From: a virus | Reading direction: 5' to 3' (one strand) | IMG/VR virus record: IMGVR_UViG_3300035181_001425 | Location: 1-41,121 of that record | Length of the DNA: 41,121 bases | Shown here: positions 1 to 41,121 of the stretch, one piece after another | Numbering within the stretch: position 1 is the first letter of the stretch | Layout: the number at the start of each line of letters is the position of its first letter | Notes under the pieces: generated by a model | Told to the model about the DNA's origin: nothing | The model's input: only the letters and a program-made list of their open reading frames with translations | The model's database searches: none | Made by a program: the position numbers and the translations under genes

Positions 1-33
1 TACCTCAAGACACCCGAGGAATGCCAGCACTGG
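1..33. repeat. Terminal direct repeat, left copy (assembly overlap of a circular genome)
   Basis: Bases 1-33 are identical to 41089-41121. The repeat lies inside one continuous reading frame when the ends are joined, so it is most simply the overlap left when a circular molecule is assembled. It is not a biological terminal repeat on this evidence. Confidence 0.9.
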
Positions 34-87
34 ATTCCCGAGGCTAAAACAACGGGACCCGCTATTTCAATCCAGCCCGAAAAGTAA
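1..87 (+). CDS. 3' part of a small Cys-rich protein that starts at 41026 (reads through the circular junction)
   Basis: This is the carboxy-terminal part of a 49-residue protein. Its first 32 codons lie at 41026-41121. The first 33 bases of the window repeat the last 33, so the frame continues without a break from base 34 and ends at TAA 85-87. The tail contributed here is hydrophilic (IPEAKTTGPAISIQPEK). The full description is under the 5' part. No function is recognised. Confidence 0.75.
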   Translation, partial: YLKTPEECQHWIPEAKTTGPAISIQPEK

Positions 88-226
88 AACAACGAATGTC
101 CAGGAGCCTCAGGGTTGCCGCGCACCCGCCAGAACTCGGAAAGAGAGAGCCGAGCCTGGAGTAAGTCGAGGACGGTGGAGGCCGATCACCACCGACGAAA
201 AAGAACGGGCCAAGACGCTTACCAGA
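88..226. other. Convergent intergenic region between the early operon end and integrase
   Basis: This 139-base stretch lies between the last rightward gene and the 3' end of the leftward integrase. A weak reading frame starts at TTG 115 behind AGGAG and would give a 47-residue basic peptide ending at 258, inside the integrase gene. A second ATG frame at 96 gives only 22 residues and has no ribosome binding site. A 6-bp inverted repeat (CGGTGG/CCACCG) sits near 169-193. I do not call a gene here. Confidence 0.4.
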
Positions 227-1657
227 TCAGGCCCCTTCGGGGGCCTTCCGCTTCTTGAAGATCCCCAGCTTCGGCGTGTAGGCATCCACAGCCTCGCTGA
301 GTGCCGTGGGCGCCAGGTGGCCGTAGTAGCGCTCCACCATGCGGGTGTCACGGTGGCCGAGCTGGGCCGCGACGTAGATCAGGGGCATGCCCTCATTGAC
401 CAGGCCGGAGGCGTAGGTGTGCCGCAGCTCGTGGAAACCGAGCGACTTGATCCCCGCCGCCTTGCAGGCCTTCCGCATGCGGCTGACCTGGTCGTAGGGC
501 ATCCAGTCGTCCTTGTCCTCACGAGAATCCCTGGCCACGCCTGTGTGCTTGAACAGCGGCTCGTCAGCGGCTCGTCCCTTGGTGAAGCGGATGAACCAGG
601 GGACCGATTCCTTGGCCAGTTTGATATGGCGGCTCTTCCCGTTCTTGCCCCTCTGAATGAAGAGGGTCTTCGACTTGGCATCGAAGTCGTGCACCTTGCA
701 CCGGCTCAACTCGCCGTACCTGGCTCCCGTGGCAAGGGCGCCGATCACCAGCGCCTGGAACTCCGGATCGGTGATGGCGTTCACCAAGGCCTGGTGCTCA
801 TCCTTCTCCAGGAAGCGCACTCGGGACTTCCCCACGTCCTTGAACGGCATCACCTCCCGCCACGGAGCCGCCCCGTGCACCTTCCCTTCCTCCATGGCCA
901 TGTTCAGCGCGGCCTTCAGGTTGGTCAGGATCCGGTTGGCCGTGTCCTTGCGCTGGCGGATCTGCTCTGGGTCCGTGGGTGGGTCGTGGTGCTCTGGGTC
1001 CGCCCCGCGGGCGACACTCTTCCGCTTGCCCTGGGCCGCCAGCTTCTGGTGCCATTCCTCGAGCTTCTTCTTGGTGAGCCTCGAGACATCCTCTTCGCCC
1101 AGGGCCAGAAGGATGTGAGCATTGATGCTGAGCTCCACGTTCTTCGCGCTACCAGCGCCATCCTTGACCAGGCGGGCGAGGTAGGCCGCCATGACATCCT
1201 TCACCAGATAAGGGCCATCACGGGGCACTTCCCCGCCTGCTGCTAGAATGGCCTTCCCTTCCTGTTCTTTGAACCACTCCTCGGCCTTCGTGGTTGCCTG
1301 GGCATAGGTGAGGATGGCCATCCCATCCGCTGTCAGAAAGTCGTCAGCGTGGCCGATGGGAGCCTGCGTCATCTTCTTGGTGTCTCGGTTGTAGAACCGG
1401 GCGGTCCATGAACCGGCTGCCCCGTTCAACGGTCTCCGGTACAGGAGGTAGCGCCCCAGGGCCAGCGTCTCGGTGTGATCCGTGCCCGGCTCCAGCTTCT
1501 GCCGCTGAGACCAGAACTCCAGGTTCGCAGATCGCTTCGTTCTGGCCACCACCACCCCCGTCCGCAAACCATCCGCAAACCACAGAGTGGGACAGGCTAA
1601 CACCAGGGCAAACCGGAACGGATGTATGCTTGATTCCAGATGACTTATTGTGTTCAT
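227..1657 (-). CDS. int: Tyrosine-family phage integrase
   Basis: Site-specific recombinase that joins attP to the host attB. The carboxy half has the catalytic set of the family: Arg313 in GARYGELSR, the HELR box with His409 and Arg412, His435 in QLGHRDT, and the nucleophile Tyr445 in ERYYGHL. The middle (about 145-260) matches a core-binding SAM-like region, and the amino end would be the arm-binding domain. The frame is open to ATG 1657, giving 476 residues, but the first 34 residues are hydrophobic and atypical and are encoded partly over the P-arm repeats. Three consecutive GTG codons at 1547-1555 are plausible starts and would give about 440 residues beginning at VARTKRS. The gene lies next to attP, as usual. 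Family assignment is secure; the start is not. Confidence 0.93.
   Translation of the reverse strand: MNTISHLESSIHPFRFALVLACPTLWFADGLRTGVVVARTKRSANLEFWSQRQKLEPGTDHTETLALGRYLLYRRPLNGAAGSWTARFYNRDTKKMTQAPIGHADDFLTADGMAILTYAQATTKAEEWFKEQEGKAILAAGGEVPRDGPYLVKDVMAAYLARLVKDGAGSAKNVELSINAHILLALGEEDVSRLTKKKLEEWHQKLAAQGKRKSVARGADPEHHDPPTDPEQIRQRKDTANRILTNLKAALNMAMEEGKVHGAAPWREVMPFKDVGKSRVRFLEKDEHQALVNAITDPEFQALVIGALATGARYGELSRCKVHDFDAKSKTLFIQRGKNGKSRHIKLAKESVPWFIRFTKGRAADEPLFKHTGVARDSREDKDDWMPYDQVSRMRKACKAAGIKSLGFHELRHTYASGLVNEGMPLIYVAAQLGHRDTRMVERYYGHLAPTALSEAVDAYTPKLGIFKKRKAPEGA
229..246. terminator. Possible terminator hairpin at the integrase stop codon
   Basis: A perfect 7-bp stem AGGCCCC/AGGGGCC-type with a TTCG tetraloop overlaps the last codons of integrase. 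On the + strand it is followed by a pyrimidine-rich TCCGCTTCTTG, which would suit termination of the rightward early operon. On the - strand there is no U tract, so it is a weaker stop for integrase mRNA. Confidence 0.4.
1557..1585. repeat. Arm-type integrase site repeat, copy 1 (P arm)
   Basis: A 29-bp direct repeat, matched with one mismatch at 1807-1835. Each copy contains two tandem 11-mers of the form TCCGCAAACCA. The copies flank the tRNA-derived core on both sides in the same orientation, as arm-type integrase sites do. That they bind integrase is an inference. Confidence 0.65.
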
Positions 1658-1661
1658 CTCG

Positions 1662-1679
1662 TTCCGTCAAGGCACGGAA
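1662..1679. promoter_or_regulatory. 6-bp inverted repeat upstream of the integrase frame
   Basis: TTCCGT and ACGGAA are separated by 6 bases and lie immediately before the first possible int start. On the - strand a TTGACG at 1670-1665 could be a -35 element, but the matching -10 (TAAGTC) is poor. It may be a small operator or hairpin controlling int; this is a guess. Confidence 0.25.
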
Positions 1680-1694
1680 GCACCCCATGCCGGG

Positions 1695-1741
1695 CCTTGA
1701 CACGGTGGGGGTCGGCGGTTCGAGACCGCCCGCGCCAACCA
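1695..1741 (+). other. attP: attP core: 3' half of tRNA-Val(GAC)
   Basis: From 1697 the sequence reads as a tRNA from the anticodon loop to CCA: loop TTGACAC (anticodon GAC, Val), 3' anticodon strand GGTGG, 5-base variable loop GGGTC, T arm GGCGG-TTCGAGA-CCGCC, acceptor strand CGCGCCA, discriminator A and CCA ending at 1741. The bases before 1695 do not supply a pairing anticodon stem, D arm or acceptor 5' strand, so it is only a fragment. Phages that integrate in tRNA genes carry such a 3' segment to rebuild the gene. The position beside int and between two repeat arms supports attP. The exact crossover and the 5' limit of identity with the host cannot be seen. Confidence 0.85.
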
Positions 1742-1754
1742 GCTAAGAACAATG

Positions 1755-1790
1755 AAGGCCCAGGTTTAACCGCCTGGGCCTTCCCCTTTT
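1755..1790. terminator. Strong hairpin terminator beside attP
   Basis: A perfect 10-bp stem AAGGCCCAGG/CCTGGGCCTT with an 8-base loop is followed on the + strand by CCCCTTTT. It lies 13 bases after the tRNA-like CCA, so it may replace the host tRNA terminator after integration. On the - strand it is followed by TCATTGTTCTT and lies about 100 bases downstream of the last tail gene, so it could also end the late transcript before int. Confidence 0.75.
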
Positions 1791-1806
1791 GTGCTGGCAA
1801 TTCGTG

Positions 1807-1835
1807 CCCGTCCGCAAACCATCCGCAAAACACAG
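1807..1835. repeat. Arm-type integrase site repeat, copy 2 (P' arm)
   Basis: Second copy of the 29-bp repeat at 1557-1585, differing at one base (1830 A instead of C). It lies 65 bases beyond the CCA end of the tRNA-derived core, while the first copy lies about 110 bases on the other side. Confidence 0.65.
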
Positions 1836-1882
1836 CCCGCGAAGGGCAACGTGCCGGAGCGATTTCGGTTGGCCGAAGACGG

Positions 1883-3892
1883 TTAAACGTAGAGCGGAAT
1901 CGTCCCGACGATGTTGCCGGTCTGGTCTACGAGCGATAGCTGCTTGGTGACGCTTCCAGCAGGCGCCCCGGCTGCCACCTTATTCGATGACAAGTAGCCC
2001 CCGATCATGGTGAGACGCTCCAGCGTCGCTCCGGCGGCCTTGCTCTCGTAGGTGATGGTCGGATTCAAGATAGTGTTCATGATGCTGCGGATGGTGCTTG
2101 TATCTCCCGCATAGATTCCGATTGCGCTGTTGTTGATGTAGCAGCACTCAACCGTGAGGTCTGAGGTCCCCACCGTTGCCACCGCGTAGGGGGAAAGTGC
2201 TGCATCAATGCGGAAATTGCTGGCATAGCCACGGAGCGAGCCCGTTGCCCACTGGAGGGCGTTCCCCGCGCATTTTTTAATAGAACCACCCTTGATCGAA
2301 ACATCATCACCCTCAACCAGAAAGCCTTGGGCCGTGGCTCCGTTGATGCTGATGTTGCTGAATTCGATCCCCTTGGTTTTGCCCACGGCGATGGTGCGTA
2401 CATAGATGGCGGGGCCATTCCCATAGCCCCCAGCGGTATCCGCCACCATCACCACATTCGAAACCAAGGTGTCCAGCAGGTTCCCCGTCTTCCCGGCCAC
2501 CAGGCACCCGATGCAGATGCCACCAGTGACCGCGGCGTTCCAGTCCTTGACCGTGAGCCCATTGATGTAGTTCCCACCACAATCGGTGTCCAGGATATTA
2601 GTGATGGCCCCGCCAGAACTGCATCCGTCAGAGATACACCCAACGATTCCGCAGTTGTTCGATTCCTCGATCACGAATGCTGTGTCGGTGCAGTTCTTGG
2701 CGATGCAGTTGGAGATCAGGTTGTCAGTTCCGCTTGTGTAAATGCCGTCGCTGTTGTTAGACGGCAAGTCCCCGCAGTTGATCAACCTGCCAAGATTGAT
2801 TTGGCACCGGATGCAGTTCCCGCCGAACCCCAAACCTGTGGCAGAGATTCCACCGTAGCCGCGTGTGTTCTTCGCAGTGCAGTTCTCCATTGTGGAATCA
2901 ATGCAGTCGATGAAGGTGGCTCCACAGAACCGAATGGTCTGGCCCGAAGTACGACCGGCTTTATTGGCATCGAAAATCAAGGATTCAACCATGACGTTCG
3001 TTCTTCCTGTGGCCAACAACATGTATTCGAAGTTGGTCCCATTCATGGCTTTGATGGTCGGCTTTCCGATCCCCTTGAGTGTGATGTCGTCCCTTGTGGC
3101 GGTGAGCTGAGAGCCAATGTTGTAGGCGCCATAGGGGAAGATCACGCACCCGCCAGCGGGGCAGTTGGCCAGGGCCAGCTGGATCCCAGGGGCATCATCG
3201 TTTCCGTCTGCCTTTGCTCCCCAATCCTTGACCGAAATAATGTCGGTATTTTTATCGGTCTGATTTCTGGGAACCGCACCTACGAATGGCTGACGGGCGC
3301 TCCAGAGGGTGCCGCCAGCTGCCCATCCCCAGGCGGCCATCGTTTCGCTTGCGATGGTGCCGGGCGTGGTGCTCAGGTTGTAGGTTCCATTCCCGCCTGT
3401 ACCTGTGCCAAGAGAAGCGATCGTAGTGCCATCGGGGATCCCGACACCAACGATGGACATCCCTACGGCAAGCACGCCCGCAGTGGCCGTCACGGTCAAG
3501 ACGTTGGTGGCCACGGATGCGGTGACGGAAAACGGTCCCGTCGCAGGGTCTACCGAATTTCCGTTGATCAACGAATACCAGATGGTGCCCTGGCTGGAGG
3601 TGACCGCCATGCCCGCCGAATAGCCTCCAATCGCTGCAGCCAAGGAAGAGCTGAAGGGATACTGGCCGCCCGCATTCTGCCAGGCCGTGTGCTGGGTGAT
3701 CCAGTTCAGGATGCCATTGAAATCGGGGCCCGCCGGAGGAATTCCGCCTGACGAAATAGGCTGCATCGTGATCGCCGGGAAGCCATCCGCGAGTGAGGCC
3801 AGAGGGGATGAGGAGGCCACGGGGATTGTGTTCTTCAGTCCCGTAGCATTCGCGAAGGGCGCTGGCATGAAAGTGGGGAAAGTGAGGCTCAC
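1883..3892 (-). CDS. Tail spike/fibre with a parallel beta-helix (pectate-lyase-like) domain
   Basis: Distal tail adhesin, probably binding or cutting a surface polysaccharide. Residues 1-115 form an attachment domain shared with the next fibre gene (LADGFPAITMQP, then NGILNWIT). Residues 121-185 are one copy of the Gly/Thr-rich module found in other virion proteins here (VGMSIVGVGIP, GTGTGGNGTY). From about 218 the motif VKDWGAKADGNDD followed by CVIFPYGAYNI marks the start of a pectate_lyase_3 type right-handed beta-helix, and the rest is rich in short repeated beta-coil turns with many Cys and Asn residues. It is the last gene of the late operon, the usual place for host-specificity genes. 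No catalytic residues can be assigned, so depolymerase activity is unproven. Confidence 0.85.
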   Translation of the reverse strand: MSLTFPTFMPAPFANATGLKNTIPVASSSPLASLADGFPAITMQPISSGGIPPAGPDFNGILNWITQHTAWQNAGGQYPFSSSLAAAIGGYSAGMAVTSSQGTIWYSLINGNSVDPATGPFSVTASVATNVLTVTATAGVLAVGMSIVGVGIPDGTTIASLGTGTGGNGTYNLSTTPGTIASETMAAWGWAAGGTLWSARQPFVGAVPRNQTDKNTDIISVKDWGAKADGNDDAPGIQLALANCPAGGCVIFPYGAYNIGSQLTATRDDITLKGIGKPTIKAMNGTNFEYMLLATGRTNVMVESLIFDANKAGRTSGQTIRFCGATFIDCIDSTMENCTAKNTRGYGGISATGLGFGGNCIRCQINLGRLINCGDLPSNNSDGIYTSGTDNLISNCIAKNCTDTAFVIEESNNCGIVGCISDGCSSGGAITNILDTDCGGNYINGLTVKDWNAAVTGGICIGCLVAGKTGNLLDTLVSNVVMVADTAGGYGNGPAIYVRTIAVGKTKGIEFSNISINGATAQGFLVEGDDVSIKGGSIKKCAGNALQWATGSLRGYASNFRIDAALSPYAVATVGTSDLTVECCYINNSAIGIYAGDTSTIRSIMNTILNPTITYESKAAGATLERLTMIGGYLSSNKVAAGAPAGSVTKQLSLVDQTGNIVGTIPLYV
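3338..3532 (-). repeat. Gly/Thr-rich insertion module in the tail spike
   Basis: Residues 121-185 of the spike. The paralogous fibre at 3902 lacks it: there NTVDP runs on almost directly to NWAPWAG, whereas here NSVDP is separated from WGWAAGG by the module. This shows a clean insertion. Confidence 0.7.
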
Positions 3893-3901
3893 ATTGGCTC
3901 C

Positions 3902-5035
3902 CTAGATTTCGATGATGGAAAACGTCACGCCGGTGACGAATGCAGAACCTGATCCGCCGCTGTTGGAAAGGGAAAGATCCAACCAGTAGGCAGTGCCCAC
4001 GGCCAGGCCGGGGATGATCACTCCAAAACCGAAAGGGACCTGGGCATTGGCTACGGTGGAGAGTGCTGGGTACTGTGCCAGGCCACCGGAAACAACTGTT
4101 CCGGTGAGAGCTGCTGAAGCGGCAGGAGCCGCGCCAGTTCCGTAGCGCAGCTGGGCCACCACGGTCTGGTTCGCGTTACTGTTCTGCATCATGCCGCTGA
4201 CATGCACGTAGAGCCTGCCGCTCTTTGTTGGCGTGACGGCAATGGTCGAGCCCATGCCTGCCATCAAACCTGTGGTACTGACCACGGCTGCAGGAGAGAG
4301 GGCCGTCGTATTTGAGAATACAGCGCCAGCGGTCTGGGAAGTCACAGGGACTACCAGCCACCACTTGCTGCTCCCCGAATCGTAGGCCGCCCCATAGATT
4401 CCGCCCGCGGTCAGGTCGTTTGCGATGAGAGCGCCGCCCTTGCTATTAACCAGCGGAAGGGCGCCACCACCATTCAGATTGACCGTGACACCCGGAATAG
4501 TGTTCGTGACGGCAGGCTTGAAGAACACCGTCAGGCCGTTGTAGACGGACACCCCGGCAATCGTGAGGGCGATGGCATTCACCGCACCGATGTCCACCAG
4601 GTACCAGGAGTTTCCCTTCACGGAAGACACCATCGAGGCCCCGGCCCATGGCGCCCAGTTCGTCAGCGCCACGTTGGGATCCACGGTGTTCCCGTCCACC
4701 AGGTTGACCACAGAACCTAGTCCGCTGTTGAGCTGCACCACCGCGCCTGCCTTGTAGCCGGGGGATGTGGCGAAGGTGGAGCTGAAGGGGAACTGGCCGC
4801 CGCCATTCGACCAAACCATGAAGGTCGTGATCCAGTTCAGAATGCCGTTCATGTCCGCGCCCTTGGGGGCGAGTCCACCGGCGCTCACCGGCTGCATGGT
4901 GATGGCGGGAAAACCATCGGCCAAGGACGCCGACGGAGAGGACGCCGCGGCGGGGATGGCATTCATCAGCCCGCGAGTGCCGCTGGCTACGCTGCACCAG
5001 GGCGTGGTGATCAGGGGCGGGGCAGTCATCGTCAT
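3902..5035 (-). CDS. Tail fibre with shared N-terminal attachment domain
   Basis: A 377-residue fibre protein. Residues 15-125 match the start of the spike protein downstream (LADGFPAITMQPVSAGG, NGILNWIT, GGQFPFSS), so both probably dock to the same baseplate site. Residues about 130-240 look like a fibre shaft domain. The last 105 residues (SGRLYVHVSG, QLRYGTGAAP, ending in FSIIEI) form a tip domain that also occurs alone in the lysis cassette at 24910-25377. A 33-nt stretch at 4121-4153 is identical to 25117-25149. The gene ends 9 bases before the spike starts. Receptor-binding is inferred from position and architecture. Confidence 0.8.
   Translation of the reverse strand: MTMTAPPLITTPWCSVASGTRGLMNAIPAAASSPSASLADGFPAITMQPVSAGGLAPKGADMNGILNWITTFMVWSNGGGQFPFSSTFATSPGYKAGAVVQLNSGLGSVVNLVDGNTVDPNVALTNWAPWAGASMVSSVKGNSWYLVDIGAVNAIALTIAGVSVYNGLTVFFKPAVTNTIPGVTVNLNGGGALPLVNSKGGALIANDLTAGGIYGAAYDSGSSKWWLVVPVTSQTAGAVFSNTTALSPAAVVSTTGLMAGMGSTIAVTPTKSGRLYVHVSGMMQNSNANQTVVAQLRYGTGAAPAASAALTGTVVSGGLAQYPALSTVANAQVPFGFGVIIPGLAVGTAYWLDLSLSNSGGSGSAFVTGVTFSIIEI
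4121..4153. repeat. 33-nt identical patch, fibre copy
   Basis: Identical over 33 bases to 25117-25149, 21 kb away, in the same orientation. It encodes the RYGTGAAP part of the shared tip domain. Neighbouring bases diverge. Confidence 0.85.
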
Positions 5036-5044
5036 GTCTTGCTC

Positions 5045-6646
5045 CTACGTGGTGATGGCCATGAAACTGTTGTTGTTGAGCGTTCCCGACCCAAACGGCT
5101 GCAGGCCCGTGTTGGAGAACCCGAAGAGCGTCGTGAGGTCCGTGAGGTTGGCGAGATACATCTGCACCCCTGCCGGATGGGCGATCACCTTGGCCTGGGT
5201 GACCACAGCGATGTCTACGGGGGTGATCGTGAATTCGCAGACGATGAAGGCCGTCATGTTGCCGGAGTCGATCACGTAGGCGCGCCCACGACCCGCGAAG
5301 AGCAGCTGCAGCATTACGTTCATCGCAAAGGCCGAGCACCCGCTGATGTTCGCCAGGGCCTTCGCCAGCAGCATCTGCAAGAAGGCTGGGTCCGGCTGGG
5401 CGAAGTTATTCCCGGTGATAGTTCCACCCAAGAAGGGGGCATCGTTCCATGGCAACCAGCTGTTCGCTTCGATGAACCCGAAATAGGGCTGCAGGGAGGT
5501 ATTTGGCATGTTCAGATTTCGATTCACACCCAGAATCCGTCCCCACACATCCAGGCCATAGCCTTGTGCTGTGTAGATGTTCCAGACCGATGAGTACCAG
5601 GCATTGAAGGGCGAACCCGTCATCAGGCCCGTCATGGTGCCCGTGGGGATCGGCGCGGCGAAGGTCTGATTCAGGAAGTAGGCAGTGACTGGGGACAACA
5701 CGTAATCCGTGACCGTGACCGCCGCGGCATCCGCGAGGATAAAGCTCGTCGCTACGGCCCCGGCATTCTGCTCGATCTGGAAATCCGTGATCGTGATGTC
5801 CGCCGTGCTACCCGTGGAGAATGTCCCACGAAGGCCGAAAATCATGTTCCCGGAAGCACTTCCAGCGGTTCCCATCGGCACCGCGAACCGTTGAAGAGTT
5901 GTGGTCAGGCTCACCGTGGCATTGGCAGAAGAGATCGTGCTTCCACCAACGTAGAGCGTCTGGGCTGATGTATTCGACTTGGCCCAGAAAGACACCACCA
6001 CAGGCTGCCCAACGGTGAGGCCAGAGAGCGCTGGTGTCCTTCTCAGGCTATAGTTCCCGACCGTCGTCCCCCCGCCCTGGTCGAACTGGATCCGTTCCGC
6101 GGTCATGAAGCCTTCTGGCCCCAATCCATAGTTCGCGGTGACCACCGGGTTAGTCCCCGTCCCCGCAATGAGATTTGCCCAGGCAGCATCATCCAGCTTC
6201 TGGCTCTTGCTGCAAAAGTTGGTTCTGGCGGTTGCGTAGAGCAGCTGTGTGCCCTGCCAGTCGGTCTTGGTGATCCCGCCCCCGGTGTAGAGGAAGGTCC
6301 CGGTGACGCCGTCTCCCACCGAAGGGAGAACCCCCGCCAGGGCCACGCCTGCCGCGGGGATCGAACTGAACACAGCGTTGGATGAAACGGCCGAGTTCGG
6401 CGCGGTGATGATGGTTCCGAATGCCGGAATCCCCTGGCCGTTGATCTGCTGGCCAACCACCAGGCTCCCGGATGACACGGAAGACACCGCGAGGATGTTG
6501 CCCGTGATGGATCCAGAGAAGGTGGCCCCAGTGCTGGTGACAGGAATCAGGGACGGATCGACGGCCGTGTTCCACGAATTCAGCAGGGCCTGCAGCACAG
6601 GGCTGTTGGCGTACTGACTGATGATCGTGGATGGCAGATTGATCAT
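5045..6646 (-). CDS. Baseplate protein, DUF2612 family, with inserted module and carbohydrate-binding-like domain
   Basis: DUF2612 proteins occupy the tail-protein-I position next to baseplate J in contractile tails. Residues 1-35 and about 316-533 form the family domain ([14 protein letters not shown] is the hallmark; the end carries the long alpha/beta tail with HPAGVQMY). Between them is an insertion of about 280 residues. Residues 41-100 are a degenerate copy of the Gly/Thr module ([11 protein letters not shown]). Residues about 137-300 look like a jelly-roll carbohydrate-binding domain of the type seen in phage structural proteins: [18 protein letters not shown], then [19 protein letters not shown] and ITDFQIEQN. 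The stop overlaps no downstream start but the start overlaps the upstream stop as ATGA. Sugar binding is inferred. Confidence 0.85.
6347..6526 (-). repeat. Degenerate Gly/Thr-rich module in the DUF2612 protein
   Basis: Residues 41-100: [29 protein letters not shown], but the GTGTGGxGTY part is lost. This is the weakest of the seven copies. Confidence 0.5.
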
Positions 6647-8103
6647 GCGAGCACCAGCGACACGCCCGCGCTATAGAACACGGGGAACTGGTTGATCTGC
6701 TGGAGCTGGCTTTGGGCGGTCGGAGTCGGAGCCGTTCCCACCTGCACGTTCATGATGATGGCGCCTGGGAGGATCTTTTGAATCGTCTGGTAGAACCGGC
6801 TCCCGAAGACTGTCCCTCCGATTGCAGCCGGCGCGCCGCCATCGGTCCCAGAGAAGGCCATGCCCAGACCGGTCGTCGGGTTCTGCAGCAGGGTCAGAGC
6901 GTTCGATACCGGGTTGGAGGCAGCGGCCAGCGTGACCGTGATGTAGATGGGGACCTGCTGCGGGATCGTGTACTGCACGTTGTAGCTGGGGTAGGGGATC
7001 GCATAGCTCGTATCCTGGACCACCACCGTCCAGGAGGAAGTCATCGTCTCGGTTCCTGCCAGGGGAATCGTTCCCACGGAAGAGGACAAGGTGTAGGTGC
7101 CTGCCCCTCCTGTGCCGGTGCCCAGGCCAGTGATGATGAGGCCTGCGGGGACGTTGGTCCCGTAGACCGTCTGGCCCACAGCCAACACGCCACTGGAGGG
7201 CGCGCCCGTGACCGTGAGCACGCTGCCTGCAATGGAGCCCGTGAAGATCGCGCTGGGCGTGTAGTTGCAGCCGATGTCCTTCTTGCTGCAGATGGCGCGG
7301 GCAATGGAAGCGGGATCGCCGCCCTGCACCGCCACGTAGCAGCTGTTCGGAATGAGCGTGAAGGGCATGCCGTTGGTGATGGAAGTGGAGGCTAGGTTTG
7401 TGCCGTTCTCCGTGGCATAAACGGAAAGCGGGATGTTCGGGGGCGTGAGGGTCGCGCCGGAGGCCAGGACGGCGGCCTTGATAGAGGGAAGCGAGCCGAT
7501 GGCGTTCACGGCCACGGACTGCTGACGCCGAGCCTCAAACTGCTGCTGGTTCTCCACCAGTGCCCCGTAGGACGCGAAGGCCGCCCCGGTGATGCTGTCC
7601 CAGCCTGGGGTGGTCTGGTAGATCGTGAGTGGCCCTGTGAACGCGATGGCGCCTGCCACCTGATTCGAGAAGGTCAGGAGGAGGGACCCCCCAGCCGGAA
7701 TCGTTCCTCCTGCGCAGGTGTAGAGGTTGCCTGCGGCATCCTTCGCCACTGGGACCCCGCCAGGAATCACTGTGCCGGCCAAACCGATGCAGCTCCCCGT
7801 GACCAGGGTGGACGTGGCCGGTTTCCGGGTCATGAAGTAGATGTTCCCGATCGCATCCTGCATGCGGCCCTGGGCGTACTGCGGGTCGATCTGGCTGATG
7901 ACCTGGAGGAACTGGGAGTTGCAGTCGCTGATGATGGCCGCCAGGCTGCTGGCAAGCTGCCCCTGGGGCGTGCTGAGACCGGGGTTGAGCCCACCACCGA
8001 AGGCCGCATTCATGTCAGCCTGCACACCCGCCAGCAGGGCCGCGTCTGAAGGCGCGGTGAAGCCTGCGGTGCCAAGCGTGGGGAATGGGACGTTGGTGGC
8101 CAT
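6643..8103 (-). CDS. Baseplate J-like protein
   Basis: Wedge protein of the contractile-tail baseplate (family of P2 gpJ and Mu gp47). The amino end has the typical [26 protein letters not shown] and [23 protein letters not shown] helices. The stretch [28 protein letters not shown] is the conserved hinge, and the end carries the beta-rich PIYITVTLA and [17 protein letters not shown] segments. Residues 286-355 are an inserted Gly/Thr module ([26 protein letters not shown]) placed in the loop before WTVVVQD. The gene overlaps the DUF2612 gene by ATGA and follows the gp25-like wedge gene, the standard baseplate order. Confidence 0.9.
7039..7248 (-). repeat. Gly/Thr-rich insertion module in baseplate J
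   Basis: Residues 286-355: [15 protein letters not shown], then [17 protein letters not shown] and [16 protein letters not shown] near-canonical copy. Confidence 0.7.
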
Positions 8104-8112
8104 CGAATGCTC

Positions 8113-8460
8113 CTAGAAGGTGACGCCCAGCGCCTGGCCGGTGATGTCGATGACGTTGACGACGCCCGATACCTTCCGGTTTTGGAAGCCGGTGATCTTG
8201 GCCTGGGCCTTCACCACTTCCGGCACCGTGAGCGCAGCCTGGATCAGCAGCGCCTGAACCAGGGACGGGGCGTAGGCCTGCCCCAGCACTTCGGAGTAGT
8301 AGGGGATCCCAAGCGTCGTGTCGAAATAGGTCTCGCCCGCGAAGGTGGAAATGGCGCTGGCCACATCCTGGGCAATGGCGCTGGGGCCCGAGAGCATGGC
8401 CATGTTGCCGTTGGCATCGAGCCCAAGATCCCATGCGGCTGAAAGCTGGAGCGTGTTCAT
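8113..8460 (-). CDS. Baseplate wedge protein, gp25/GpW-like
   Basis: A 115-residue protein of the T4 gp25 / Mu gp46 / P2 gpW family, which links the inner baseplate wedge to the sheath. The features seen are SGPSAIAQDVASAISTFAGE, the conserved YFDTTLGIPYYSEVLG, and a beta-rich end. Length fits the family (100-135). It sits between the spike gene and baseplate J, the normal order, and overlaps the spike gene by ATGA. Confidence 0.88.
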   Translation of the reverse strand: MNTLQLSAAWDLGLDANGNMAMLSGPSAIAQDVASAISTFAGETYFDTTLGIPYYSEVLGQAYAPSLVQALLIQAALTVPEVVKAQAKITGFQNRKVSGVVNVIDITGQALGVTF

Positions 8461-9146
8461 ACCGGAACCCCCGTTTGCGCGATGCCCGTGGACACCCCGC
8501 CATGCTTATGGGTGTGCAGACTGGTGCCGTTGCCGGTGACGTCGCCACTGAAGGTGCCCGTGCTATCGCCCGTGAAAGCGCCGGTGACATGCCCTGTGCC
8601 GTTCACGGTCAGGTTCCCGTTCAGCGTGATGCCGCTGCCATCGATCACCACGGAGGTCGAGCCGAAGACGGCCTGGATATGGCTGTCATTCACCTGCAGG
8701 TAGTTCACGGGCGTGGTGCTGAGGTTCCAGCCGCCGAAGTAAAGCCCGTCCGCCATGTCAAACCGGCGCGCCGATCCGGGGTTGCCCTGGGCTCCGGAGG
8801 CCTGCACAGAGGAAATGTCCCGGTCGGCGAAGACACAGAAGCCGATGTCGTCCACCTTGGGATCCACGATCACGGCATTGGCGCCGCCCTGGATCCGGAG
8901 ATAGGGCAACCCGAAGATGGTGGTGTGGGGCACCGCGGAGCCGTCACCGGCCACCTGATTGACAAGAGGGAGAACATCCACCGTGCCCACAGGAGACACG
9001 CCCCCGCTTGTGCTCACGGCCACCACTTTCACAAGGGTGGCCACGTTGAGGCGGGAGAGCATCATCTGCACCACGAAGGCCAGCTCGTTGAACGGACTGT
9101 TCCCGCTGTTCAGTTCCTGCTGTCCGAAGACGCCCTGATCCGCCAT
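8457..9146 (-). CDS. Baseplate spike (Gp138/gpV-like) with HxH tip
   Basis: Central puncturing device at the tail tip. The first 110 residues form an OB-fold domain of the Gp138 N-terminal type (NELAFVVQMMLSRL, then ALV-like KVVAVS and a polarity-rich VDVLPLVNQV). Residues about 150-210 are a short repetitive beta-helix (ITLNGNLTVNGTGHVTGAFT). The tip ends LHTHKHGG followed by TGVPV; His211, His213 and His215 supply the HxH iron-binding apex known in this family. Position between hub and gp25 agrees. Confidence 0.88.
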   Translation of the reverse strand: MADQGVFGQQELNSGNSPFNELAFVVQMMLSRLNVATLVKVVAVSTSGGVSPVGTVDVLPLVNQVAGDGSAVPHTTIFGLPYLRIQGGANAVIVDPKVDDIGFCVFADRDISSVQASGAQGNPGSARRFDMADGLYFGGWNLSTTPVNYLQVNDSHIQAVFGSTSVVIDGSGITLNGNLTVNGTGHVTGAFTGDSTGTFSGDVTGNGTSLHTHKHGGVSTGIAQTGVPV

Positions 9147-9147
9147 A

Positions 9148-10020
9148 TCAGTTCCCCACCCAGCTCGCGCTGACCTTGGACAACCACTTGCCGCCCGGGT
9201 TCTCGGCTTCCAGGTGATGGTGCAGCCCGTTCACGCGCCAGGTGCCGGAGGCCACGGAGATCTCAGACTGGACGTTGATGAGGCCGCCCAGCTTGATCCC
9301 GGGGTTGTAGAGGCATTCCAGCTTCAGGCCCTTCTTGTCGAAGACCGGGTACTCCTTCAGGCCGGTGGCCGCAGAGATCAGCGGCACGGTGCCAGGGCGA
9401 GCAGCGCCGCGCGGGCAGATGAACAGGGTGCCGTCATCGATGCCGAACTCGATGTTGGCCGCAGCGGCCACGGCCGCAGCCTGCTGGAAGGCGGAGCCAG
9501 AGAGGTAGGGGCTCACCAGCTGGGTCGTCACACCGTTGTCTTCGAAGGCGTAACCCATCTGGGCGGCCAGGGAAGACATCAGGCTCGAGACCGAGGCGCC
9601 GCCCTTGAAGCTCTTGGGCGTCACGGGCGCCAGGGCCGGGTAGAAGCCCTCCAGGGCCTCCAGGTGGAAGTAGAGGTTGGGTGGGCTCTGGTAGCTCGTC
9701 CAGGCCCCTGTCACCTCACCCTGGAAGGCTACGGCCATGCCTGAGGCATCCCCGGCCAGGAGCTGCACGAGGCTCTTGTGGACCGCTAGGGGCTTAGCAC
9801 TCTTCGCAGGCAGCGTCGTGAGCGCATTCATCTGGGTGGAGGTCATCCCATAGATCTTCAGCTTCAGCTTGTTCTTGGAGGGATGGCCCCCCTTCTCCAC
9901 CTCGGCGCCCATGCGCAGGCCGGTGAGCTGCACCGTGTTGTTCGTGCCGTCGAAGGTCCCCGAGGTCAACGTGAGGTTGGCCTGGAGAATCTTCTTGGTG
10001 AAGCTGGAGCCGGTGGTCAT
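9148..10020 (-). CDS. Baseplate hub protein (gp27/gpD-like)
   Basis: A 290-residue protein that by position should be the hub on which the spike sits, at the end of the tail tube. It begins with a beta-rich tube-like domain (LTLTSGTFDGTNNTVQLTGL), has a second tube-like domain near 100-130, and a middle helical part (SVSSLMSSLAAQMGYAFEDN, then FQQAAAVAAAANIEFGIDDGTLFICPR) that matches the T4 gp27 / P2 gpD / Mu gp44 style. The end (WRVNGLHHHLE) is also typical. The order plug-hub-spike-gp25-J is that of other contractile phages. Confidence 0.8.
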   Translation of the reverse strand: MTTGSSFTKKILQANLTLTSGTFDGTNNTVQLTGLRMGAEVEKGGHPSKNKLKLKIYGMTSTQMNALTTLPAKSAKPLAVHKSLVQLLAGDASGMAVAFQGEVTGAWTSYQSPPNLYFHLEALEGFYPALAPVTPKSFKGGASVSSLMSSLAAQMGYAFEDNGVTTQLVSPYLSGSAFQQAAAVAAAANIEFGIDDGTLFICPRGAARPGTVPLISAATGLKEYPVFDKKGLKLECLYNPGIKLGGLINVQSEISVASGTWRVNGLHHHLEAENPGGKWLSKVSASWVGN

Positions 10021-10024
10021 GGGG

Positions 10025-10333
10025 TCACTTTTGGTAGATCGAGATGGTGCAGTTCTGGCCGCCCAGCGTGATATCGAACTGCTGGGCGGGGATGGCCTGG
10101 AGGGGGATCTGAACCGTGTCCTGGCCGTCCTGGTAGTAGAGGAGTATGTAGCGACCGGTCTTCAGGTCGAGTCCCGGATAGAGCGGATCTGCGCTCCCCT
10201 GCATGTCCGCAAAGGCGAGCGTTCCGATGAAGCCCAGATAGGGGAACGAACCGATCTGAACGCGGTTCAGACAGGGCACCCCTTGCCAGAGGGGCGTGCC
10301 GTTGATTGCCAGATCGCAGTAGAGGTTGGGCAT
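10025..10333 (-). CDS. Baseplate plug protein, apparently circularly permuted
   Basis: A 102-residue protein with both halves of the phage baseplate plug family (Pam3 gp18-like, DUF6983-like), but in reversed order. From memory of the family, the usual order is IPLxAIPxQ-LGGQNCxIxxYQK first, then LYxDLxxNGxPL, YLGFxGDLAFxDxQG and GRYxLxYL. Here the protein starts at PNLYCDLAINGTPL, runs to GRYILLYY at about residue 67, crosses a linker QDGQDTVQ, and ends with IPLQAIPAQQ and GGQNCTISIYQK. The start is fixed by a TGATG overlap with the upstream gene. Position between the Dit-like and hub genes supports the plug role. Confidence 0.8.
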   Translation of the reverse strand: MPNLYCDLAINGTPLWQGVPCLNRVQIGSFPYLGFIGTLAFADMQGSADPLYPGLDLKTGRYILLYYQDGQDTVQIPLQAIPAQQFDITLGGQNCTISIYQK

Positions 10334-10866
10334 CAGTCGTTCCTCGCCCGGTCCATGACGTTCGCCCAGGTCAATGGCGGAGGCGGCGGAGGCCCAGCTG
10401 GATGGCAGACCTGCATTTTCCCGTTCACCTGCTTCGAAGCAGATCCAGGGCTCTTGGGATGCGGGATGGTGACCGCGGTGTAGGTCGGCGTCACCTCGCG
10501 AACCTCGATCAACGCGATGTCCACCACCAGCAGGTTCAGCCCGTTGTCAGCCGATTGGCTGTAGTCGTAGCTTTCCATGGTGACGTTGAGGTAGACGCAG
10601 GTCGGGGTCACCACGTTGTAGAGGTTCGGCTGGCTCAGCTCACTGCCCATGGCCGCCTGAAAAGCCGCGATTCGATCCTTGCCGCCCACCGCCAGGCGCA
10701 CCTTGGGCTTGTTGGGTTCGTTCACCTTGTTGTAGCTGGCGAAGCTGCCATGCTCCACGGGGAAAGTGCTGGTCTTCACGTTCGCGGTGTACTTCAGATC
10801 CACGAGGGAATCGACGTCAAAGACCTCGTTCCCTTCCAGATCGAAGATGCCCCAGCCGCGCGCCAT
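10333..10866 (-). CDS. Dit-like phage tail hub protein
   Basis: A 177-residue tail protein of the Dit-like family of contractile phages, forming a ring between tube and baseplate. The segment KTSTFPVEHGSFASYNKVNEP with KVRLAVGG resembles the conserved 'evehp ... inDhv ... P' region of that family, and NLYNVVTPTCVYLNVTMESYDY its middle. The last 25 residues carry a run of seven prolines (GPPPPPPL). It follows the tape measure gene with a 1-base overlap. Confidence 0.75.
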   Translation of the reverse strand: MARGWGIFDLEGNEVFDVDSLVDLKYTANVKTSTFPVEHGSFASYNKVNEPNKPKVRLAVGGKDRIAAFQAAMGSELSQPNLYNVVTPTCVYLNVTMESYDYSQSADNGLNLLVVDIALIEVREVTPTYTAVTIPHPKSPGSASKQVNGKMQVCHPAGPPPPPPLTWANVMDRARND

Positions 10867-12440
10867 CAGAATGCTCCGTCCACCTGGTCCACCAGGCCCT
10901 GCGACCGGAGGGCCCCAGGCAGTTCCGCGGCGATGCCCTTGGCGTCCGTGGCCTGGGTGACGACCTCAATCTTGCCGATGTGGGTTTCGCGACTGCTGGT
11001 AGAAGTGCTGCTGGAATTCGAGACCCCAGGGCGCACGGCCATGCCGGCGTGTCCACCCTCGAAGTGGTACTGATCCTGGCCCCCGTACTGTCCCAGGCTC
11101 ATCACCTTGATGATGAAGTTCCCAATGGTGGCCATCTTCTTGTTGATAAAGGCGAAGGCGTCCATGGCGGCCTCCTTGAAGTGTTGCCACATCGCCGCCC
11201 CGGATTTCTCCAGCATGAAGAAGGCGTGGAGCAGCTCGTAGACAATGAGCAGGGCCACCTGGCTGAACAGATGTCCAAGATCCGTGCACAGTTTCTTGAA
11301 CGCAGTTTTAATTTTTTCGCCGTTAAACGTAAAGATGCCGACAATCAAATCCCACTGATCCATGATCACGGCCACGTAGGTCATGAAGATCTCTTTCAGT
11401 GTGTTGAAAACGGTCAATACGTAGACCCGAACGGAATCCCATGCGTCTTTGAAGAACTGGAAGAACTTCCCCAGGACGGACTGCCCGCCGCTGGCCCACT
11501 TCTGGAATTCGAGGTAGACCCACGAGATGCCCGCGACGAGGGCCGTGATCGCGATGATGATCAGCTCGATGGGGCCCAAGGCCATGATCCAGGCGATGGC
11601 CGCCTGCGCGCCCATGATGAGCGCGTTGACGCCGATGAGCAGGAAGGCCGCCGCGATGCCCAGGAGGACCGCCTTCACGATGGTGGAGTTCTCCCGCACC
11701 CAGATGGAGATCTTGGCCAGCCCATCGGACATAGCCAGCAGCGCCGGCATGATGGAGACGATGACCTGGCGTCCAATGGCGGCCAGGGCACCCTTCAACG
11801 TGATCATGGACTGCTCGAAGTGCTCGGCCGCCTCTACCTGCTCGGAGCTGGCGACGTTCTTCCGGACGGCGGCCGTCATGGCCTCCATCCCTTCCCGGCC
11901 CTTCTGCAGCAGCCGGATGGTGCCTTCGTCCAGGCCCAGGCGCTCGCCCAGGCCCATGGCCTTCGCGCCGCTCATGTGTTCCATCTTCTCGGCCAGCAGG
12001 CCCAGCACCTGGATGGCGCTCTTACCCTTCAAGGCAACCTCGGAGATGCCCAGCCCAGCGAAGACCTTCAGGGCCATCTTGGAGCGGGGCCCGTGGATCT
12101 CGATCATGGCCAGGCGGCTGTTGAGGCCCTTCAAGGATGAGTCCATGCCCTGCACGGAGCCACCCACGCGCTTCACGGCGCCCTCCAGGGCTTCCAGCTC
12201 TTCAACCTCCACGCCAAGCGTTTGCGCCAGACGTCCGGCGACCACCTGGGCCTCCAGTTGCCCCTTCACGAATTCGACCATGGCGCCCGCCGTAGCCATG
12301 AGGCCGAAGAAGGCGAGCGCCTCCTTCCCCATCTCGCGGAAGCTGTCCTTGGCCTTGTCGGTCGCGTGCTCAAGGCCCTTTTCAAACTTGTCAGATTCCA
12401 GGCCCAGCTCTACGAGGAATGCGTCGATGATGGTGGCCAT
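10866..12440 (-). CDS. Tail tape measure protein
   Basis: Long helical protein that sets tail length and is ejected with the DNA. The 524 residues have a helical amino region (KFEKGLEHATDKAKDSFREMGKEALAFF), a hydrophobic patch at about 41-57, a long strongly hydrophobic stretch at about 265-320 and a Ser/Thr-rich region near 470. At about 0.15 nm per residue it predicts a tail near 80 nm. The gene follows the chaperone genes, the normal place. The start overlaps the upstream stop as TAATG. Confidence 0.9.
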   Translation of the reverse strand: MATIIDAFLVELGLESDKFEKGLEHATDKAKDSFREMGKEALAFFGLMATAGAMVEFVKGQLEAQVVAGRLAQTLGVEVEELEALEGAVKRVGGSVQGMDSSLKGLNSRLAMIEIHGPRSKMALKVFAGLGISEVALKGKSAIQVLGLLAEKMEHMSGAKAMGLGERLGLDEGTIRLLQKGREGMEAMTAAVRKNVASSEQVEAAEHFEQSMITLKGALAAIGRQVIVSIMPALLAMSDGLAKISIWVRENSTIVKAVLLGIAAAFLLIGVNALIMGAQAAIAWIMALGPIELIIIAITALVAGISWVYLEFQKWASGGQSVLGKFFQFFKDAWDSVRVYVLTVFNTLKEIFMTYVAVIMDQWDLIVGIFTFNGEKIKTAFKKLCTDLGHLFSQVALLIVYELLHAFFMLEKSGAAMWQHFKEAAMDAFAFINKKMATIGNFIIKVMSLGQYGGQDQYHFEGGHAGMAVRPGVSNSSSTSTSSRETHIGKIEVVTQATDAKGIAAELPGALRSQGLVDQVDGAF

Positions 12441-12580
12441 TACTTCTCCGAGCCCTTTTTGTAGGCCAAGGCCTCGTTGTGGTTGTCCACGAGAATGATT
12501 TCAAGCATGTCGTAGGCATCCTCAAGGCCGTAGATGGTTTGGAGTTCGTGAAGCGTTGCCAGTTGCCTGGAGACGATCAC
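12440..12580 (-). CDS. Second tail assembly chaperone ORF (GT-like, -1 frame)
   Basis: This frame continues past the stop of the first chaperone and ends one base into the tape measure start. Read alone it would start at GTG 12580 in a GTGA overlap and give 46 residues (VIVSRQLATLHELQTIYGLE, then AYDMLEIILVDNHNEAL). GTGA overlaps are used elsewhere in this genome. The same frame is also open far upstream, so it could be reached by a -1 frameshift, as in lambda G/GT; the best slip candidate is GGT TTT TC at 12672-12665, which would give a 203-residue fusion. The two routes cannot be separated from sequence. Confidence 0.7.
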   Translation of the reverse strand: MIVSRQLATLHELQTIYGLEDAYDMLEIILVDNHNEALAYKKGSEK

Positions 12581-13050
12581 TCCGATCCGGGGCGGGACAT
12601 TGACGTAATTGGTGAAGCCAGCGGTGCCGCCTGAGCCATGGATTCCGAGAGCTTGGCGGCGAGCGAAAAACCGAGGTGCAGTTCCAGCAGCTCCTTGCGG
12701 AGCTTGATGCGTGTGGTGACTTCTTCCGTGTCGTTCTCGCCGAGGGCGCGGAAGAAGTTCGGGTTCTTCACGGGATCGGGCTGAATCTGGATGCAGCGGA
12801 ACATCTCATCCAGCAGGGGCTCGGCCAGTGCCCAGTCCAGGCCTGAGAGCGCGGACAGACCTGCGGCCGCAACTCCGGCCAGGCCCTGCTGAGCGGCTCC
12901 GTCCGGAAGATCCACGCCCGACTTGGCCAGGGCCAGGAAGGCGCGGGCAGCCCATTTTTCCGCTTGAGTGGCGCCCATCTCGGTCAGGAGGAAGGATTTT
13001 CCCTTGTCCCGATTCTCCGCATCGATGGTGACAATCTTCGTTTTGCGCAT
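12577..13050 (-). CDS. Tail assembly chaperone (gpG-like)
   Basis: A 157-residue protein between the tube gene and the tape measure gene, where phages with long tails encode the chaperone that coats the tape measure during assembly. It shows TQAEKWAARAFLALAKSG, a mostly helical body, and LLDEMFRCIQIQPDP, features common to annotated phage tail assembly chaperones of this type. The end of its frame overlaps a second -1 frame, the hallmark of G/GT pairs. It is not expected in mature virions. Confidence 0.8.
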   Translation of the reverse strand: MRKTKIVTIDAENRDKGKSFLLTEMGATQAEKWAARAFLALAKSGVDLPDGAAQQGLAGVAAAGLSALSGLDWALAEPLLDEMFRCIQIQPDPVKNPNFFRALGENDTEEVTTRIKLRKELLELHLGFSLAAKLSESMAQAAPLASPITSMSRPGSE

Positions 13051-13053
13051 GGG

Positions 13054-13491
13054 TTACATCCCGCTGATGACGACGCTTTCCCACGTGATTTCGTAGGTCT
13101 GCGGTTCGAGGGTTTTCTTGGCGGCCGGGATGTCGGAGTACATCGTCAGCGCCCCGTTGTTGAGCGTGGCCTGGATGCCGTTCGACTGGATGACGATGGT
13201 CCCGCTGCAGGGGAGAGCATCCTGGGCGGTATCCATGGCCTGGGCCCAGTTGTCGAACACGATGCCGGAAGGCGAGTCAGCCGCGAGCTTGATCTTCATC
13301 TTGCGGGCGACCTTCACGTAGCCCTGGCTCAGATGGCCATCCAGGCCCATCTTGGCTTCCACCTTGGGGAAGGAGTCCATGTCGAACATGTCATCGGTGC
13401 TGAACCCCTGGATGACCACGGGCTGGTTGTAGACCCCGGGAATGACCAGGGCCAGGACGGCAGTGATGGAGGTGATCGTCGAAAGTGCCAT
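13054..13491 (-). CDS. Tail tube protein
   Basis: A 145-residue protein directly downstream of the sheath gene, matching the tail tube of DUF3383-sheath myoviruses (DUF3277-like). The visible features are VVIQGFSTDDMFDMDSF, a GHLSQGYVKVARKMKIKLAADSPS hairpin region, FDNWAQAMD, and the beta-rich end YEITWESVVISGM. It should stack in hexameric rings inside the sheath. Size fits the family. Confidence 0.85.
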   Translation of the reverse strand: MALSTITSITAVLALVIPGVYNQPVVIQGFSTDDMFDMDSFPKVEAKMGLDGHLSQGYVKVARKMKIKLAADSPSGIVFDNWAQAMDTAQDALPCSGTIVIQSNGIQATLNNGALTMYSDIPAAKKTLEPQTYEITWESVVISGM

Positions 13492-13503
13492 GTCAGGCTC
13501 CTG

Positions 13504-15219
13504 CTACTGAATCGAGATGGAGGCGAGGTTCAGCTGATTGACGGAGCCACCGTCCATCCACCAGAGGGTGCAAGGCGGGCTCAAACGGTTGTTGCGCTGG
13601 TTCGCGCTGGCCGGGAGCACCTGCAGGTAGTAGCCGTTGTTCGCCAAGGCGGGATCGATGGTCAGGCCCGCGGCGCTGTTCACGTTGGCGATCTGCAGGG
13701 CGGTGAGCACCACGCCGGTGTTGATCACCCCCGCATTGAGCGCAGCCGTGATCGGCCCCAGGGCGGCGGCCTTGATCATGCTATAGCCCTGCGGATTGTA
13801 AGGAATGGCGTTGAGGTTGGTGAACATGTTCACGAGGGCCAACTGCAGGGAGCTGTTGAGCCAGATCGCATTCACGTAGGAATCCAGCCAGCCGAAGGCG
13901 CCGGAAAGCTGCCCGTTCCAGAAGAACTGGTTCGAGGCGTTGGCTGTGGCCCAGTTCCCATAGAAGTTCGTGCCGTTGGCGATGGCATTGGCCGAGGAGA
14001 CCGGATCGTTCACCGTGGGGGTGATGCCGGTTCCGCTCTTGTAGGCGATGGCCGCGCGGCCGTTCTTGGCGTTGAAGTTGATGGATGCCACGAAGCCGAG
14101 CACGAAGGCCGCGGCGTTGGGATCCTGGTAGACCGCGCAGGTGCCGCCCAGGCTGTTCAGCTTCGTGTAGTAGCTGATGCAGGTAGTGCTGGCATTGCTG
14201 GACACGATCGTGGGGTCCGAGTCGTAGGGAACATAGACAAACTGCCCACCCGTGCCCGCGTTCCAGGTGGCGAAGGCCTGCTTATCGGCGATGACCGGTT
14301 CGAAGCAGGTGGAGAAGGTCGCCCAGTTGCTCGTGAAGACCGCCAGGGCCGTCATGAAGGTGCCGGGGACGTTGGCGGCGCTGCCCTGCGACAGGGTGCC
14401 CACGCCAAGGCCCAGGGTGGTCGCGTTGGTGCCGCCGCAGACCGTGATGGTGGAACCGGCGCCGGTGGTGCCAGAGGTGATCACGAAGGCGTTGAAGGCG
14501 CTGGACCAGGTCACGGTGGATCCAGCTGTGCCGCCACTGAAGGCGAAGGCCGTCTGGATCAGCGAAGCCGCATTGCTGAAGCTGGACGCCGAGGAAAGGT
14601 TCAGGGCCGCGATGGAGACCAGGGTACCGTTGATGGTGACGGTCAGCGTGCCACTGGTGATCGCCTGCAACTGCGCCAGCGTCAGGGAAGGCATGCTGGT
14701 GCCACGGAAGAAGGCGGGGATGGCGTAGGAGGCATAGCGGCCGAACAGGAGCGCTGTGGGCTTCACGGTGGAGCCCGTGTAGCCGTTGAAGTAGACGGCG
14801 GCCATCTGGCTTTCCAGGCAGTTCGAGGTCATGGCGCTGGCGGTGGCCTGGGTGAATCCGGGGCCGGAGATGGTCACCGTGCCGATGCCCGTGCCAGTGC
14901 TGTAGGTGCCCAAAGCGGTGATGTAGGTCCCGGGAGGGACGCCCACGGCGCCGAGGGACTGAAGCTCCTGGCCCACGGCGATCGTGCCCGACAGGGTCTG
15001 GGTGATCGTCAGGGTATTGGCCACGCAGGTGGCCAGGATCGAGGCGTTGTACTGCCCGAAGTAGGCCTGGACGCTGGCCAGGGTGGGGAAGCTCACGGGC
15101 GCGCCCACGGGCAGCACCGGGTTCTGCGAGAGCAGCAGGCCGTTCAGCGCCAGCGGATTCCCACCAGAAGCCAGGACGGCAGGCACAACGGAGATGATGG
15201 TGGAAATCGGAATCGACAT
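13504..15219 (-). CDS. Contractile tail sheath protein (DUF3383)
   Basis: Sheath subunit that contracts to drive the tube through the envelope. The 571 residues match DUF3383: LNGLLLSQNPVLPVG, VQAYFGQYN near 50-58, AVYFNGYTGS near 141, a tandem-domain centre, and a beta-rich end (DGGSVNQLNLASISIQ) that would form the interlocking handshake. Residues 58-134 are an inserted Gly/Thr module, exactly between YFG and the E-x-x-AAVYF motif that are adjacent in ordinary family members. The presence of this gene makes the phage a myovirus. Confidence 0.9.
   Translation of the reverse strand: MSIPISTIISVVPAVLASGGNPLALNGLLLSQNPVLPVGAPVSFPTLASVQAYFGQYNASILATCVANTLTITQTLSGTIAVGQELQSLGAVGVPPGTYITALGTYSTGTGIGTVTISGPGFTQATASAMTSNCLESQMAAVYFNGYTGSTVKPTALLFGRYASYAIPAFFRGTSMPSLTLAQLQAITSGTLTVTINGTLVSIAALNLSSASSFSNAASLIQTAFAFSGGTAGSTVTWSSAFNAFVITSGTTGAGSTITVCGGTNATTLGLGVGTLSQGSAANVPGTFMTALAVFTSNWATFSTCFEPVIADKQAFATWNAGTGGQFVYVPYDSDPTIVSSNASTTCISYYTKLNSLGGTCAVYQDPNAAAFVLGFVASINFNAKNGRAAIAYKSGTGITPTVNDPVSSANAIANGTNFYGNWATANASNQFFWNGQLSGAFGWLDSYVNAIWLNSSLQLALVNMFTNLNAIPYNPQGYSMIKAAALGPITAALNAGVINTGVVLTALQIANVNSAAGLTIDPALANNGYYLQVLPASANQRNNRLSPPCTLWWMDGGSVNQLNLASISIQ
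14818..15048 (-). repeat. Gly/Thr-rich insertion module in the tail sheath
   Basis: Residues 58-134: ANTLTITQTLSGTIAVGQEL, PPGTYITALGTYSTGTGIGTVTIS. It would project from the sheath surface. This copy is more diverged than those in the cement protein. Confidence 0.6.
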
Positions 15220-15228
15220 GGCTCTTCC

Positions 15229-15744
15229 TTAGTGAAGGGTTTCGACGCTGATGGGGACGATGCTGGCGGCCGCCATGAACTGCTGAGGTGCGACGGTCGA
15301 GGGCTGATACTGCAGATGAAGCTGGACAATCCAGCGCTTCTCGTACTGCTGCTCGCCGTTGACGACGGGCATCTCAATGGGGTCTTCGGCCCAGAGTGGG
15401 GTGACGCCATAAGCCGCCATGAAGTCCACGGCCAGCTGGTGCTGCCACACGGTGGAGAGGACGACTGCCCAATCCGAAGAAGCGGGGCCGTAGCAATCCA
15501 CCTGAACCGTGAAGTCGAAGGCTTGGAGAATTGATTCCTGGGTGATGGGCTGGTAATTCGTGACATTCATGCCCAGCTTCTTCAGCCCCTTCTGGGTCAT
15601 GCAGACGTAGGGACCATTGGGGGGAGGCACACCGTTCCCAAGCTCCCGGACCACAAAGGGGTTGCTGAGGCCCAGGGCATCCTGGATCCAAGCCTTCAGG
15701 CCGATGAAGACCTGATCGACGGCGGGGGAGCTGGTGAAGCTCAT
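15229..15744 (-). CDS. Neck/tail terminator-type protein
   Basis: A 171-residue protein upstream of the sheath gene. Start chosen at ATG 15744, which overlaps the upstream stop as TGATG; a longer frame to 15789 exists but begins inside the upstream gene. It resembles phage neck terminator proteins (LIC_12616-like): VFIGLKAWIQDALGL, GPYVCMTQKG, QSILQAFDFTVQVDCYGP and EKRWIVQLHLQY. Such proteins cap the tail tube and join it to the head. Confidence 0.7.
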   Translation of the reverse strand: MSFTSSPAVDQVFIGLKAWIQDALGLSNPFVVRELGNGVPPPNGPYVCMTQKGLKKLGMNVTNYQPITQESILQAFDFTVQVDCYGPASSDWAVVLSTVWQHQLAVDFMAAYGVTPLWAEDPIEMPVVNGEQQYEKRWIVQLHLQYQPSTVAPQQFMAAASIVPISVETLH

Positions 15745-16109
15745 CACGCCACCTGCTGGGTGAGACCGACCGCAGACCAGTCGGGCCATGTTTCGAAGAC
15801 GTTCACCACCAACCAGATCGTGCCATCTGGGAAGATGAGTCGATCACCACCTTTGCCGGAGGTGCGGATGATCCCGTTCACGGCGCCGTAGCAGTAGGCC
15901 TTGCGCTCTACGCCCTGAATGTTCTGGCCATTGAGGTGCGCGATGTCCTTCCCGCTGAGCGCCTGGACGTCTACCGGCCCAGAGGCAGTGGCGTACGTGG
16001 CGGCCTGGGTTCCATCAGCGGCGGTGGAATAACCGGTGCTGGTTTGGATCGTCGCAACGACCGCAGGAGTGACGGCGCGGGTGCCCGCGGCGAGGCCGTG
16101 GAGATTCAT
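15744..16109 (-). CDS. Head-tail connector / head closure protein
   Basis: A 121-residue protein in the connector cluster. It contains ATIQTSTGYSTAADGTQAATY, VDVQALSGKDIAHLNGQNIQGVERKAY and LIFPDGTIWLVVNVFETWPDW, a pattern seen in connector proteins of DUF3383 myoviruses. By position it would close the head below the adaptor. It overlaps its upstream neighbour by ATGA. The exact ring in the neck is inferred. Confidence 0.65.
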   Translation of the reverse strand: MNLHGLAAGTRAVTPAVVATIQTSTGYSTAADGTQAATYATASGPVDVQALSGKDIAHLNGQNIQGVERKAYCYGAVNGIIRTSGKGGDRLIFPDGTIWLVVNVFETWPDWSAVGLTQQVA

Positions 16110-16624
16110 TTGGAACCCCCAGTCGCGAACCGTTCGCCGTTCACCTCGTAGGCCACAGCGTTGAGCATGACCTTCGTGTCTTGCAGGGTAGCTTGGGCGC
16201 CCCCCTTGAAGCCCTTGCGCTTGATGGTGATGGCCTTGTCAGGCGGCTCGTTGAATTCGATGATCGCCGTCTGCAGATCCTCGGCGATGGTCTGGCCGAG
16301 AGCTTGCATAACCTTGGTCATGTCGCCTTCATAGTGCTTCCAGAGGTTGACGATCCGGTTGCGCCAAGACGGAGACTTCTTGTCGAGCATTCCCTGGAAG
16401 AACGGACGAGCGGGGACACGAGCCTGAGGGCCCATGCCGCGCTTTCCCACAGGGATCCCATGGCCGTACTCGTTCAAGGCGGCCACCTGGGCGACGGACG
16501 TGCCGTCGGGATAGGTGGCACCTTCAAGGAACCCAACCCGAAGAGCCAGGTCCTTCCCAGACTTCGCCATGAGCTGCTTCAGTTTTTCCTGGAAGGCTTC
16601 TCCGCCGGTGACATGAAGTCCCAT
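16106..16624 (-). CDS. HK97 gp10-like head-tail joining/tail completion protein
   Basis: A 172-residue protein. Start chosen at ATG 16624 (TGATG overlap with the DUF4054 gene); an upstream frame to 16726 is out of context. The motif TSVAQVAALNEYGHGIP followed by VPARPFFQGML is the signature of the gp10/tail-completion family, and a GxxxAEDLQTAI helix follows. These proteins lie at the head-tail interface. Confidence 0.75.
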   Translation of the reverse strand: MGLHVTGGEAFQEKLKQLMAKSGKDLALRVGFLEGATYPDGTSVAQVAALNEYGHGIPVGKRGMGPQARVPARPFFQGMLDKKSPSWRNRIVNLWKHYEGDMTKVMQALGQTIAEDLQTAIIEFNEPPDKAITIKRKGFKGGAQATLQDTKVMLNAVAYEVNGERFATGGSK

Positions 16625-17058
16625 CAGAACCGCCTGGGAGGGCGACAGGGCAGGATGTAGCGGGCCCTGCGATAACGACTGGTGAGCGCCCAGAAGTCCG
16701 CGCCGTACTTCGTCTGCTGGAACCACGCGGCATTGGGAGAGGATCCCCCCATGTCCGCATGCACCTTCACAGAGCCCTGGGTGGCATCTGTGATGCGCCC
16801 AACCAAAGGAGCGGAACCCCGCTGGCTGGAGGCATCGTAGAGTTCGGCCAGGTGGGCCGTGAGCATGTGCAGCAGCACGTACTGGGTGTTGAGGTCCTTG
16901 ACCACGGAGTTGCCCGCGTTGTTCAGGTAGAGCCCGGCTTCGATGAAATACGTCGGTGCCGTCGTCCCCGCGATCCCTGCGAACTCGGGATAACGGGCAG
17001 CGAAGAAGGTCGCGTCGAAGGCGACGACAGCAGGCGGAGGATTCACCGGGTAGGGCAT
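16624..17058 (-). CDS. Head-tail adaptor, DUF4054
   Basis: A 144-residue protein with the DUF4054 pattern: FFAARYPEFAGI, an alpha-helical body with LLHMLTAHLAELYDA, then VGRITDATQGSVKVHADM and AAWFQQTKYGADFWAL. It is expected to form the adaptor ring attached to the portal. Its place after the capsid gene and before gp10-like is conserved in this phage type. Confidence 0.85.
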   Translation of the reverse strand: MPYPVNPPPAVVAFDATFFAARYPEFAGIAGTTAPTYFIEAGLYLNNAGNSVVKDLNTQYVLLHMLTAHLAELYDASSQRGSAPLVGRITDATQGSVKVHADMGGSSPNAAWFQQTKYGADFWALTSRYRRARYILPCRPPRRF

Positions 17059-17061
17059 AGG

Positions 17062-17457
17062 CTAGGCCTCGGCTCCGAGCTTCTTTTCGTTCTTCTTCAG
17101 CCAGTCCTCATCGGGCTTCACGCCATTGCCGGGCTTGAGCGGATTGATGGGCTCGAGGCCCGTGAGGTTCAGCTTGTTGTCGTGGGCCTGGGCCTTGGCG
17201 TTGTCGGGCTTCTCGTTCGCGAAGATGTGGCCCTTCTTGAAGGGCTCATACCCAGCGTGAGATTTCGCCCAGGCGTCCCAGTGGGCTTTGTCGATGGTGG
17301 TGGCGCCATGCCCCGCGAAGATCACGTGGTTCGGCTGTTCACCCACTCGGTTGGCAGGTCCATTCACGCGAATGGTGTGATCGACGCCGGCGGAGTCCTT
17401 CACGGTCAGGTGCAGACCGTTCGGGATTTTGCAATACACTACGACGGTTTCGGCCAT
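17062..17457 (-). CDS. Conserved phage protein of the head gene cluster
   Basis: A 131-residue protein between the major capsid and DUF4054 genes. It begins VVVYCKIPNGLHLTVKD and contains VIFAGHGATTIDKAHWDAW, a pattern I have seen in uncharacterised proteins at this position in related myoviruses. The carboxy half is charged and Lys/Asn-rich (KPDEDWLKKNEKKL) and probably flexible. No enzymatic motif or signal peptide is visible. A minor head component is likely from position only. Confidence 0.55.
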   Translation of the reverse strand: MAETVVVYCKIPNGLHLTVKDSAGVDHTIRVNGPANRVGEQPNHVIFAGHGATTIDKAHWDAWAKSHAGYEPFKKGHIFANEKPDNAKAQAHDNKLNLTGLEPINPLKPGNGVKPDEDWLKKNEKKLGAEA

Positions 17458-17459
17458 GG

Positions 17460-18539
17460 CTAAACTCCGAGCATCTGGGCGATGCCGGTCGGCTGCTCGA
17501 GGACAGTGCCCCAGGTGCCGCCCGACTTCTTCTGTTTGAAGGACGACACGTCACGCACGATGGTGTGCGCCCGCATCTTCTCGTTGAATGCGCAGAAGGC
17601 GACCTCCTGGGTATCCAGCTCCTTGGCGATGAGCTGGACCAGGTTGCCCGTGGGGGTGGCGTATTCGATCGCCGTGACCACCCGCAGGTTGGGGAAGTTC
17701 TTCTTGAGCATGTCCGCGACGTTGACGTTGAACTGGGTGGTCTTGGTGAGAGCCACTTCGCTCACGGGCGCGCAGGCCAGCACCATCGGGGTTTCCATGT
17801 TCACGATGCCCGCGGTCTGCTGGACCAGCTGCTGGAAGAGCAGCTCGACGTCAGCGTAGACCTCGTTCGCCGTCGCCAGGGGCCAGGCGTAGTAGTTTAC
17901 GCCGGCGGCCTTCTGGAGGGGCGCGATCGCAGCGGAGAGGCTGGGGTCGTTGAGCAGGCCGTAGTTCTGCAGGCCCTGGAGCCCGTAGAAGTAGGTCTTG
18001 TTCTGGAACTTGTTCATCACCAGGGCGGAGGCGATGTTCTTGCGGGCCGCGATGTCGATCTTGGCCAGGCCAGCCTGGGCCAGCTCGCGCTCACCCCACT
18101 CGGTGATGCTCTGGTAGTAGTAGCTCTGCCGGGTGACGAAGTTCACCTGGGTGTTGGCTTCGCCGTTGTTGCTGTAGTCCCCGTAGCTGGAGACCTCACC
18201 AGTGTTCTCGATGAGGGGGAACTGCCAGGTCATGGTGGTCCAATCGCCCTTCTTCTCCTCCCGGAGGATCTCGGCGGCCTTCATGGGGGCGACCAGCACC
18301 TCGACCTGCTTGGGGTCGATGACGTTGGCCAGGAACCAGGGAATGCCAGCGTTGGAGCTGGTCACGGAGAGCGGCTGGGCGGCGTAGGCGTCCATGCCGA
18401 ACTCGCGGCGGCAGGCGTCCATGGCGAGGGCGTAATTTCCCTTCCACTCCGGCTTCAGGTAGGTGGTGCCACCCCCATCGAAGACGATGCCGAAGTCTCG
18501 CTCAAGGCGCTCGAACTCAGGATTGCGTCGGAATTTCAT
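17460..18539 (-). CDS. Major capsid protein (DUF2184)
   Basis: A 359-residue HK97-fold capsid protein of the DUF2184 family. Seen are the amino arm (RRNPEFERLERDFGIVFD), the E-loop/P-domain region WTTMTWQFPLIENTGEVSSYGDYS, the spine helix QSITEWGERELAQAGLAKIDIAARKNIAS, and an A-domain end with TPTGNLVQLIAKEL and RAHTIVRDVSSFKQKKSGGTWGTVL. No long removable amino delta domain is present; a separate scaffold is encoded upstream. The neighbouring cement and DUF2213 protease genes are the normal partners. Confidence 0.92.
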   Translation of the reverse strand: MKFRRNPEFERLERDFGIVFDGGGTTYLKPEWKGNYALAMDACRREFGMDAYAAQPLSVTSSNAGIPWFLANVIDPKQVEVLVAPMKAAEILREEKKGDWTTMTWQFPLIENTGEVSSYGDYSNNGEANTQVNFVTRQSYYYQSITEWGERELAQAGLAKIDIAARKNIASALVMNKFQNKTYFYGLQGLQNYGLLNDPSLSAAIAPLQKAAGVNYYAWPLATANEVYADVELLFQQLVQQTAGIVNMETPMVLACAPVSEVALTKTTQFNVNVADMLKKNFPNLRVVTAIEYATPTGNLVQLIAKELDTQEVAFCAFNEKMRAHTIVRDVSSFKQKKSGGTWGTVLEQPTGIAQMLGV

Positions 18540-18550
18540 GTCATAGGCTC

Positions 18551-19753
18551 CTAGAACGCCAGGCCGATTTTGACGAGTTCACCCGGGTTGGCCAGGCTCT
18601 GAATGGAGAAGCTGGTCTGGATGAACGGGGAGAAGTTGCAGGCCTGCGTGGTGATCGTGCCGGTGGTCGCCTGCGAGAGGATGATCGTGCCGCTGACGCC
18701 GTTGAAGGTGCCGATGGACGCGACGTAGGTCCCTGCAGGAACATTGGTGATGCCCTGGACCAACATGCCGGGCAGGATCACACCCGCGGTGACGGTGTTG
18801 ATCGTCATCGTGGTGCTGGACGCGCTGGACACGCTGGAGCAAGTGGCACCGCCCGTGGAATCGGCAGGGGTGCCGATGAGGGCCGCGGACGAAGGCAGGC
18901 CGCCCACGACCACCGTGAAGGCGGTCAAGGTGCCAGGGCTCGTGCTGAGGTTGTAGGTGCCCGCGCCGCCGGTGCCCGTGCCAAAGCTGGTGATCGTGGT
19001 GCCCGCAGTGATGCCGGCGCCGGTGATCATCTGGCCGACCTGCAGCGTGCCATTGGCGCTGATCACGGTCATGACGTTGGTGGCGAAGGAGGCCTGCACG
19101 TTGAAGGTGGGCAGAGCCACAGCCAGGTTATAGGTGCCCGTGCCACCCACACCGGTGCCAAGGCTGGCAATGCGGGTGTTCGCGGGGATGTTCGGGCCGG
19201 TGATCAGCATGCCGACGCCGAGGGTTCCGGAGGCGACAGCCGTAACGGTCAGGACGGCGGGGCTGGCATTGCTGATGCTGCCCGTGAAGGAGCAGGCCGA
19301 GCCGGACGGGAAGACCAGGAACTGGCCGGGCAGGCCGGGGGTGATCGAACCGTCGAACAGGTTCGCATAGGCGAACATGCCGGGGTTCACGTTGGCCTGC
19401 TGGTTGCAGCAGCGTGCCCACATGTCCACACGAGCGAAGAGCGTGACCATGTTGCCCGGAGGGATGACCAGGCTGGCCCCACCCAGGAACGGGGTAATCA
19501 GGCCATGCAGCTCGTTGACGATGAGGCCGTCGGGGATCTGGCCCAGGTTGCCCGTGGGCGCGAAGTTCGTGACGATGGTGTTGGTGCTGGGATCGGTCCA
19601 GCCGAAGCGACCAGCGGACACGCCGTTGGTCAGGTCAGCGACGAAGCCGCCCGCACCCGCATCCACCGTGGCGGTGAAGTTCGAAGATGCGCGCATGCCC
19701 TCCACGCCAAGAGGCGGGTACTGCGCGACGGAAGTCTGAAAGATGTTGGGCAT
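18551..19753 (-). CDS. Capsid cement/decoration protein with three tandem Gly/Thr modules
   Basis: The first 150 residues resemble the structural cement proteins encoded just before DUF2184 capsids (VEGMRASSNFTATVDAGAGGFVAD, VSAGRFGW, LHGLITPFLGGASLVIPPGNMVTLFARVD, then FAYANLFDGSI). Such proteins bind the capsid surface and stabilise it. Residues 154-212, 217-283 and 304-372 are three consecutive modules (VGMLITGPNIP, VGQMITGAGITAG, LVQGITNVPAG, with GTGxGGxGTYNL), so the protein is more than twice the usual length. The modules would decorate the outside of the head. Confidence 0.8.
   Translation of the reverse strand: MPNIFQTSVAQYPPLGVEGMRASSNFTATVDAGAGGFVADLTNGVSAGRFGWTDPSTNTIVTNFAPTGNLGQIPDGLIVNELHGLITPFLGGASLVIPPGNMVTLFARVDMWARCCNQQANVNPGMFAYANLFDGSITPGLPGQFLVFPSGSACSFTGSISNASPAVLTVTAVASGTLGVGMLITGPNIPANTRIASLGTGVGGTGTYNLAVALPTFNVQASFATNVMTVISANGTLQVGQMITGAGITAGTTITSFGTGTGGAGTYNLSTSPGTLTAFTVVVGGLPSSAALIGTPADSTGGATCSSVSSASSTTMTINTVTAGVILPGMLVQGITNVPAGTYVASIGTFNGVSGTIILSQATTGTITTQACNFSPFIQTSFSIQSLANPGELVKIGLAF
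18638..19294 (-). repeat. Three tandem Gly/Thr-rich modules in the cement protein
   Basis: Residues 154-372 of the cement protein hold three copies of the module of about 60-68 residues. Copies 1 and 2 are canonical (GTGVGGTGTYNL and [13 protein letters not shown]); copy 3 has a changed GTY part (GTYVASIGTFNGVSGTIILS). Confidence 0.75.
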
Positions 19754-19756
19754 GGG

Positions 19757-20611
19757 TTAGAACCTCCGGAGCCGCGAGGCGTTGAACTTCTTCTCGTAGG
19801 AGTCAGCCCCGGCGCCATCCATGGCGACGAGAGCGGGTTCCTGGGAGTCGTGGTGGGCCAGGAGCATGTCCACCAAGGGCTCGAGAGCGCTGGGGTGGAT
19901 GTTGGTCGTCTCCACGTGGTGGGTATCGAGCGCGAGCTTGTAGATGGCCTCAGCACTCTCCATGGGCTGAATCTTGCCGAGGAGGGGTTCGACCTTTTCC
20001 TCCGCCCGGCGGATGCCGTTCATGCGGGTGATGGTGGCCTGTTCGGCGGCACGGATCGCCGCGTCCATGGCGGGCTTACCGATGGCCGGGGCCGCGGTGG
20101 GTTTCACGGGTTCCCCTTTCTTGGGAGGGAAGGCATCTGCGGCCTTCGGAGCGGAAAGCTGGTCGAGCAGGGCCGCCACCTGGGTCAGAACGTCATCGGG
20201 CAGGTTCTGGGCCTGCAGCAGGGCCAGGAGGGCCTTGCCGGGCTCATCACCATCCTCGGCGCCGTCGTCATCGTCGAGACCGCTGATCTCATTGGGAGCA
20301 CCCTTCTGGATGCCCTTATTGACACCCTCGGCGCCGTCTTCCAGCTCTTCGCCTTCACCGTCCTCCAGGTTGTCCAAGAGGTCCATGATGTCGTCGAGGT
20401 CGGCGTCCTGCGCCAGGCGGGTCTTGAAGAACTTCTTCACGTCCTCGGCCAACTTGACCTTCTGCGTTTTGAAGTCCTTCGCGGTGATGGTGCTGATCAG
20501 CGCATTCAGATCGTTGATCTTCAGCTGCTGGTCCGCTGCGAGCTTGGGCCGGATGTGGGCCAGCAAGGCCCCTCGGGTCGCAATCGCTCGCGGGTTGAGC
20601 TTTTTCTTCAT
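19757..20611 (-). CDS. Nested scaffold protein (internal start in the protease gene)
   Basis: An in-frame ATG at 20611 (residue 190 of the longer protein) is preceded by AAGGAG with 9-base spacing, one of the best ribosome binding sites in the region. The product would be 284 residues starting MKKKLNPRAIATRG and containing only the scaffold half. This is the arrangement of lambda C and Nu3, where free scaffold is made in excess of the fused protease. The internal start is predicted from sequence only. Confidence 0.65.
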   Translation of the reverse strand: MKKKLNPRAIATRGALLAHIRPKLAADQQLKINDLNALISTITAKDFKTQKVKLAEDVKKFFKTRLAQDADLDDIMDLLDNLEDGEGEELEDGAEGVNKGIQKGAPNEISGLDDDDGAEDGDEPGKALLALLQAQNLPDDVLTQVAALLDQLSAPKAADAFPPKKGEPVKPTAAPAIGKPAMDAAIRAAEQATITRMNGIRRAEEKVEPLLGKIQPMESAEAIYKLALDTHHVETTNIHPSALEPLVDMLLAHHDSQEPALVAMDGAGADSYEKKFNASRLRRF

Positions 20612-21178
20612 GGGGGTCTTCTCCTTGGGTTTGGCATCGCTGACGACGACATCCGGACCTGCCCGGCCTTCGTCCACCAGCGCCACATGGTTTCCTCGCA
20701 GATTTCGCATCACACCGTCATAGGCGACTCCTTCATATTTGCCTGGGGTCAGGTCAATTTCGTAGCGGTAGGCACAGCTCAGCTCCACCTGTTCCCGCGT
20801 ATCGATCCGCTCGATTGCGCCGGCATCCCAGACCACCAGCGAGTTCTGCAGATAGGGGTCCTGGAAGCGGGCCTGGTCGCCCGTCGCCCCGACCACGAAT
20901 TCCCGCTTCTCATCGAACTCTTCAGCCGAGATGGGCTCATGGAAGTCGAGGAGGGGAAGGTTGTTGAAGGTGGGCGCGGCCTTCTCCAGTTCCTGGGGAT
21001 CACGGAGCAGGAAGTAGACGCGCTTGGGGTCCAGGCCTAGCTTTTCAAAGTCCGGGATTTCGTCCCCGTTGTAGGGGTTCACAACCGCCTTGGAAATGTT
21101 GTTCACGGCCACGTGCAGATAGCCGTTCTCGTCCACCACGCGGGAGGATTTGTCGAGGGCGAGCTTCAGGCGGGCCAT
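19757..21178 (-). CDS. Prohead protease (DUF2213) fused in frame to a scaffold domain
   Basis: Residues 1-175 match DUF2213: VVNPYNGDEIPDFEKLGLDP, YFLLRDPQELEKAAPTFNNLPLL followed by DFHEP, VVGATGD, DPYLQNSLVVWDAGAIERI, ELSCAYRYEID and a closing RGNHVALVDEGRAGPDVVV, which is shared with S49/S78-like prohead proteases. Residues about 190-473 are highly charged, with an acidic stretch (NLEDGEGEELEDGAEG) and helices, as expected of scaffold. An internal start with a strong ribosome binding site lies exactly at the domain border. It should mature the prohead before DNA packaging. Confidence 0.87.
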   Translation of the reverse strand: MARLKLALDKSSRVVDENGYLHVAVNNISKAVVNPYNGDEIPDFEKLGLDPKRVYFLLRDPQELEKAAPTFNNLPLLDFHEPISAEEFDEKREFVVGATGDQARFQDPYLQNSLVVWDAGAIERIDTREQVELSCAYRYEIDLTPGKYEGVAYDGVMRNLRGNHVALVDEGRAGPDVVVSDAKPKEKTPMKKKLNPRAIATRGALLAHIRPKLAADQQLKINDLNALISTITAKDFKTQKVKLAEDVKKFFKTRLAQDADLDDIMDLLDNLEDGEGEELEDGAEGVNKGIQKGAPNEISGLDDDDGAEDGDEPGKALLALLQAQNLPDDVLTQVAALLDQLSAPKAADAFPPKKGEPVKPTAAPAIGKPAMDAAIRAAEQATITRMNGIRRAEEKVEPLLGKIQPMESAEAIYKLALDTHHVETTNIHPSALEPLVDMLLAHHDSQEPALVAMDGAGADSYEKKFNASRLRRF

Positions 21179-21187
21179 GGGTGCTCC

Positions 21188-21487
21188 CTACGACTGGGGA
21201 ACCAGGGGAGCGATGTTCTCGGCGCTGGGCTCCGGAGCGGGGGCAGGCTCAGGGAGCGTGCCTGCGTCGATGGCGTCGGAGATGATAGGCTGGCCGTTCT
21301 GGAAGCCCAGGGTCTTGGGAGAACCGTCCTCCATGGTGAAGACGTAGGTCTTCGTCTTATCCAGCACGGGCCCGAGCGCATCGCTCGCCGTTTTCCACTT
21401 CTGCCCAAGCTCACCCAACTGGGCGGCGAGAGGATCAGCCTCGGTCTTGATGGCGACGAGGGCCCGCAGGTTGTCGATGTTGCTCAT
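21188..21487 (-). CDS. Hypothetical head-region protein
   Basis: A 99-residue acidic protein between the MuF-like and protease genes, overlapping the former by ATGA. It has a helical start (NIDNLRALVAIKTEADPLAAQLGELGQKWKTASD-type) and a Pro/Ala/Glu tail (PEPAPAPEPSAEN). I do not recognise a family. There is no signal peptide or membrane segment. A role in head assembly is possible from its position only. Confidence 0.6.
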   Translation of the reverse strand: MSNIDNLRALVAIKTEADPLAAQLGELGQKWKTASDALGPVLDKTKTYVFTMEDGSPKTLGFQNGQPIISDAIDAGTLPEPAPAPEPSAENIAPLVPQS

Positions 21488-22320
21488 GATTCCTCCGAAT
21501 CAGAAAGGTCGTCATCCAGGCCAGGGATGATTCCCCGGCTGACGCAACCGCAGTTGATGAGTTCCCCGGGCTGAACGAAATCGCCGTAATCGGCGTCGAA
21601 GCAACCCTGGGAGGTCTCGAAAATCTCCCCGTTCATGTCCTCGTGGGACTCGCGGGGATCCTTGCTTGCAGAGGTGTGGACCCATTCCGACTTGTCGATG
21701 CCAAGGCCCAGCTTCCGGACCTTGTTCATCACCGCCGTGGCCTTGTTGTTCTGGTCTCTCGAAATGAGTGCAGCACGGCGTTTGGTCACGCCGAAACGGG
21801 CGACGAGCTCATGGGTAAGCTCTTTCATCGACCGGCCGTGCTGCACGGACCTCATGACGAGGCCCTCCACGTCCGCCAGGTGCTCGGCGGGGATGGATTT
21901 GATGAGCCCTACGTTCTCCCCAATCACGGCGCGGTAGGCGTCGTTCATGGGGCGGGTCATCTGGAATTTGACGCTGAACCCGGCCTTGCGCAGGGTCGCC
22001 TGCAGGGCCATGTCCGAGTGCTTCAGGGACTCGTTGGCGAAGTGGGCCGCCAGACGCTCGGAGCCCTCAGAGAAGCTCTTCCGCCAGGTGCCCGCGAGCT
22101 GATGCATGGCCTCGCGCAGGGCATTGGCGGGGCTCTTGTCCTTCGCCATCAGGGCATGGGGCGGCTTGGACCGGTAGACCCGCGTCAGGGTCCGCACGAT
22201 GTCCTTGTGCATCGCCTCGATCATGGTCTGGAGCTTCTTGCGGTACCAGGCCTCCACGCCAAGGTTGGCGCGCACAGGAGCGAGGCGGATGGGCTTGCGG
22301 GTCGGGGCCTGAAGCCTCAT
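21484..22320 (-). CDS. Phage Mu F-like head morphogenesis protein
   Basis: A 278-residue minor head protein of the Mu gpF / SPP1 gp7 family (PF04233). The diagnostic carboxy part is present: RRAALISRDQNNKATAVMNK, SEWVHTSASKDPRESHEDMNG, and PGELINCGCVSRGI. The amino half is helical and basic. The gene follows the portal gene with an ATGA overlap, as in most phages with this protein, which enters the prohead with the portal and can be ejected with DNA. Confidence 0.88.
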   Translation of the reverse strand: MRLQAPTRKPIRLAPVRANLGVEAWYRKKLQTMIEAMHKDIVRTLTRVYRSKPPHALMAKDKSPANALREAMHQLAGTWRKSFSEGSERLAAHFANESLKHSDMALQATLRKAGFSVKFQMTRPMNDAYRAVIGENVGLIKSIPAEHLADVEGLVMRSVQHGRSMKELTHELVARFGVTKRRAALISRDQNNKATAVMNKVRKLGLGIDKSEWVHTSASKDPRESHEDMNGEIFETSQGCFDADYGDFVQPGELINCGCVSRGIIPGLDDDLSDSEES

Positions 22321-23765
22321 GGGAAGCCTCCGCCACTCTCAAGACCTTCGACCTTGGCCAGGAGGGGGTCTTTCCCCTTCGTGAGTTCCGGATTGGGCTC
22401 TGGGATGTCCTCGTCAACGTCCAGGCCCTCGTAGCCGCTCTGTGGGTCCTTGGCGAGGCGCTTCCGCTCATCCAGGGACGAGAGCACGCCCGCCGCCATG
22501 TATTCGACGCCGGCATCGGCATCGCTCTTCCGGATCTGGGCCAACTTCTCGGCATCCATCTGCCAGAGGGGCTCGAAGTCGAAGGTGATGTCATCGTCGA
22601 TGGCCTGGAACTCGGAAAGCTGGATGAGCTTGATGACCTTCTCGAGGTTCGCCCGGAAGATGCACTCCTGCATGTCGTGCACGTAGTCGTAGAACGTGCG
22701 CAGCTCGCCTTCACTGGAGGCATTCAGCCCTGTGGGGGAGATGCCCAGGAGGATGATCAGCGGCGTGTGGGCCACGGACGCCATGTGTTCCTGTGCCTGG
22801 GCCTGCAGCTTGTCTAGGCCGTTCAGCGGCACGTTGTACTGGAAGAACTCCTCGGAGTCCTTGTCCAGGGCCAGCACGCCGTGATTGTCGCGCCCGGTGG
22901 TGTAGATCTCCATGCGGGCCAGGAACTCGGCGCCCTCGCCTCCGGAGAGCACGTCGCCCAGGTTCGTCTTGATCCCGCTGGTGCTGTAGGCGCTGATCAT
23001 CCGGTTGACCGAATCCCGGGTGGAGATCCAGTTGTTCACGGACTCGATGGCGAGCTGGGACATGCTGATCCCGCCGAAGTTGTAGGCGGGCTTCAGGAGG
23101 TCCGGCAGTGGGCGCGAGACGAACGTGAGCAGGCGGCTGTCGTGAACCCGCTGGCCCAGCACGAACCAAGCCCGAGGCACGTAGTAATCGTCTGCCAGCG
23201 CATCGTTGCTGTTGTAGTCATAGGGGAAGGTGACGATGGGCTCCACGATCTTGAAGCCCTGCAGCGTGCCCTTGGCGATCTTGTATTTGCTCAACAGCAG
23301 TTGGGATTGCAGTTCGCGCTGAGTCTTGTTCGCGCCGCGGATCTTGACGTAGAGCTGGCCCCGCCCGAAAAAGCCGTCGTGCACCGCCGCCTGGCGGAAG
23401 AGGTCGCGGACCTTGAATTCCTTCAGCTTCCGCTCGATGACCTTGATTTCCTCGGTCTTGTTCTGATCGGAGACGCTCTTCAGCCGGATCCACTTCCGGG
23501 TCATCTCGAATGCCACGCGCTCGGACATGTTCCGGTATTCAGAGCGCTGGGTCAGCTCGGAGAGGTAGGCATAGCCGGGGAACCCTAGACCAGTGAAGGC
23601 CTGATTCAAGTAGCCGTAGACCGGAGCCAGAGCCTCGTCCATCGCGACCTTGGTCTTCTCAGGCACCACGCCGGGAAGAAGATCCACGGGACCGAACGGG
23701 AACGCAGCCTTCGTGCCCGAAGAGAGGGCCTCCAGCATCGCCTTGACGTTCGGGTTGATCTTCAT
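22317..23765 (-). CDS. Portal protein (DUF1073)
   Basis: A 482-residue portal of the DUF1073 family, forming the dodecameric ring for DNA entry. Features seen: LTQRSEYRNMSERVAFEMTR, RQAAVHDGFFGRGQLYVKI, the crown/wing region around DDYYVPRAWFVLG, and the stem-like region HMASVAHTPLIILLGISPTGLNASSEGELRTFYDYV, which is the family hallmark. It is separated from the terminase by the lysis cassette, which is unusual, but is followed normally by the MuF-like gene. Confidence 0.9.
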   Translation of the reverse strand: MKINPNVKAMLEALSSGTKAAFPFGPVDLLPGVVPEKTKVAMDEALAPVYGYLNQAFTGLGFPGYAYLSELTQRSEYRNMSERVAFEMTRKWIRLKSVSDQNKTEEIKVIERKLKEFKVRDLFRQAAVHDGFFGRGQLYVKIRGANKTQRELQSQLLLSKYKIAKGTLQGFKIVEPIVTFPYDYNSNDALADDYYVPRAWFVLGQRVHDSRLLTFVSRPLPDLLKPAYNFGGISMSQLAIESVNNWISTRDSVNRMISAYSTSGIKTNLGDVLSGGEGAEFLARMEIYTTGRDNHGVLALDKDSEEFFQYNVPLNGLDKLQAQAQEHMASVAHTPLIILLGISPTGLNASSEGELRTFYDYVHDMQECIFRANLEKVIKLIQLSEFQAIDDDITFDFEPLWQMDAEKLAQIRKSDADAGVEYMAAGVLSSLDERKRLAKDPQSGYEGLDVDEDIPEPNPELTKGKDPLLAKVEGLESGGGFP

Positions 23766-24010
23766 TCGCCTTCACCGTCCTCATCGATGGGGTCGAAAAG
23801 ACAGGCGTCGCCACGCAGGCAGCCCTTAGCCAGCAGCGAACCGCGGAGATTGGCCTGGATGATTTCCTGACGCCGGATTCGCTTCTCGTGCCCATTCAGG
23901 CCAGCTGTGATCCGCTTCAACTCGCTGACCACCATAAACCGGAGCATCAAGCCCAATGTCGTGATGCTCGCCAATGGCTGGAGATACGAGGGGATTTGAA
24001 ACTCGTTCAT
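23762..24010 (-). CDS. Small hypothetical protein at the end of the lysis cassette
   Basis: An 82-residue protein between the spanin-like and portal genes, overlapping them by TGATG and ATGA. Residues about 10-30 (LQPLASITTLGLMLRFMVVS) are hydrophobic enough for one membrane segment, followed by a basic helix (KRITAGLNGHEKRIRRQEI), two Cys residues (CLRGDAC) and an acidic end. It could be a second small lysis protein. No family is recognised. Confidence 0.55.
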   Translation of the reverse strand: MNEFQIPSYLQPLASITTLGLMLRFMVVSELKRITAGLNGHEKRIRRQEIIQANLRGSLLAKGCLRGDACLFDPIDEDGEGE

Positions 24011-24693
24011 CAGAACCTCATCCCAACGCGGCCCAGGGCCTCGACAGTGCTTTGGCCGCCCGAGACCTGGCGGCGAACGACATCCAGGCCAGCGCGGAAG
24101 GCCCCCCGGTCGTACTCCACGCTGGCCCCTGCAGATTGGTTCGTTCCGTAGATGCCGAGCACTGCCCAGCGAAGCTCAGGAGGCCGGGCGGCGATGCTGG
24201 CTCGCAGCTGCACCACCTCGGCCTTCAGGTCTTTCACCTGTGCCTGGCGTTCTTGGTCAGCCTGGGCCAGGGATGCATTGGCCGCCTTCAGATCGGCCAC
24301 GTCCTTGGTGAGCGCGGATATGAGCACGTCTTTGGCGGCATCCAGGGGAGCCACGACCACGGGGGCATGAACAGGCTGAGGAGTGGCGTCCCCTGCGGGC
24401 GCCGTGGAATGGGCAGCAGATCCAGAATGGAGAACCGCCAGCCGATCCACGGCGGCACGGGCGCGAGCAACTGCGGCGTCATCTTCTTGGAGCGTGGGCG
24501 TGAGGGCTTGCGCTTCCTGCTCATGGGTTTCCGCCTTGGCGCCGTGGGTGGCTTGTGTGGTGTCCAGCTGATCGGCCTTCTTGAGGTGCACGGCCGCCTG
24601 ATGGGTTCGGATCGCTCTCCAGCCTGAGTACGCGCCAACCACCACGACGAGCGCGGCGGCGGCGAGCAGTGAGGCGCGGAAGGGGATGATCAT
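24010..24693 (-). CDS. Rz-like spanin candidate with beta-rich C-terminus
   Basis: A 227-residue protein with an uncleaved amino-terminal membrane helix (about 7-25, SLLAAAALVVVVGAYSGW) and a long Ala/Gln/Glu-rich coiled coil (about 35-75 and 125-170), the build of an inner-membrane spanin. The last 50 residues (WAVLGIYGTNQSAGASVEYD, ending VEALGRVGMRF) alternate like beta strands and end in Phe, reminiscent of outer-membrane barrel strands, which normal Rz proteins lack. It lies directly after the holin candidate. No Rz1-type lipoprotein frame was found by eye. Function is inferred. Confidence 0.6.
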   Translation of the reverse strand: MIIPFRASLLAAAALVVVVGAYSGWRAIRTHQAAVHLKKADQLDTTQATHGAKAETHEQEAQALTPTLQEDDAAVARARAAVDRLAVLHSGSAAHSTAPAGDATPQPVHAPVVVAPLDAAKDVLISALTKDVADLKAANASLAQADQERQAQVKDLKAEVVQLRASIAARPPELRWAVLGIYGTNQSAGASVEYDRGAFRAGLDVVRRQVSGGQSTVEALGRVGMRF

Positions 24694-24908
24694 GGTTCCG
24701 TCTGCGCCTTCAGGCCGAGGGCCACGCCATGAGCAGCCGAGACGGCGGCCAGAGCGATGGCGAAGTCGCGGATGCTGGCAGAGGCACCGTGAGCCACCTG
24801 CCAGCCCTCATGGGCCACCACGGCCAGGAAGGAAGCCGCCCAGCTCACGCGGCCCATATCCAGGGTGGTGTTGTCCTTGCCGGTGAGGAGCTGCAGTAGG
24901 CGGCCCAT
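24690..24908 (-). CDS. Putative holin
   Basis: A 72-residue membrane protein with two hydrophobic segments (about 22-37, SWAASFLAVVAHEGW, and 48-65, FAIALAAVSAAHGVALGL). It begins LLQLLTGKDNTTLDMGR and ends KAQTEP, a pattern found in small membrane proteins at holin positions in other phages. Next to a wall enzyme and a spanin-like gene it is the best holin candidate. It overlaps the downstream gene by ATGA. Confidence 0.65.
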   Translation of the reverse strand: MGRLLQLLTGKDNTTLDMGRVSWAASFLAVVAHEGWQVAHGASASIRDFAIALAAVSAAHGVALGLKAQTEP

Positions 24909-24909
24909 C

Positions 24910-25377
24910 TCAGATCTCGTTCGCGCAGATGGTCACGCCGGTGATCGAGGCCGAGCCACCGGTCACCGCCTGAAGCGCTGCGTCCATCCAGATCGGCTGG
25001 CCCACCACCAGGCCGGTCACGATGGCGGTGATGCTGAAGCCACCACCCTGGGCCGCGGTCACGCTCGTGATGGTTTGGCTGATCCCCGCCTGGGTGCCCG
25101 TAACGGCCGCGCCGTTGGCAGGAGCCGCGCCAGTTCCGTAGCGCAGCTGCACGGTGGTGCCATCGGCTACGGTGCTGTTGCCCATCTGCCCCGAGATGGT
25201 GATTTCGACGCGGTTGGAGATGACCGGCGTAATGAACGCGCCGATACCCATCATCACGGCCGTGAGGGATGCTGTGGCGGTCGGGGCAGCAGAGGTGGCC
25301 ACGATGGCAGCGGCCAGGCTCGTCAGGATCGCACCCTGCGGCGTGAAGAAGTCCCAGCCTCCAAGCGTCCGGGTCAT
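24910..25377 (-). CDS. Stand-alone tail-fibre tip domain in the lysis cassette
   Basis: A 155-residue protein. Residues about 40-155 align with the carboxy tip of the tail fibre at 3902: MMGIGAFITP and SNRVEITISGQMGNS against GMGSTIAVTP and SGRLYVHVSGMMQNS, then QLRYGTGAAP in both, and a final SITGVTICANEI against VTGVTFSIIEI. The first 35 residues are Ala/Thr/Ser-rich and hydrophobic but not a clear signal peptide. It overlaps the wall-enzyme gene by ATGA. It may be a virion tip protein, an accessory adhesin, or a cell-surface protein acting at lysis; the sequence does not decide. Confidence 0.75.
   Translation of the reverse strand: MTRTLGGWDFFTPQGAILTSLAAAIVATSAAPTATASLTAVMMGIGAFITPVISNRVEITISGQMGNSTVADGTTVQLRYGTGAAPANGAAVTGTQAGISQTITSVTAAQGGGFSITAIVTGLVVGQPIWMDAALQAVTGGSASITGVTICANEI
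25117..25149. repeat. 33-nt identical patch, lysis-cassette copy
   Basis: Identical to 4121-4153 in the tail fibre gene and in the same frame of the shared tip domain. Such identity between otherwise diverged copies suggests recent recombination or gene conversion. Confidence 0.85.
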
Positions 25378-25769
25378 GCCTTCACCGTCAGCGTGTCATC
25401 GGGCCCCGGGGTGAGGGTGCAAACGAGATTGCGGGCGGGGCGGGGAACCTCCACGCAGCCTCGGCTTGACTGAAGGTGGTCCTTGCCGCCTGGGCCATGG
25501 ATGAAGAATCCATCCCGGCCAAAGCTCTCGCCCTCGATCTGGGTCAGGCTGGCAATCATCGGCCCGAGGTGCACCGGATAACCCGGGACGGTCTCGTGGT
25601 CGCCCCAGGGGCCGATCTTGTAGACGCCCTGGGGCAGCGGACCAAGGCCAACGCTGTCCTGCATGGCGGGATTGTTCCGTCCCTCGTGATTCCCAGCCCA
25701 GCCCAGCGCCACATGGGAGCCGTCGTCCTGGGTGATCAGACCGCTTGACTGGCTGTAGTTGAGATTCAA
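25374..25769 (-). CDS. L,D-transpeptidase-like peptidoglycan enzyme (DUF2778/Tlde1-like), candidate endolysin
   Basis: A 131-residue enzyme from TTG 25769, chosen because AAGAGG lies 5-6 bases upstream and the domain begins at once (NLNYSQSSGLI). A longer frame to ATG 25841 would add 24 poorly conserved residues across a repeat array. The pattern of the DUF2778/YkuD-like fold is clear: GWAGN and NNPAMQ, GPLPQGVYKIGP, GFFIHGPGG with His91, then SSRGCVEV with Ser102 and Cys105 (the S-x-GC active site). Tlde1-type enzymes cut or exchange peptide stems of Gram-negative wall. No other wall-degrading gene is visible, so it probably acts as endolysin. There is no signal peptide, so a holin is needed. 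Confidence 0.75.
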   Translation of the reverse strand: MNLNYSQSSGLITQDDGSHVALGWAGNHEGRNNPAMQDSVGLGPLPQGVYKIGPWGDHETVPGYPVHLGPMIASLTQIEGESFGRDGFFIHGPGGKDHLQSSRGCVEVPRPARNLVCTLTPGPDDTLTVKA

Positions 25770-25810
25770 GGGAGCCTCTTGAATCTCAGCCTCGCCCTGA
25801 ATCAGATCCC

Positions 25811-25890
25811 GCGCCTCCCACTCCGGCCCACTACAGCCCACTCCGGGTATCTAAAGGCATCTAAGGGCATCTTCGGGCATCGCTCATCCA
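25811..25890. repeat. Array of eight imperfect 10-bp units
   Basis: Eight adjacent 10-base units on the + strand: the first three end in CCTCCCA, CGGCCCA and CAGCCCA, the next four are of the type CT(A/C/T)(A/C)(A/C/G)GG(C/T)AT, and the last (CGCTCATCCA) is degenerate. The array spans the end of the HTH gene and the leader of the wall-enzyme gene. The 10-bp period does not fit codons and equals about one helical turn. Confidence 0.6.
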
Positions 25891-26099
25891 GTCCTTCGGC
25901 AGATCCGAGACTTGAGCACGGCCACCAGGTCCTCCATGTCCACTTCGATCCTCCGAGCTCGGCCTGTCTTCCCGTTCGTGCAGCGGAAAGTCACGCGGGG
26001 AACGCCCTCTTCGGGGCACCACTCCAGCCGGAAGCGCTTCTCCTTGATGCCCACCATCTCGGCGGCCGTCTTCGCGTTGATCCAAATCGTGATGCTCAT
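25884..26099 (-). CDS. Small HTH (excisionase/MerR-like) DNA-binding protein
   Basis: A 71-residue basic protein starting at ATG 26099, in an ATGA overlap with the terminase stop. It reads SITIWINAKTAAEMVGIKEKRFRLEW, then VTFRCTNGKTGRARRIEVDMEDLVAVLKS, a winged-helix arrangement like excisionases and helix_turn_helix_17 proteins: HTH first, then a wing with Arg residues. Its place between the terminase and the lysis cassette is odd for an excisionase. It may be a late regulator or packaging accessory; it ends in the 10-bp repeat array. Confidence 0.6.
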   Translation of the reverse strand: MSITIWINAKTAAEMVGIKEKRFRLEWCPEEGVPRVTFRCTNGKTGRARRIEVDMEDLVAVLKSRICRRTG

Positions 26100-27451
26100 C
26101 GGCGTAACCTCACTGCGAGGCCTGGGTTGATCTTCAAGGAGCCCGATCCCTCCGACAGTTCTGTGAGGGCCCATACCAGGGCATCCAGCCGGTCGGGCGA
26201 GTCCTTGCTCTCGGTCGGGTCCCAATCGCATAGCTGATCCTCCAGGATGGGGAAGGAGCCCACGTGGTGGACCCGGTTCTGCTCGTAGAGCGCGGAGATG
26301 GGCTCGGCTCGGATAGCCTTGCCCCGACTGGCGTGCACAGACTTGTAGGAGGCGTTCTGCCCCTCGGGCCGGTCGTTGATGCGCACGTGGCGGATGACGG
26401 TCTCCACCAGGTCGCCGCCGTTGTTCACCTCGCCGATGATCCGGTCGGCATCGTGCCGAAGGTAGGCCATCACGGAGGCGCGGGCCCAGGTGTCTGGGGT
26501 GGAGGACTGGCTTTCGTCGTCCAGGATGTAGAAGTGTGGAGGGTTCTGGCTATCTCGACCCGCCACGATGATGCCCGTCTCGTCGGACTTGGCATTGTTT
26601 GTAACAGCAGGGTCCACACCCACCACGACGCGGCGAAGGTCCGGCAGTGCCGTCTTCCATCGGTTCTCATCGATGTTCGACCGTCGCCAGAGGGCGCCCG
26701 GGTTGTCATCCAGGATCTCGCCTTCCAATTCCTGGCGGCCCAGGCGGGTGCCCTGGTACTTCTCCACGATCTTGACCAGGAAGGAGGCAGCCAGATTGGC
26801 CTGGTTGTCCCGGGTGCTACCACGGGTGACCCGGGTTGTCTTCGAAGCGGCCAGCTCGCGGATGAGCTTCGTGGGCCTAGGGGTGGTGGTAACCACGCCG
26901 CGGGGGTCGTGCCCCAGGCGCAACCCAAACATGAGCTGATCCCATGCGTCCACGAAACGCCAGGCGGCCACCTCGTCAGCCCAGAATCCATCATGCTGTG
27001 GACCTCGTAACAGATCCGGCTCGTCGGCGCTGTAGAGGGTCGCAAGGGCACCGTTGGGCCAAGTGAGGCGGCGCTTGGAAGGCTCATACTTGGGCCTGAA
27101 CCAGGGCGGGCTGATCGACAGAATGCCCGACTCACCTTCGACCATGACGTCCCGGGTATCGGCGGCTGTGCGGGCAACCAGAGCCATGCGGCCACGTCGC
27201 CCCGACTGAACCTCGCCGCGCACCCATTCAGCCCCGGTGCGCGTCTTGCCGAAGCCTCGGCCGGCCAGGATAAGCCATGTGACCCACTCGTCGGTCGGGG
27301 GAAGCTGCTTCGGGCGAGCCCACCAGCCCCAGTCCCAAAGGAGGGCTTCCACCTCAGGACGTGACATCGTCTGGATGCGGCGGCGCTGCTCCGCCGCGGG
27401 GAGCAGCTTGAACCGGTCACGCCGGGACAGCTCACCCGAGCAGACGGTCAT
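26096..27451 (-). CDS. terL: Terminase large subunit
   Basis: A 451-residue packaging motor. Start chosen at ATG 27451 because GAGGAG lies 4 bases upstream; a frame to 27481 also exists. The ATPase has Walker A in AGRGFGKTRTGAEW, Walker B in DGFWADEVAAW, and the coupling motif VVTTTPRPT. The nuclease domain has VVVGVDPAVT with its first acidic residue, DRIIGEVNNGGD, and DSPDRLDALVWAL with the last acidic pair. It powers DNA translocation and cuts concatemers. It overlaps the small subunit gene by 20 bases. Confidence 0.95.
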   Translation of the reverse strand: MTVCSGELSRRDRFKLLPAAEQRRRIQTMSRPEVEALLWDWGWWARPKQLPPTDEWVTWLILAGRGFGKTRTGAEWVRGEVQSGRRGRMALVARTAADTRDVMVEGESGILSISPPWFRPKYEPSKRRLTWPNGALATLYSADEPDLLRGPQHDGFWADEVAAWRFVDAWDQLMFGLRLGHDPRGVVTTTPRPTKLIRELAASKTTRVTRGSTRDNQANLAASFLVKIVEKYQGTRLGRQELEGEILDDNPGALWRRSNIDENRWKTALPDLRRVVVGVDPAVTNNAKSDETGIIVAGRDSQNPPHFYILDDESQSSTPDTWARASVMAYLRHDADRIIGEVNNGGDLVETVIRHVRINDRPEGQNASYKSVHASRGKAIRAEPISALYEQNRVHHVGSFPILEDQLCDWDPTESKDSPDRLDALVWALTELSEGSGSLKINPGLAVRLRR

Positions 27452-27980
27452 ACAGCTCCTCAAGTGTCTGCGGCTTGTCATTCTCGGGGTCGTCCTTGCC
27501 TTGGCCAGCGATGACCAACCGGATCGCTGGGGCCATCGCCCGATTGGCCGCGATGCTCAGGTCGGTCACATCGTCCATGGCTGCTCGGCTCACCAGGTGC
27601 CCCGCATCGTCGGGAACATCCCTGAGCACGTGCTTCGCCCGATCCCGGGCCAACTCCGCCAGGTGTGCCGCCGTATCTGATCCGGCACGTGTCGCCCGGG
27701 CGAGGTTCGAGCCGATGGCCTTGAGTTGATCCGCGAGGCTGCGAACTGACATCTGCGAACTAAGGGGCATAAGTTCGACCGTTTTTTCAACAGAAGCCAG
27801 TTGTTGTGCTGCACTTAGTATTTCCTTCGACTGCGAACCTAGACGCTTACGAATGGCGGTGTCTGTGACCCCGAATTCTCGGCCCAGCGCCCTGGCACCT
27901 TCCCCTGCGGCATACCGACGGCCCACCTCCGCCCACTGGGAATCGGTCAGCTTGGAGGGCCGCCCCTTCGCTTTGCTCAC
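27432..27980 (-). CDS. terS: Terminase small subunit
   Basis: A 182-residue DNA-recognition subunit. The amino end has a clear HTH: SDSQWAEV-like SKLTDSQWAEVGRRYAAGEGARALGREFGVTDTAIRKRLG in two adjoining segments (residues 9-48). A helical oligomerisation core follows (LADQLKAIGSNLARATRAG), and the end is acidic (QTLEELYDRLLG), as needed to contact the large subunit. It lies directly upstream of terL. The packaging site could lie within or near it but cannot be located. Confidence 0.85.
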   Translation of the reverse strand: MSKAKGRPSKLTDSQWAEVGRRYAAGEGARALGREFGVTDTAIRKRLGSQSKEILSAAQQLASVEKTVELMPLSSQMSVRSLADQLKAIGSNLARATRAGSDTAAHLAELARDRAKHVLRDVPDDAGHLVSRAAMDDVTDLSIAANRAMAPAIRLVIAGQGKDDPENDKPQTLEELYDRLLG

Positions 27981-28420
27981 GCTGCGGTCCCCCGGGTGGA
28001 GGGCTGAGCCTGGTCGTCAGGGTGCCGAGTATCGATCCCGTGCTCATTCGAGGCGGCATGGAGGAACTCCAGCCAATCACTGAACTCCTTCTTGCCGAAG
28101 TCTCGGGTGCGGGCGCCGAGGAGGACCATGCCGCCGTCCAGGCCCTGGGCAATGCGGAGGGCTTCCCGCTTGTAGGCTGAGGTGAGAATGATCTTCCACT
28201 CCTCAGGGGTGAGCTTCGTCATCACGCCATTGACAGGCCATTCCTTCTGCTTCGCCCAGCAGGCCAGGATGGGCCACATGGCACTGTTTTGTTCCAGGGT
28301 GCGGGATGGCTCGCTGATGGTGACTGCATAGCCGTCTGGGGACCCTTCCAGGGCACGGGCGAGGTTGCGGCGTGCGGGGTGTGGGGGAGCCGTCAGGATG
28401 AACGTCTGCTTGAATTTCAT
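27977..28420 (-). CDS. NinB-family recombination protein
   Basis: A 147-residue protein from ATG 28420 (ATGA overlap with the upstream nuclease gene, AAGGTGG upstream); the longer frame to 28762 is out of context. NinB signature: SRTLEQNSAMWPILACWA, LTPEEWKIILTSAYK, MVLLGARTRDFGKKEFSDWLEFLHAASNEHGI. In lambda the homologue Orf/NinB binds single-stranded DNA and assists RecFOR-type recombination. Here it sits just before the terminase genes, as in many lambdoid phages. Confidence 0.88.
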   Translation of the reverse strand: MKFKQTFILTAPPHPARRNLARALEGSPDGYAVTISEPSRTLEQNSAMWPILACWAKQKEWPVNGVMTKLTPEEWKIILTSAYKREALRIAQGLDGGMVLLGARTRDFGKKEFSDWLEFLHAASNEHGIDTRHPDDQAQPSTRGTAA

Positions 28421-28737
28421 GCGGCCACCTTGGTGACGACCTTCAAGTGCCCCTCCTGCAGGAGCCAGAGGAACGTCTTGTAAACGCAATCGAGGAAGAG
28501 GATTTCCCGGTCGGCTCGGGTGAGCAGCATCACTTCGCTTCGTCCGTCCACCAGGTCGTGGCAGGTTCGGCAGAGGTAGGCCGGGATGTCGTGGGCCTTG
28601 ATGCCCATTCCCTTGCCATGCCGCTGGCTGTTGCTGTGGCAGGCGACGACCTGGCCGAAGTTCTTCACGCCGCAGTGGACACATGCGGGGATTTCCCGGG
28701 CCAGGGTGAGCAGCTGGGGGCAGCGGTAGTTGCTCAT
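28417..28737 (-). CDS. YbcO-like HNH-type nuclease (DUF1364)
   Basis: A 106-residue protein with the YbcO/DUF1364 pattern: YRCPQLLTLAREIPACVHCG, VVACHSNSQRHGKGMGIKAHD, and AYLCRTCHDLVDG. The four Cys residues form a zinc site and the His/Asn set an HNH-like centre. Lambda-type relatives lie in the nin region beside NinB, as here. A role in recombination or Holliday-junction processing is likely from context. Confidence 0.88.
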   Translation of the reverse strand: MSNYRCPQLLTLAREIPACVHCGVKNFGQVVACHSNSQRHGKGMGIKAHDIPAYLCRTCHDLVDGRSEVMLLTRADREILFLDCVYKTFLWLLQEGHLKVVTKVAA

Positions 28738-28961
28738 GCGTCACCCTTCGGGCGGCTGCCATGAGCCCGTTCGGTGTCGGCCAGGCCCAACGCCAGCGCC
28801 CGGGCCGAGGTCAGGCCGGACTCGTGCATGATGGCGATTCGCTCCTCGAGGAGGAGATCCCACTCGGCCTGGGTACAGGTTCCAACATAGATCTCAGTAC
28901 CTCGTGGTACAGGCTGGGTAAGGGTGTGGGTGAGGGGCATCATCTGGCATCCGCTAAGCAT
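28734..28961 (-). CDS. Small conserved phage protein
   Basis: A 75-residue protein that overlaps its neighbours by TAATG and ATGA. It carries CTQAEWDLLLEERIAIMHES followed by ARALALGLAD, an EERxAIxE helix followed by a second Ala-rich helix that recurs in small proteins of phage replication operons. Other ATG codons at 28943 and 28940 could also serve as start. No function is assigned. Confidence 0.6.
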   Translation of the reverse strand: MLSGCQMMPLTHTLTQPVPRGTEIYVGTCTQAEWDLLLEERIAIMHESGLTSARALALGLADTERAHGSRPKGDA

Positions 28962-29368
28962 TACTTGGACCCCGCTAGAGCAATGCTTGAGTGATGCCTA
29001 AGCACTTTGTCTTCGTTTTTCCACCGGGCCGCGGCACCCGCTTGCCCGCGTTTGGTAAGCCTTTCAGCCCTTTCGATGGCCAGATCCCGCTCTCTCTCAA
29101 TGCGGGTGCTGATGAGCCGAGAAGGGTCACCGGGCGAAGGTGGAAACTTGGTTCCGATGCGTTTCCAATGCTCAAGCATTGCGTTGGGATCTTCCCCGCA
29201 TAGTCTTGCCAGGGTCGGGAGATCGGCCGGAATGCTGCCGTCCTTCCAGCAGCGAGCCGAGAGGGTGAACCAGCAGCCGCGGGCGGCAGGTGACCAGGCC
29301 TCGAAGTCTTCGTCGCTCAGCAGCTCAGCTGCGTACACGGGGAACCAGGGAAATGGACAGATGGCCAT
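28961..29368 (-). CDS. DUF1376 (YdaU-like) replication-region protein
   Basis: A 135-residue protein from ATG 29368 (TGATG overlap, AAAGGGG upstream). It has the DUF1376 pattern: PWFPVYAAELLSDEDFEAWSPAARGCWFTLSARCWKDG in two pieces, ADLPTLARLCG, and a basic tail with RIERERDLAIERAERLTKRG and GAAARWKNED. Proteins of this family begin many phage replication modules and resemble the amino part of initiator proteins. It may recruit the helicase or primase nearby. Confidence 0.75.
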   Translation of the reverse strand: MAICPFPWFPVYAAELLSDEDFEAWSPAARGCWFTLSARCWKDGSIPADLPTLARLCGEDPNAMLEHWKRIGTKFPPSPGDPSRLISTRIERERDLAIERAERLTKRGQAGAAARWKNEDKVLRHHSSIALAGSK

Positions 29369-29580
29369 CAGTTCAGCCCCTTTCCAATCTCTTCGATGCG
29401 CTTGGCTGCCAGTCGGAGAGCAATCGACATCGAAGCCGAATCCTCCCGGGAGGAGGGCTCGAAGGATGCATACCCGTCCCAGCCCTGGTTGTCTGCGATC
29501 TGAATGACCACCCTGTTTTCGCATAGGACGATCTCTGCCTTTGGCGACACGTGAAGTGTCTGGTCGATCCAACGAGCCAT
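29368..29580 (-). CDS. Small hypothetical protein
   Basis: A 70-residue protein from ATG 29580, chosen over 29634 because AGGAG lies 7 bases before it. It reads MARWIDQTLHVSPKAEIVLC, VVIQIADNQGWDGYASFEPS and ends ALRLAAKRIEEIGKGLN. The middle looks like a small beta sheet followed by a helix. No family is recognised. It lies between the primase and DUF1376 genes. Confidence 0.6.
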   Translation of the reverse strand: MARWIDQTLHVSPKAEIVLCENRVVIQIADNQGWDGYASFEPSSREDSASMSIALRLAAKRIEEIGKGLN

Positions 29581-29600
29581 ATCGGTCTCCTGGAATGTGG

Positions 29601-30518
29601 CTAGGCCACGGATGGATGAAATGTGTCGGCCCAATCGGTGCCGACACGGGTTGGGATGTGGACCTCAACAGAGATCCCCTTGAGCGCTAGGCGGTGGGCC
29701 AGCACGTAGGCCGCCTCCTGCCCGGTGAAGTTCGGGTCGTTGTCGCCGAACACCATCACGGCCTTCACACCCGGGGGTGGCTCCCAGGTCTTCAAGCCGT
29801 TGGCATTCAGGGCGCTCCAGACAGGCACAGAGAAGGCCTTGGAGGCACAGATGGCCGTCTCTATGCCCTCGGCCACGCCCAAACACTCCTGAGCCCCTCC
29901 CAGGCGCACCGTGGAGCAATCCCCGAGCACCATGCGAACTGGATCAACGGCCGCCTTCCGGCCATCGGGCGTGAGGAAGGTCCGGTGGATGCCCGTGGCC
30001 TTGCCCTCGTTGGGGCGGAGCAGCGCCAGCATGGCGGGGTGGTTGCCACCGTCCACCGTGTGCTTCAGGGCCGGGTGGTAGCGCAGATCCTCGAGGACCG
30101 CAGATGGATCCCCGCAGCGACGTTCCAGGTAGAGCCAAACCGGGTCGCCCGGCTGCACCGGCCTGGCATCAGTCCATAGCTTCGTGAGGATCCGTCGCGT
30201 GTCGTCCTCGTTGCGCTTGGCCTTGCGCAGGGTCGCCTGCACCGTGCCCAGGATGGAATCCACCCAGGCAGCGGCCTGCGGGAAGGGCCAGTTCTTCAAG
30301 GTCATGAGGAGCTTCATGCCCGTGCCAGGACCGCATTGCGTGCAGTAGAACGTGCCGTCGCCCTCCAGGTCGTCCCAGCGGTAGCGGTCCTTGCCCTGAC
30401 AGATCGGGCAGGGACCGTGCTCGTTCTTCAGGAAGGATTCATCCAGCCCGGCCTGAAGCAGGATGCCCCGCCACTTGCCCCGGGCGGCGATGCGAGTTTT
30501 TTCGAAGGTGATACTCAT
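29601..30518 (-). CDS. Zinc-ribbon/Toprim DNA primase
   Basis: A 305-residue primase-like protein. The amino end has a primase zinc ribbon (CPIC at 37-40, GKDRYRWDD, GTFYCTQCG with Cys59 and Cys62). The carboxy half is a Toprim domain: GVAEGIETAICASKAF, VWSALNANGLKTW, VMVFGDNDPN and a final TDWADTFH. It lacks a helicase domain, so the separate DEAH protein or a host helicase must supply it. The gene overlaps the helicase gene by ATGA. Confidence 0.9.
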   Translation of the reverse strand: MSITFEKTRIAARGKWRGILLQAGLDESFLKNEHGPCPICQGKDRYRWDDLEGDGTFYCTQCGPGTGMKLLMTLKNWPFPQAAAWVDSILGTVQATLRKAKRNEDDTRRILTKLWTDARPVQPGDPVWLYLERRCGDPSAVLEDLRYHPALKHTVDGGNHPAMLALLRPNEGKATGIHRTFLTPDGRKAAVDPVRMVLGDCSTVRLGGAQECLGVAEGIETAICASKAFSVPVWSALNANGLKTWEPPPGVKAVMVFGDNDPNFTGQEAAYVLAHRLALKGISVEVHIPTRVGTDWADTFHPSVA

Positions 30519-32029
30519 GAGGCCCTCCGGTTCCGGAAGGCGATCTGCAGGCTCTTGATCTTGCCAATCACGTGGCGCGTGGGCTCAATCAGGGGCGCCG
30601 TCTCCACCTTGAATTCGCGGGGCGGCCATTCGCCCGTCATCTCGCGGTAAAGGTGAGCCGCCCTGCCCTGCTGCTTTTCAGGGGTGCTGTGGATGCGGGC
30701 GTAGGTGGCCACCTGTGCCCAGAGGTGCGGGGCATCGGGCGCCAGCTTCTTCCCGTTCAGCGTGATCTCTTCCATCTGCCCCGGAAGGTGTTCAACCCGT
30801 GAGAGCGGCGCCGGCTCAAACCCGCATTGCACACACCGCTTGCCCATGGGCATGTAGTGGCACCTCGGGCAGGCCTTCGGTTCCTTCTCCTTGTCCTCGC
30901 GCACGGCCTTGTCAAGCTTCTCGCCGTCATCCAGCTTATCCAGCCCGTTGAAGAAGAACTCGGAGTAGTCATCGGCGAAGCGAATGATGTTGCCGCTGAA
31001 GTCCAGCAACAGGCATTCCACCTTCCCTGTCTCCGGAGAGCTACGAAGCCCACGACCCCACATCTGGATTGCGGTGGAGAGGCTCTTGCGCAGGGGTCGG
31101 CAATCGCAGACGCAGCCCACATCCGGCACGTCGAAGCCCTTGGCCAAGGCCTCCACGCTCACCAGCACGCGGATGTAGCTGTCGGGTTTCCGGTAGTCCT
31201 CCAGCAAGGCCTTGCGCTCGTCTTCGGGCGTGTCGCTGGTGAACATGGCAGCGGGTATGCCGGACTCGTTGAACTGGCGTGTGATCTCTGCGCAGTGGGC
31301 AATGGTGGCGCCGAACACGATGGTCTTCAGGCCCTGGGCCAGACGGCTCCACTCGGACACCACATCGCCCACCAGGAGTAATTCCGCCGCGGCGGCCGCA
31401 TTGTCGGTCCACTCACCTCCGGAGGTCTCCGCGCCGGTCATATCGGGGCGCCGACACGAGAACACCCGCATGGGCACCAGGACGCCATTCTCTGTGAGCT
31501 GGTGCATCGTGGCGGCGTTGATCAGGTTCGTGAAGATCTTTCCCAGGCCAGGGGAGAATGGCGTGGCGGAGAGGCCCACCACCATCGCGGTGCAATCCTC
31601 GGACATCACGAAATCAACCCAGGTTTTGTATTGGGTGTGAGCCTCGTCGATCACCAGCACGTCCACCTTCGGCCAGCCGCGGCGCATCAGGGTTTGCAAG
31701 CTGGCGATCTGGAATTGCTTCTGGAGGTCCAGCCGCGGGTGATCCGCCATGATGATTGAGTGGTTGCCCATGCCGTAGCGCGTGGCCGTTTCACTGGTCT
31801 GGAGGATCAGCGTCCGGCGGTCGCAGAGGAACATAGCGCGGCGGCCCTTCTTCATTGCCTCGTTGATCACGCGGGATGCGATGTAGGTCTTGCCCGCGCC
31901 GGTGGGCGCCAGGATGAGCTGACGCCGATGGCCTTCGCGCACGCCCTGTCTCAGTGCCTCATGAGCCGCAATCTGAAAGGCCCGTGGCGTCGGGAATGCT
32001 CCCTGTTCTTCCTCGAAGAGAGGTGTCAT
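30515..32029 (-). CDS. DEAH-box superfamily 2 helicase with zinc ribbon
   Basis: A 504-residue helicase. RecA-like domain 1 has APTGAGKT (41-48), DEAH (128-131) and SAT (154-156); domain 2 has IVFGATIAHCAEI, VLVSVEALAKGFD and the arginine-finger motif QMWGRGLRSS (322-331). A zinc ribbon follows (Cys387, Cys390, Cys399, Cys402), then a basic end. It resembles the restriction-type SF2 helicases used in phage replication modules with the Toprim primase found next door. It probably unwinds the origin or remodels forks. Confidence 0.9.
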   Translation of the reverse strand: MTPLFEEEQGAFPTPRAFQIAAHEALRQGVREGHRRQLILAPTGAGKTYIASRVINEAMKKGRRAMFLCDRRTLILQTSETATRYGMGNHSIIMADHPRLDLQKQFQIASLQTLMRRGWPKVDVLVIDEAHTQYKTWVDFVMSEDCTAMVVGLSATPFSPGLGKIFTNLINAATMHQLTENGVLVPMRVFSCRRPDMTGAETSGGEWTDNAAAAAELLLVGDVVSEWSRLAQGLKTIVFGATIAHCAEITRQFNESGIPAAMFTSDTPEDERKALLEDYRKPDSYIRVLVSVEALAKGFDVPDVGCVCDCRPLRKSLSTAIQMWGRGLRSSPETGKVECLLLDFSGNIIRFADDYSEFFFNGLDKLDDGEKLDKAVREDKEKEPKACPRCHYMPMGKRCVQCGFEPAPLSRVEHLPGQMEEITLNGKKLAPDAPHLWAQVATYARIHSTPEKQQGRAAHLYREMTGEWPPREFKVETAPLIEPTRHVIGKIKSLQIAFRNRRAS

Positions 32030-32032
32030 GGC

Positions 32033-32998
32033 TCACCGTCCCTTCGCTTCGAAGGTGCCGTCCTTGTTCAAGGCCTCCAGCTGCTTTCCTGCCTTCTCCG
32101 CAGCCTTCATCCAGCGCTTGGCATCGGCGGCCAAGGCGTTGCACTCGGACATTTTCCCGTTCAACCGTTCCTGCAGCACGCGGTTCATGGCCGAGGAGCG
32201 GTTCAGCTCTTTCCGCATCTGAGCCAGCTTGTCGTCGGCGTCGCAGATGCGGATCATGGCCTGGAACTCTTCGTTGTTCCCGCGCGACTCACTGATCAGC
32301 TCGTCCAGTTCCTCACGCAAGGCCTTGCAGCCTGGGCAAGCCGGGAGTTTCCCCTTGGCGCCCTTCTCGGGCTTGGGCTCCTGGAACCCCTCTTTCAGGG
32401 CGGAAACATCCGTAAGCACCTTGGTTGGCTTTTCGGCTTTCGGTGCCTCCAGCGCCGCCTTGCGCTCAGGGGCAGGCAGTTGCGCCAGCTCCGATGCCTG
32501 CTCCAGGGAGACCTTCTTGGAGGCCAGGGCGGCATTCAATTCGGGGTCCTGGGCCTTCATGACCTTCTGGGTCTTGGAGGCAGTGCCAACGCTAACGCCT
32601 AGATCCTTTTGGATCTCCCGGACACTCTTGACGGGCTGTTCAATTTTGAACACCTCCGGATTCCGATCCGGACGGATCATCGCCTCGTGTGTCAGATAGA
32701 TAGACACCAGATCGGCCGCCGTCATGTGCCGACGCTGCCCGTTCATGGCCCAGACGAATTTCCAGGGGTCCAGGCCCGGGGGCAGGCTGCTGTAAATCGG
32801 CCGCTTCTTGGCTTTCAAGCAGGCCTGATAGCGGTTCCATCCATCCAGGATCATGCCGTCGTGAGAGGTGATGGGGTTCAGCAGACCGTTGGCCTTGATG
32901 TCCTCGACCAGGCTGTCGAATTCCCGGCCCGTGAGGTCGAATCGCGAGAACAACGCGGAGAGGGGATGACGCTTGGGTTCCAGCGGTTTCGAGCTCAT
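32033..32998 (-). CDS. ParB/Srx-like nuclease-fold protein with coiled-coil tail
   Basis: A 321-residue protein from ATG 32998 (ATGA overlap); the frame to 33091 is upstream of that signal. The amino half has the ParB N-terminal pattern: REFDSLVEDIKANGLLNPIT followed by DGMILDGWNRYQACLKA, then an HTH-like segment SVREIQKDLGVSVGTASKTQKV and a ParB-like 'leaving' helix region LASKKVSLEQASELAQLP. The carboxy half has a CPGC motif and a long coiled coil. It leads the replication genes, so it may bind an origin or act as a regulator. Partition is unlikely because no ParA is present. Confidence 0.78.
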   Translation of the reverse strand: MSSKPLEPKRHPLSALFSRFDLTGREFDSLVEDIKANGLLNPITSHDGMILDGWNRYQACLKAKKRPIYSSLPPGLDPWKFVWAMNGQRRHMTAADLVSIYLTHEAMIRPDRNPEVFKIEQPVKSVREIQKDLGVSVGTASKTQKVMKAQDPELNAALASKKVSLEQASELAQLPAPERKAALEAPKAEKPTKVLTDVSALKEGFQEPKPEKGAKGKLPACPGCKALREELDELISESRGNNEEFQAMIRICDADDKLAQMRKELNRSSAMNRVLQERLNGKMSECNALAADAKRWMKAAEKAGKQLEALNKDGTFEAKGR

Positions 32999-33195
32999 TG
33001 GGCACCCACGATCATCAGCGTGAGAAGCGCCAGGAAGCCGGCCACCAACACGAAGATCTCGCCCTTGGTAGGCCGCGAGTGCTCGAAGCAATCGCAGGTG
33101 AGATTCACGATTCGAGGCTCGAAGTCGCTATACCAGGGGCCCCTGTAATAGCCCTTGCCGCTGCATTTGTGGCAGTGGGGGTTGGGCCCGCTCAT
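32995..33195 (-). CDS. Small zinc-finger-like membrane protein
   Basis: A 66-residue protein. The amino end has a DnaJ-like half-finger (CHKCSGKGYYRG, later LTCDCFE), so four Cys could bind one zinc. The carboxy end is a single membrane helix (EIFVLVAGFLALLTLMIVG). It overlaps genes on both sides by ATGA. Together with the 42-residue membrane protein before it, it forms a two-gene membrane pair between the regulators and the replication genes. No function is known. Confidence 0.65.
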   Translation of the reverse strand: MSGPNPHCHKCSGKGYYRGPWYSDFEPRIVNLTCDCFEHSRPTKGEIFVLVAGFLALLTLMIVGAQ

Positions 33196-33320
33196 GGCAG
33201 CACCGACTGGATCGCGGCCACCAGCAGCGCCAGCGCCATCAGCGCGGCGATGACCATCGGGGCCACAGCGATGCCATCCAGGGCTTGATCGATGACAGGT
33301 TTCGGATTACGCTTGCTCAT
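33192..33320 (-). CDS. 42-residue single-pass membrane protein
   Basis: A short gene starting at ATG 33320 behind AAGGAG and ending in an ATGA overlap with the next gene. The product (MSKRNPKPVIDQALDGIAVA, then a hydrophobic PMVIAALMALALLVAAI) has a basic cytoplasmic end and one membrane helix. The strong ribosome binding site and coupled stop argue that it is real despite its size. No family is recognised. Confidence 0.65.
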   Translation of the reverse strand: MSKRNPKPVIDQALDGIAVAPMVIAALMALALLVAAIQSVLP

Positions 33321-33349
33321 GCTCGTTCTCCTTGTGAACGGGTTGCAGG

Positions 33350-33682
33350 TCAGGCCCGGGTCGCTCCGGGCCTCTTGTTTTTCAGGTGGGGCATGACGAA
33401 GTGCCCACCGGACTTCGTGGGCGTGGGCGCGAGGATCTGCTGCAGTTCGGCAGCAGCCTGCTTGTCGAGCAGGGCCAGGATCGGACCTAGCATCCCCGAG
33501 GGCGGCGTGTGCTCATGCTCCAGGCTCGTCCACCGCGACCAGGTGGATTGATCGATGCCAAGGGGCATGTAGAGCGCCTTGGGGTAGAGGCCCAGGCGGA
33601 AGATTGAGCGCGAGAGCCACGCCTTGAGCGCATAAGTAGAGGGGTTGAGCACCTCGGAGTCGGAACCGATGATGTCAACCAT
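33350..33682 (-). CDS. Putative CII-like/HTH regulator
   Basis: A 110-residue protein, second gene after the cro-like gene (TGATG overlap). The middle (ALKAWLSRSIFRLGL, then YMPLGIDQSTWSRWTSLE and SGMLGPILALLDKQAA) looks like a helix-turn-helix with IDQSTWSRW as recognition helix, and the position is that of lambda cII. The end is basic. An activator role is an inference from position; the family is not certain. Confidence 0.5.
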   Translation of the reverse strand: MVDIIGSDSEVLNPSTYALKAWLSRSIFRLGLYPKALYMPLGIDQSTWSRWTSLEHEHTPPSGMLGPILALLDKQAAAELQQILAPTPTKSGGHFVMPHLKNKRPGATRA

Positions 33683-33885
33683 CAGGAGACCTTCCGATGC
33701 GGGAAAATCAGCTCTTCAGCCGTGATCACGCCCTTGCAGGCTCGCTCGATCTTTTCAGCCAACTCGGGCCGAGGTCGCCGCTTCAGGTTCAGGATGTTGT
33801 AAAGATGCGCGGAGGGCGTTTTGGCTGCTTTTGCGACCTCGTCCACAGTTAGGCCAGCGGCGATGATTCGGTCCTTGAGGCTCAT
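33682..33885 (-). CDS. Cro-like HTH regulator
   Basis: A 67-residue protein with a compact HTH: LKDRIIAAGLTVDEVAKAAK followed by SAHLYNILNLKRRPRPELAEKIERAC. It is the first gene of the leftward operon, divergent from the repressor gene, which is the Cro position. A TATAAT at 33899-33894 and TTGCTT at 33923-33918 put the transcript start about two bases before its ATG, and no ribosome binding site is present, so the mRNA is probably leaderless. It should bind the palindromes upstream. Confidence 0.8.
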   Translation of the reverse strand: MSLKDRIIAAGLTVDEVAKAAKTPSAHLYNILNLKRRPRPELAEKIERACKGVITAEELIFPHRKVS

Positions 33886-33893
33886 GAACCAAG

Positions 33894-33923
33894 ATTATAG
33901 CGTTTCGCTAGAGATGCAAGCAA
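33894..33923 (-). promoter_or_regulatory. Leftward promoter (PR-like) of the cro/replication/late unit
   Basis: On the - strand TTGCTT (33923-33918) and a perfect TATAAT (33899-33894) are 18 bases apart. Operator 1 lies in the spacer and touches the -10, so a bound repressor would block it. Expected transcript start is near 33887. Confidence 0.75.
33898..33910. promoter_or_regulatory. Operator 1 (perfect palindrome)
   Basis: TAGCG-TTT-CGCTA, preceded by A, so it fits ATAGC-N5-GCTA. It lies within the leftward promoter. Confidence 0.75.
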
Positions 33924-33933
33924 AAAGAATATA

Positions 33934-33946
33934 TAGCGATATGCTA
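33934..33946. promoter_or_regulatory. Operator 2
   Basis: TAGCG-ATA-TGCTA, one arm mismatch, again preceded by A (ATAGC-N5-GCTA). It lies 36 bases from operator 1 and overlaps a TATGCT that could be the -10 of the repressor promoter, so it may mediate autoregulation. Confidence 0.7.
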
Positions 33947-33967
33947 GGACTTGGCCACCATAGACCC

Positions 33968-34372
33968 ATGTCCTGGGCCCAAGTTGATGTTCTCCGCTCG
34001 ATGCTTGATGCCCACAAGAAGGCGACGGGGGAGACGAATGCCGATGTGGCCCAGAAGCTCGAAACCACCATAGGCACCTTGGGGTTCTGGCTGACGGGTA
34101 CCCGAACGCCGAAGCGGGCGAACCTTCAGAAGCTTGCGGCATTCTTCGGATGCTCGGTCACCCGTTTCATGGATGACCCCAACCAGGAAGTGGCCGGACG
34201 AACGGCTGAAGGGAAAAGTGAGCAGCGCCGGGTTCTCGGGGGGATGATGTGGGACGGCATCATGGACGAGGGGCTTTCAGATGAGGACGCGGCCCTGCTT
34301 TTCGAAGACTTCCTCGCCAGCAAGTCCCGACTCGCCTCAATCAAAGCCAGGACCAGGTCCGCAGGCTCCTGA
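33968..34372 (+). CDS. HTH (XRE-type) phage repressor without peptidase domain
   Basis: A 134-residue protein from ATG 33968; further in-frame ATGs at 33941 and 33863 overlap or lie upstream of the operators. The HTH is at about 8-70: VLRSMLDAHKKATGETNADVA, TTIGTLGFWLTGTRTPKRANLQKLAAFFGCS. The carboxy part is acidic and helical (MDEGLSDEDAALLFEDFLAS), and there is no S24/LexA self-cleavage domain. Next to an ImmA-type peptidase gene, it fits the ImmR-like class of repressors that are inactivated by a separate protease. It is divergent from the Cro-like gene. It has no clear ribosome binding site. Confidence 0.78.
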   Translation: MSWAQVDVLRSMLDAHKKATGETNADVAQKLETTIGTLGFWLTGTRTPKRANLQKLAAFFGCSVTRFMDDPNQEVAGRTAEGKSEQRRVLGGMMWDGIMDEGLSDEDAALLFEDFLASKSRLASIKARTRSAGS

Positions 34373-34829
34373 CTGGTACGGGAGTCGCTATCCGCAGCTG
34401 AATGATCTTGAACGTATGGCTGAGGACATGGGCGCCGGTGTCATCTGGACCCGGGCCGGGCGGGCATGCTTTTGGCCCGGCGATGATGAGCACGCGCCGG
34501 CCATCTTCGTGCCCATCTCGGTGGGGCCCCTCGAAAAAATATGGTTACTTTGCCACGAGCTGGGCCATCTGGTGCTCCACGATGGCTATGCGGGCCCGCT
34601 GCAGTGGAACCGCCAGGAATCGATGGCGGAGCGCTGGGCCGCCTGCACGATGATCCCCGAGCAGCGCATCCGGGCACACGACAACGCCAGCCTTGATGCG
34701 CTGATTGCGGCGCTGTCGGCTCACTACGAGGACATCCCTTTAATCGACTGTCCGGCGCGGTACCTTGCAGCCAAGATCGCCCGAATCCGATTGGCCCATT
34801 TCATGGAGGTAAGCGCCCATGCCAGTTGA
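34281..34829 (+). CDS. ImmA/IrrE-type metallopeptidase
   Basis: A zinc peptidase with CHELGHLVLH (His92, Glu93, His96), and a likely third ligand in the helix ESMAERWAACTMIP (the conserved E of this family). The domain covers about residues 38-150. ImmA peptidases cut the partner repressor and so trigger induction (as in ICEBs1). The first ATG (34281) has GAGGGG 7 bases upstream but overlaps the repressor by 92 bases and adds about 35 Pro/Ser-rich residues from out-of-frame reading; ATG 34416 would start within the domain without a good site. Function is firm at family level, start uncertain. Confidence 0.82.
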   Translation: MRTRPCFSKTSSPASPDSPQSKPGPGPQAPDWYGSRYPQLNDLERMAEDMGAGVIWTRAGRACFWPGDDEHAPAIFVPISVGPLEKIWLLCHELGHLVLHDGYAGPLQWNRQESMAERWAACTMIPEQRIRAHDNASLDALIAALSAHYEDIPLIDCPARYLAAKIARIRLAHFMEVSAHAS

Positions 34830-35238
34830 CCCAACCTGCCCTCACTGCGGTTCGAAGACTACCCAAAGCGTAGTCATGCTCGTCCAATCTGGAACCACGG
34901 TGCGGAGGACTACCGGCGTGGCTGCAGGTGGGCTCGGCAAGCGGCGCGGTGGCGGCGTCCACAGCAGCACGTCCATCACGAAAAGCGGTCTGGTGTCCAG
35001 CTATGCGATTCCACAACGGCCCCAGGGATTCGTCTTCATTGTGGGGATGTTGGTGGGGGTTGTCGCCTCGCTCACGCTCATCCTGGCCATCGTGGGCATC
35101 CCGCTGGCCATCTATTGCTACAAGCAGTTCATGAAGATGCCGGCCAGGGTGCAGACATGGAAAGAAGAGATGGAGCGTTTCTATAACCTATGGGTCTGTA
35201 AAAAATGCGGACACGAATGGACCCCTGAAGTCACCTAG
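34819..35238 (+). CDS. Zinc-ribbon membrane protein of the immunity region
   Basis: A 139-residue protein with GGAGGT 8 bases before its ATG, overlapping the peptidase gene by 11 bases. It has a CPHCGS knuckle near the start and a CKKCGHEW knuckle at the end, which could form one zinc ribbon, separated by a Gly/Ser-rich stretch and a long hydrophobic segment (about 70-103, FVFIVGMLVGVVASLTLILAIVGIPLA-type) of one or two membrane helices. Because it is cotranscribed with the repressor it should be made in lysogens. That makes it a candidate exclusion or lysogenic conversion gene; this is inference. Confidence 0.65.
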   Translation: MPVDPTCPHCGSKTTQSVVMLVQSGTTVRRTTGVAAGGLGKRRGGGVHSSTSITKSGLVSSYAIPQRPQGFVFIVGMLVGVVASLTLILAIVGIPLAIYCYKQFMKMPARVQTWKEEMERFYNLWVCKKCGHEWTPEVT

Positions 35239-35265
35239 CGGCATCTATCGCGGCTTGACCTGACC

Positions 35266-35292
35266 AGCCCTGATTCGTCGGGGCTTTTCTTT
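35266..35292 (+). terminator. Rho-independent terminator of the immunity operon
   Basis: AGCCC and GGGCT pair across a 10-base interval and are followed by TTTCTTT. It lies 28 bases after the membrane protein stop and before the next promoter. Confidence 0.7.
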
Positions 35293-35319
35293 GGCCAAAA
35301 ATAAATTCATCAGGGGGGC

Positions 35320-35348
35320 TTTACCGACCCATAGCAAAACGCTATGCT
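35320..35348 (+). promoter_or_regulatory. Rightward early promoter (PL-like)
   Basis: TTTACC (35320-35325) and TATGCT (35343-35348) are 17 bases apart, each matching 4 of 6 consensus bases. Operator 3 covers the spacer and the start of the -10. Expected transcript start is near 35355, so the first recombination-operon gene must start after that. Confidence 0.65.
35332..35344. promoter_or_regulatory. Operator 3, over the recombination-operon promoter
   Basis: TAGCA-AAA-CGCTA within ATAGC-N5-GCTAT, matching operators 1 and 2 although it lies 1.4 kb away. It places the rightward early operon under the same repressor. Confidence 0.7.
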
Positions 35349-35398
35349 TTGAATGTTCTGCAACGGACCTCCCACAACCCACCACCATGGAGCGACAC

Positions 35399-35788
35399 AT
35401 GGCAGTCCGAACCACAGAGCAGTGCGCACCCGATCACCTGCGCGAGCTCGTCTCTCAACTCACACGGCTGGTCACCGATCAGCCCACCACGGCGGAGCTG
35501 GAAGAGGCCCTTACCCAGATGGTGCCTTCCATCAGTCACGTCCTGCGCACCTGGATCAACAGTCGCCATCTCATCCAGGCGAATGCCCACCAGGCTGCCG
35601 AGTTTCAGGACCGTCATGCCGCCGTTGCCGCTGTGGTCACGGGGCTGAACCAGAAGGCAGCAATGAGGGCCTACAGGATCCCGGTGGAGACGGAAGGGGA
35701 AAAGGAGGAGCTCGACCGCATCGAGAATGCCCACGTCCACGCTGGCTTCGGCCCCTGCCTCGACATGATCCAGCGGAGGCCCGCGTGA
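35399..35788 (+). CDS. First gene of the recombination operon, unknown function
   Basis: A 129-residue protein. The frame is open from 35291, but that start is upstream of the promoter; ATG 35399 has GGAG 6 bases before it and is chosen. The product is helical (HLRELVSQLTRLVTDQPTT, LEEALTQMVPSISHVLRTWINSRHLI) and resembles no family I can name. It ends in a GTGA overlap with the coiled-coil gene. A helper role in recombination is suggested only by position. Confidence 0.65.
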   Translation: MAVRTTEQCAPDHLRELVSQLTRLVTDQPTTAELEEALTQMVPSISHVLRTWINSRHLIQANAHQAAEFQDRHAAVAAVVTGLNQKAAMRAYRIPVETEGEKEELDRIENAHVHAGFGPCLDMIQRRPA

Positions 35789-36714
35789 CTGCCGTCCTCG
35801 AAGGCATCATCGTCTCCGCAGAAGAGGGCATCGGTGGCCTGGTCACAATTCAGGACCGCAAGCCGGTGGAGATCTTCACCACGCCGGGCGTTGTGGCCGC
35901 GCTACTGGAAATGGTCAGCACCGCGGCGCTGGACTTCACGCCCGACCTCACCACAGACAAGGGCCGGAAGGAGATTGCCTCCCGTGCTTTTCGCGTGGCC
36001 AAGACCAAGACCTACCTGGACGACCTGGGCAAGGAAGAAGTGGCGCGGCTGAAGGATCTTCCCCGCCAGATCGACGCGGGCCGCAAGACCCTGCGCGATG
36101 GCTTTGACCTGATCCGGGATGCCACCCGCCAGCCCCTCACGGATTGGGAGGCCATTCAGGAGCGCATCGAGGCCGAGAAGAAGGCCGCCGAAGCAGCCGC
36201 TGCTGTCCAGCGCCAGGTCGAGAATGATCACGAGCTGGGCCTCCTGCTGAACGAGGTCTTCGACCGCAAGCGGGAAGACGCGCGGAAGGCCAAAGAGCAG
36301 GAGCAGAAGGACCGCGAGGAGCGCATCGCCAAAGAGGCGCGGGAGAAGGCTGAAGCCAGGGCCAAGGCCGACCTGGAAGCCGCCGCTCGCCGCGAGGAAG
36401 AGGCTGCGCTGGAAGCTCTCGCCGCCACGGCCCGCTTGGAGCAGGAGAAGAAGGATTCCGCAGAGCGTGAAATCCGGGCCAGGGAGGAAGCCGCAGCCGC
36501 AGAACGCAAGCGCCAAGCAGATGAGCAGGCCCGCGTTGATGCCGAAACCGCCAAGCGCACCGCTGACGTAGAGCACCGCCGCAAGTTCAACACCGAAGCC
36601 CTCGCAGACATCCACACGGCCACCTTGGGCCTGATCGACCGGGAAGACGTCGCCAAGGCGATTCTCACGGCCATCGTCCAGAGCAAGGTCCGCCACGTCT
36701 CAATCGCCTACTGA
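35785..36714 (+). CDS. Coiled-coil protein of the recombination operon (DUF1351-like)
   Basis: A 309-residue protein from GTG 35785, with GGAGG 5 bases upstream and a GTGA overlap. An amino domain (about 1-110: VTIQDRKPVEIFTTPGVVAALLEMV) is followed by a long Ala/Glu/Lys/Arg coiled coil (about 125-265), and a small end domain (ALADIHTATLGLIDREDVAKAILTAI, VRHVSIAY). This layout matches DUF1351-type phage proteins that precede single-strand annealing proteins. The extreme composition explains long antisense frames. Function in recombination is inferred from context. Confidence 0.75.
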   Translation: MTAVLEGIIVSAEEGIGGLVTIQDRKPVEIFTTPGVVAALLEMVSTAALDFTPDLTTDKGRKEIASRAFRVAKTKTYLDDLGKEEVARLKDLPRQIDAGRKTLRDGFDLIRDATRQPLTDWEAIQERIEAEKKAAEAAAAVQRQVENDHELGLLLNEVFDRKREDARKAKEQEQKDREERIAKEAREKAEARAKADLEAAARREEEAALEALAATARLEQEKKDSAEREIRAREEAAAAERKRQADEQARVDAETAKRTADVEHRRKFNTEALADIHTATLGLIDREDVAKAILTAIVQSKVRHVSIAY

Positions 36715-36722
36715 GGAACCCT

Positions 36723-37517
36723 ATGACCACCGAAGCTGAAATTCTCCCGCTCGAAGCTACCGGCACTGAACCGGCCCTGCTGGTGACCCGCCCCGCGGTA
36801 TCCTCCCCCTCTCCCACACCCATGGGCCTGATCGAACTGGCCATGCAGCAGGGCTCTGCCATCGATCTGGACCGCATGGAACGGCTTATGCAGATGCAGG
36901 AGCGCTGGGATAAGGAAGTAGCCCGTAAGGCCTTCCTGGCCGCCATGGCTGAATTCCGTGCCAATGCTCCCGAGCTTCGCAAGGACTCCAAGGTGGACTT
37001 CACCAGTTCCAAGGGACGGACCAACTACAACTACGCCGATTTGGAGGAGGTCTCCATTCCAATCGGGCGTGTCATGGGGCCCCTTGGCCTCTCGTTCCGA
37101 TGGGACGTTAAAACAGAGGGTCAGAAAATCATCGTGACCACGATTCTCCAGCACCGTGATGGCCATTCTGAACAGCTAGTCATGCCTCCGGCGCTGCCAG
37201 ACGACTCCGGCAACAAGAACTCCATCCAGGCCGTGGGTTCCACCGTCACCTATCTGGAGCGGTACGGGCTGCTAGCCATCACCGGCATGGCTGTGAAGGG
37301 TGAGGACACCGATGGACGGGTGCCCAAGGCCCCAGACATGCCCAAGGATGCCTACGAGGATCACCTAAAGGCCATCGCTGAGGCTAAGGACACGAAGGCG
37401 CTGTCGGACGCCTTTAACGCTGCCTACAGCAAGACCAAAGACCCCGACACCAAGAAGGCGCTCCTGGCCGCCAAAGACAGGCGTTTCGCTGACCTCAAGA
37501 AAGGAGCCTCCAAGTGA
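36723..37517 (+). CDS. ERF-family single-strand annealing protein
   Basis: A 264-residue ERF-type recombinase (P22 Erf family) that anneals complementary single strands in phage recombination. Seen: KAFLAAMAEFRANAPELRKDS, GRTNYNYADLEEVSIPIGRVMGPLGLSFRW, the hallmark NSIQAVGSTVTYLERYGLLAITGMA with EDTDGR, and a Lys-rich tail. It overlaps the exonuclease gene by ATGA; annealing protein plus exonuclease is the usual pair. Confidence 0.92.
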   Translation: MTTEAEILPLEATGTEPALLVTRPAVSSPSPTPMGLIELAMQQGSAIDLDRMERLMQMQERWDKEVARKAFLAAMAEFRANAPELRKDSKVDFTSSKGRTNYNYADLEEVSIPIGRVMGPLGLSFRWDVKTEGQKIIVTTILQHRDGHSEQLVMPPALPDDSGNKNSIQAVGSTVTYLERYGLLAITGMAVKGEDTDGRVPKAPDMPKDAYEDHLKAIAEAKDTKALSDAFNAAYSKTKDPDTKKALLAAKDRRFADLKKGASK

Positions 37518-38239
37518 AGATCATCGAATGCATCCAGGGCACGGACGAATGGAAGGCCGCTCGCGCCGGGAAGGTCACTGCCTCCAAGATCCCCGACGTC
37601 ATGGCGAAGCTGAAAACCGGAGGCGAGGCCTCCGCGCGCCGGGACTACCGCCTGCAGCTCGTCTGCGAAATCCTCACGGGCCAGCCTTCCGAGCGGGGCT
37701 TTGTCTCCGCTGAGATGAAGTGGGGAACCGAGCAGGAGCCCTTCGCTCGTGCCGCCTACGAGGTCCGCAAGGGCTGTCTCGTGGATCAGGTGGGCCTGGT
37801 CATCCATCCCACGATCGAGCGTGGCGCTGCCTCACCTGATGGCCTCACCCTGGACCAGGGGATCGAAGACGCCCTGCTGTCCGGTCTGAATGAGGATGAG
37901 CAGCAGAAGATGCGTGCCATCTGGGCCAAGGGCGGCATGGCCCCTTGTGAGGGTCTGGTTGAAATCAAGTGCCCGAAGACCGCCACCCACATCGGCTACC
38001 TCCGTGCTGGCGTCGTTCCCTCAGACTACCAGCCGCAGATGCTCTGGCAGATGGCCTGCACGGGCGCCCAGTGGTGCGATTTCGTGAGCTACGACCCGCG
38101 CCTGCCTGAGAATCTCCAGCTCTTCGTAGTGCGCTTCAAGCGCGACGAGGCGCGAATCGCTGCCATGGAGGCAGAGGTGGAGGCCTTCCTGCACGAGGCG
38201 GATAAGGATGTTGCGGAGCTGAGAGGCCTGGCCGCATGA
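37514..38239 (+). CDS. YqaJ/lambda-type exonuclease
   Basis: A 241-residue nuclease of the YqaJ viral recombinase family, which resects double-stranded ends to give single strands for the ERF protein. Motifs: QGTDEWKAARAGKVTASKI, GFVSAEMKWGTEQEPFARAAYE, GAASPDGL (Asp), and GLVEIKCPKTATHIGYL with the E-x-K metal motif, then YQPQMLWQMACTGAQWCDFVSYDP. Length and order are typical. It overlaps the next gene by ATGA. Confidence 0.93.
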   Translation: MKIIECIQGTDEWKAARAGKVTASKIPDVMAKLKTGGEASARRDYRLQLVCEILTGQPSERGFVSAEMKWGTEQEPFARAAYEVRKGCLVDQVGLVIHPTIERGAASPDGLTLDQGIEDALLSGLNEDEQQKMRAIWAKGGMAPCEGLVEIKCPKTATHIGYLRAGVVPSDYQPQMLWQMACTGAQWCDFVSYDPRLPENLQLFVVRFKRDEARIAAMEAEVEAFLHEADKDVAELRGLAA

Positions 38240-38446
38240 CGCACAAGACTAAATCCCCCCCCCCTCATCAAATGGCGCACAGCCGACCTCGGACACTCTG
38301 CTCACCGTCGTGGGAAGTGCCTCGGATCTGCCTGGGAAGCCAACGGCAAATTCTGGTGCTACGTCCTTCGCATGGAGCAGACCTTTGGCCCTTTCAGGTC
38401 ACGGGAGCAGGCCATGTCTGAGCTGGAAGCGCGGTGCCCCGCATGA
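38236..38446 (+). CDS. Small gene interrupted by a C10 homopolymer (phase-variable or sequencing indel)
   Basis: The start ATG 38236 overlaps the exonuclease stop as ATGA. After KTKS the frame meets ten consecutive C (38254-38263). As written it runs out of context to 38421. With nine C it continues as IKWRTADLGHSAHRRGKCLG, EANGKFWCYVLRMEQTFGPF and SREQAMSELEARCPA, ending at TGA 38446 in an ATGA overlap with the next gene. Both coupled junctions support a 69-residue protein. It is either a phase-variable gene, a ribosomal/transcriptional slippage gene, or a read error. No family is assigned. Confidence 0.65.
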
Positions 38447-38658
38447 GCGACTTCAAACTCTCCGCCGCGAAGATGGCCGAGCGCCTCCGCCTCATGGCGA
38501 AATACAAGAAGCAGGCCCAGGAAGAAGGACGCGAGTTCGTTGAACTTCCCGTCGATGACCTCTTCAATGCAGGCGACCAGGCCGCGCTGGATCTCTATGA
38601 GCGCGAGCTGGCTGAATACACCGGCCAGCAGCGGCTGCCGCTCGATCTAGCGATGTAA
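38443..38658 (+). CDS. Small helical protein
   Basis: A 71-residue protein from ATG 38443 (a GTG at 38434 is a less likely start). It is charged and helical: SAAKMAERLRLMAKYKKQAQ, VELPVDDLFNAGDQAALDLY, and GQQRLPLDLAM. No family is recognised. It follows the C10-interrupted gene by an ATGA overlap. Confidence 0.6.
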   Translation: MSDFKLSAAKMAERLRLMAKYKKQAQEEGREFVELPVDDLFNAGDQAALDLYERELAEYTGQQRLPLDLAM

Positions 38659-38683
38659 ACCAACCACCCAGTTTGGAGGCTTT

Positions 38684-38881
38684 GTGACCATCTGCGCAGC
38701 CAGGAGCCTGCCCATCATCTTCGACGCTGAAGCGTGCGAGCTGTCGATCCTCTACGACGAAACGCAGGCATGGCTTCGCGAGGGCCTGGCCCAACGCTGC
38801 AACTACACCCGTCAGGAGCTGCATGCCGAGGTGAAGGTGATGTTCCGCACGATGCTGAGGGACTGCGGGGTGGCTGCGTGA
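38684..38881 (+). CDS. Small hypothetical protein
   Basis: A 65-residue protein starting at GTG 38684 behind GGAGG. It reads SLPIIFDAEACELSILYDE, AWLREGLAQRCNYTRQELH and ends MFRTMLRDCGVAA. It ends in a GTGA overlap with the next gene. No family or motif is recognised. Confidence 0.6.
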   Translation: MTICAARSLPIIFDAEACELSILYDETQAWLREGLAQRCNYTRQELHAEVKVMFRTMLRDCGVAA

Positions 38882-39546
38882 CCCGCGAGTCGCTGGAGCT
38901 GCGAGAAAAGCGCCGTGAGTTGTCCGAGCTTGAGGCCTCCAAGGACTCCGGAGGAGCGCTTTACGACGCCATGCATCAATCCCTGCTGGACGACATTGCA
39001 GAGCTGGAGGGCCAGCCCATGCCAGTTCAAGCACTTCCCGAAACAAAACCGGCTCCGGAGACGCCCATGCCGAAGATCGCTATCAACCAGCCCGATCCCG
39101 CCAAGCGTGTGGCCCATCTGATGGAGAAGATCCACGCAGCCGCCAAGAGTGGGGAGAAGCTCTACTGGGCTCAACAGGAGGTCCGGAAGCTCTGTGAGGT
39201 CCATGGGCTGGACGTTCCTCCGGAGGCCGCCAAGGTGACCGTAGGCGCTTCTGGCGGCAAGCATCAGGCCCCCGCCAAGAAGACCGTGGCTCGACCTGGC
39301 CGGGTGGACGAGAATCCGACGCCGGCGCCGAGGGTCGTCCACGAAGCCCCGGAACCCACGCCAATCCTGGTGACGGTGGTGGAAGGAATCCCCGCCCTGT
39401 CATCTCTGCGCTCCCAGGCCTTATCCCTTCTCGCCATCCTGGATCGTTGCTCGCCGGATGAGGCGGCCTATGCCAAGAAGGAGCTGGCCGTCATCTCGGA
39501 AATCATGGACCTCGCCTTCTCGCTGGTGAGCAGGAGGGTGGCGTGA
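38878..39546 (+). CDS. Hypothetical early protein with helical ends
   Basis: A 222-residue protein from GTG 38878 (GTGA overlap); a longer frame to 38734 lies inside the upstream gene. The start is a charged helix (ESLELREKRRELSELEASKD), the middle has KRVAHLMEKIHAAAKSGEKLYWAQQEVRKLCE, then a Pro/Ala/Lys linker (about 135-170), and a helical end (SLRSQALSLLAILDRCSPDEAAYAKKEL in two segments). No family is recognised. Confidence 0.6.
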   Translation: MTRESLELREKRRELSELEASKDSGGALYDAMHQSLLDDIAELEGQPMPVQALPETKPAPETPMPKIAINQPDPAKRVAHLMEKIHAAAKSGEKLYWAQQEVRKLCEVHGLDVPPEAAKVTVGASGGKHQAPAKKTVARPGRVDENPTPAPRVVHEAPEPTPILVTVVEGIPALSSLRSQALSLLAILDRCSPDEAAYAKKELAVISEIMDLAFSLVSRRVA

Positions 39547-39794
39547 TGGCGAAGCTCGAAGCCACCATCAATCTGCTACACCTTCCCGAAGTGATGCGCA
39601 CCCAGGCCATGATGCAGGAGGTCATGCCGGTGGTCTCCGACATGATGCACGACCATGATGCCTGCGCTCAGGTCAGAGGCATCAAGTGCTGCCCATGTCG
39701 CTTCTGCCGAGCGGTTCGAGCCTGGGTTACGCCCGTGGCTGCTGGGACCATCCAGTTCTGCGCATCGATCAACGAAAACGAACCCCCTACCTAA
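39546..39794 (+). CDS. Small Cys/Met-rich hypothetical protein
   Basis: An 82-residue protein from ATG 39546 in a TGATG overlap. The first half is Met-rich and helical (LLHLPEVMRTQAMMQEVMPV); the middle has IKCCPCRFCRAV, a four-Cys knot that could bind metal. No function is assigned. Confidence 0.55.
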   Translation: MAKLEATINLLHLPEVMRTQAMMQEVMPVVSDMMHDHDACAQVRGIKCCPCRFCRAVRAWVTPVAAGTIQFCASINENEPPT

Positions 39795-39803
39795 GGAGCG
39801 GCC

Positions 39804-39947
39804 ATGGGCTTGCTTGGATCTCTTTTCAAAGTCGATGGCCGCGCTGTTGGCCCCGCCCTCTCCAGGGGGAAGGCTCAGGAAGTGGCCGCTTGGCTGGAGC
39901 AGTCGTGGTCTGAACTCTCACCCATCCTTTCCCAAGGTGCCCTATGA
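39804..39947 (+). CDS. 47-residue hypothetical protein
   Basis: A short gene from ATG 39804, with AAGGAG 6-7 bases upstream, ending in an ATGA overlap with the HTH gene. It reads MGLLGSLFKVDGRAVGPALS, KAQEVAAWLEQSWSELSPIL. The signals on both sides support it. An amphipathic start and a helix are visible; no family is known. Confidence 0.6.
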   Translation: MGLLGSLFKVDGRAVGPALSRGKAQEVAAWLEQSWSELSPILSQGAL

Positions 39948-40195
39948 ACGCCCGCAAACCCAAAACCCAGATCGTCACCCAGGTCCCAGAACTGGCGGCC
40001 TTCGATCGATCCCCACTTCCCCGCATGGGCTTCACCGTGGAGGAGCTGGCGGAGATCCTCAGCTGCGGCCGCACGACCATCTACGAAACGATGGAGAAGT
40101 GGAAGGTGAAGGTCTTCTACGTGGGCCGGAAGCCGCTCGTCTCCCCGTGGGAGCTGGAGCGCGTGATTCGTGAGCAGGAGAAGACGGCAGCTTAG
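39944..40195 (+). CDS. Excisionase-like HTH protein
   Basis: An 83-residue protein with an HTH_17/excisionase-type fold: RMGFTVEELAEILSCGRTTI, YETMEKWKVKVFYVGRKPLV, SPWELERVIREQEK. The helix-turn-helix followed by a VGRKPLV wing is typical of proteins that bind integrase arm regions or act as regulators. On the early operon that leads to int it is the best candidate for the excisionase. Confidence 0.65.
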   Translation: MNARKPKTQIVTQVPELAAFDRSPLPRMGFTVEELAEILSCGRTTIYETMEKWKVKVFYVGRKPLVSPWELERVIREQEKTAA

Positions 40196-40272
40196 TGTCT
40201 GCGGTTCCCGAGGAGTGAACCCATGAAGTCAGCCACATCAAGGGTTCGCACTGATCTTTCAGCGAGGCATGC

Positions 40273-40452
40273 ATGGCGTTTTGGGACTACTACTTTGTCA
40301 TCGGATGCGTGTTTTCTGGCTACGTCCTTGGCCGCATGCACGAGCAGGGGCACGAGCACTGGAAGAACACAGCGGTCGCGGTACTCGCTGGGTTGCTGTG
40401 GCCCGCATCTCTTGCCTATGGCGTGTATCTCGCTCACTTCAAGCGTTCGTGA
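40273..40452 (+). CDS. 59-residue membrane protein
   Basis: A short gene from ATG 40273 with GAGG 5 bases upstream. The product (MAFWDYYFVIGCVFSGYVLG, KNTAVAVLAGLLWPASLAYGVYLAHFKRS) has two membrane segments with a short His/Glu loop (RMHEQGHEHW) between. It is more protein-like than the overlapping frame from 40223, which has a good ribosome binding site but an unstructured Ser/Thr/Arg product. No family is recognised. Confidence 0.6.
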   Translation: MAFWDYYFVIGCVFSGYVLGRMHEQGHEHWKNTAVAVLAGLLWPASLAYGVYLAHFKRS

Positions 40453-40461
40453 AGGAAAGCC

Positions 40462-40617
40462 ATGTCTTGGGATAACCCAACCCCTCCGAGCGTCACGGTC
40501 ACGGTGCAGGACAAGCCAGTTCTCTATCTACCTGATGGGAGCCAAGTGACCATCAAAAAGCCTGTCGGGTTTGCCAACCATCCCGCAGTTCCACCACTCA
40601 CTCGGCGCAAGCCGTAG
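40462..40617 (+). CDS. 51-residue hypothetical protein
   Basis: A short gene from ATG 40462, with AAGGA 5-6 bases upstream, ending at TAG 40617. It reads MSWDNPTPPSVTVTVQDKPV, LYLPDGSQVTIKKPVGFAN and ends TRRKP; it looks like a small beta-rich protein. The spacing and binding site fit its neighbours. No family is recognised. Confidence 0.55.
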   Translation: MSWDNPTPPSVTVTVQDKPVLYLPDGSQVTIKKPVGFANHPAVPPLTRRKP

Positions 40618-40653
40618 CTGTCCACATTCACACCCCATCGCCCAGGAGGGCAC

Positions 40654-41007
40654 ATGGAAATCAACCTGACGAAAACCGAGTTTGATGCTCTCAACGAGAA
40701 GGCCCGTTTGGTCAGCACCCAAGCCGCTCAGGATGTGCTGGCCGAGCGCCGCAGACAGGTGGATGAAGAGGGCTGGGACGCGGATCACGACGATGAGCAC
40801 GACGAGGGAGAGCTTGGCATGGCCGCAGCCTGCTACGCGATGGAGGGCGCAAGCAACCTCACGCTCGCGGGCGACGAAGGCGAACCCCCGTCAATGTGGC
40901 CTTGGGACGAAGAGTGGTGGAAGCCGAGCCCGGAGCCCCGGCGCAACCTCGTCAAGGCCGCTGCCCTGATCCTCGCTGAAATCGACCGACTCGACCGCCA
41001 GGCGTGA
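40654..41007 (+). CDS. Conserved phage accessory protein
   Basis: A 117-residue acidic protein. The pattern LAERRRQVDEEGWDADHDDEH, GELGMAAACYAM, WPWDEEWWKPSPEPRRNLVKAAALILAEIDRLDRQ is widespread in phage and prophage early regions. The DDEHDEGEL part with the later acidic helix suggests a compact helical, possibly metal-binding, protein like nucleotide pyrophosphohydrolases, but the catalytic pattern is not clear. Its function is not known to me. Confidence 0.75.
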   Translation: MEINLTKTEFDALNEKARLVSTQAAQDVLAERRRQVDEEGWDADHDDEHDEGELGMAAACYAMEGASNLTLAGDEGEPPSMWPWDEEWWKPSPEPRRNLVKAAALILAEIDRLDRQA

Positions 41008-41025
41008 GCCTGCCCAGGAGGTCCA

Positions 41026-41121
41026 ATGCCCTGCCGCTTCGATAAAAAGTCCTGCATCCGCGAGGGATGTTCGGAGTGGGAGTGTGCCTACCTCAAGACA
41101 CCCGAGGAATGCCAGCACTGG
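41026..41121 (+). CDS. 5' part of a small Cys-rich protein that continues at base 1
   Basis: Starts at ATG 41026 behind AGGAGG. The 32 codons here read MPCRFDKKSCIREGCSEWEC, AYLKTPEECQHW, and the frame goes on at base 34 of the window to TAA 87, giving 49 residues. Five Cys (3, 10, 15, 20, 29) and one His suggest a small metal-binding or disulfide-rich fold. It is the last gene of the rightward early operon before the convergent integrase. No family is recognised. Confidence 0.75.
   Translation, partial: MPCRFDKKSCIREGCSEWECAYLKTPEECQHW
41089..41121. repeat. Terminal direct repeat, right copy (assembly overlap)
   Basis: Identical to bases 1-33. The genome length without it is 41,088 bp. Confidence 0.9.

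Follow-up and report, generated by a model that had tools for sequence, protein, structure and literature searches.

Ig-like domains are the standard example of a promiscuous domain on the phage virion surface, and those of tailed phages were reportedly described as accessory domains by Fraser et al. in 2006. They are reported from fibres, baseplate wedge, major tail, major head and decoration proteins, and have been proposed to act as weak carbohydrate binders (PMC13033339, PMC9230969, PMC7602432); for mycobacteriophage Douge, experiments are reported in which the Ig-like domains of the MCP and tail-tube proteins bind mycobacterial glycans (PMC13033339). In the same context, extra sheath domains are described as lying away from the tube (PMC9230969). 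Among capsid proteins, the cement protein of XM1 is reported to form trimers at the capsid three-fold axes (PMC10457771), and the E217 cement protein gp24 is likewise known as trimers at three-fold axes.

Here we describe one module of 66–78 residues that is present in seven copies across five virion proteins of a phage known from a window of 41,121 nucleotides, the whole stretch of DNA analysed (IMG/VR record IMGVR_UViG_3300035181_001425). The analogy with phage Ig-like accessory domains that was drawn in the first-pass annotation proved apt in that both are small beta domains inserted into unrelated virion proteins. Unlike the Ig-like domains, the module is almost charge-free and extends to connectors, adaptors and tail terminators.

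Seven copies of one module in five virion proteins

All seven copies lie on the minus strand, inside larger genes, as determined from the six-frame ORFs of the window (Table 1). Detection was based on profiles that were built without the tested copy and run against these ORFs, and each of the seven was recovered, with E values from 2.4e-20 to 1.9e-6. Under a stricter hold-out, in which all three cement copies were removed together, cement copies 1 to 3 were still found (E 3.6e-15, 3.8e-15 and 2.3e-4, respectively). The top score among 3,913 shuffled or reversed controls was 14.1 bits. Of the real copies under hold-out, cement copy 3 was weakest, at 16.3 bits when the whole cement set was left out, and the next weakest reached 23.7. 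The seven segments are one homologous domain, and the first-pass annotation had placed all of them correctly.

Table 1. Host genes of the module and the module copies in the window
Feature	Position	Strand	Basis
Tail spike gene, pectate-lyase-type, one module	1883..3892	-	PHROG tail fibre/spike matches
Module copy, spike aa 119-189	3326..3538	-	held-out profile E 2.4e-20
DUF2612 baseplate protein gene	5045..6646	-	Pfam PF11041 E 2.3e-38, aa 347-496
Whole extra region, ~aa 34-344: degenerate module + second domain	5615..6547	-	relatives' alignment, phrog_4797
Module copy, degenerate, DUF2612 protein aa 40-108	6323..6529	-	held-out profile E 1.6e-7
Baseplate J-like wedge gene	6643..8103	-	phrog_6 baseplate wedge E 1.4e-30; solved relatives E217 gp44, Pa193
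Module copy, baseplate J aa 284-359	7027..7254	-	held-out profile E 1.8e-15
Tail sheath gene, DUF3383	13504..15219	-	PF11863 E 6.3e-102; phrog_205 tail sheath; solved E217/Pa193 sheaths
Module copy, sheath aa 58-135	14815..15048	-	held-out profile E 1.8e-6
Capsid cement gene, XM1 gp53 / phrog_2122 minor head protein	18551..19753	-	PF23982 E 1e-14, aa 5-140; phrog_2122
Module copy 3, cement aa 301-374	18632..18853	-	held-out profile E 1.9e-6
Module copy 2, cement aa 217-286	18896..19105	-	held-out profile E 5.1e-16
Module copy 1, cement aa 152-223	19085..19300	-	held-out profile E 2.3e-16

Ordinary low-complexity segments rich in Gly and Thr might resemble one another by composition, and the module is indeed biased (45% S, T and G); a tblastn search of the module against named phages with the low-complexity filter on gave no match, a result which the filter makes uninformative. 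We consider the probability of such an artefact to be negligible, and it is refuted by the held-out profiles, which outscore all 3,913 shuffles, by a confident predicted fold (pLDDT 97), by clean empty sites in relatives and by the sheath and spike copies each forming one clade.

Insertion sites and spread among other viruses

Clean insertion into unrelated virion proteins, as claimed earlier, is borne out by family alignments that show empty sites in the sheath, baseplate J and cement proteins. The solved E217 and Pa193 sheaths align with the window sheath up to residue 57 and again from residue 132, with zero residues between, and three named phages, L026 and L029 likewise have an empty site in their sheaths. 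Of 459 named phage records that have a related sheath, not one reaches 80% coverage of the window sheath query, and the best 30 of these 459 matches all begin at residues 127–136, at or just beyond the module end. The XM1 sheath is similar in that an extra domain has been inserted in a contractile-tail sheath, in its case in the N-terminal domain, but that domain is reported as similar to a flagellar-cap domain (PMC10457771). The sheath module is under purifying selection and is more constrained than its host protein, with omega values of 0.07 and 0.13 as against 0.32 in the remainder of the sheath.

In baseplate J the module site is empty in G015, G018 and the three named phages, consistent with a clean insertion, while the baseplate J proteins of L068 and L037 carry the module at further positions, such that several different insertion sites occur even inside one protein family. 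The baseplate J copies vary widely.

The cement protein, whose gene adjoins that of the major capsid protein (17460-18539), belongs to the same family as the XM1 gp53, TW1 and E217 gp24 cement proteins (PF23982, PF22758); the window protein matches PF23982 at 55 bits, for a cut-off of 27, and that of relative L029 matches both models. Its three tandem modules sit in the region matching the C-terminal part of the XM1 gp53/E217 gp24-family proteins, and the module-less members examined carry no such domain. The insertions are clean when compared with viral relatives and the three named phages, and the number of modules in the cement protein across relatives is 0, 1, 2 or 3. A profile of the module-less cement proteins yielded no significant solved relative, and in the model of the full window protein residues 1–110 have pLDDT below 50, for which reason no fold was read there.

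The DUF2612 protein presents a more complex picture. Its copy was earlier called degenerate, and it is present but has lost its Gly-rich half; the inserted piece, however, extends over about 310 residues; the module constitutes just its first part, and the second domain matches phrog_4797 (aa 123-227). In L007, L019 and three named phages the protein runs directly from about residue 33 to about residue 345. Since MAFFT misplaced the N-terminus of this protein, as well as the C-terminal tails of the module-less cement proteins, both sites were taken from per-piece matches and the sequences themselves.

The spike shares its N-terminus with the neighbouring fibre gene (3902-5035), in which neither a profile search nor an N-terminal alignment revealed a module copy. 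Relatives L007 and L019 carry the spike module at the identical site, and it is absent from the N-termini of L014, L018, L047 and G018 when aligned to the spike.

The seven-copy alignment was unusable for scanning viral contigs because no stretch was conserved enough, and it was replaced by a single copy and later by a DNA motif, blind to the host gene. The motif scan gave 80 loci, all of which were confirmed, with 135 copies in 98 host ORFs, and among the 96 copies in complete ORFs 90 are internal. Host families, examined for 96 of the 98 hosts (two giant ORFs, L127 and L150, were left out), include head closure Hc3, SU10 adaptor, cement, lambda gpD-like decoration and HK97 capsid proteins, together with sheath, baseplate wedge, tail terminator and fibre proteins; the tail terminator of L147 aligned poorly by MAFFT, and rescans covered 26 and 33 hosts. 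The labelled hosts are virion or tail-associated proteins among the best 25 of 71, 39 and 42 families. A DUF4054 connector carries the module as a clean insertion in L039 and lacks it in the window phage, and the named phages Amjad_SA, 62AhydR11PP and PA-1 have no module in sheath, baseplate J, cement or DUF4054 connector. The scan places the module in many viral contigs: head, sheath, baseplate and spike proteins carry it in the window phage, as the first-pass annotation had stated, and it is not special to this phage.

Fold, solved relatives and history of the copies

An AlphaFold2 model of the module (pLDDT 96.9) contains six beta strands, and the module is predicted to be a small all-beta domain that folds independently, so that the segments would not be ordinary parts of their host folds. 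Its first-ranked Foldseek match is 8ECI (prob 1.0, TM 0.74, E 0.02), which was also first in two further structure comparisons (Z 7.6 and 8.3); in the latter, cement copy 3 within the cement model aligns to 8ECI chain 1. This chain, labelled 'Decoration protein', is gp7 of Arthrobacter phage Bridgette. Sequence identity is 29–30%, with a common core VG.TI...GIPAGTTIT, and the module profile finds gp7 weakly (E 3.7e-4) among ORFs from the initial 15 kb of the Bridgette record. The finds from searches of all PDB chains with A1 and A2 did not include 8ECI. Bridgette gp7 is a separate capsid protein of 126 residues, whereas the window copies are insertions in larger genes, and it lacks the GTGTGGxGTY stretch of the module. 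We judge the evidence from the models for a shared fold with the gp7-type decoration domain to be good but not overwhelming, and that for a relation to the solved phage decoration protein to be weak but consistent.

An Ig beta-sandwich has seven to nine strands, compared with six in the module model, and a phage decoration protein and barrel domains, not Ig sandwiches, lead the structural matches listed, although such lists need not contain every similar fold; the other leading solved matches are domains of F1-ATPase, IF2 and E1, while Fab chains appear in the Foldseek list only at TM of about 0.2. The structure search also matches Indivirus and Sylvanvirus proteins. When 46 copies were searched against Pfam no Ig-type model reached the cut-off, the best match being MBG_2 (E 0.019, one member) at chance level, and the module has no fitting Pfam or NCBIfam model, such that module-bearing proteins are probably misannotated or unannotated. 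The profiles phrog_21413 and phrog_38233 hold the module as one stretch, and 36 and 29 of the 46 copies match them, respectively, but these are long families, unnamed or labelled 'tail fiber', in which the module is neither delimited nor named. The first-pass annotation could not name the domain; among solved proteins, Bridgette gp7 is the nearest to it.

At the DNA level the window copies share 38–62% identity, a comparison also proposed earlier and one which disfavours recent duplication. A recent burst of duplication inside one phage, with the module as a selfish in-frame DNA repeat, would draw on the three of 21 copy pairs that share slightly more codons than predicted (p 0.002, 0.009 and 0.025), but the remaining 18 show no codon sharing beyond the codon-usage expectation. 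In a tree of 70 copies, from which identical sequences and copies shorter than 55 residues had been dropped, the sheath copies form one clade and the spike copies another; cement copy 3 clusters with the last cement copies of relatives. We consider a recent burst very improbable on these grounds; the module copies are old and separately maintained. Not every copy is retained, since the DUF2612 copy is decaying and constraint is lowest on the baseplate J copy.

Possible roles on the virion

The reading to which we give about even chances is that the module is an exposed accessory domain, a non-Ig counterpart of the Ig-like domains, which most likely provides weak multivalent surface contact. 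Phages would have acquired it on many separate occasions as an in-frame insertion in a virion protein loop, and it would face outward on the particle, an exposure that had been claimed outright and that we infer from the host families, the XM1 and E217 papers and the solved 8ECI structure. At E217 numbers (180 cement trimers, 204 sheath subunits) some 1,800 modules would coat the particle. They could make weak and multivalent contacts of low specificity with particles or the surfaces of cells, and thereby raise encounter or retention ahead of spike action, as experiments are reported to have shown for the Ig-like domains of Douge. No particular neighbour seems to be needed for the function, given that head, neck, sheath, baseplate and spike all tolerate the module.

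The common glycan ligand proposed in the first-pass annotation is not supported so far. The module has almost no charge and, among well-conserved aromatics, a single Tyr, which is unlike a typical lectin or other carbohydrate site and counts against the surface-contact reading, although weak glycan binding may stay compatible with so charge-poor and aromatic-poor a sequence. Three other observations also count against that reading: the sheath copy is strongly conserved and does not diversify, as might be expected of a structural part; the solved relative derives from a capsid with reportedly capsomere-bridging cement proteins, which points to stabilisation; and the loss of constraint or decay seen in some copies shows that not all are kept.

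A structural role, in which the module would be a built-in, cement-like clamp that contacts its neighbours (capsomer to capsomer, sheath to sheath) and hardens the virion, is doubtful but deserves weight. The nearest solved relative is a decoration protein of Bridgette, whose cement proteins are reported as dimers bridging capsomeres (PMC13033339), tandem copies increase in the cement protein, and strong purifying selection acts on the sheath copy. However, connectors, tail terminators, spikes and fibres, among which there is no common partner surface, also carry the module, and its copies vary widely in baseplate J and are absent or decaying in places.

We regard as unlikely, in turn, a passive neutral coat or spacer, in which a charge-free surface of Ser, Thr and Gly would limit non-specific sticking, aggregation or recognition and lift other domains outward. 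Charged residues number 5 of 503 (1.0%) in the seven copies, as against 8.0% in the remainder of their host proteins; for the 135 copies from other viral loci the values are 2.6% and 12.5%, while Ser, Thr and Gly make up 45–51% of the module. A dispersal role of a surface domain has a precedent, since T4 particles without Hoc are reported to tend to aggregate (PMC7602432). A neutral coat could do without precise sequence conservation, but the module in the sheath is better conserved than the sheath protein itself; the low charge may merely reflect a tiny, turn-rich beta domain.

Returning to the module as an exposed accessory domain, we propose tentatively, and at somewhat less than even chances, that it is an undescribed and widespread non-Ig plug-in domain that has been installed independently in nearly every exposed class of virion protein, including the major capsid and the neck. 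If so, whole particles would be covered by one charge-free surface, and selection on the coating would act at the level of the particle and not of a single protein. The structural matches to Indivirus and Sylvanvirus proteins would then extend the module to giant viruses of eukaryotes. The near-total lack of charge is a simple testable property, and relatives with filled and empty sites permit direct comparison. The module would constitute a second promiscuous surface domain, of a different kind from the Ig-like domains, and coating of the whole particle would be a general strategy.

Copies of the module in the window

On its minus strand the viral record (G000; 41,121 bases) encodes an integrase, a portal protein, a terminase and contractile-tail proteins, and five of these genes contain a module of 66–78 residues. 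The spike, the DUF2612 protein, baseplate J and the sheath have one copy each and the cement protein three in a row, with the rough consensus xxxTASxxxxVLTVTxxxSGxLAVGQxxxGxGxPxGTxIxSLGTGTGGxGTYNLS. Profiles from which the copy under test had been left out recovered every one of the seven (E 2.4e-20 to 1.9e-6), and the cement copies were still recovered when all three were held out together (weakest E 2.3e-4). Shuffled and reversed controls (n = 3,913) scored at most 14.1 bits, against at least 16.3 bits for held-out real copies, the next weakest reaching 23.7. The seven copies in five virion proteins reported in the first-pass annotation are borne out.

When 46 copies were compared with Pfam no model reached the cut-off (best, chance-like match E 0.019), and NCBIfam yielded no match (best E 0.01, unrelated). 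The module is contained in phrog_21413 and phrog_38233, which match 36 and 29 of the 46 copies, respectively. No description of it was seen among the open-access papers searched, as judged by their titles, the starts of abstracts and the passages cited here.

Insertion sites and age of the copies

The earlier claim that the module is an insertion in its host proteins holds, as judged from sites that are empty in solved sheaths, named phages and viral relatives. For the sheath, the query aligns through residue 57, and again from 131–132 onward, to residues up to 57 and from 55–56 of the solved E217 and Pa193 chains, the first piece being weak taken alone, and the module has no counterpart there because the flanking pieces align to adjoining chain residues. 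This site is likewise empty in the related loci L026 and L029 and in phages Amjad_SA, 62AhydR11PP and PA-1. A related sheath occurs in 459 named phage records; in none of them does the match span 80% of the query, and the 30 matches listed all start at query residue 127–136. The 18 viral contigs that encode a related sheath divide into 13 with the module in that protein and five (L020–L024) without; the L012 copy, clipped at a contig end, was found with a widened profile alone (E 3e-4).

The baseplate J site is empty in G015, G018, Amjad_SA, 62AhydR11PP and PA-1, and occupied in L012, L014, L018 and L047 by copies whose divergence leaves them to the widened profile alone (E 2e-5 for L012, 8e-5 to 3e-3 for the others). 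In L068 and L037 baseplate J modules occur at other positions, and insertion has therefore taken place more than once within one family. In cement proteins lacking the module GAAGAT is followed directly by G.(V/I)ET or something very similar, and relatives carry one copy (L029), two (L009–L011, L019, L039) or three (the window, L008, L013–L018). The spike module is missing in the neighbouring fibre and in the aligned spikes or fibres of L014, L018, L047 (G007) and G018. For the DUF2612 protein, L007 and L019 lack a complete stretch of about 310 residues that begins with the module, and in L044 the module lies upstream of the DUF2612 domain instead. L039 carries a module in its DUF4054 connector, and the window's own homologue lacks one. 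Coordinates of these and other features are collected below.

Features in the window and in related loci
Record	Positions	Strand	Feature
Window	5615-6547	-	DUF2612 extra region: degenerate module, then second domain matching phrog_4797 (by its look, a putative sugar-binding-type add-on); absent from close relatives
Window	16624-17058		DUF4054 connector homologue
Window	27977-28762	-	NinB/Orf recombination mediator
Window	36723-37517	+	Erf-like single-strand annealing protein
L020	18954-20212		Baseplate J homologue over two overlapping frames; possibly frameshift or sequencing error
L034	3216-5630		Glycoside hydrolase family 16-type enzyme by its look, interrupted by module; no Pfam match
L037	3933-5822		Baseplate J-like protein, three modules near C-terminal end, sites unlike the window's
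L038	2588-4477		As L037

The window copies share 38–62% DNA identity, and in 18 of their 21 pairs codon sharing at shared residues is no more than codon usage predicts (p 0.002, 0.009 and 0.025 for the remaining three). In a tree of 70 copies, based on 75 columns and with the bootstrap not settled, all 13 sheath copies are set apart from the rest by one branch (97/99) and the three spike copies by another (98/82). Cement copies fall into several groups, the third window copy being placed with the last cement copies of L008–L010. On the codon comparison and these branches, at least those copies in sheath and spike are old. The Erf-like and NinB/Orf systems could aid the spreading of diverged in-frame modules between genes.

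Spread across viruses and host proteins

When viral contigs were scanned with a DNA motif encoding GTGTGGxGTY, at least 120 stretches matched, and at all 80 loci examined profiles confirmed the module, in 98 ORFs with 135 copies. The domain is not peculiar to this phage. Two or more host ORFs occur at 18 of the 80 loci, and 90 of 96 copies in complete ORFs are internal. Families, which overlap so that counts are not additive, were sought for 96 of the 98 host ORFs, 25 families being listed per PHROG search. Those listed include head closure Hc3 (13), SU10 adaptor (8), minor head protein phrog_2122 (7), XM1 gp53 (5), cement (4), baseplate wedge (4), tail sheath, Phage_capsid (2; L078 and L122), a lambda gpD-like protein (L123), a tail terminator (L147), a Pam3 plug (L082), a P22-type stabilisation protein, fibres and collars, and one GDSL lipase. 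The HK97-type capsid proteins of L078 and L122 are split by the module at a site empty in a protein of phage P19250A.

A separate lineage (L075, L089, L098, L102, L104, L110, L134, L135, L139, L140, L146) has a long protein, of head closure Hc3 type in L075, that holds either one module or two, and a further module in the product, about 330 residues long, of a gene close by; multi-protein decoration therefore recurs elsewhere. Among 398 bacterial genomes of one phylum, four had a match at E 1e-5, one being a baseplate J protein (L068). Structure matches in BFVD carry the database labels HK97 capsid, P22 gp10, pectate lyase and, weakly (E 0.24), tail sheath; two giant-virus entries, A0A1V0SCQ2 and A0A3G5AJX2, are labelled Indivirus collagen-repeat protein (E 1.5e-4) and Sylvanvirus (weak, E 0.32).

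Predicted fold, constraint and possible role

An AlphaFold2 model from the 46 copies (mean pLDDT 96.9) has six strands, and its first solved match is 8ECI chain 1 (Foldseek TM 0.74, E 0.02; in a second comparison Z 7.6, rmsd 2.3 over 66 residues). Next in rank came domains of F1-ATPase, IF2 and E1, and some phage tail proteins, at Z 5–7, perhaps reflecting just a common arrangement. The 8ECI chain, which the PDB calls 'Decoration protein', has the same sequence as gp7 of Arthrobacter phage Bridgette; the gp7 gene directly follows that of the major capsid protein, and the module profile matches gp7 (E 3.7e-4). Searches of PDB sequences with module profiles gave nothing significant. A full cement model, with a poor N-terminal part, again found 8ECI first (Z 8.3 for the third module).

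Charged residues are rare, 5 of 503 in the window copies versus 8.0% in the remainder of the same proteins, and 2.6% in the 135 scan copies versus 12.5% in the remainder of their hosts. The single well conserved aromatic is a tyrosine (33 of 46). In the sheath, omega is 0.07 and 0.13 in the module versus 0.32 elsewhere, and in further sheath pairs module dN is lower in 25 of 28. Values for module and remainder are 0.25 versus 0.29 (cement), 0.18 versus 0.26 (spike) and 0.39 versus 0.32 (baseplate J). In the sheath the module is, on these estimates, maintained and not a fast-changing receptor-binding part, since constraint there is stronger than in the remainder.

XM1 gp53 is reported to bind the capsid mainly through its N-terminal 95 residues (PMC10457771), beyond the counterpart of which the window cement modules lie, and in the Evseev sheath study extra domains are placed away from the tube (PMC9230969). 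In the Pa193 account, the residue matching the insertion lies within the core part (23–90) and not the flexible domain (PMC11042391), so exposure of the sheath module is putative. For E217, 180 gp24 trimers and 204 sheath subunits are reported (PMC10329688); by extrapolation, a particle would carry about 1,800 modules if these numbers apply.

The module would resemble Ig-like accessory domains in how it works but is not classed as one because it matches no Ig profile. The closest tested precedent is that of Douge, where Ig-like domains of capsid and tail tube bind mycobacterial glycans (PMC13033339); for gut-phage Ig-like proteins, engineered display is reported to lead to epithelial binding (PMC13370021). 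A stabilising clamp is a rather unlikely role for the module, and a neutral coat slightly more so; both rank behind weak multivalent surface contact, to which we give about an even chance of being what the module provides.

Follow-up and report, generated by a model that had tools for sequence, protein, structure and literature searches.

The window analysed here, meaning the whole 41,121-nucleotide stretch of IMG/VR virus record IMGVR_UViG_3300035181_001425, carries a cluster of genes like the tail clusters of XM1, Pam3, and E217, that is, of a simple contractile tail. In the direction of transcription, the cluster encodes a sheath protein (DUF3383), the tube-like E217_Gp32, an assembly chaperone, a tape measure, a Dit-like ring protein, a plug, a hub (E217_GP41), a spike, a gp25-like wedge protein, a large wedge protein, and a DUF2612 protein. 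The spike contains an Apex motif that scores slightly under the Pfam cut-off, and we take the sheath and gp25-like identities from gene order and family knowledge. The DUF2612 protein (5045-6646) and the large wedge protein (6643-8103) have a stretch in common (50% identity over 36 aa, E=2.9e-4), and the sheath protein (13504-15219) contains a stretch that resembles it by eye only.

In the baseplate cluster, the plug occupies the slot of PF22479 plugs, with the tube-like ring protein before it and the hub after it. XM1 gp12 is placed likewise, after the ring protein gp11 and ahead of the hub gp13. The features discussed below are as follows.

10333..10866, minus strand: Dit-like baseplate ring protein in the position of XM1 gp11, upstream neighbour of the plug (PF21821 Dit_like, E=2.2e-8; 1-nt overlap)
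10025..10333, minus strand: circularly permuted baseplate plug/adaptor of the Pam3 gp18 / XM1 gp12 / E217 gp33 family, 102 aa (PF22479, phrog_349, doubled profile, AF2)
10127..10327, minus strand: ordinary C-terminal half, here first, aa 3-69, columns 33-96, predicted strands E4-10 E13-20 E38-43 E62-67 (66.3 bits; AF2; Pam3 superposition)
10109..10135, minus strand: junction YQDGQDTVQ, aa 67-75, ordinary C-terminus joined to ordinary N-terminus (9 residues; least constrained part)
10028..10111, minus strand: ordinary N-terminal half, here last, aa 75-102, columns 3-30, predicted strands E74-76 E83-90 E93-101 (31.7 bits; AF2; lowest dN)
9148..10020, minus strand: baseplate hub, downstream neighbour of the plug (PF22759 E217_GP41, E=2.7e-17; phrog_196, E=6.3e-55)

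The plug ORF runs on the minus strand from an ATG at 10333 to a stop at 10027-10025 and encodes a protein of 102 aa (MPNLYCDLAINGTPLW...GRYILLYYQDGQDTVQIPLQAIPAQQFDITLGGQNCTISIYQK). As a preliminary description of this DNA had held, both ends are fixed by tight gene junctions: the ATG shares 1 nt with the stop of the gene before it (TGATG), and the ATG of the hub gene lies 4 nt past the plug stop. Thus, there is no room for an extra half at either end of the ORF. RNA structure was considered as an explanation of the plug/hub gene junction and is unsupported (z=+1.84).

Pfam PF22479 (Pam3_gp18) matches the plug with E=1.8e-13 and 51.2 bits, above the gathering cut-off of 24.2, and PHROG 349 (phrog_349) matches it with E=4.2e-14. 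Each match is split into two stretches, and the better PF22479 stretch places residues 4-68 of the protein on profile positions 37-99. PHROG classes phrog_349 as 'head and packaging', yet its solved members are baseplate proteins. In the ordinary order of PF22479, the half with IPL..Q..GGQNCTI comes first and the half with LYxDL..RYxLxY second; in the window plug they are reversed. A comparison profile built from ordinary-order proteins only places residues 3-69 on columns 33-96 (66.3 bits) and residues 75-102 on columns 3-30 (31.7 bits). When this profile is written twice in tandem, aa 3-102 align as one domain, unbroken across the junction of the two copies (columns 33-129 of 198, 109.3 bits). 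The best of 2000 shuffles of the window plug reaches 8.7 bits on the doubled profile, and chance is therefore excluded. This permutation-aware alignment to the Pam3 gp18-like family, which the preliminary description had called for, confirms its observation that both family halves are present in reversed order. Nor is the order seen in the window the family standard: the N-half precedes the C-half in every ordinary protein examined, including all relatives examined full length (for example L011, IPLNAIPNQQFTVTLDGQICQIRLYWRYDNLYCDLSV...TRFVLCF, which has both halves in the other order). The halves of the ordinary family thus lie reversed within one ORF, as in natural circular permutants, and the window plug is a homologous permuted variant rather than an ordinary member of PF22479.

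Structure prediction points to the same arrangement. The AF2 model of the window plug (pLDDT 90.6, pTM 0.80), whose input alignment held ordinary-order fragments so that it is not independent of the ordinary fold, contains seven strands (listed above). The model of an ordinary relative (pLDDT 94.1, pTM 0.85) also has seven (E2-4 E11-18 E21-30 E33-40 E43-51 E68-73 E89-94), and the two sets correspond one-to-one after a circular shift of three. The window plug is thus predicted to have the PF22479-type seven-strand beta-sandwich (as in 7yfz_h / 8env_G). Comparison with known plugs, also proposed earlier, supports the shift in the predicted structure: residues 1..72 of the window model, and only these, superpose on 33..100 of the Pam3 plug 7yfz_h (Z 5.3, rmsd 2.1, 68 residues), and the offset is the same for Pa193 (9b45_A), E217 (8env_G), and Bas63 (9ndy_O). 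Over these four solved plugs, residues 1-74 fall on chain residues 31-110 with Z 4.4-5.3, values that are tied with those of unrelated beta proteins in the list and count only together with the sequence evidence. A match confined to residues 1-74 is expected because the aligner is sequential and the protein a circular permutant. The ordinary model, in contrast, aligns end to end with 7yfz_h (1..99 to 1..100, Z 14.1, rmsd 1.8) and over nearly the whole chain with the solved plugs of Pa193, Pam3, Bas63, XM1, E217, and PhiTE (Z 10.8-14.6). Foldseek with the permuted model gave zero PDB matches at E<=0.001, again as expected of a sequential aligner. Compared by sequence with the solved structures, the permuted protein had chance matches only (E at least 0.63), whereas the ordinary sister sequence found the family.

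Pam3 gp18 is therefore a relative of the window plug in sequence family and beta-sandwich that differs in order: the first 72 residues of the window plug correspond to Pam3 33-100, and its last strands to the first ones of Pam3. XM1 gp12 (7kh1_A4), E217 gp33 (8env_G), Pa193 gp34 (9b45_A), and the plugs of Bas63 (9ndy) and PhiTE (9cuy_M) share the fold family of the ordinary model and are likewise of ordinary order. XM1 gp12 was described by its authors as unique to XM1 (PMC10457771). Given its match to the ordinary plug model (Z 12.5), it appears to belong with the Pam3 gp18 / E217 gp33 / Pa193 gp34 plugs.

A circular permutation also asks that the old termini can be joined. Between the two matched halves lie only residues 70-74, five in all, so the ordinary terminal gap can be at most about 23 angstroms, and the AF2 model closes this link at a pLDDT of about 91. 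The termini of the ordinary plug would thus be adjacent, allowing the permuted fold to close. The new ends are predicted to lie in the beta-hairpin between ordinary strands 3 and 4.

The window plug is not alone. Viral contigs were scanned with ordinary, permuted, or sister-group queries, and order was classified by separate half-profiles. The scans gave 12 distinct permuted plugs, including that of the window, spread over 14 records, of which 13 are IMG/VR contigs other than the window, along with more than 50 distinct plugs of ordinary order. On the doubled profile, all 11 permuted plugs tested form a single domain, and every cut lies between columns 30 and 32-34; the twelfth, L209, has the same first and last residues by inspection. 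The permuted gene follows the ring protein throughout and precedes the hub in all but one case. Two further candidates, L082 and L104, looked full length in tblastn and proved to be of ordinary order. No permuted plug was found among 50,697 phage records, solved structures, or the literature searched. Among the matches listed for the phage collection, none was full length in a single piece, the best being in two pieces or of one half; in a plasmid collection, all matches were partial and fell short of 80% query coverage. In 395 genomes of the phylum of a Bilophila metagenome-assembled genome (MAG), matches occurred in two, both of ordinary order (the Bilophila one, and another in two pieces).

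Across the whole gene, dN is below dS for every pair with usable dS, and the permuted plug gene is under purifying selection. The junction (aa 67-75) is the least constrained segment of the plug, and the ordinary N-half has the lowest dN among close permuted relatives. Since the sources are uncultivated viral contigs, one might suspect that assembly or annotation had produced the swap, the gene being split or chimeric or its start wrongly set. Against this stand 12 distinct sequences on 14 records with a common swapped order, the coding constraint, the tight junctions, and, in the window, the lack of room for ordinary halves outside the plug ORF; we give an artefact next to no credence. The best explanation of the evidence as a whole, to which we assign a probability of roughly 0.93 from sequence comparison and modelling, is that the window plug, a small beta-sandwich plug/adaptor of contractile-tail baseplates, is a genuine natural circular permutant and is functional.

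The hub protein, which is not involved in the permutation, served as an independent phylogenetic marker. Its identity to the window hub is 57-79% in permuted phages versus 33-38% in four ordinary ones. On the hub tree, the permuted phages form one clade with support of 100/96 (95/85 when the divergent L209 and more ordinary rows are added), and the ordinary-order L011 and L022/L033 are its sister (99/95-96). The plug tree, for which the halves were re-ordered for alignment, sets the permuted plugs apart by one branch, weakly (57/0, or 88/87 without L045), and groups L011, L022, and L033 with them as the hub tree does. L011 is a gut contig, and L033 comes from the Bilophila MAG. These prophage or phage plugs, nearest to the permuted ones on both trees, have the NLYCDL strand in common with them; in the ordinary order this strand lies within the chain, at the hairpin from which the permuted form starts. 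The permuted phages are thus one clade nested among ordinary-order phages, and since they are monophyletic on the hub tree we infer one origin. The trees are midpoint-rooted, so the direction of change is read from this nesting and from the solved plugs, which are of ordinary order. On an unrooted tree there is one label change, and counts of changes cannot separate gain from loss; the permuted order could then be ancestral and the common one derived. However, under midpoint rooting the permuted plugs are one shallow clade inside the ordinary ones, and the solved plugs of six phages (Pam3, XM1, E217, Pa193, Bas63, PhiTE) align in order with the ordinary model, making an ancestral permuted order very improbable.

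How a single change of this kind could arise is suggested by the linker. The preliminary description had the halves joined by a new linker, QDGQDTVQ. The joining holds, but the novelty is not evident: permuted linkers have 9-10 residues, and the ordinary C-terminal tail and N-terminal head together have a median of 9.5, a few of the ordinary rows being trimmed short. In the closest ordinary relatives, tail plus head is 10 (L022/L033) or 11 (L011), and the L022 tail VEEGETL resembles the window YQDGQDT by eye. Judged by sequence, the linker need not be new; its length is as expected of an in-frame tandem fusion. In the putative route, an ordinary plug gene would have been duplicated in tandem and fused in frame, once; the first N-half and the last C-half would then have been lost, so that translation would begin at a new ATG at (N)LYCDL and end past the first strand of the hairpin. 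One contig, L021, contains tandem plugs, both already permuted. Directly upstream of its plug lies a 56-codon mini-plug ORF (L021:3841-4008, MICCDLILNGSQVWAGVPPLVGVPNSSQFNIVLGQQSCVLVLYNR...), which is permuted with its middle deleted. The viral-contig scans yielded no ORF with three halves, and thus no fused N-C-N or C-N-C intermediate among the plugs scanned. That no N-C-N intermediate was seen would fit recombination of half-genes or fusion of a split gene instead, rivals that concern the origin only. The agreement of linker length with tail plus head and the tandem pair in L021 speak against these routes, which we consider unlikely, though less so than the alternatives above.

The role of the plug can be judged from solved baseplates. 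In XM1, the gp11 ring holds gp12 and wraps its C-terminus round it, and the wedge protein gp16 covers it. Each wedge has a single gp12, placed between the gp11 ring and the dimers of gp16, and the copies do not touch one another (PMC10457771). Six copies lie between ring and wedges for both XM1 gp12 (PMC10457771) and E217 gp33 (PMC10329688), and the latter is an adaptor that is lost on contraction (PMC10329688). By analogy, six copies of the permuted plug would be sandwiched between the wedge dimers and the Dit-like ring that lies beneath the tail tube, where they would help to hold the wedges to the hub before contraction. The same role is likely in the window phage because of the position of the gene, the constraint on both halves, and the presence of only one plug-like match in the record.

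In two of the 12 permuted plugs the protein continues into a large C-terminal fusion, of 607 aa in L021 and 469 aa in L209. The L021 extension resembles collagen and matches tail-fibre families, and that of L209 has no match in Pfam. The L021 gene (3998-6115) encodes a full permuted plug and the collagen-like tail-fibre protein, 705 aa in total, with the hub displaced about 4 kb downstream; in L209 (3001-4704), a permuted plug is extended by about 470 aa, and the hub gene comes directly after it. Of 53 ordinary plugs, none has a large fusion or runs more than 43 residues past the core. The difference (2/11 permuted versus 0/53 ordinary, Fisher p=0.027) is weak, since related rows were treated as independent. 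The two extensions, and the tail-fibre families matched in L021, could mean that the permuted protein now serves chiefly to anchor fibres or other appendages, having given up its work as a plug to some other component. That reading is quite improbable, however, as 10 of the 12, including the window, occupy the plug slot without an extension, and the window record has no second plug-like match. With the plug role kept, the permutation may, speculatively, have exposed a C-terminus suited to appendages. A stronger form of this idea, tentative and in our judgement rather doubtful, is that moving the C-terminus to the strand 3/4 hairpin turned an enclosed adaptor into a mount to which fibres or other domains could be fused. 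If so, phages such as L021 and L209 would have a site for attachment at the baseplate that is missing from ordinary plugs.

The literature search, which was incomplete, turned up no mention of a permuted plug. The plug family is known; its permuted form appears to be new and, by sequence and model, is computationally well supported. A natural topological permutation in a structural protein of a tailed phage is known from the BPP-1 major capsid protein, but there the swap is non-circular and there is no recognisable sequence similarity to ordinary relatives, so that its origin is obscured (PMC3863775); in the window plug the swap is circular and the relatives are clear. Whole-length searches catch only one half of permuted plugs, which matters for annotation. 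Circular permutants of virion proteins are rarely met with unpermuted relatives still recognisable by sequence. For the plug, the event can be placed on a tree with an identified sister lineage, and the protein does its work within a crowded assembly; therefore, tolerance of a change of topology in a core phage part can be tested directly. Two questions follow: do contacts at the termini, both old and new, make a difference, and does the permutation give new sites for fusion?
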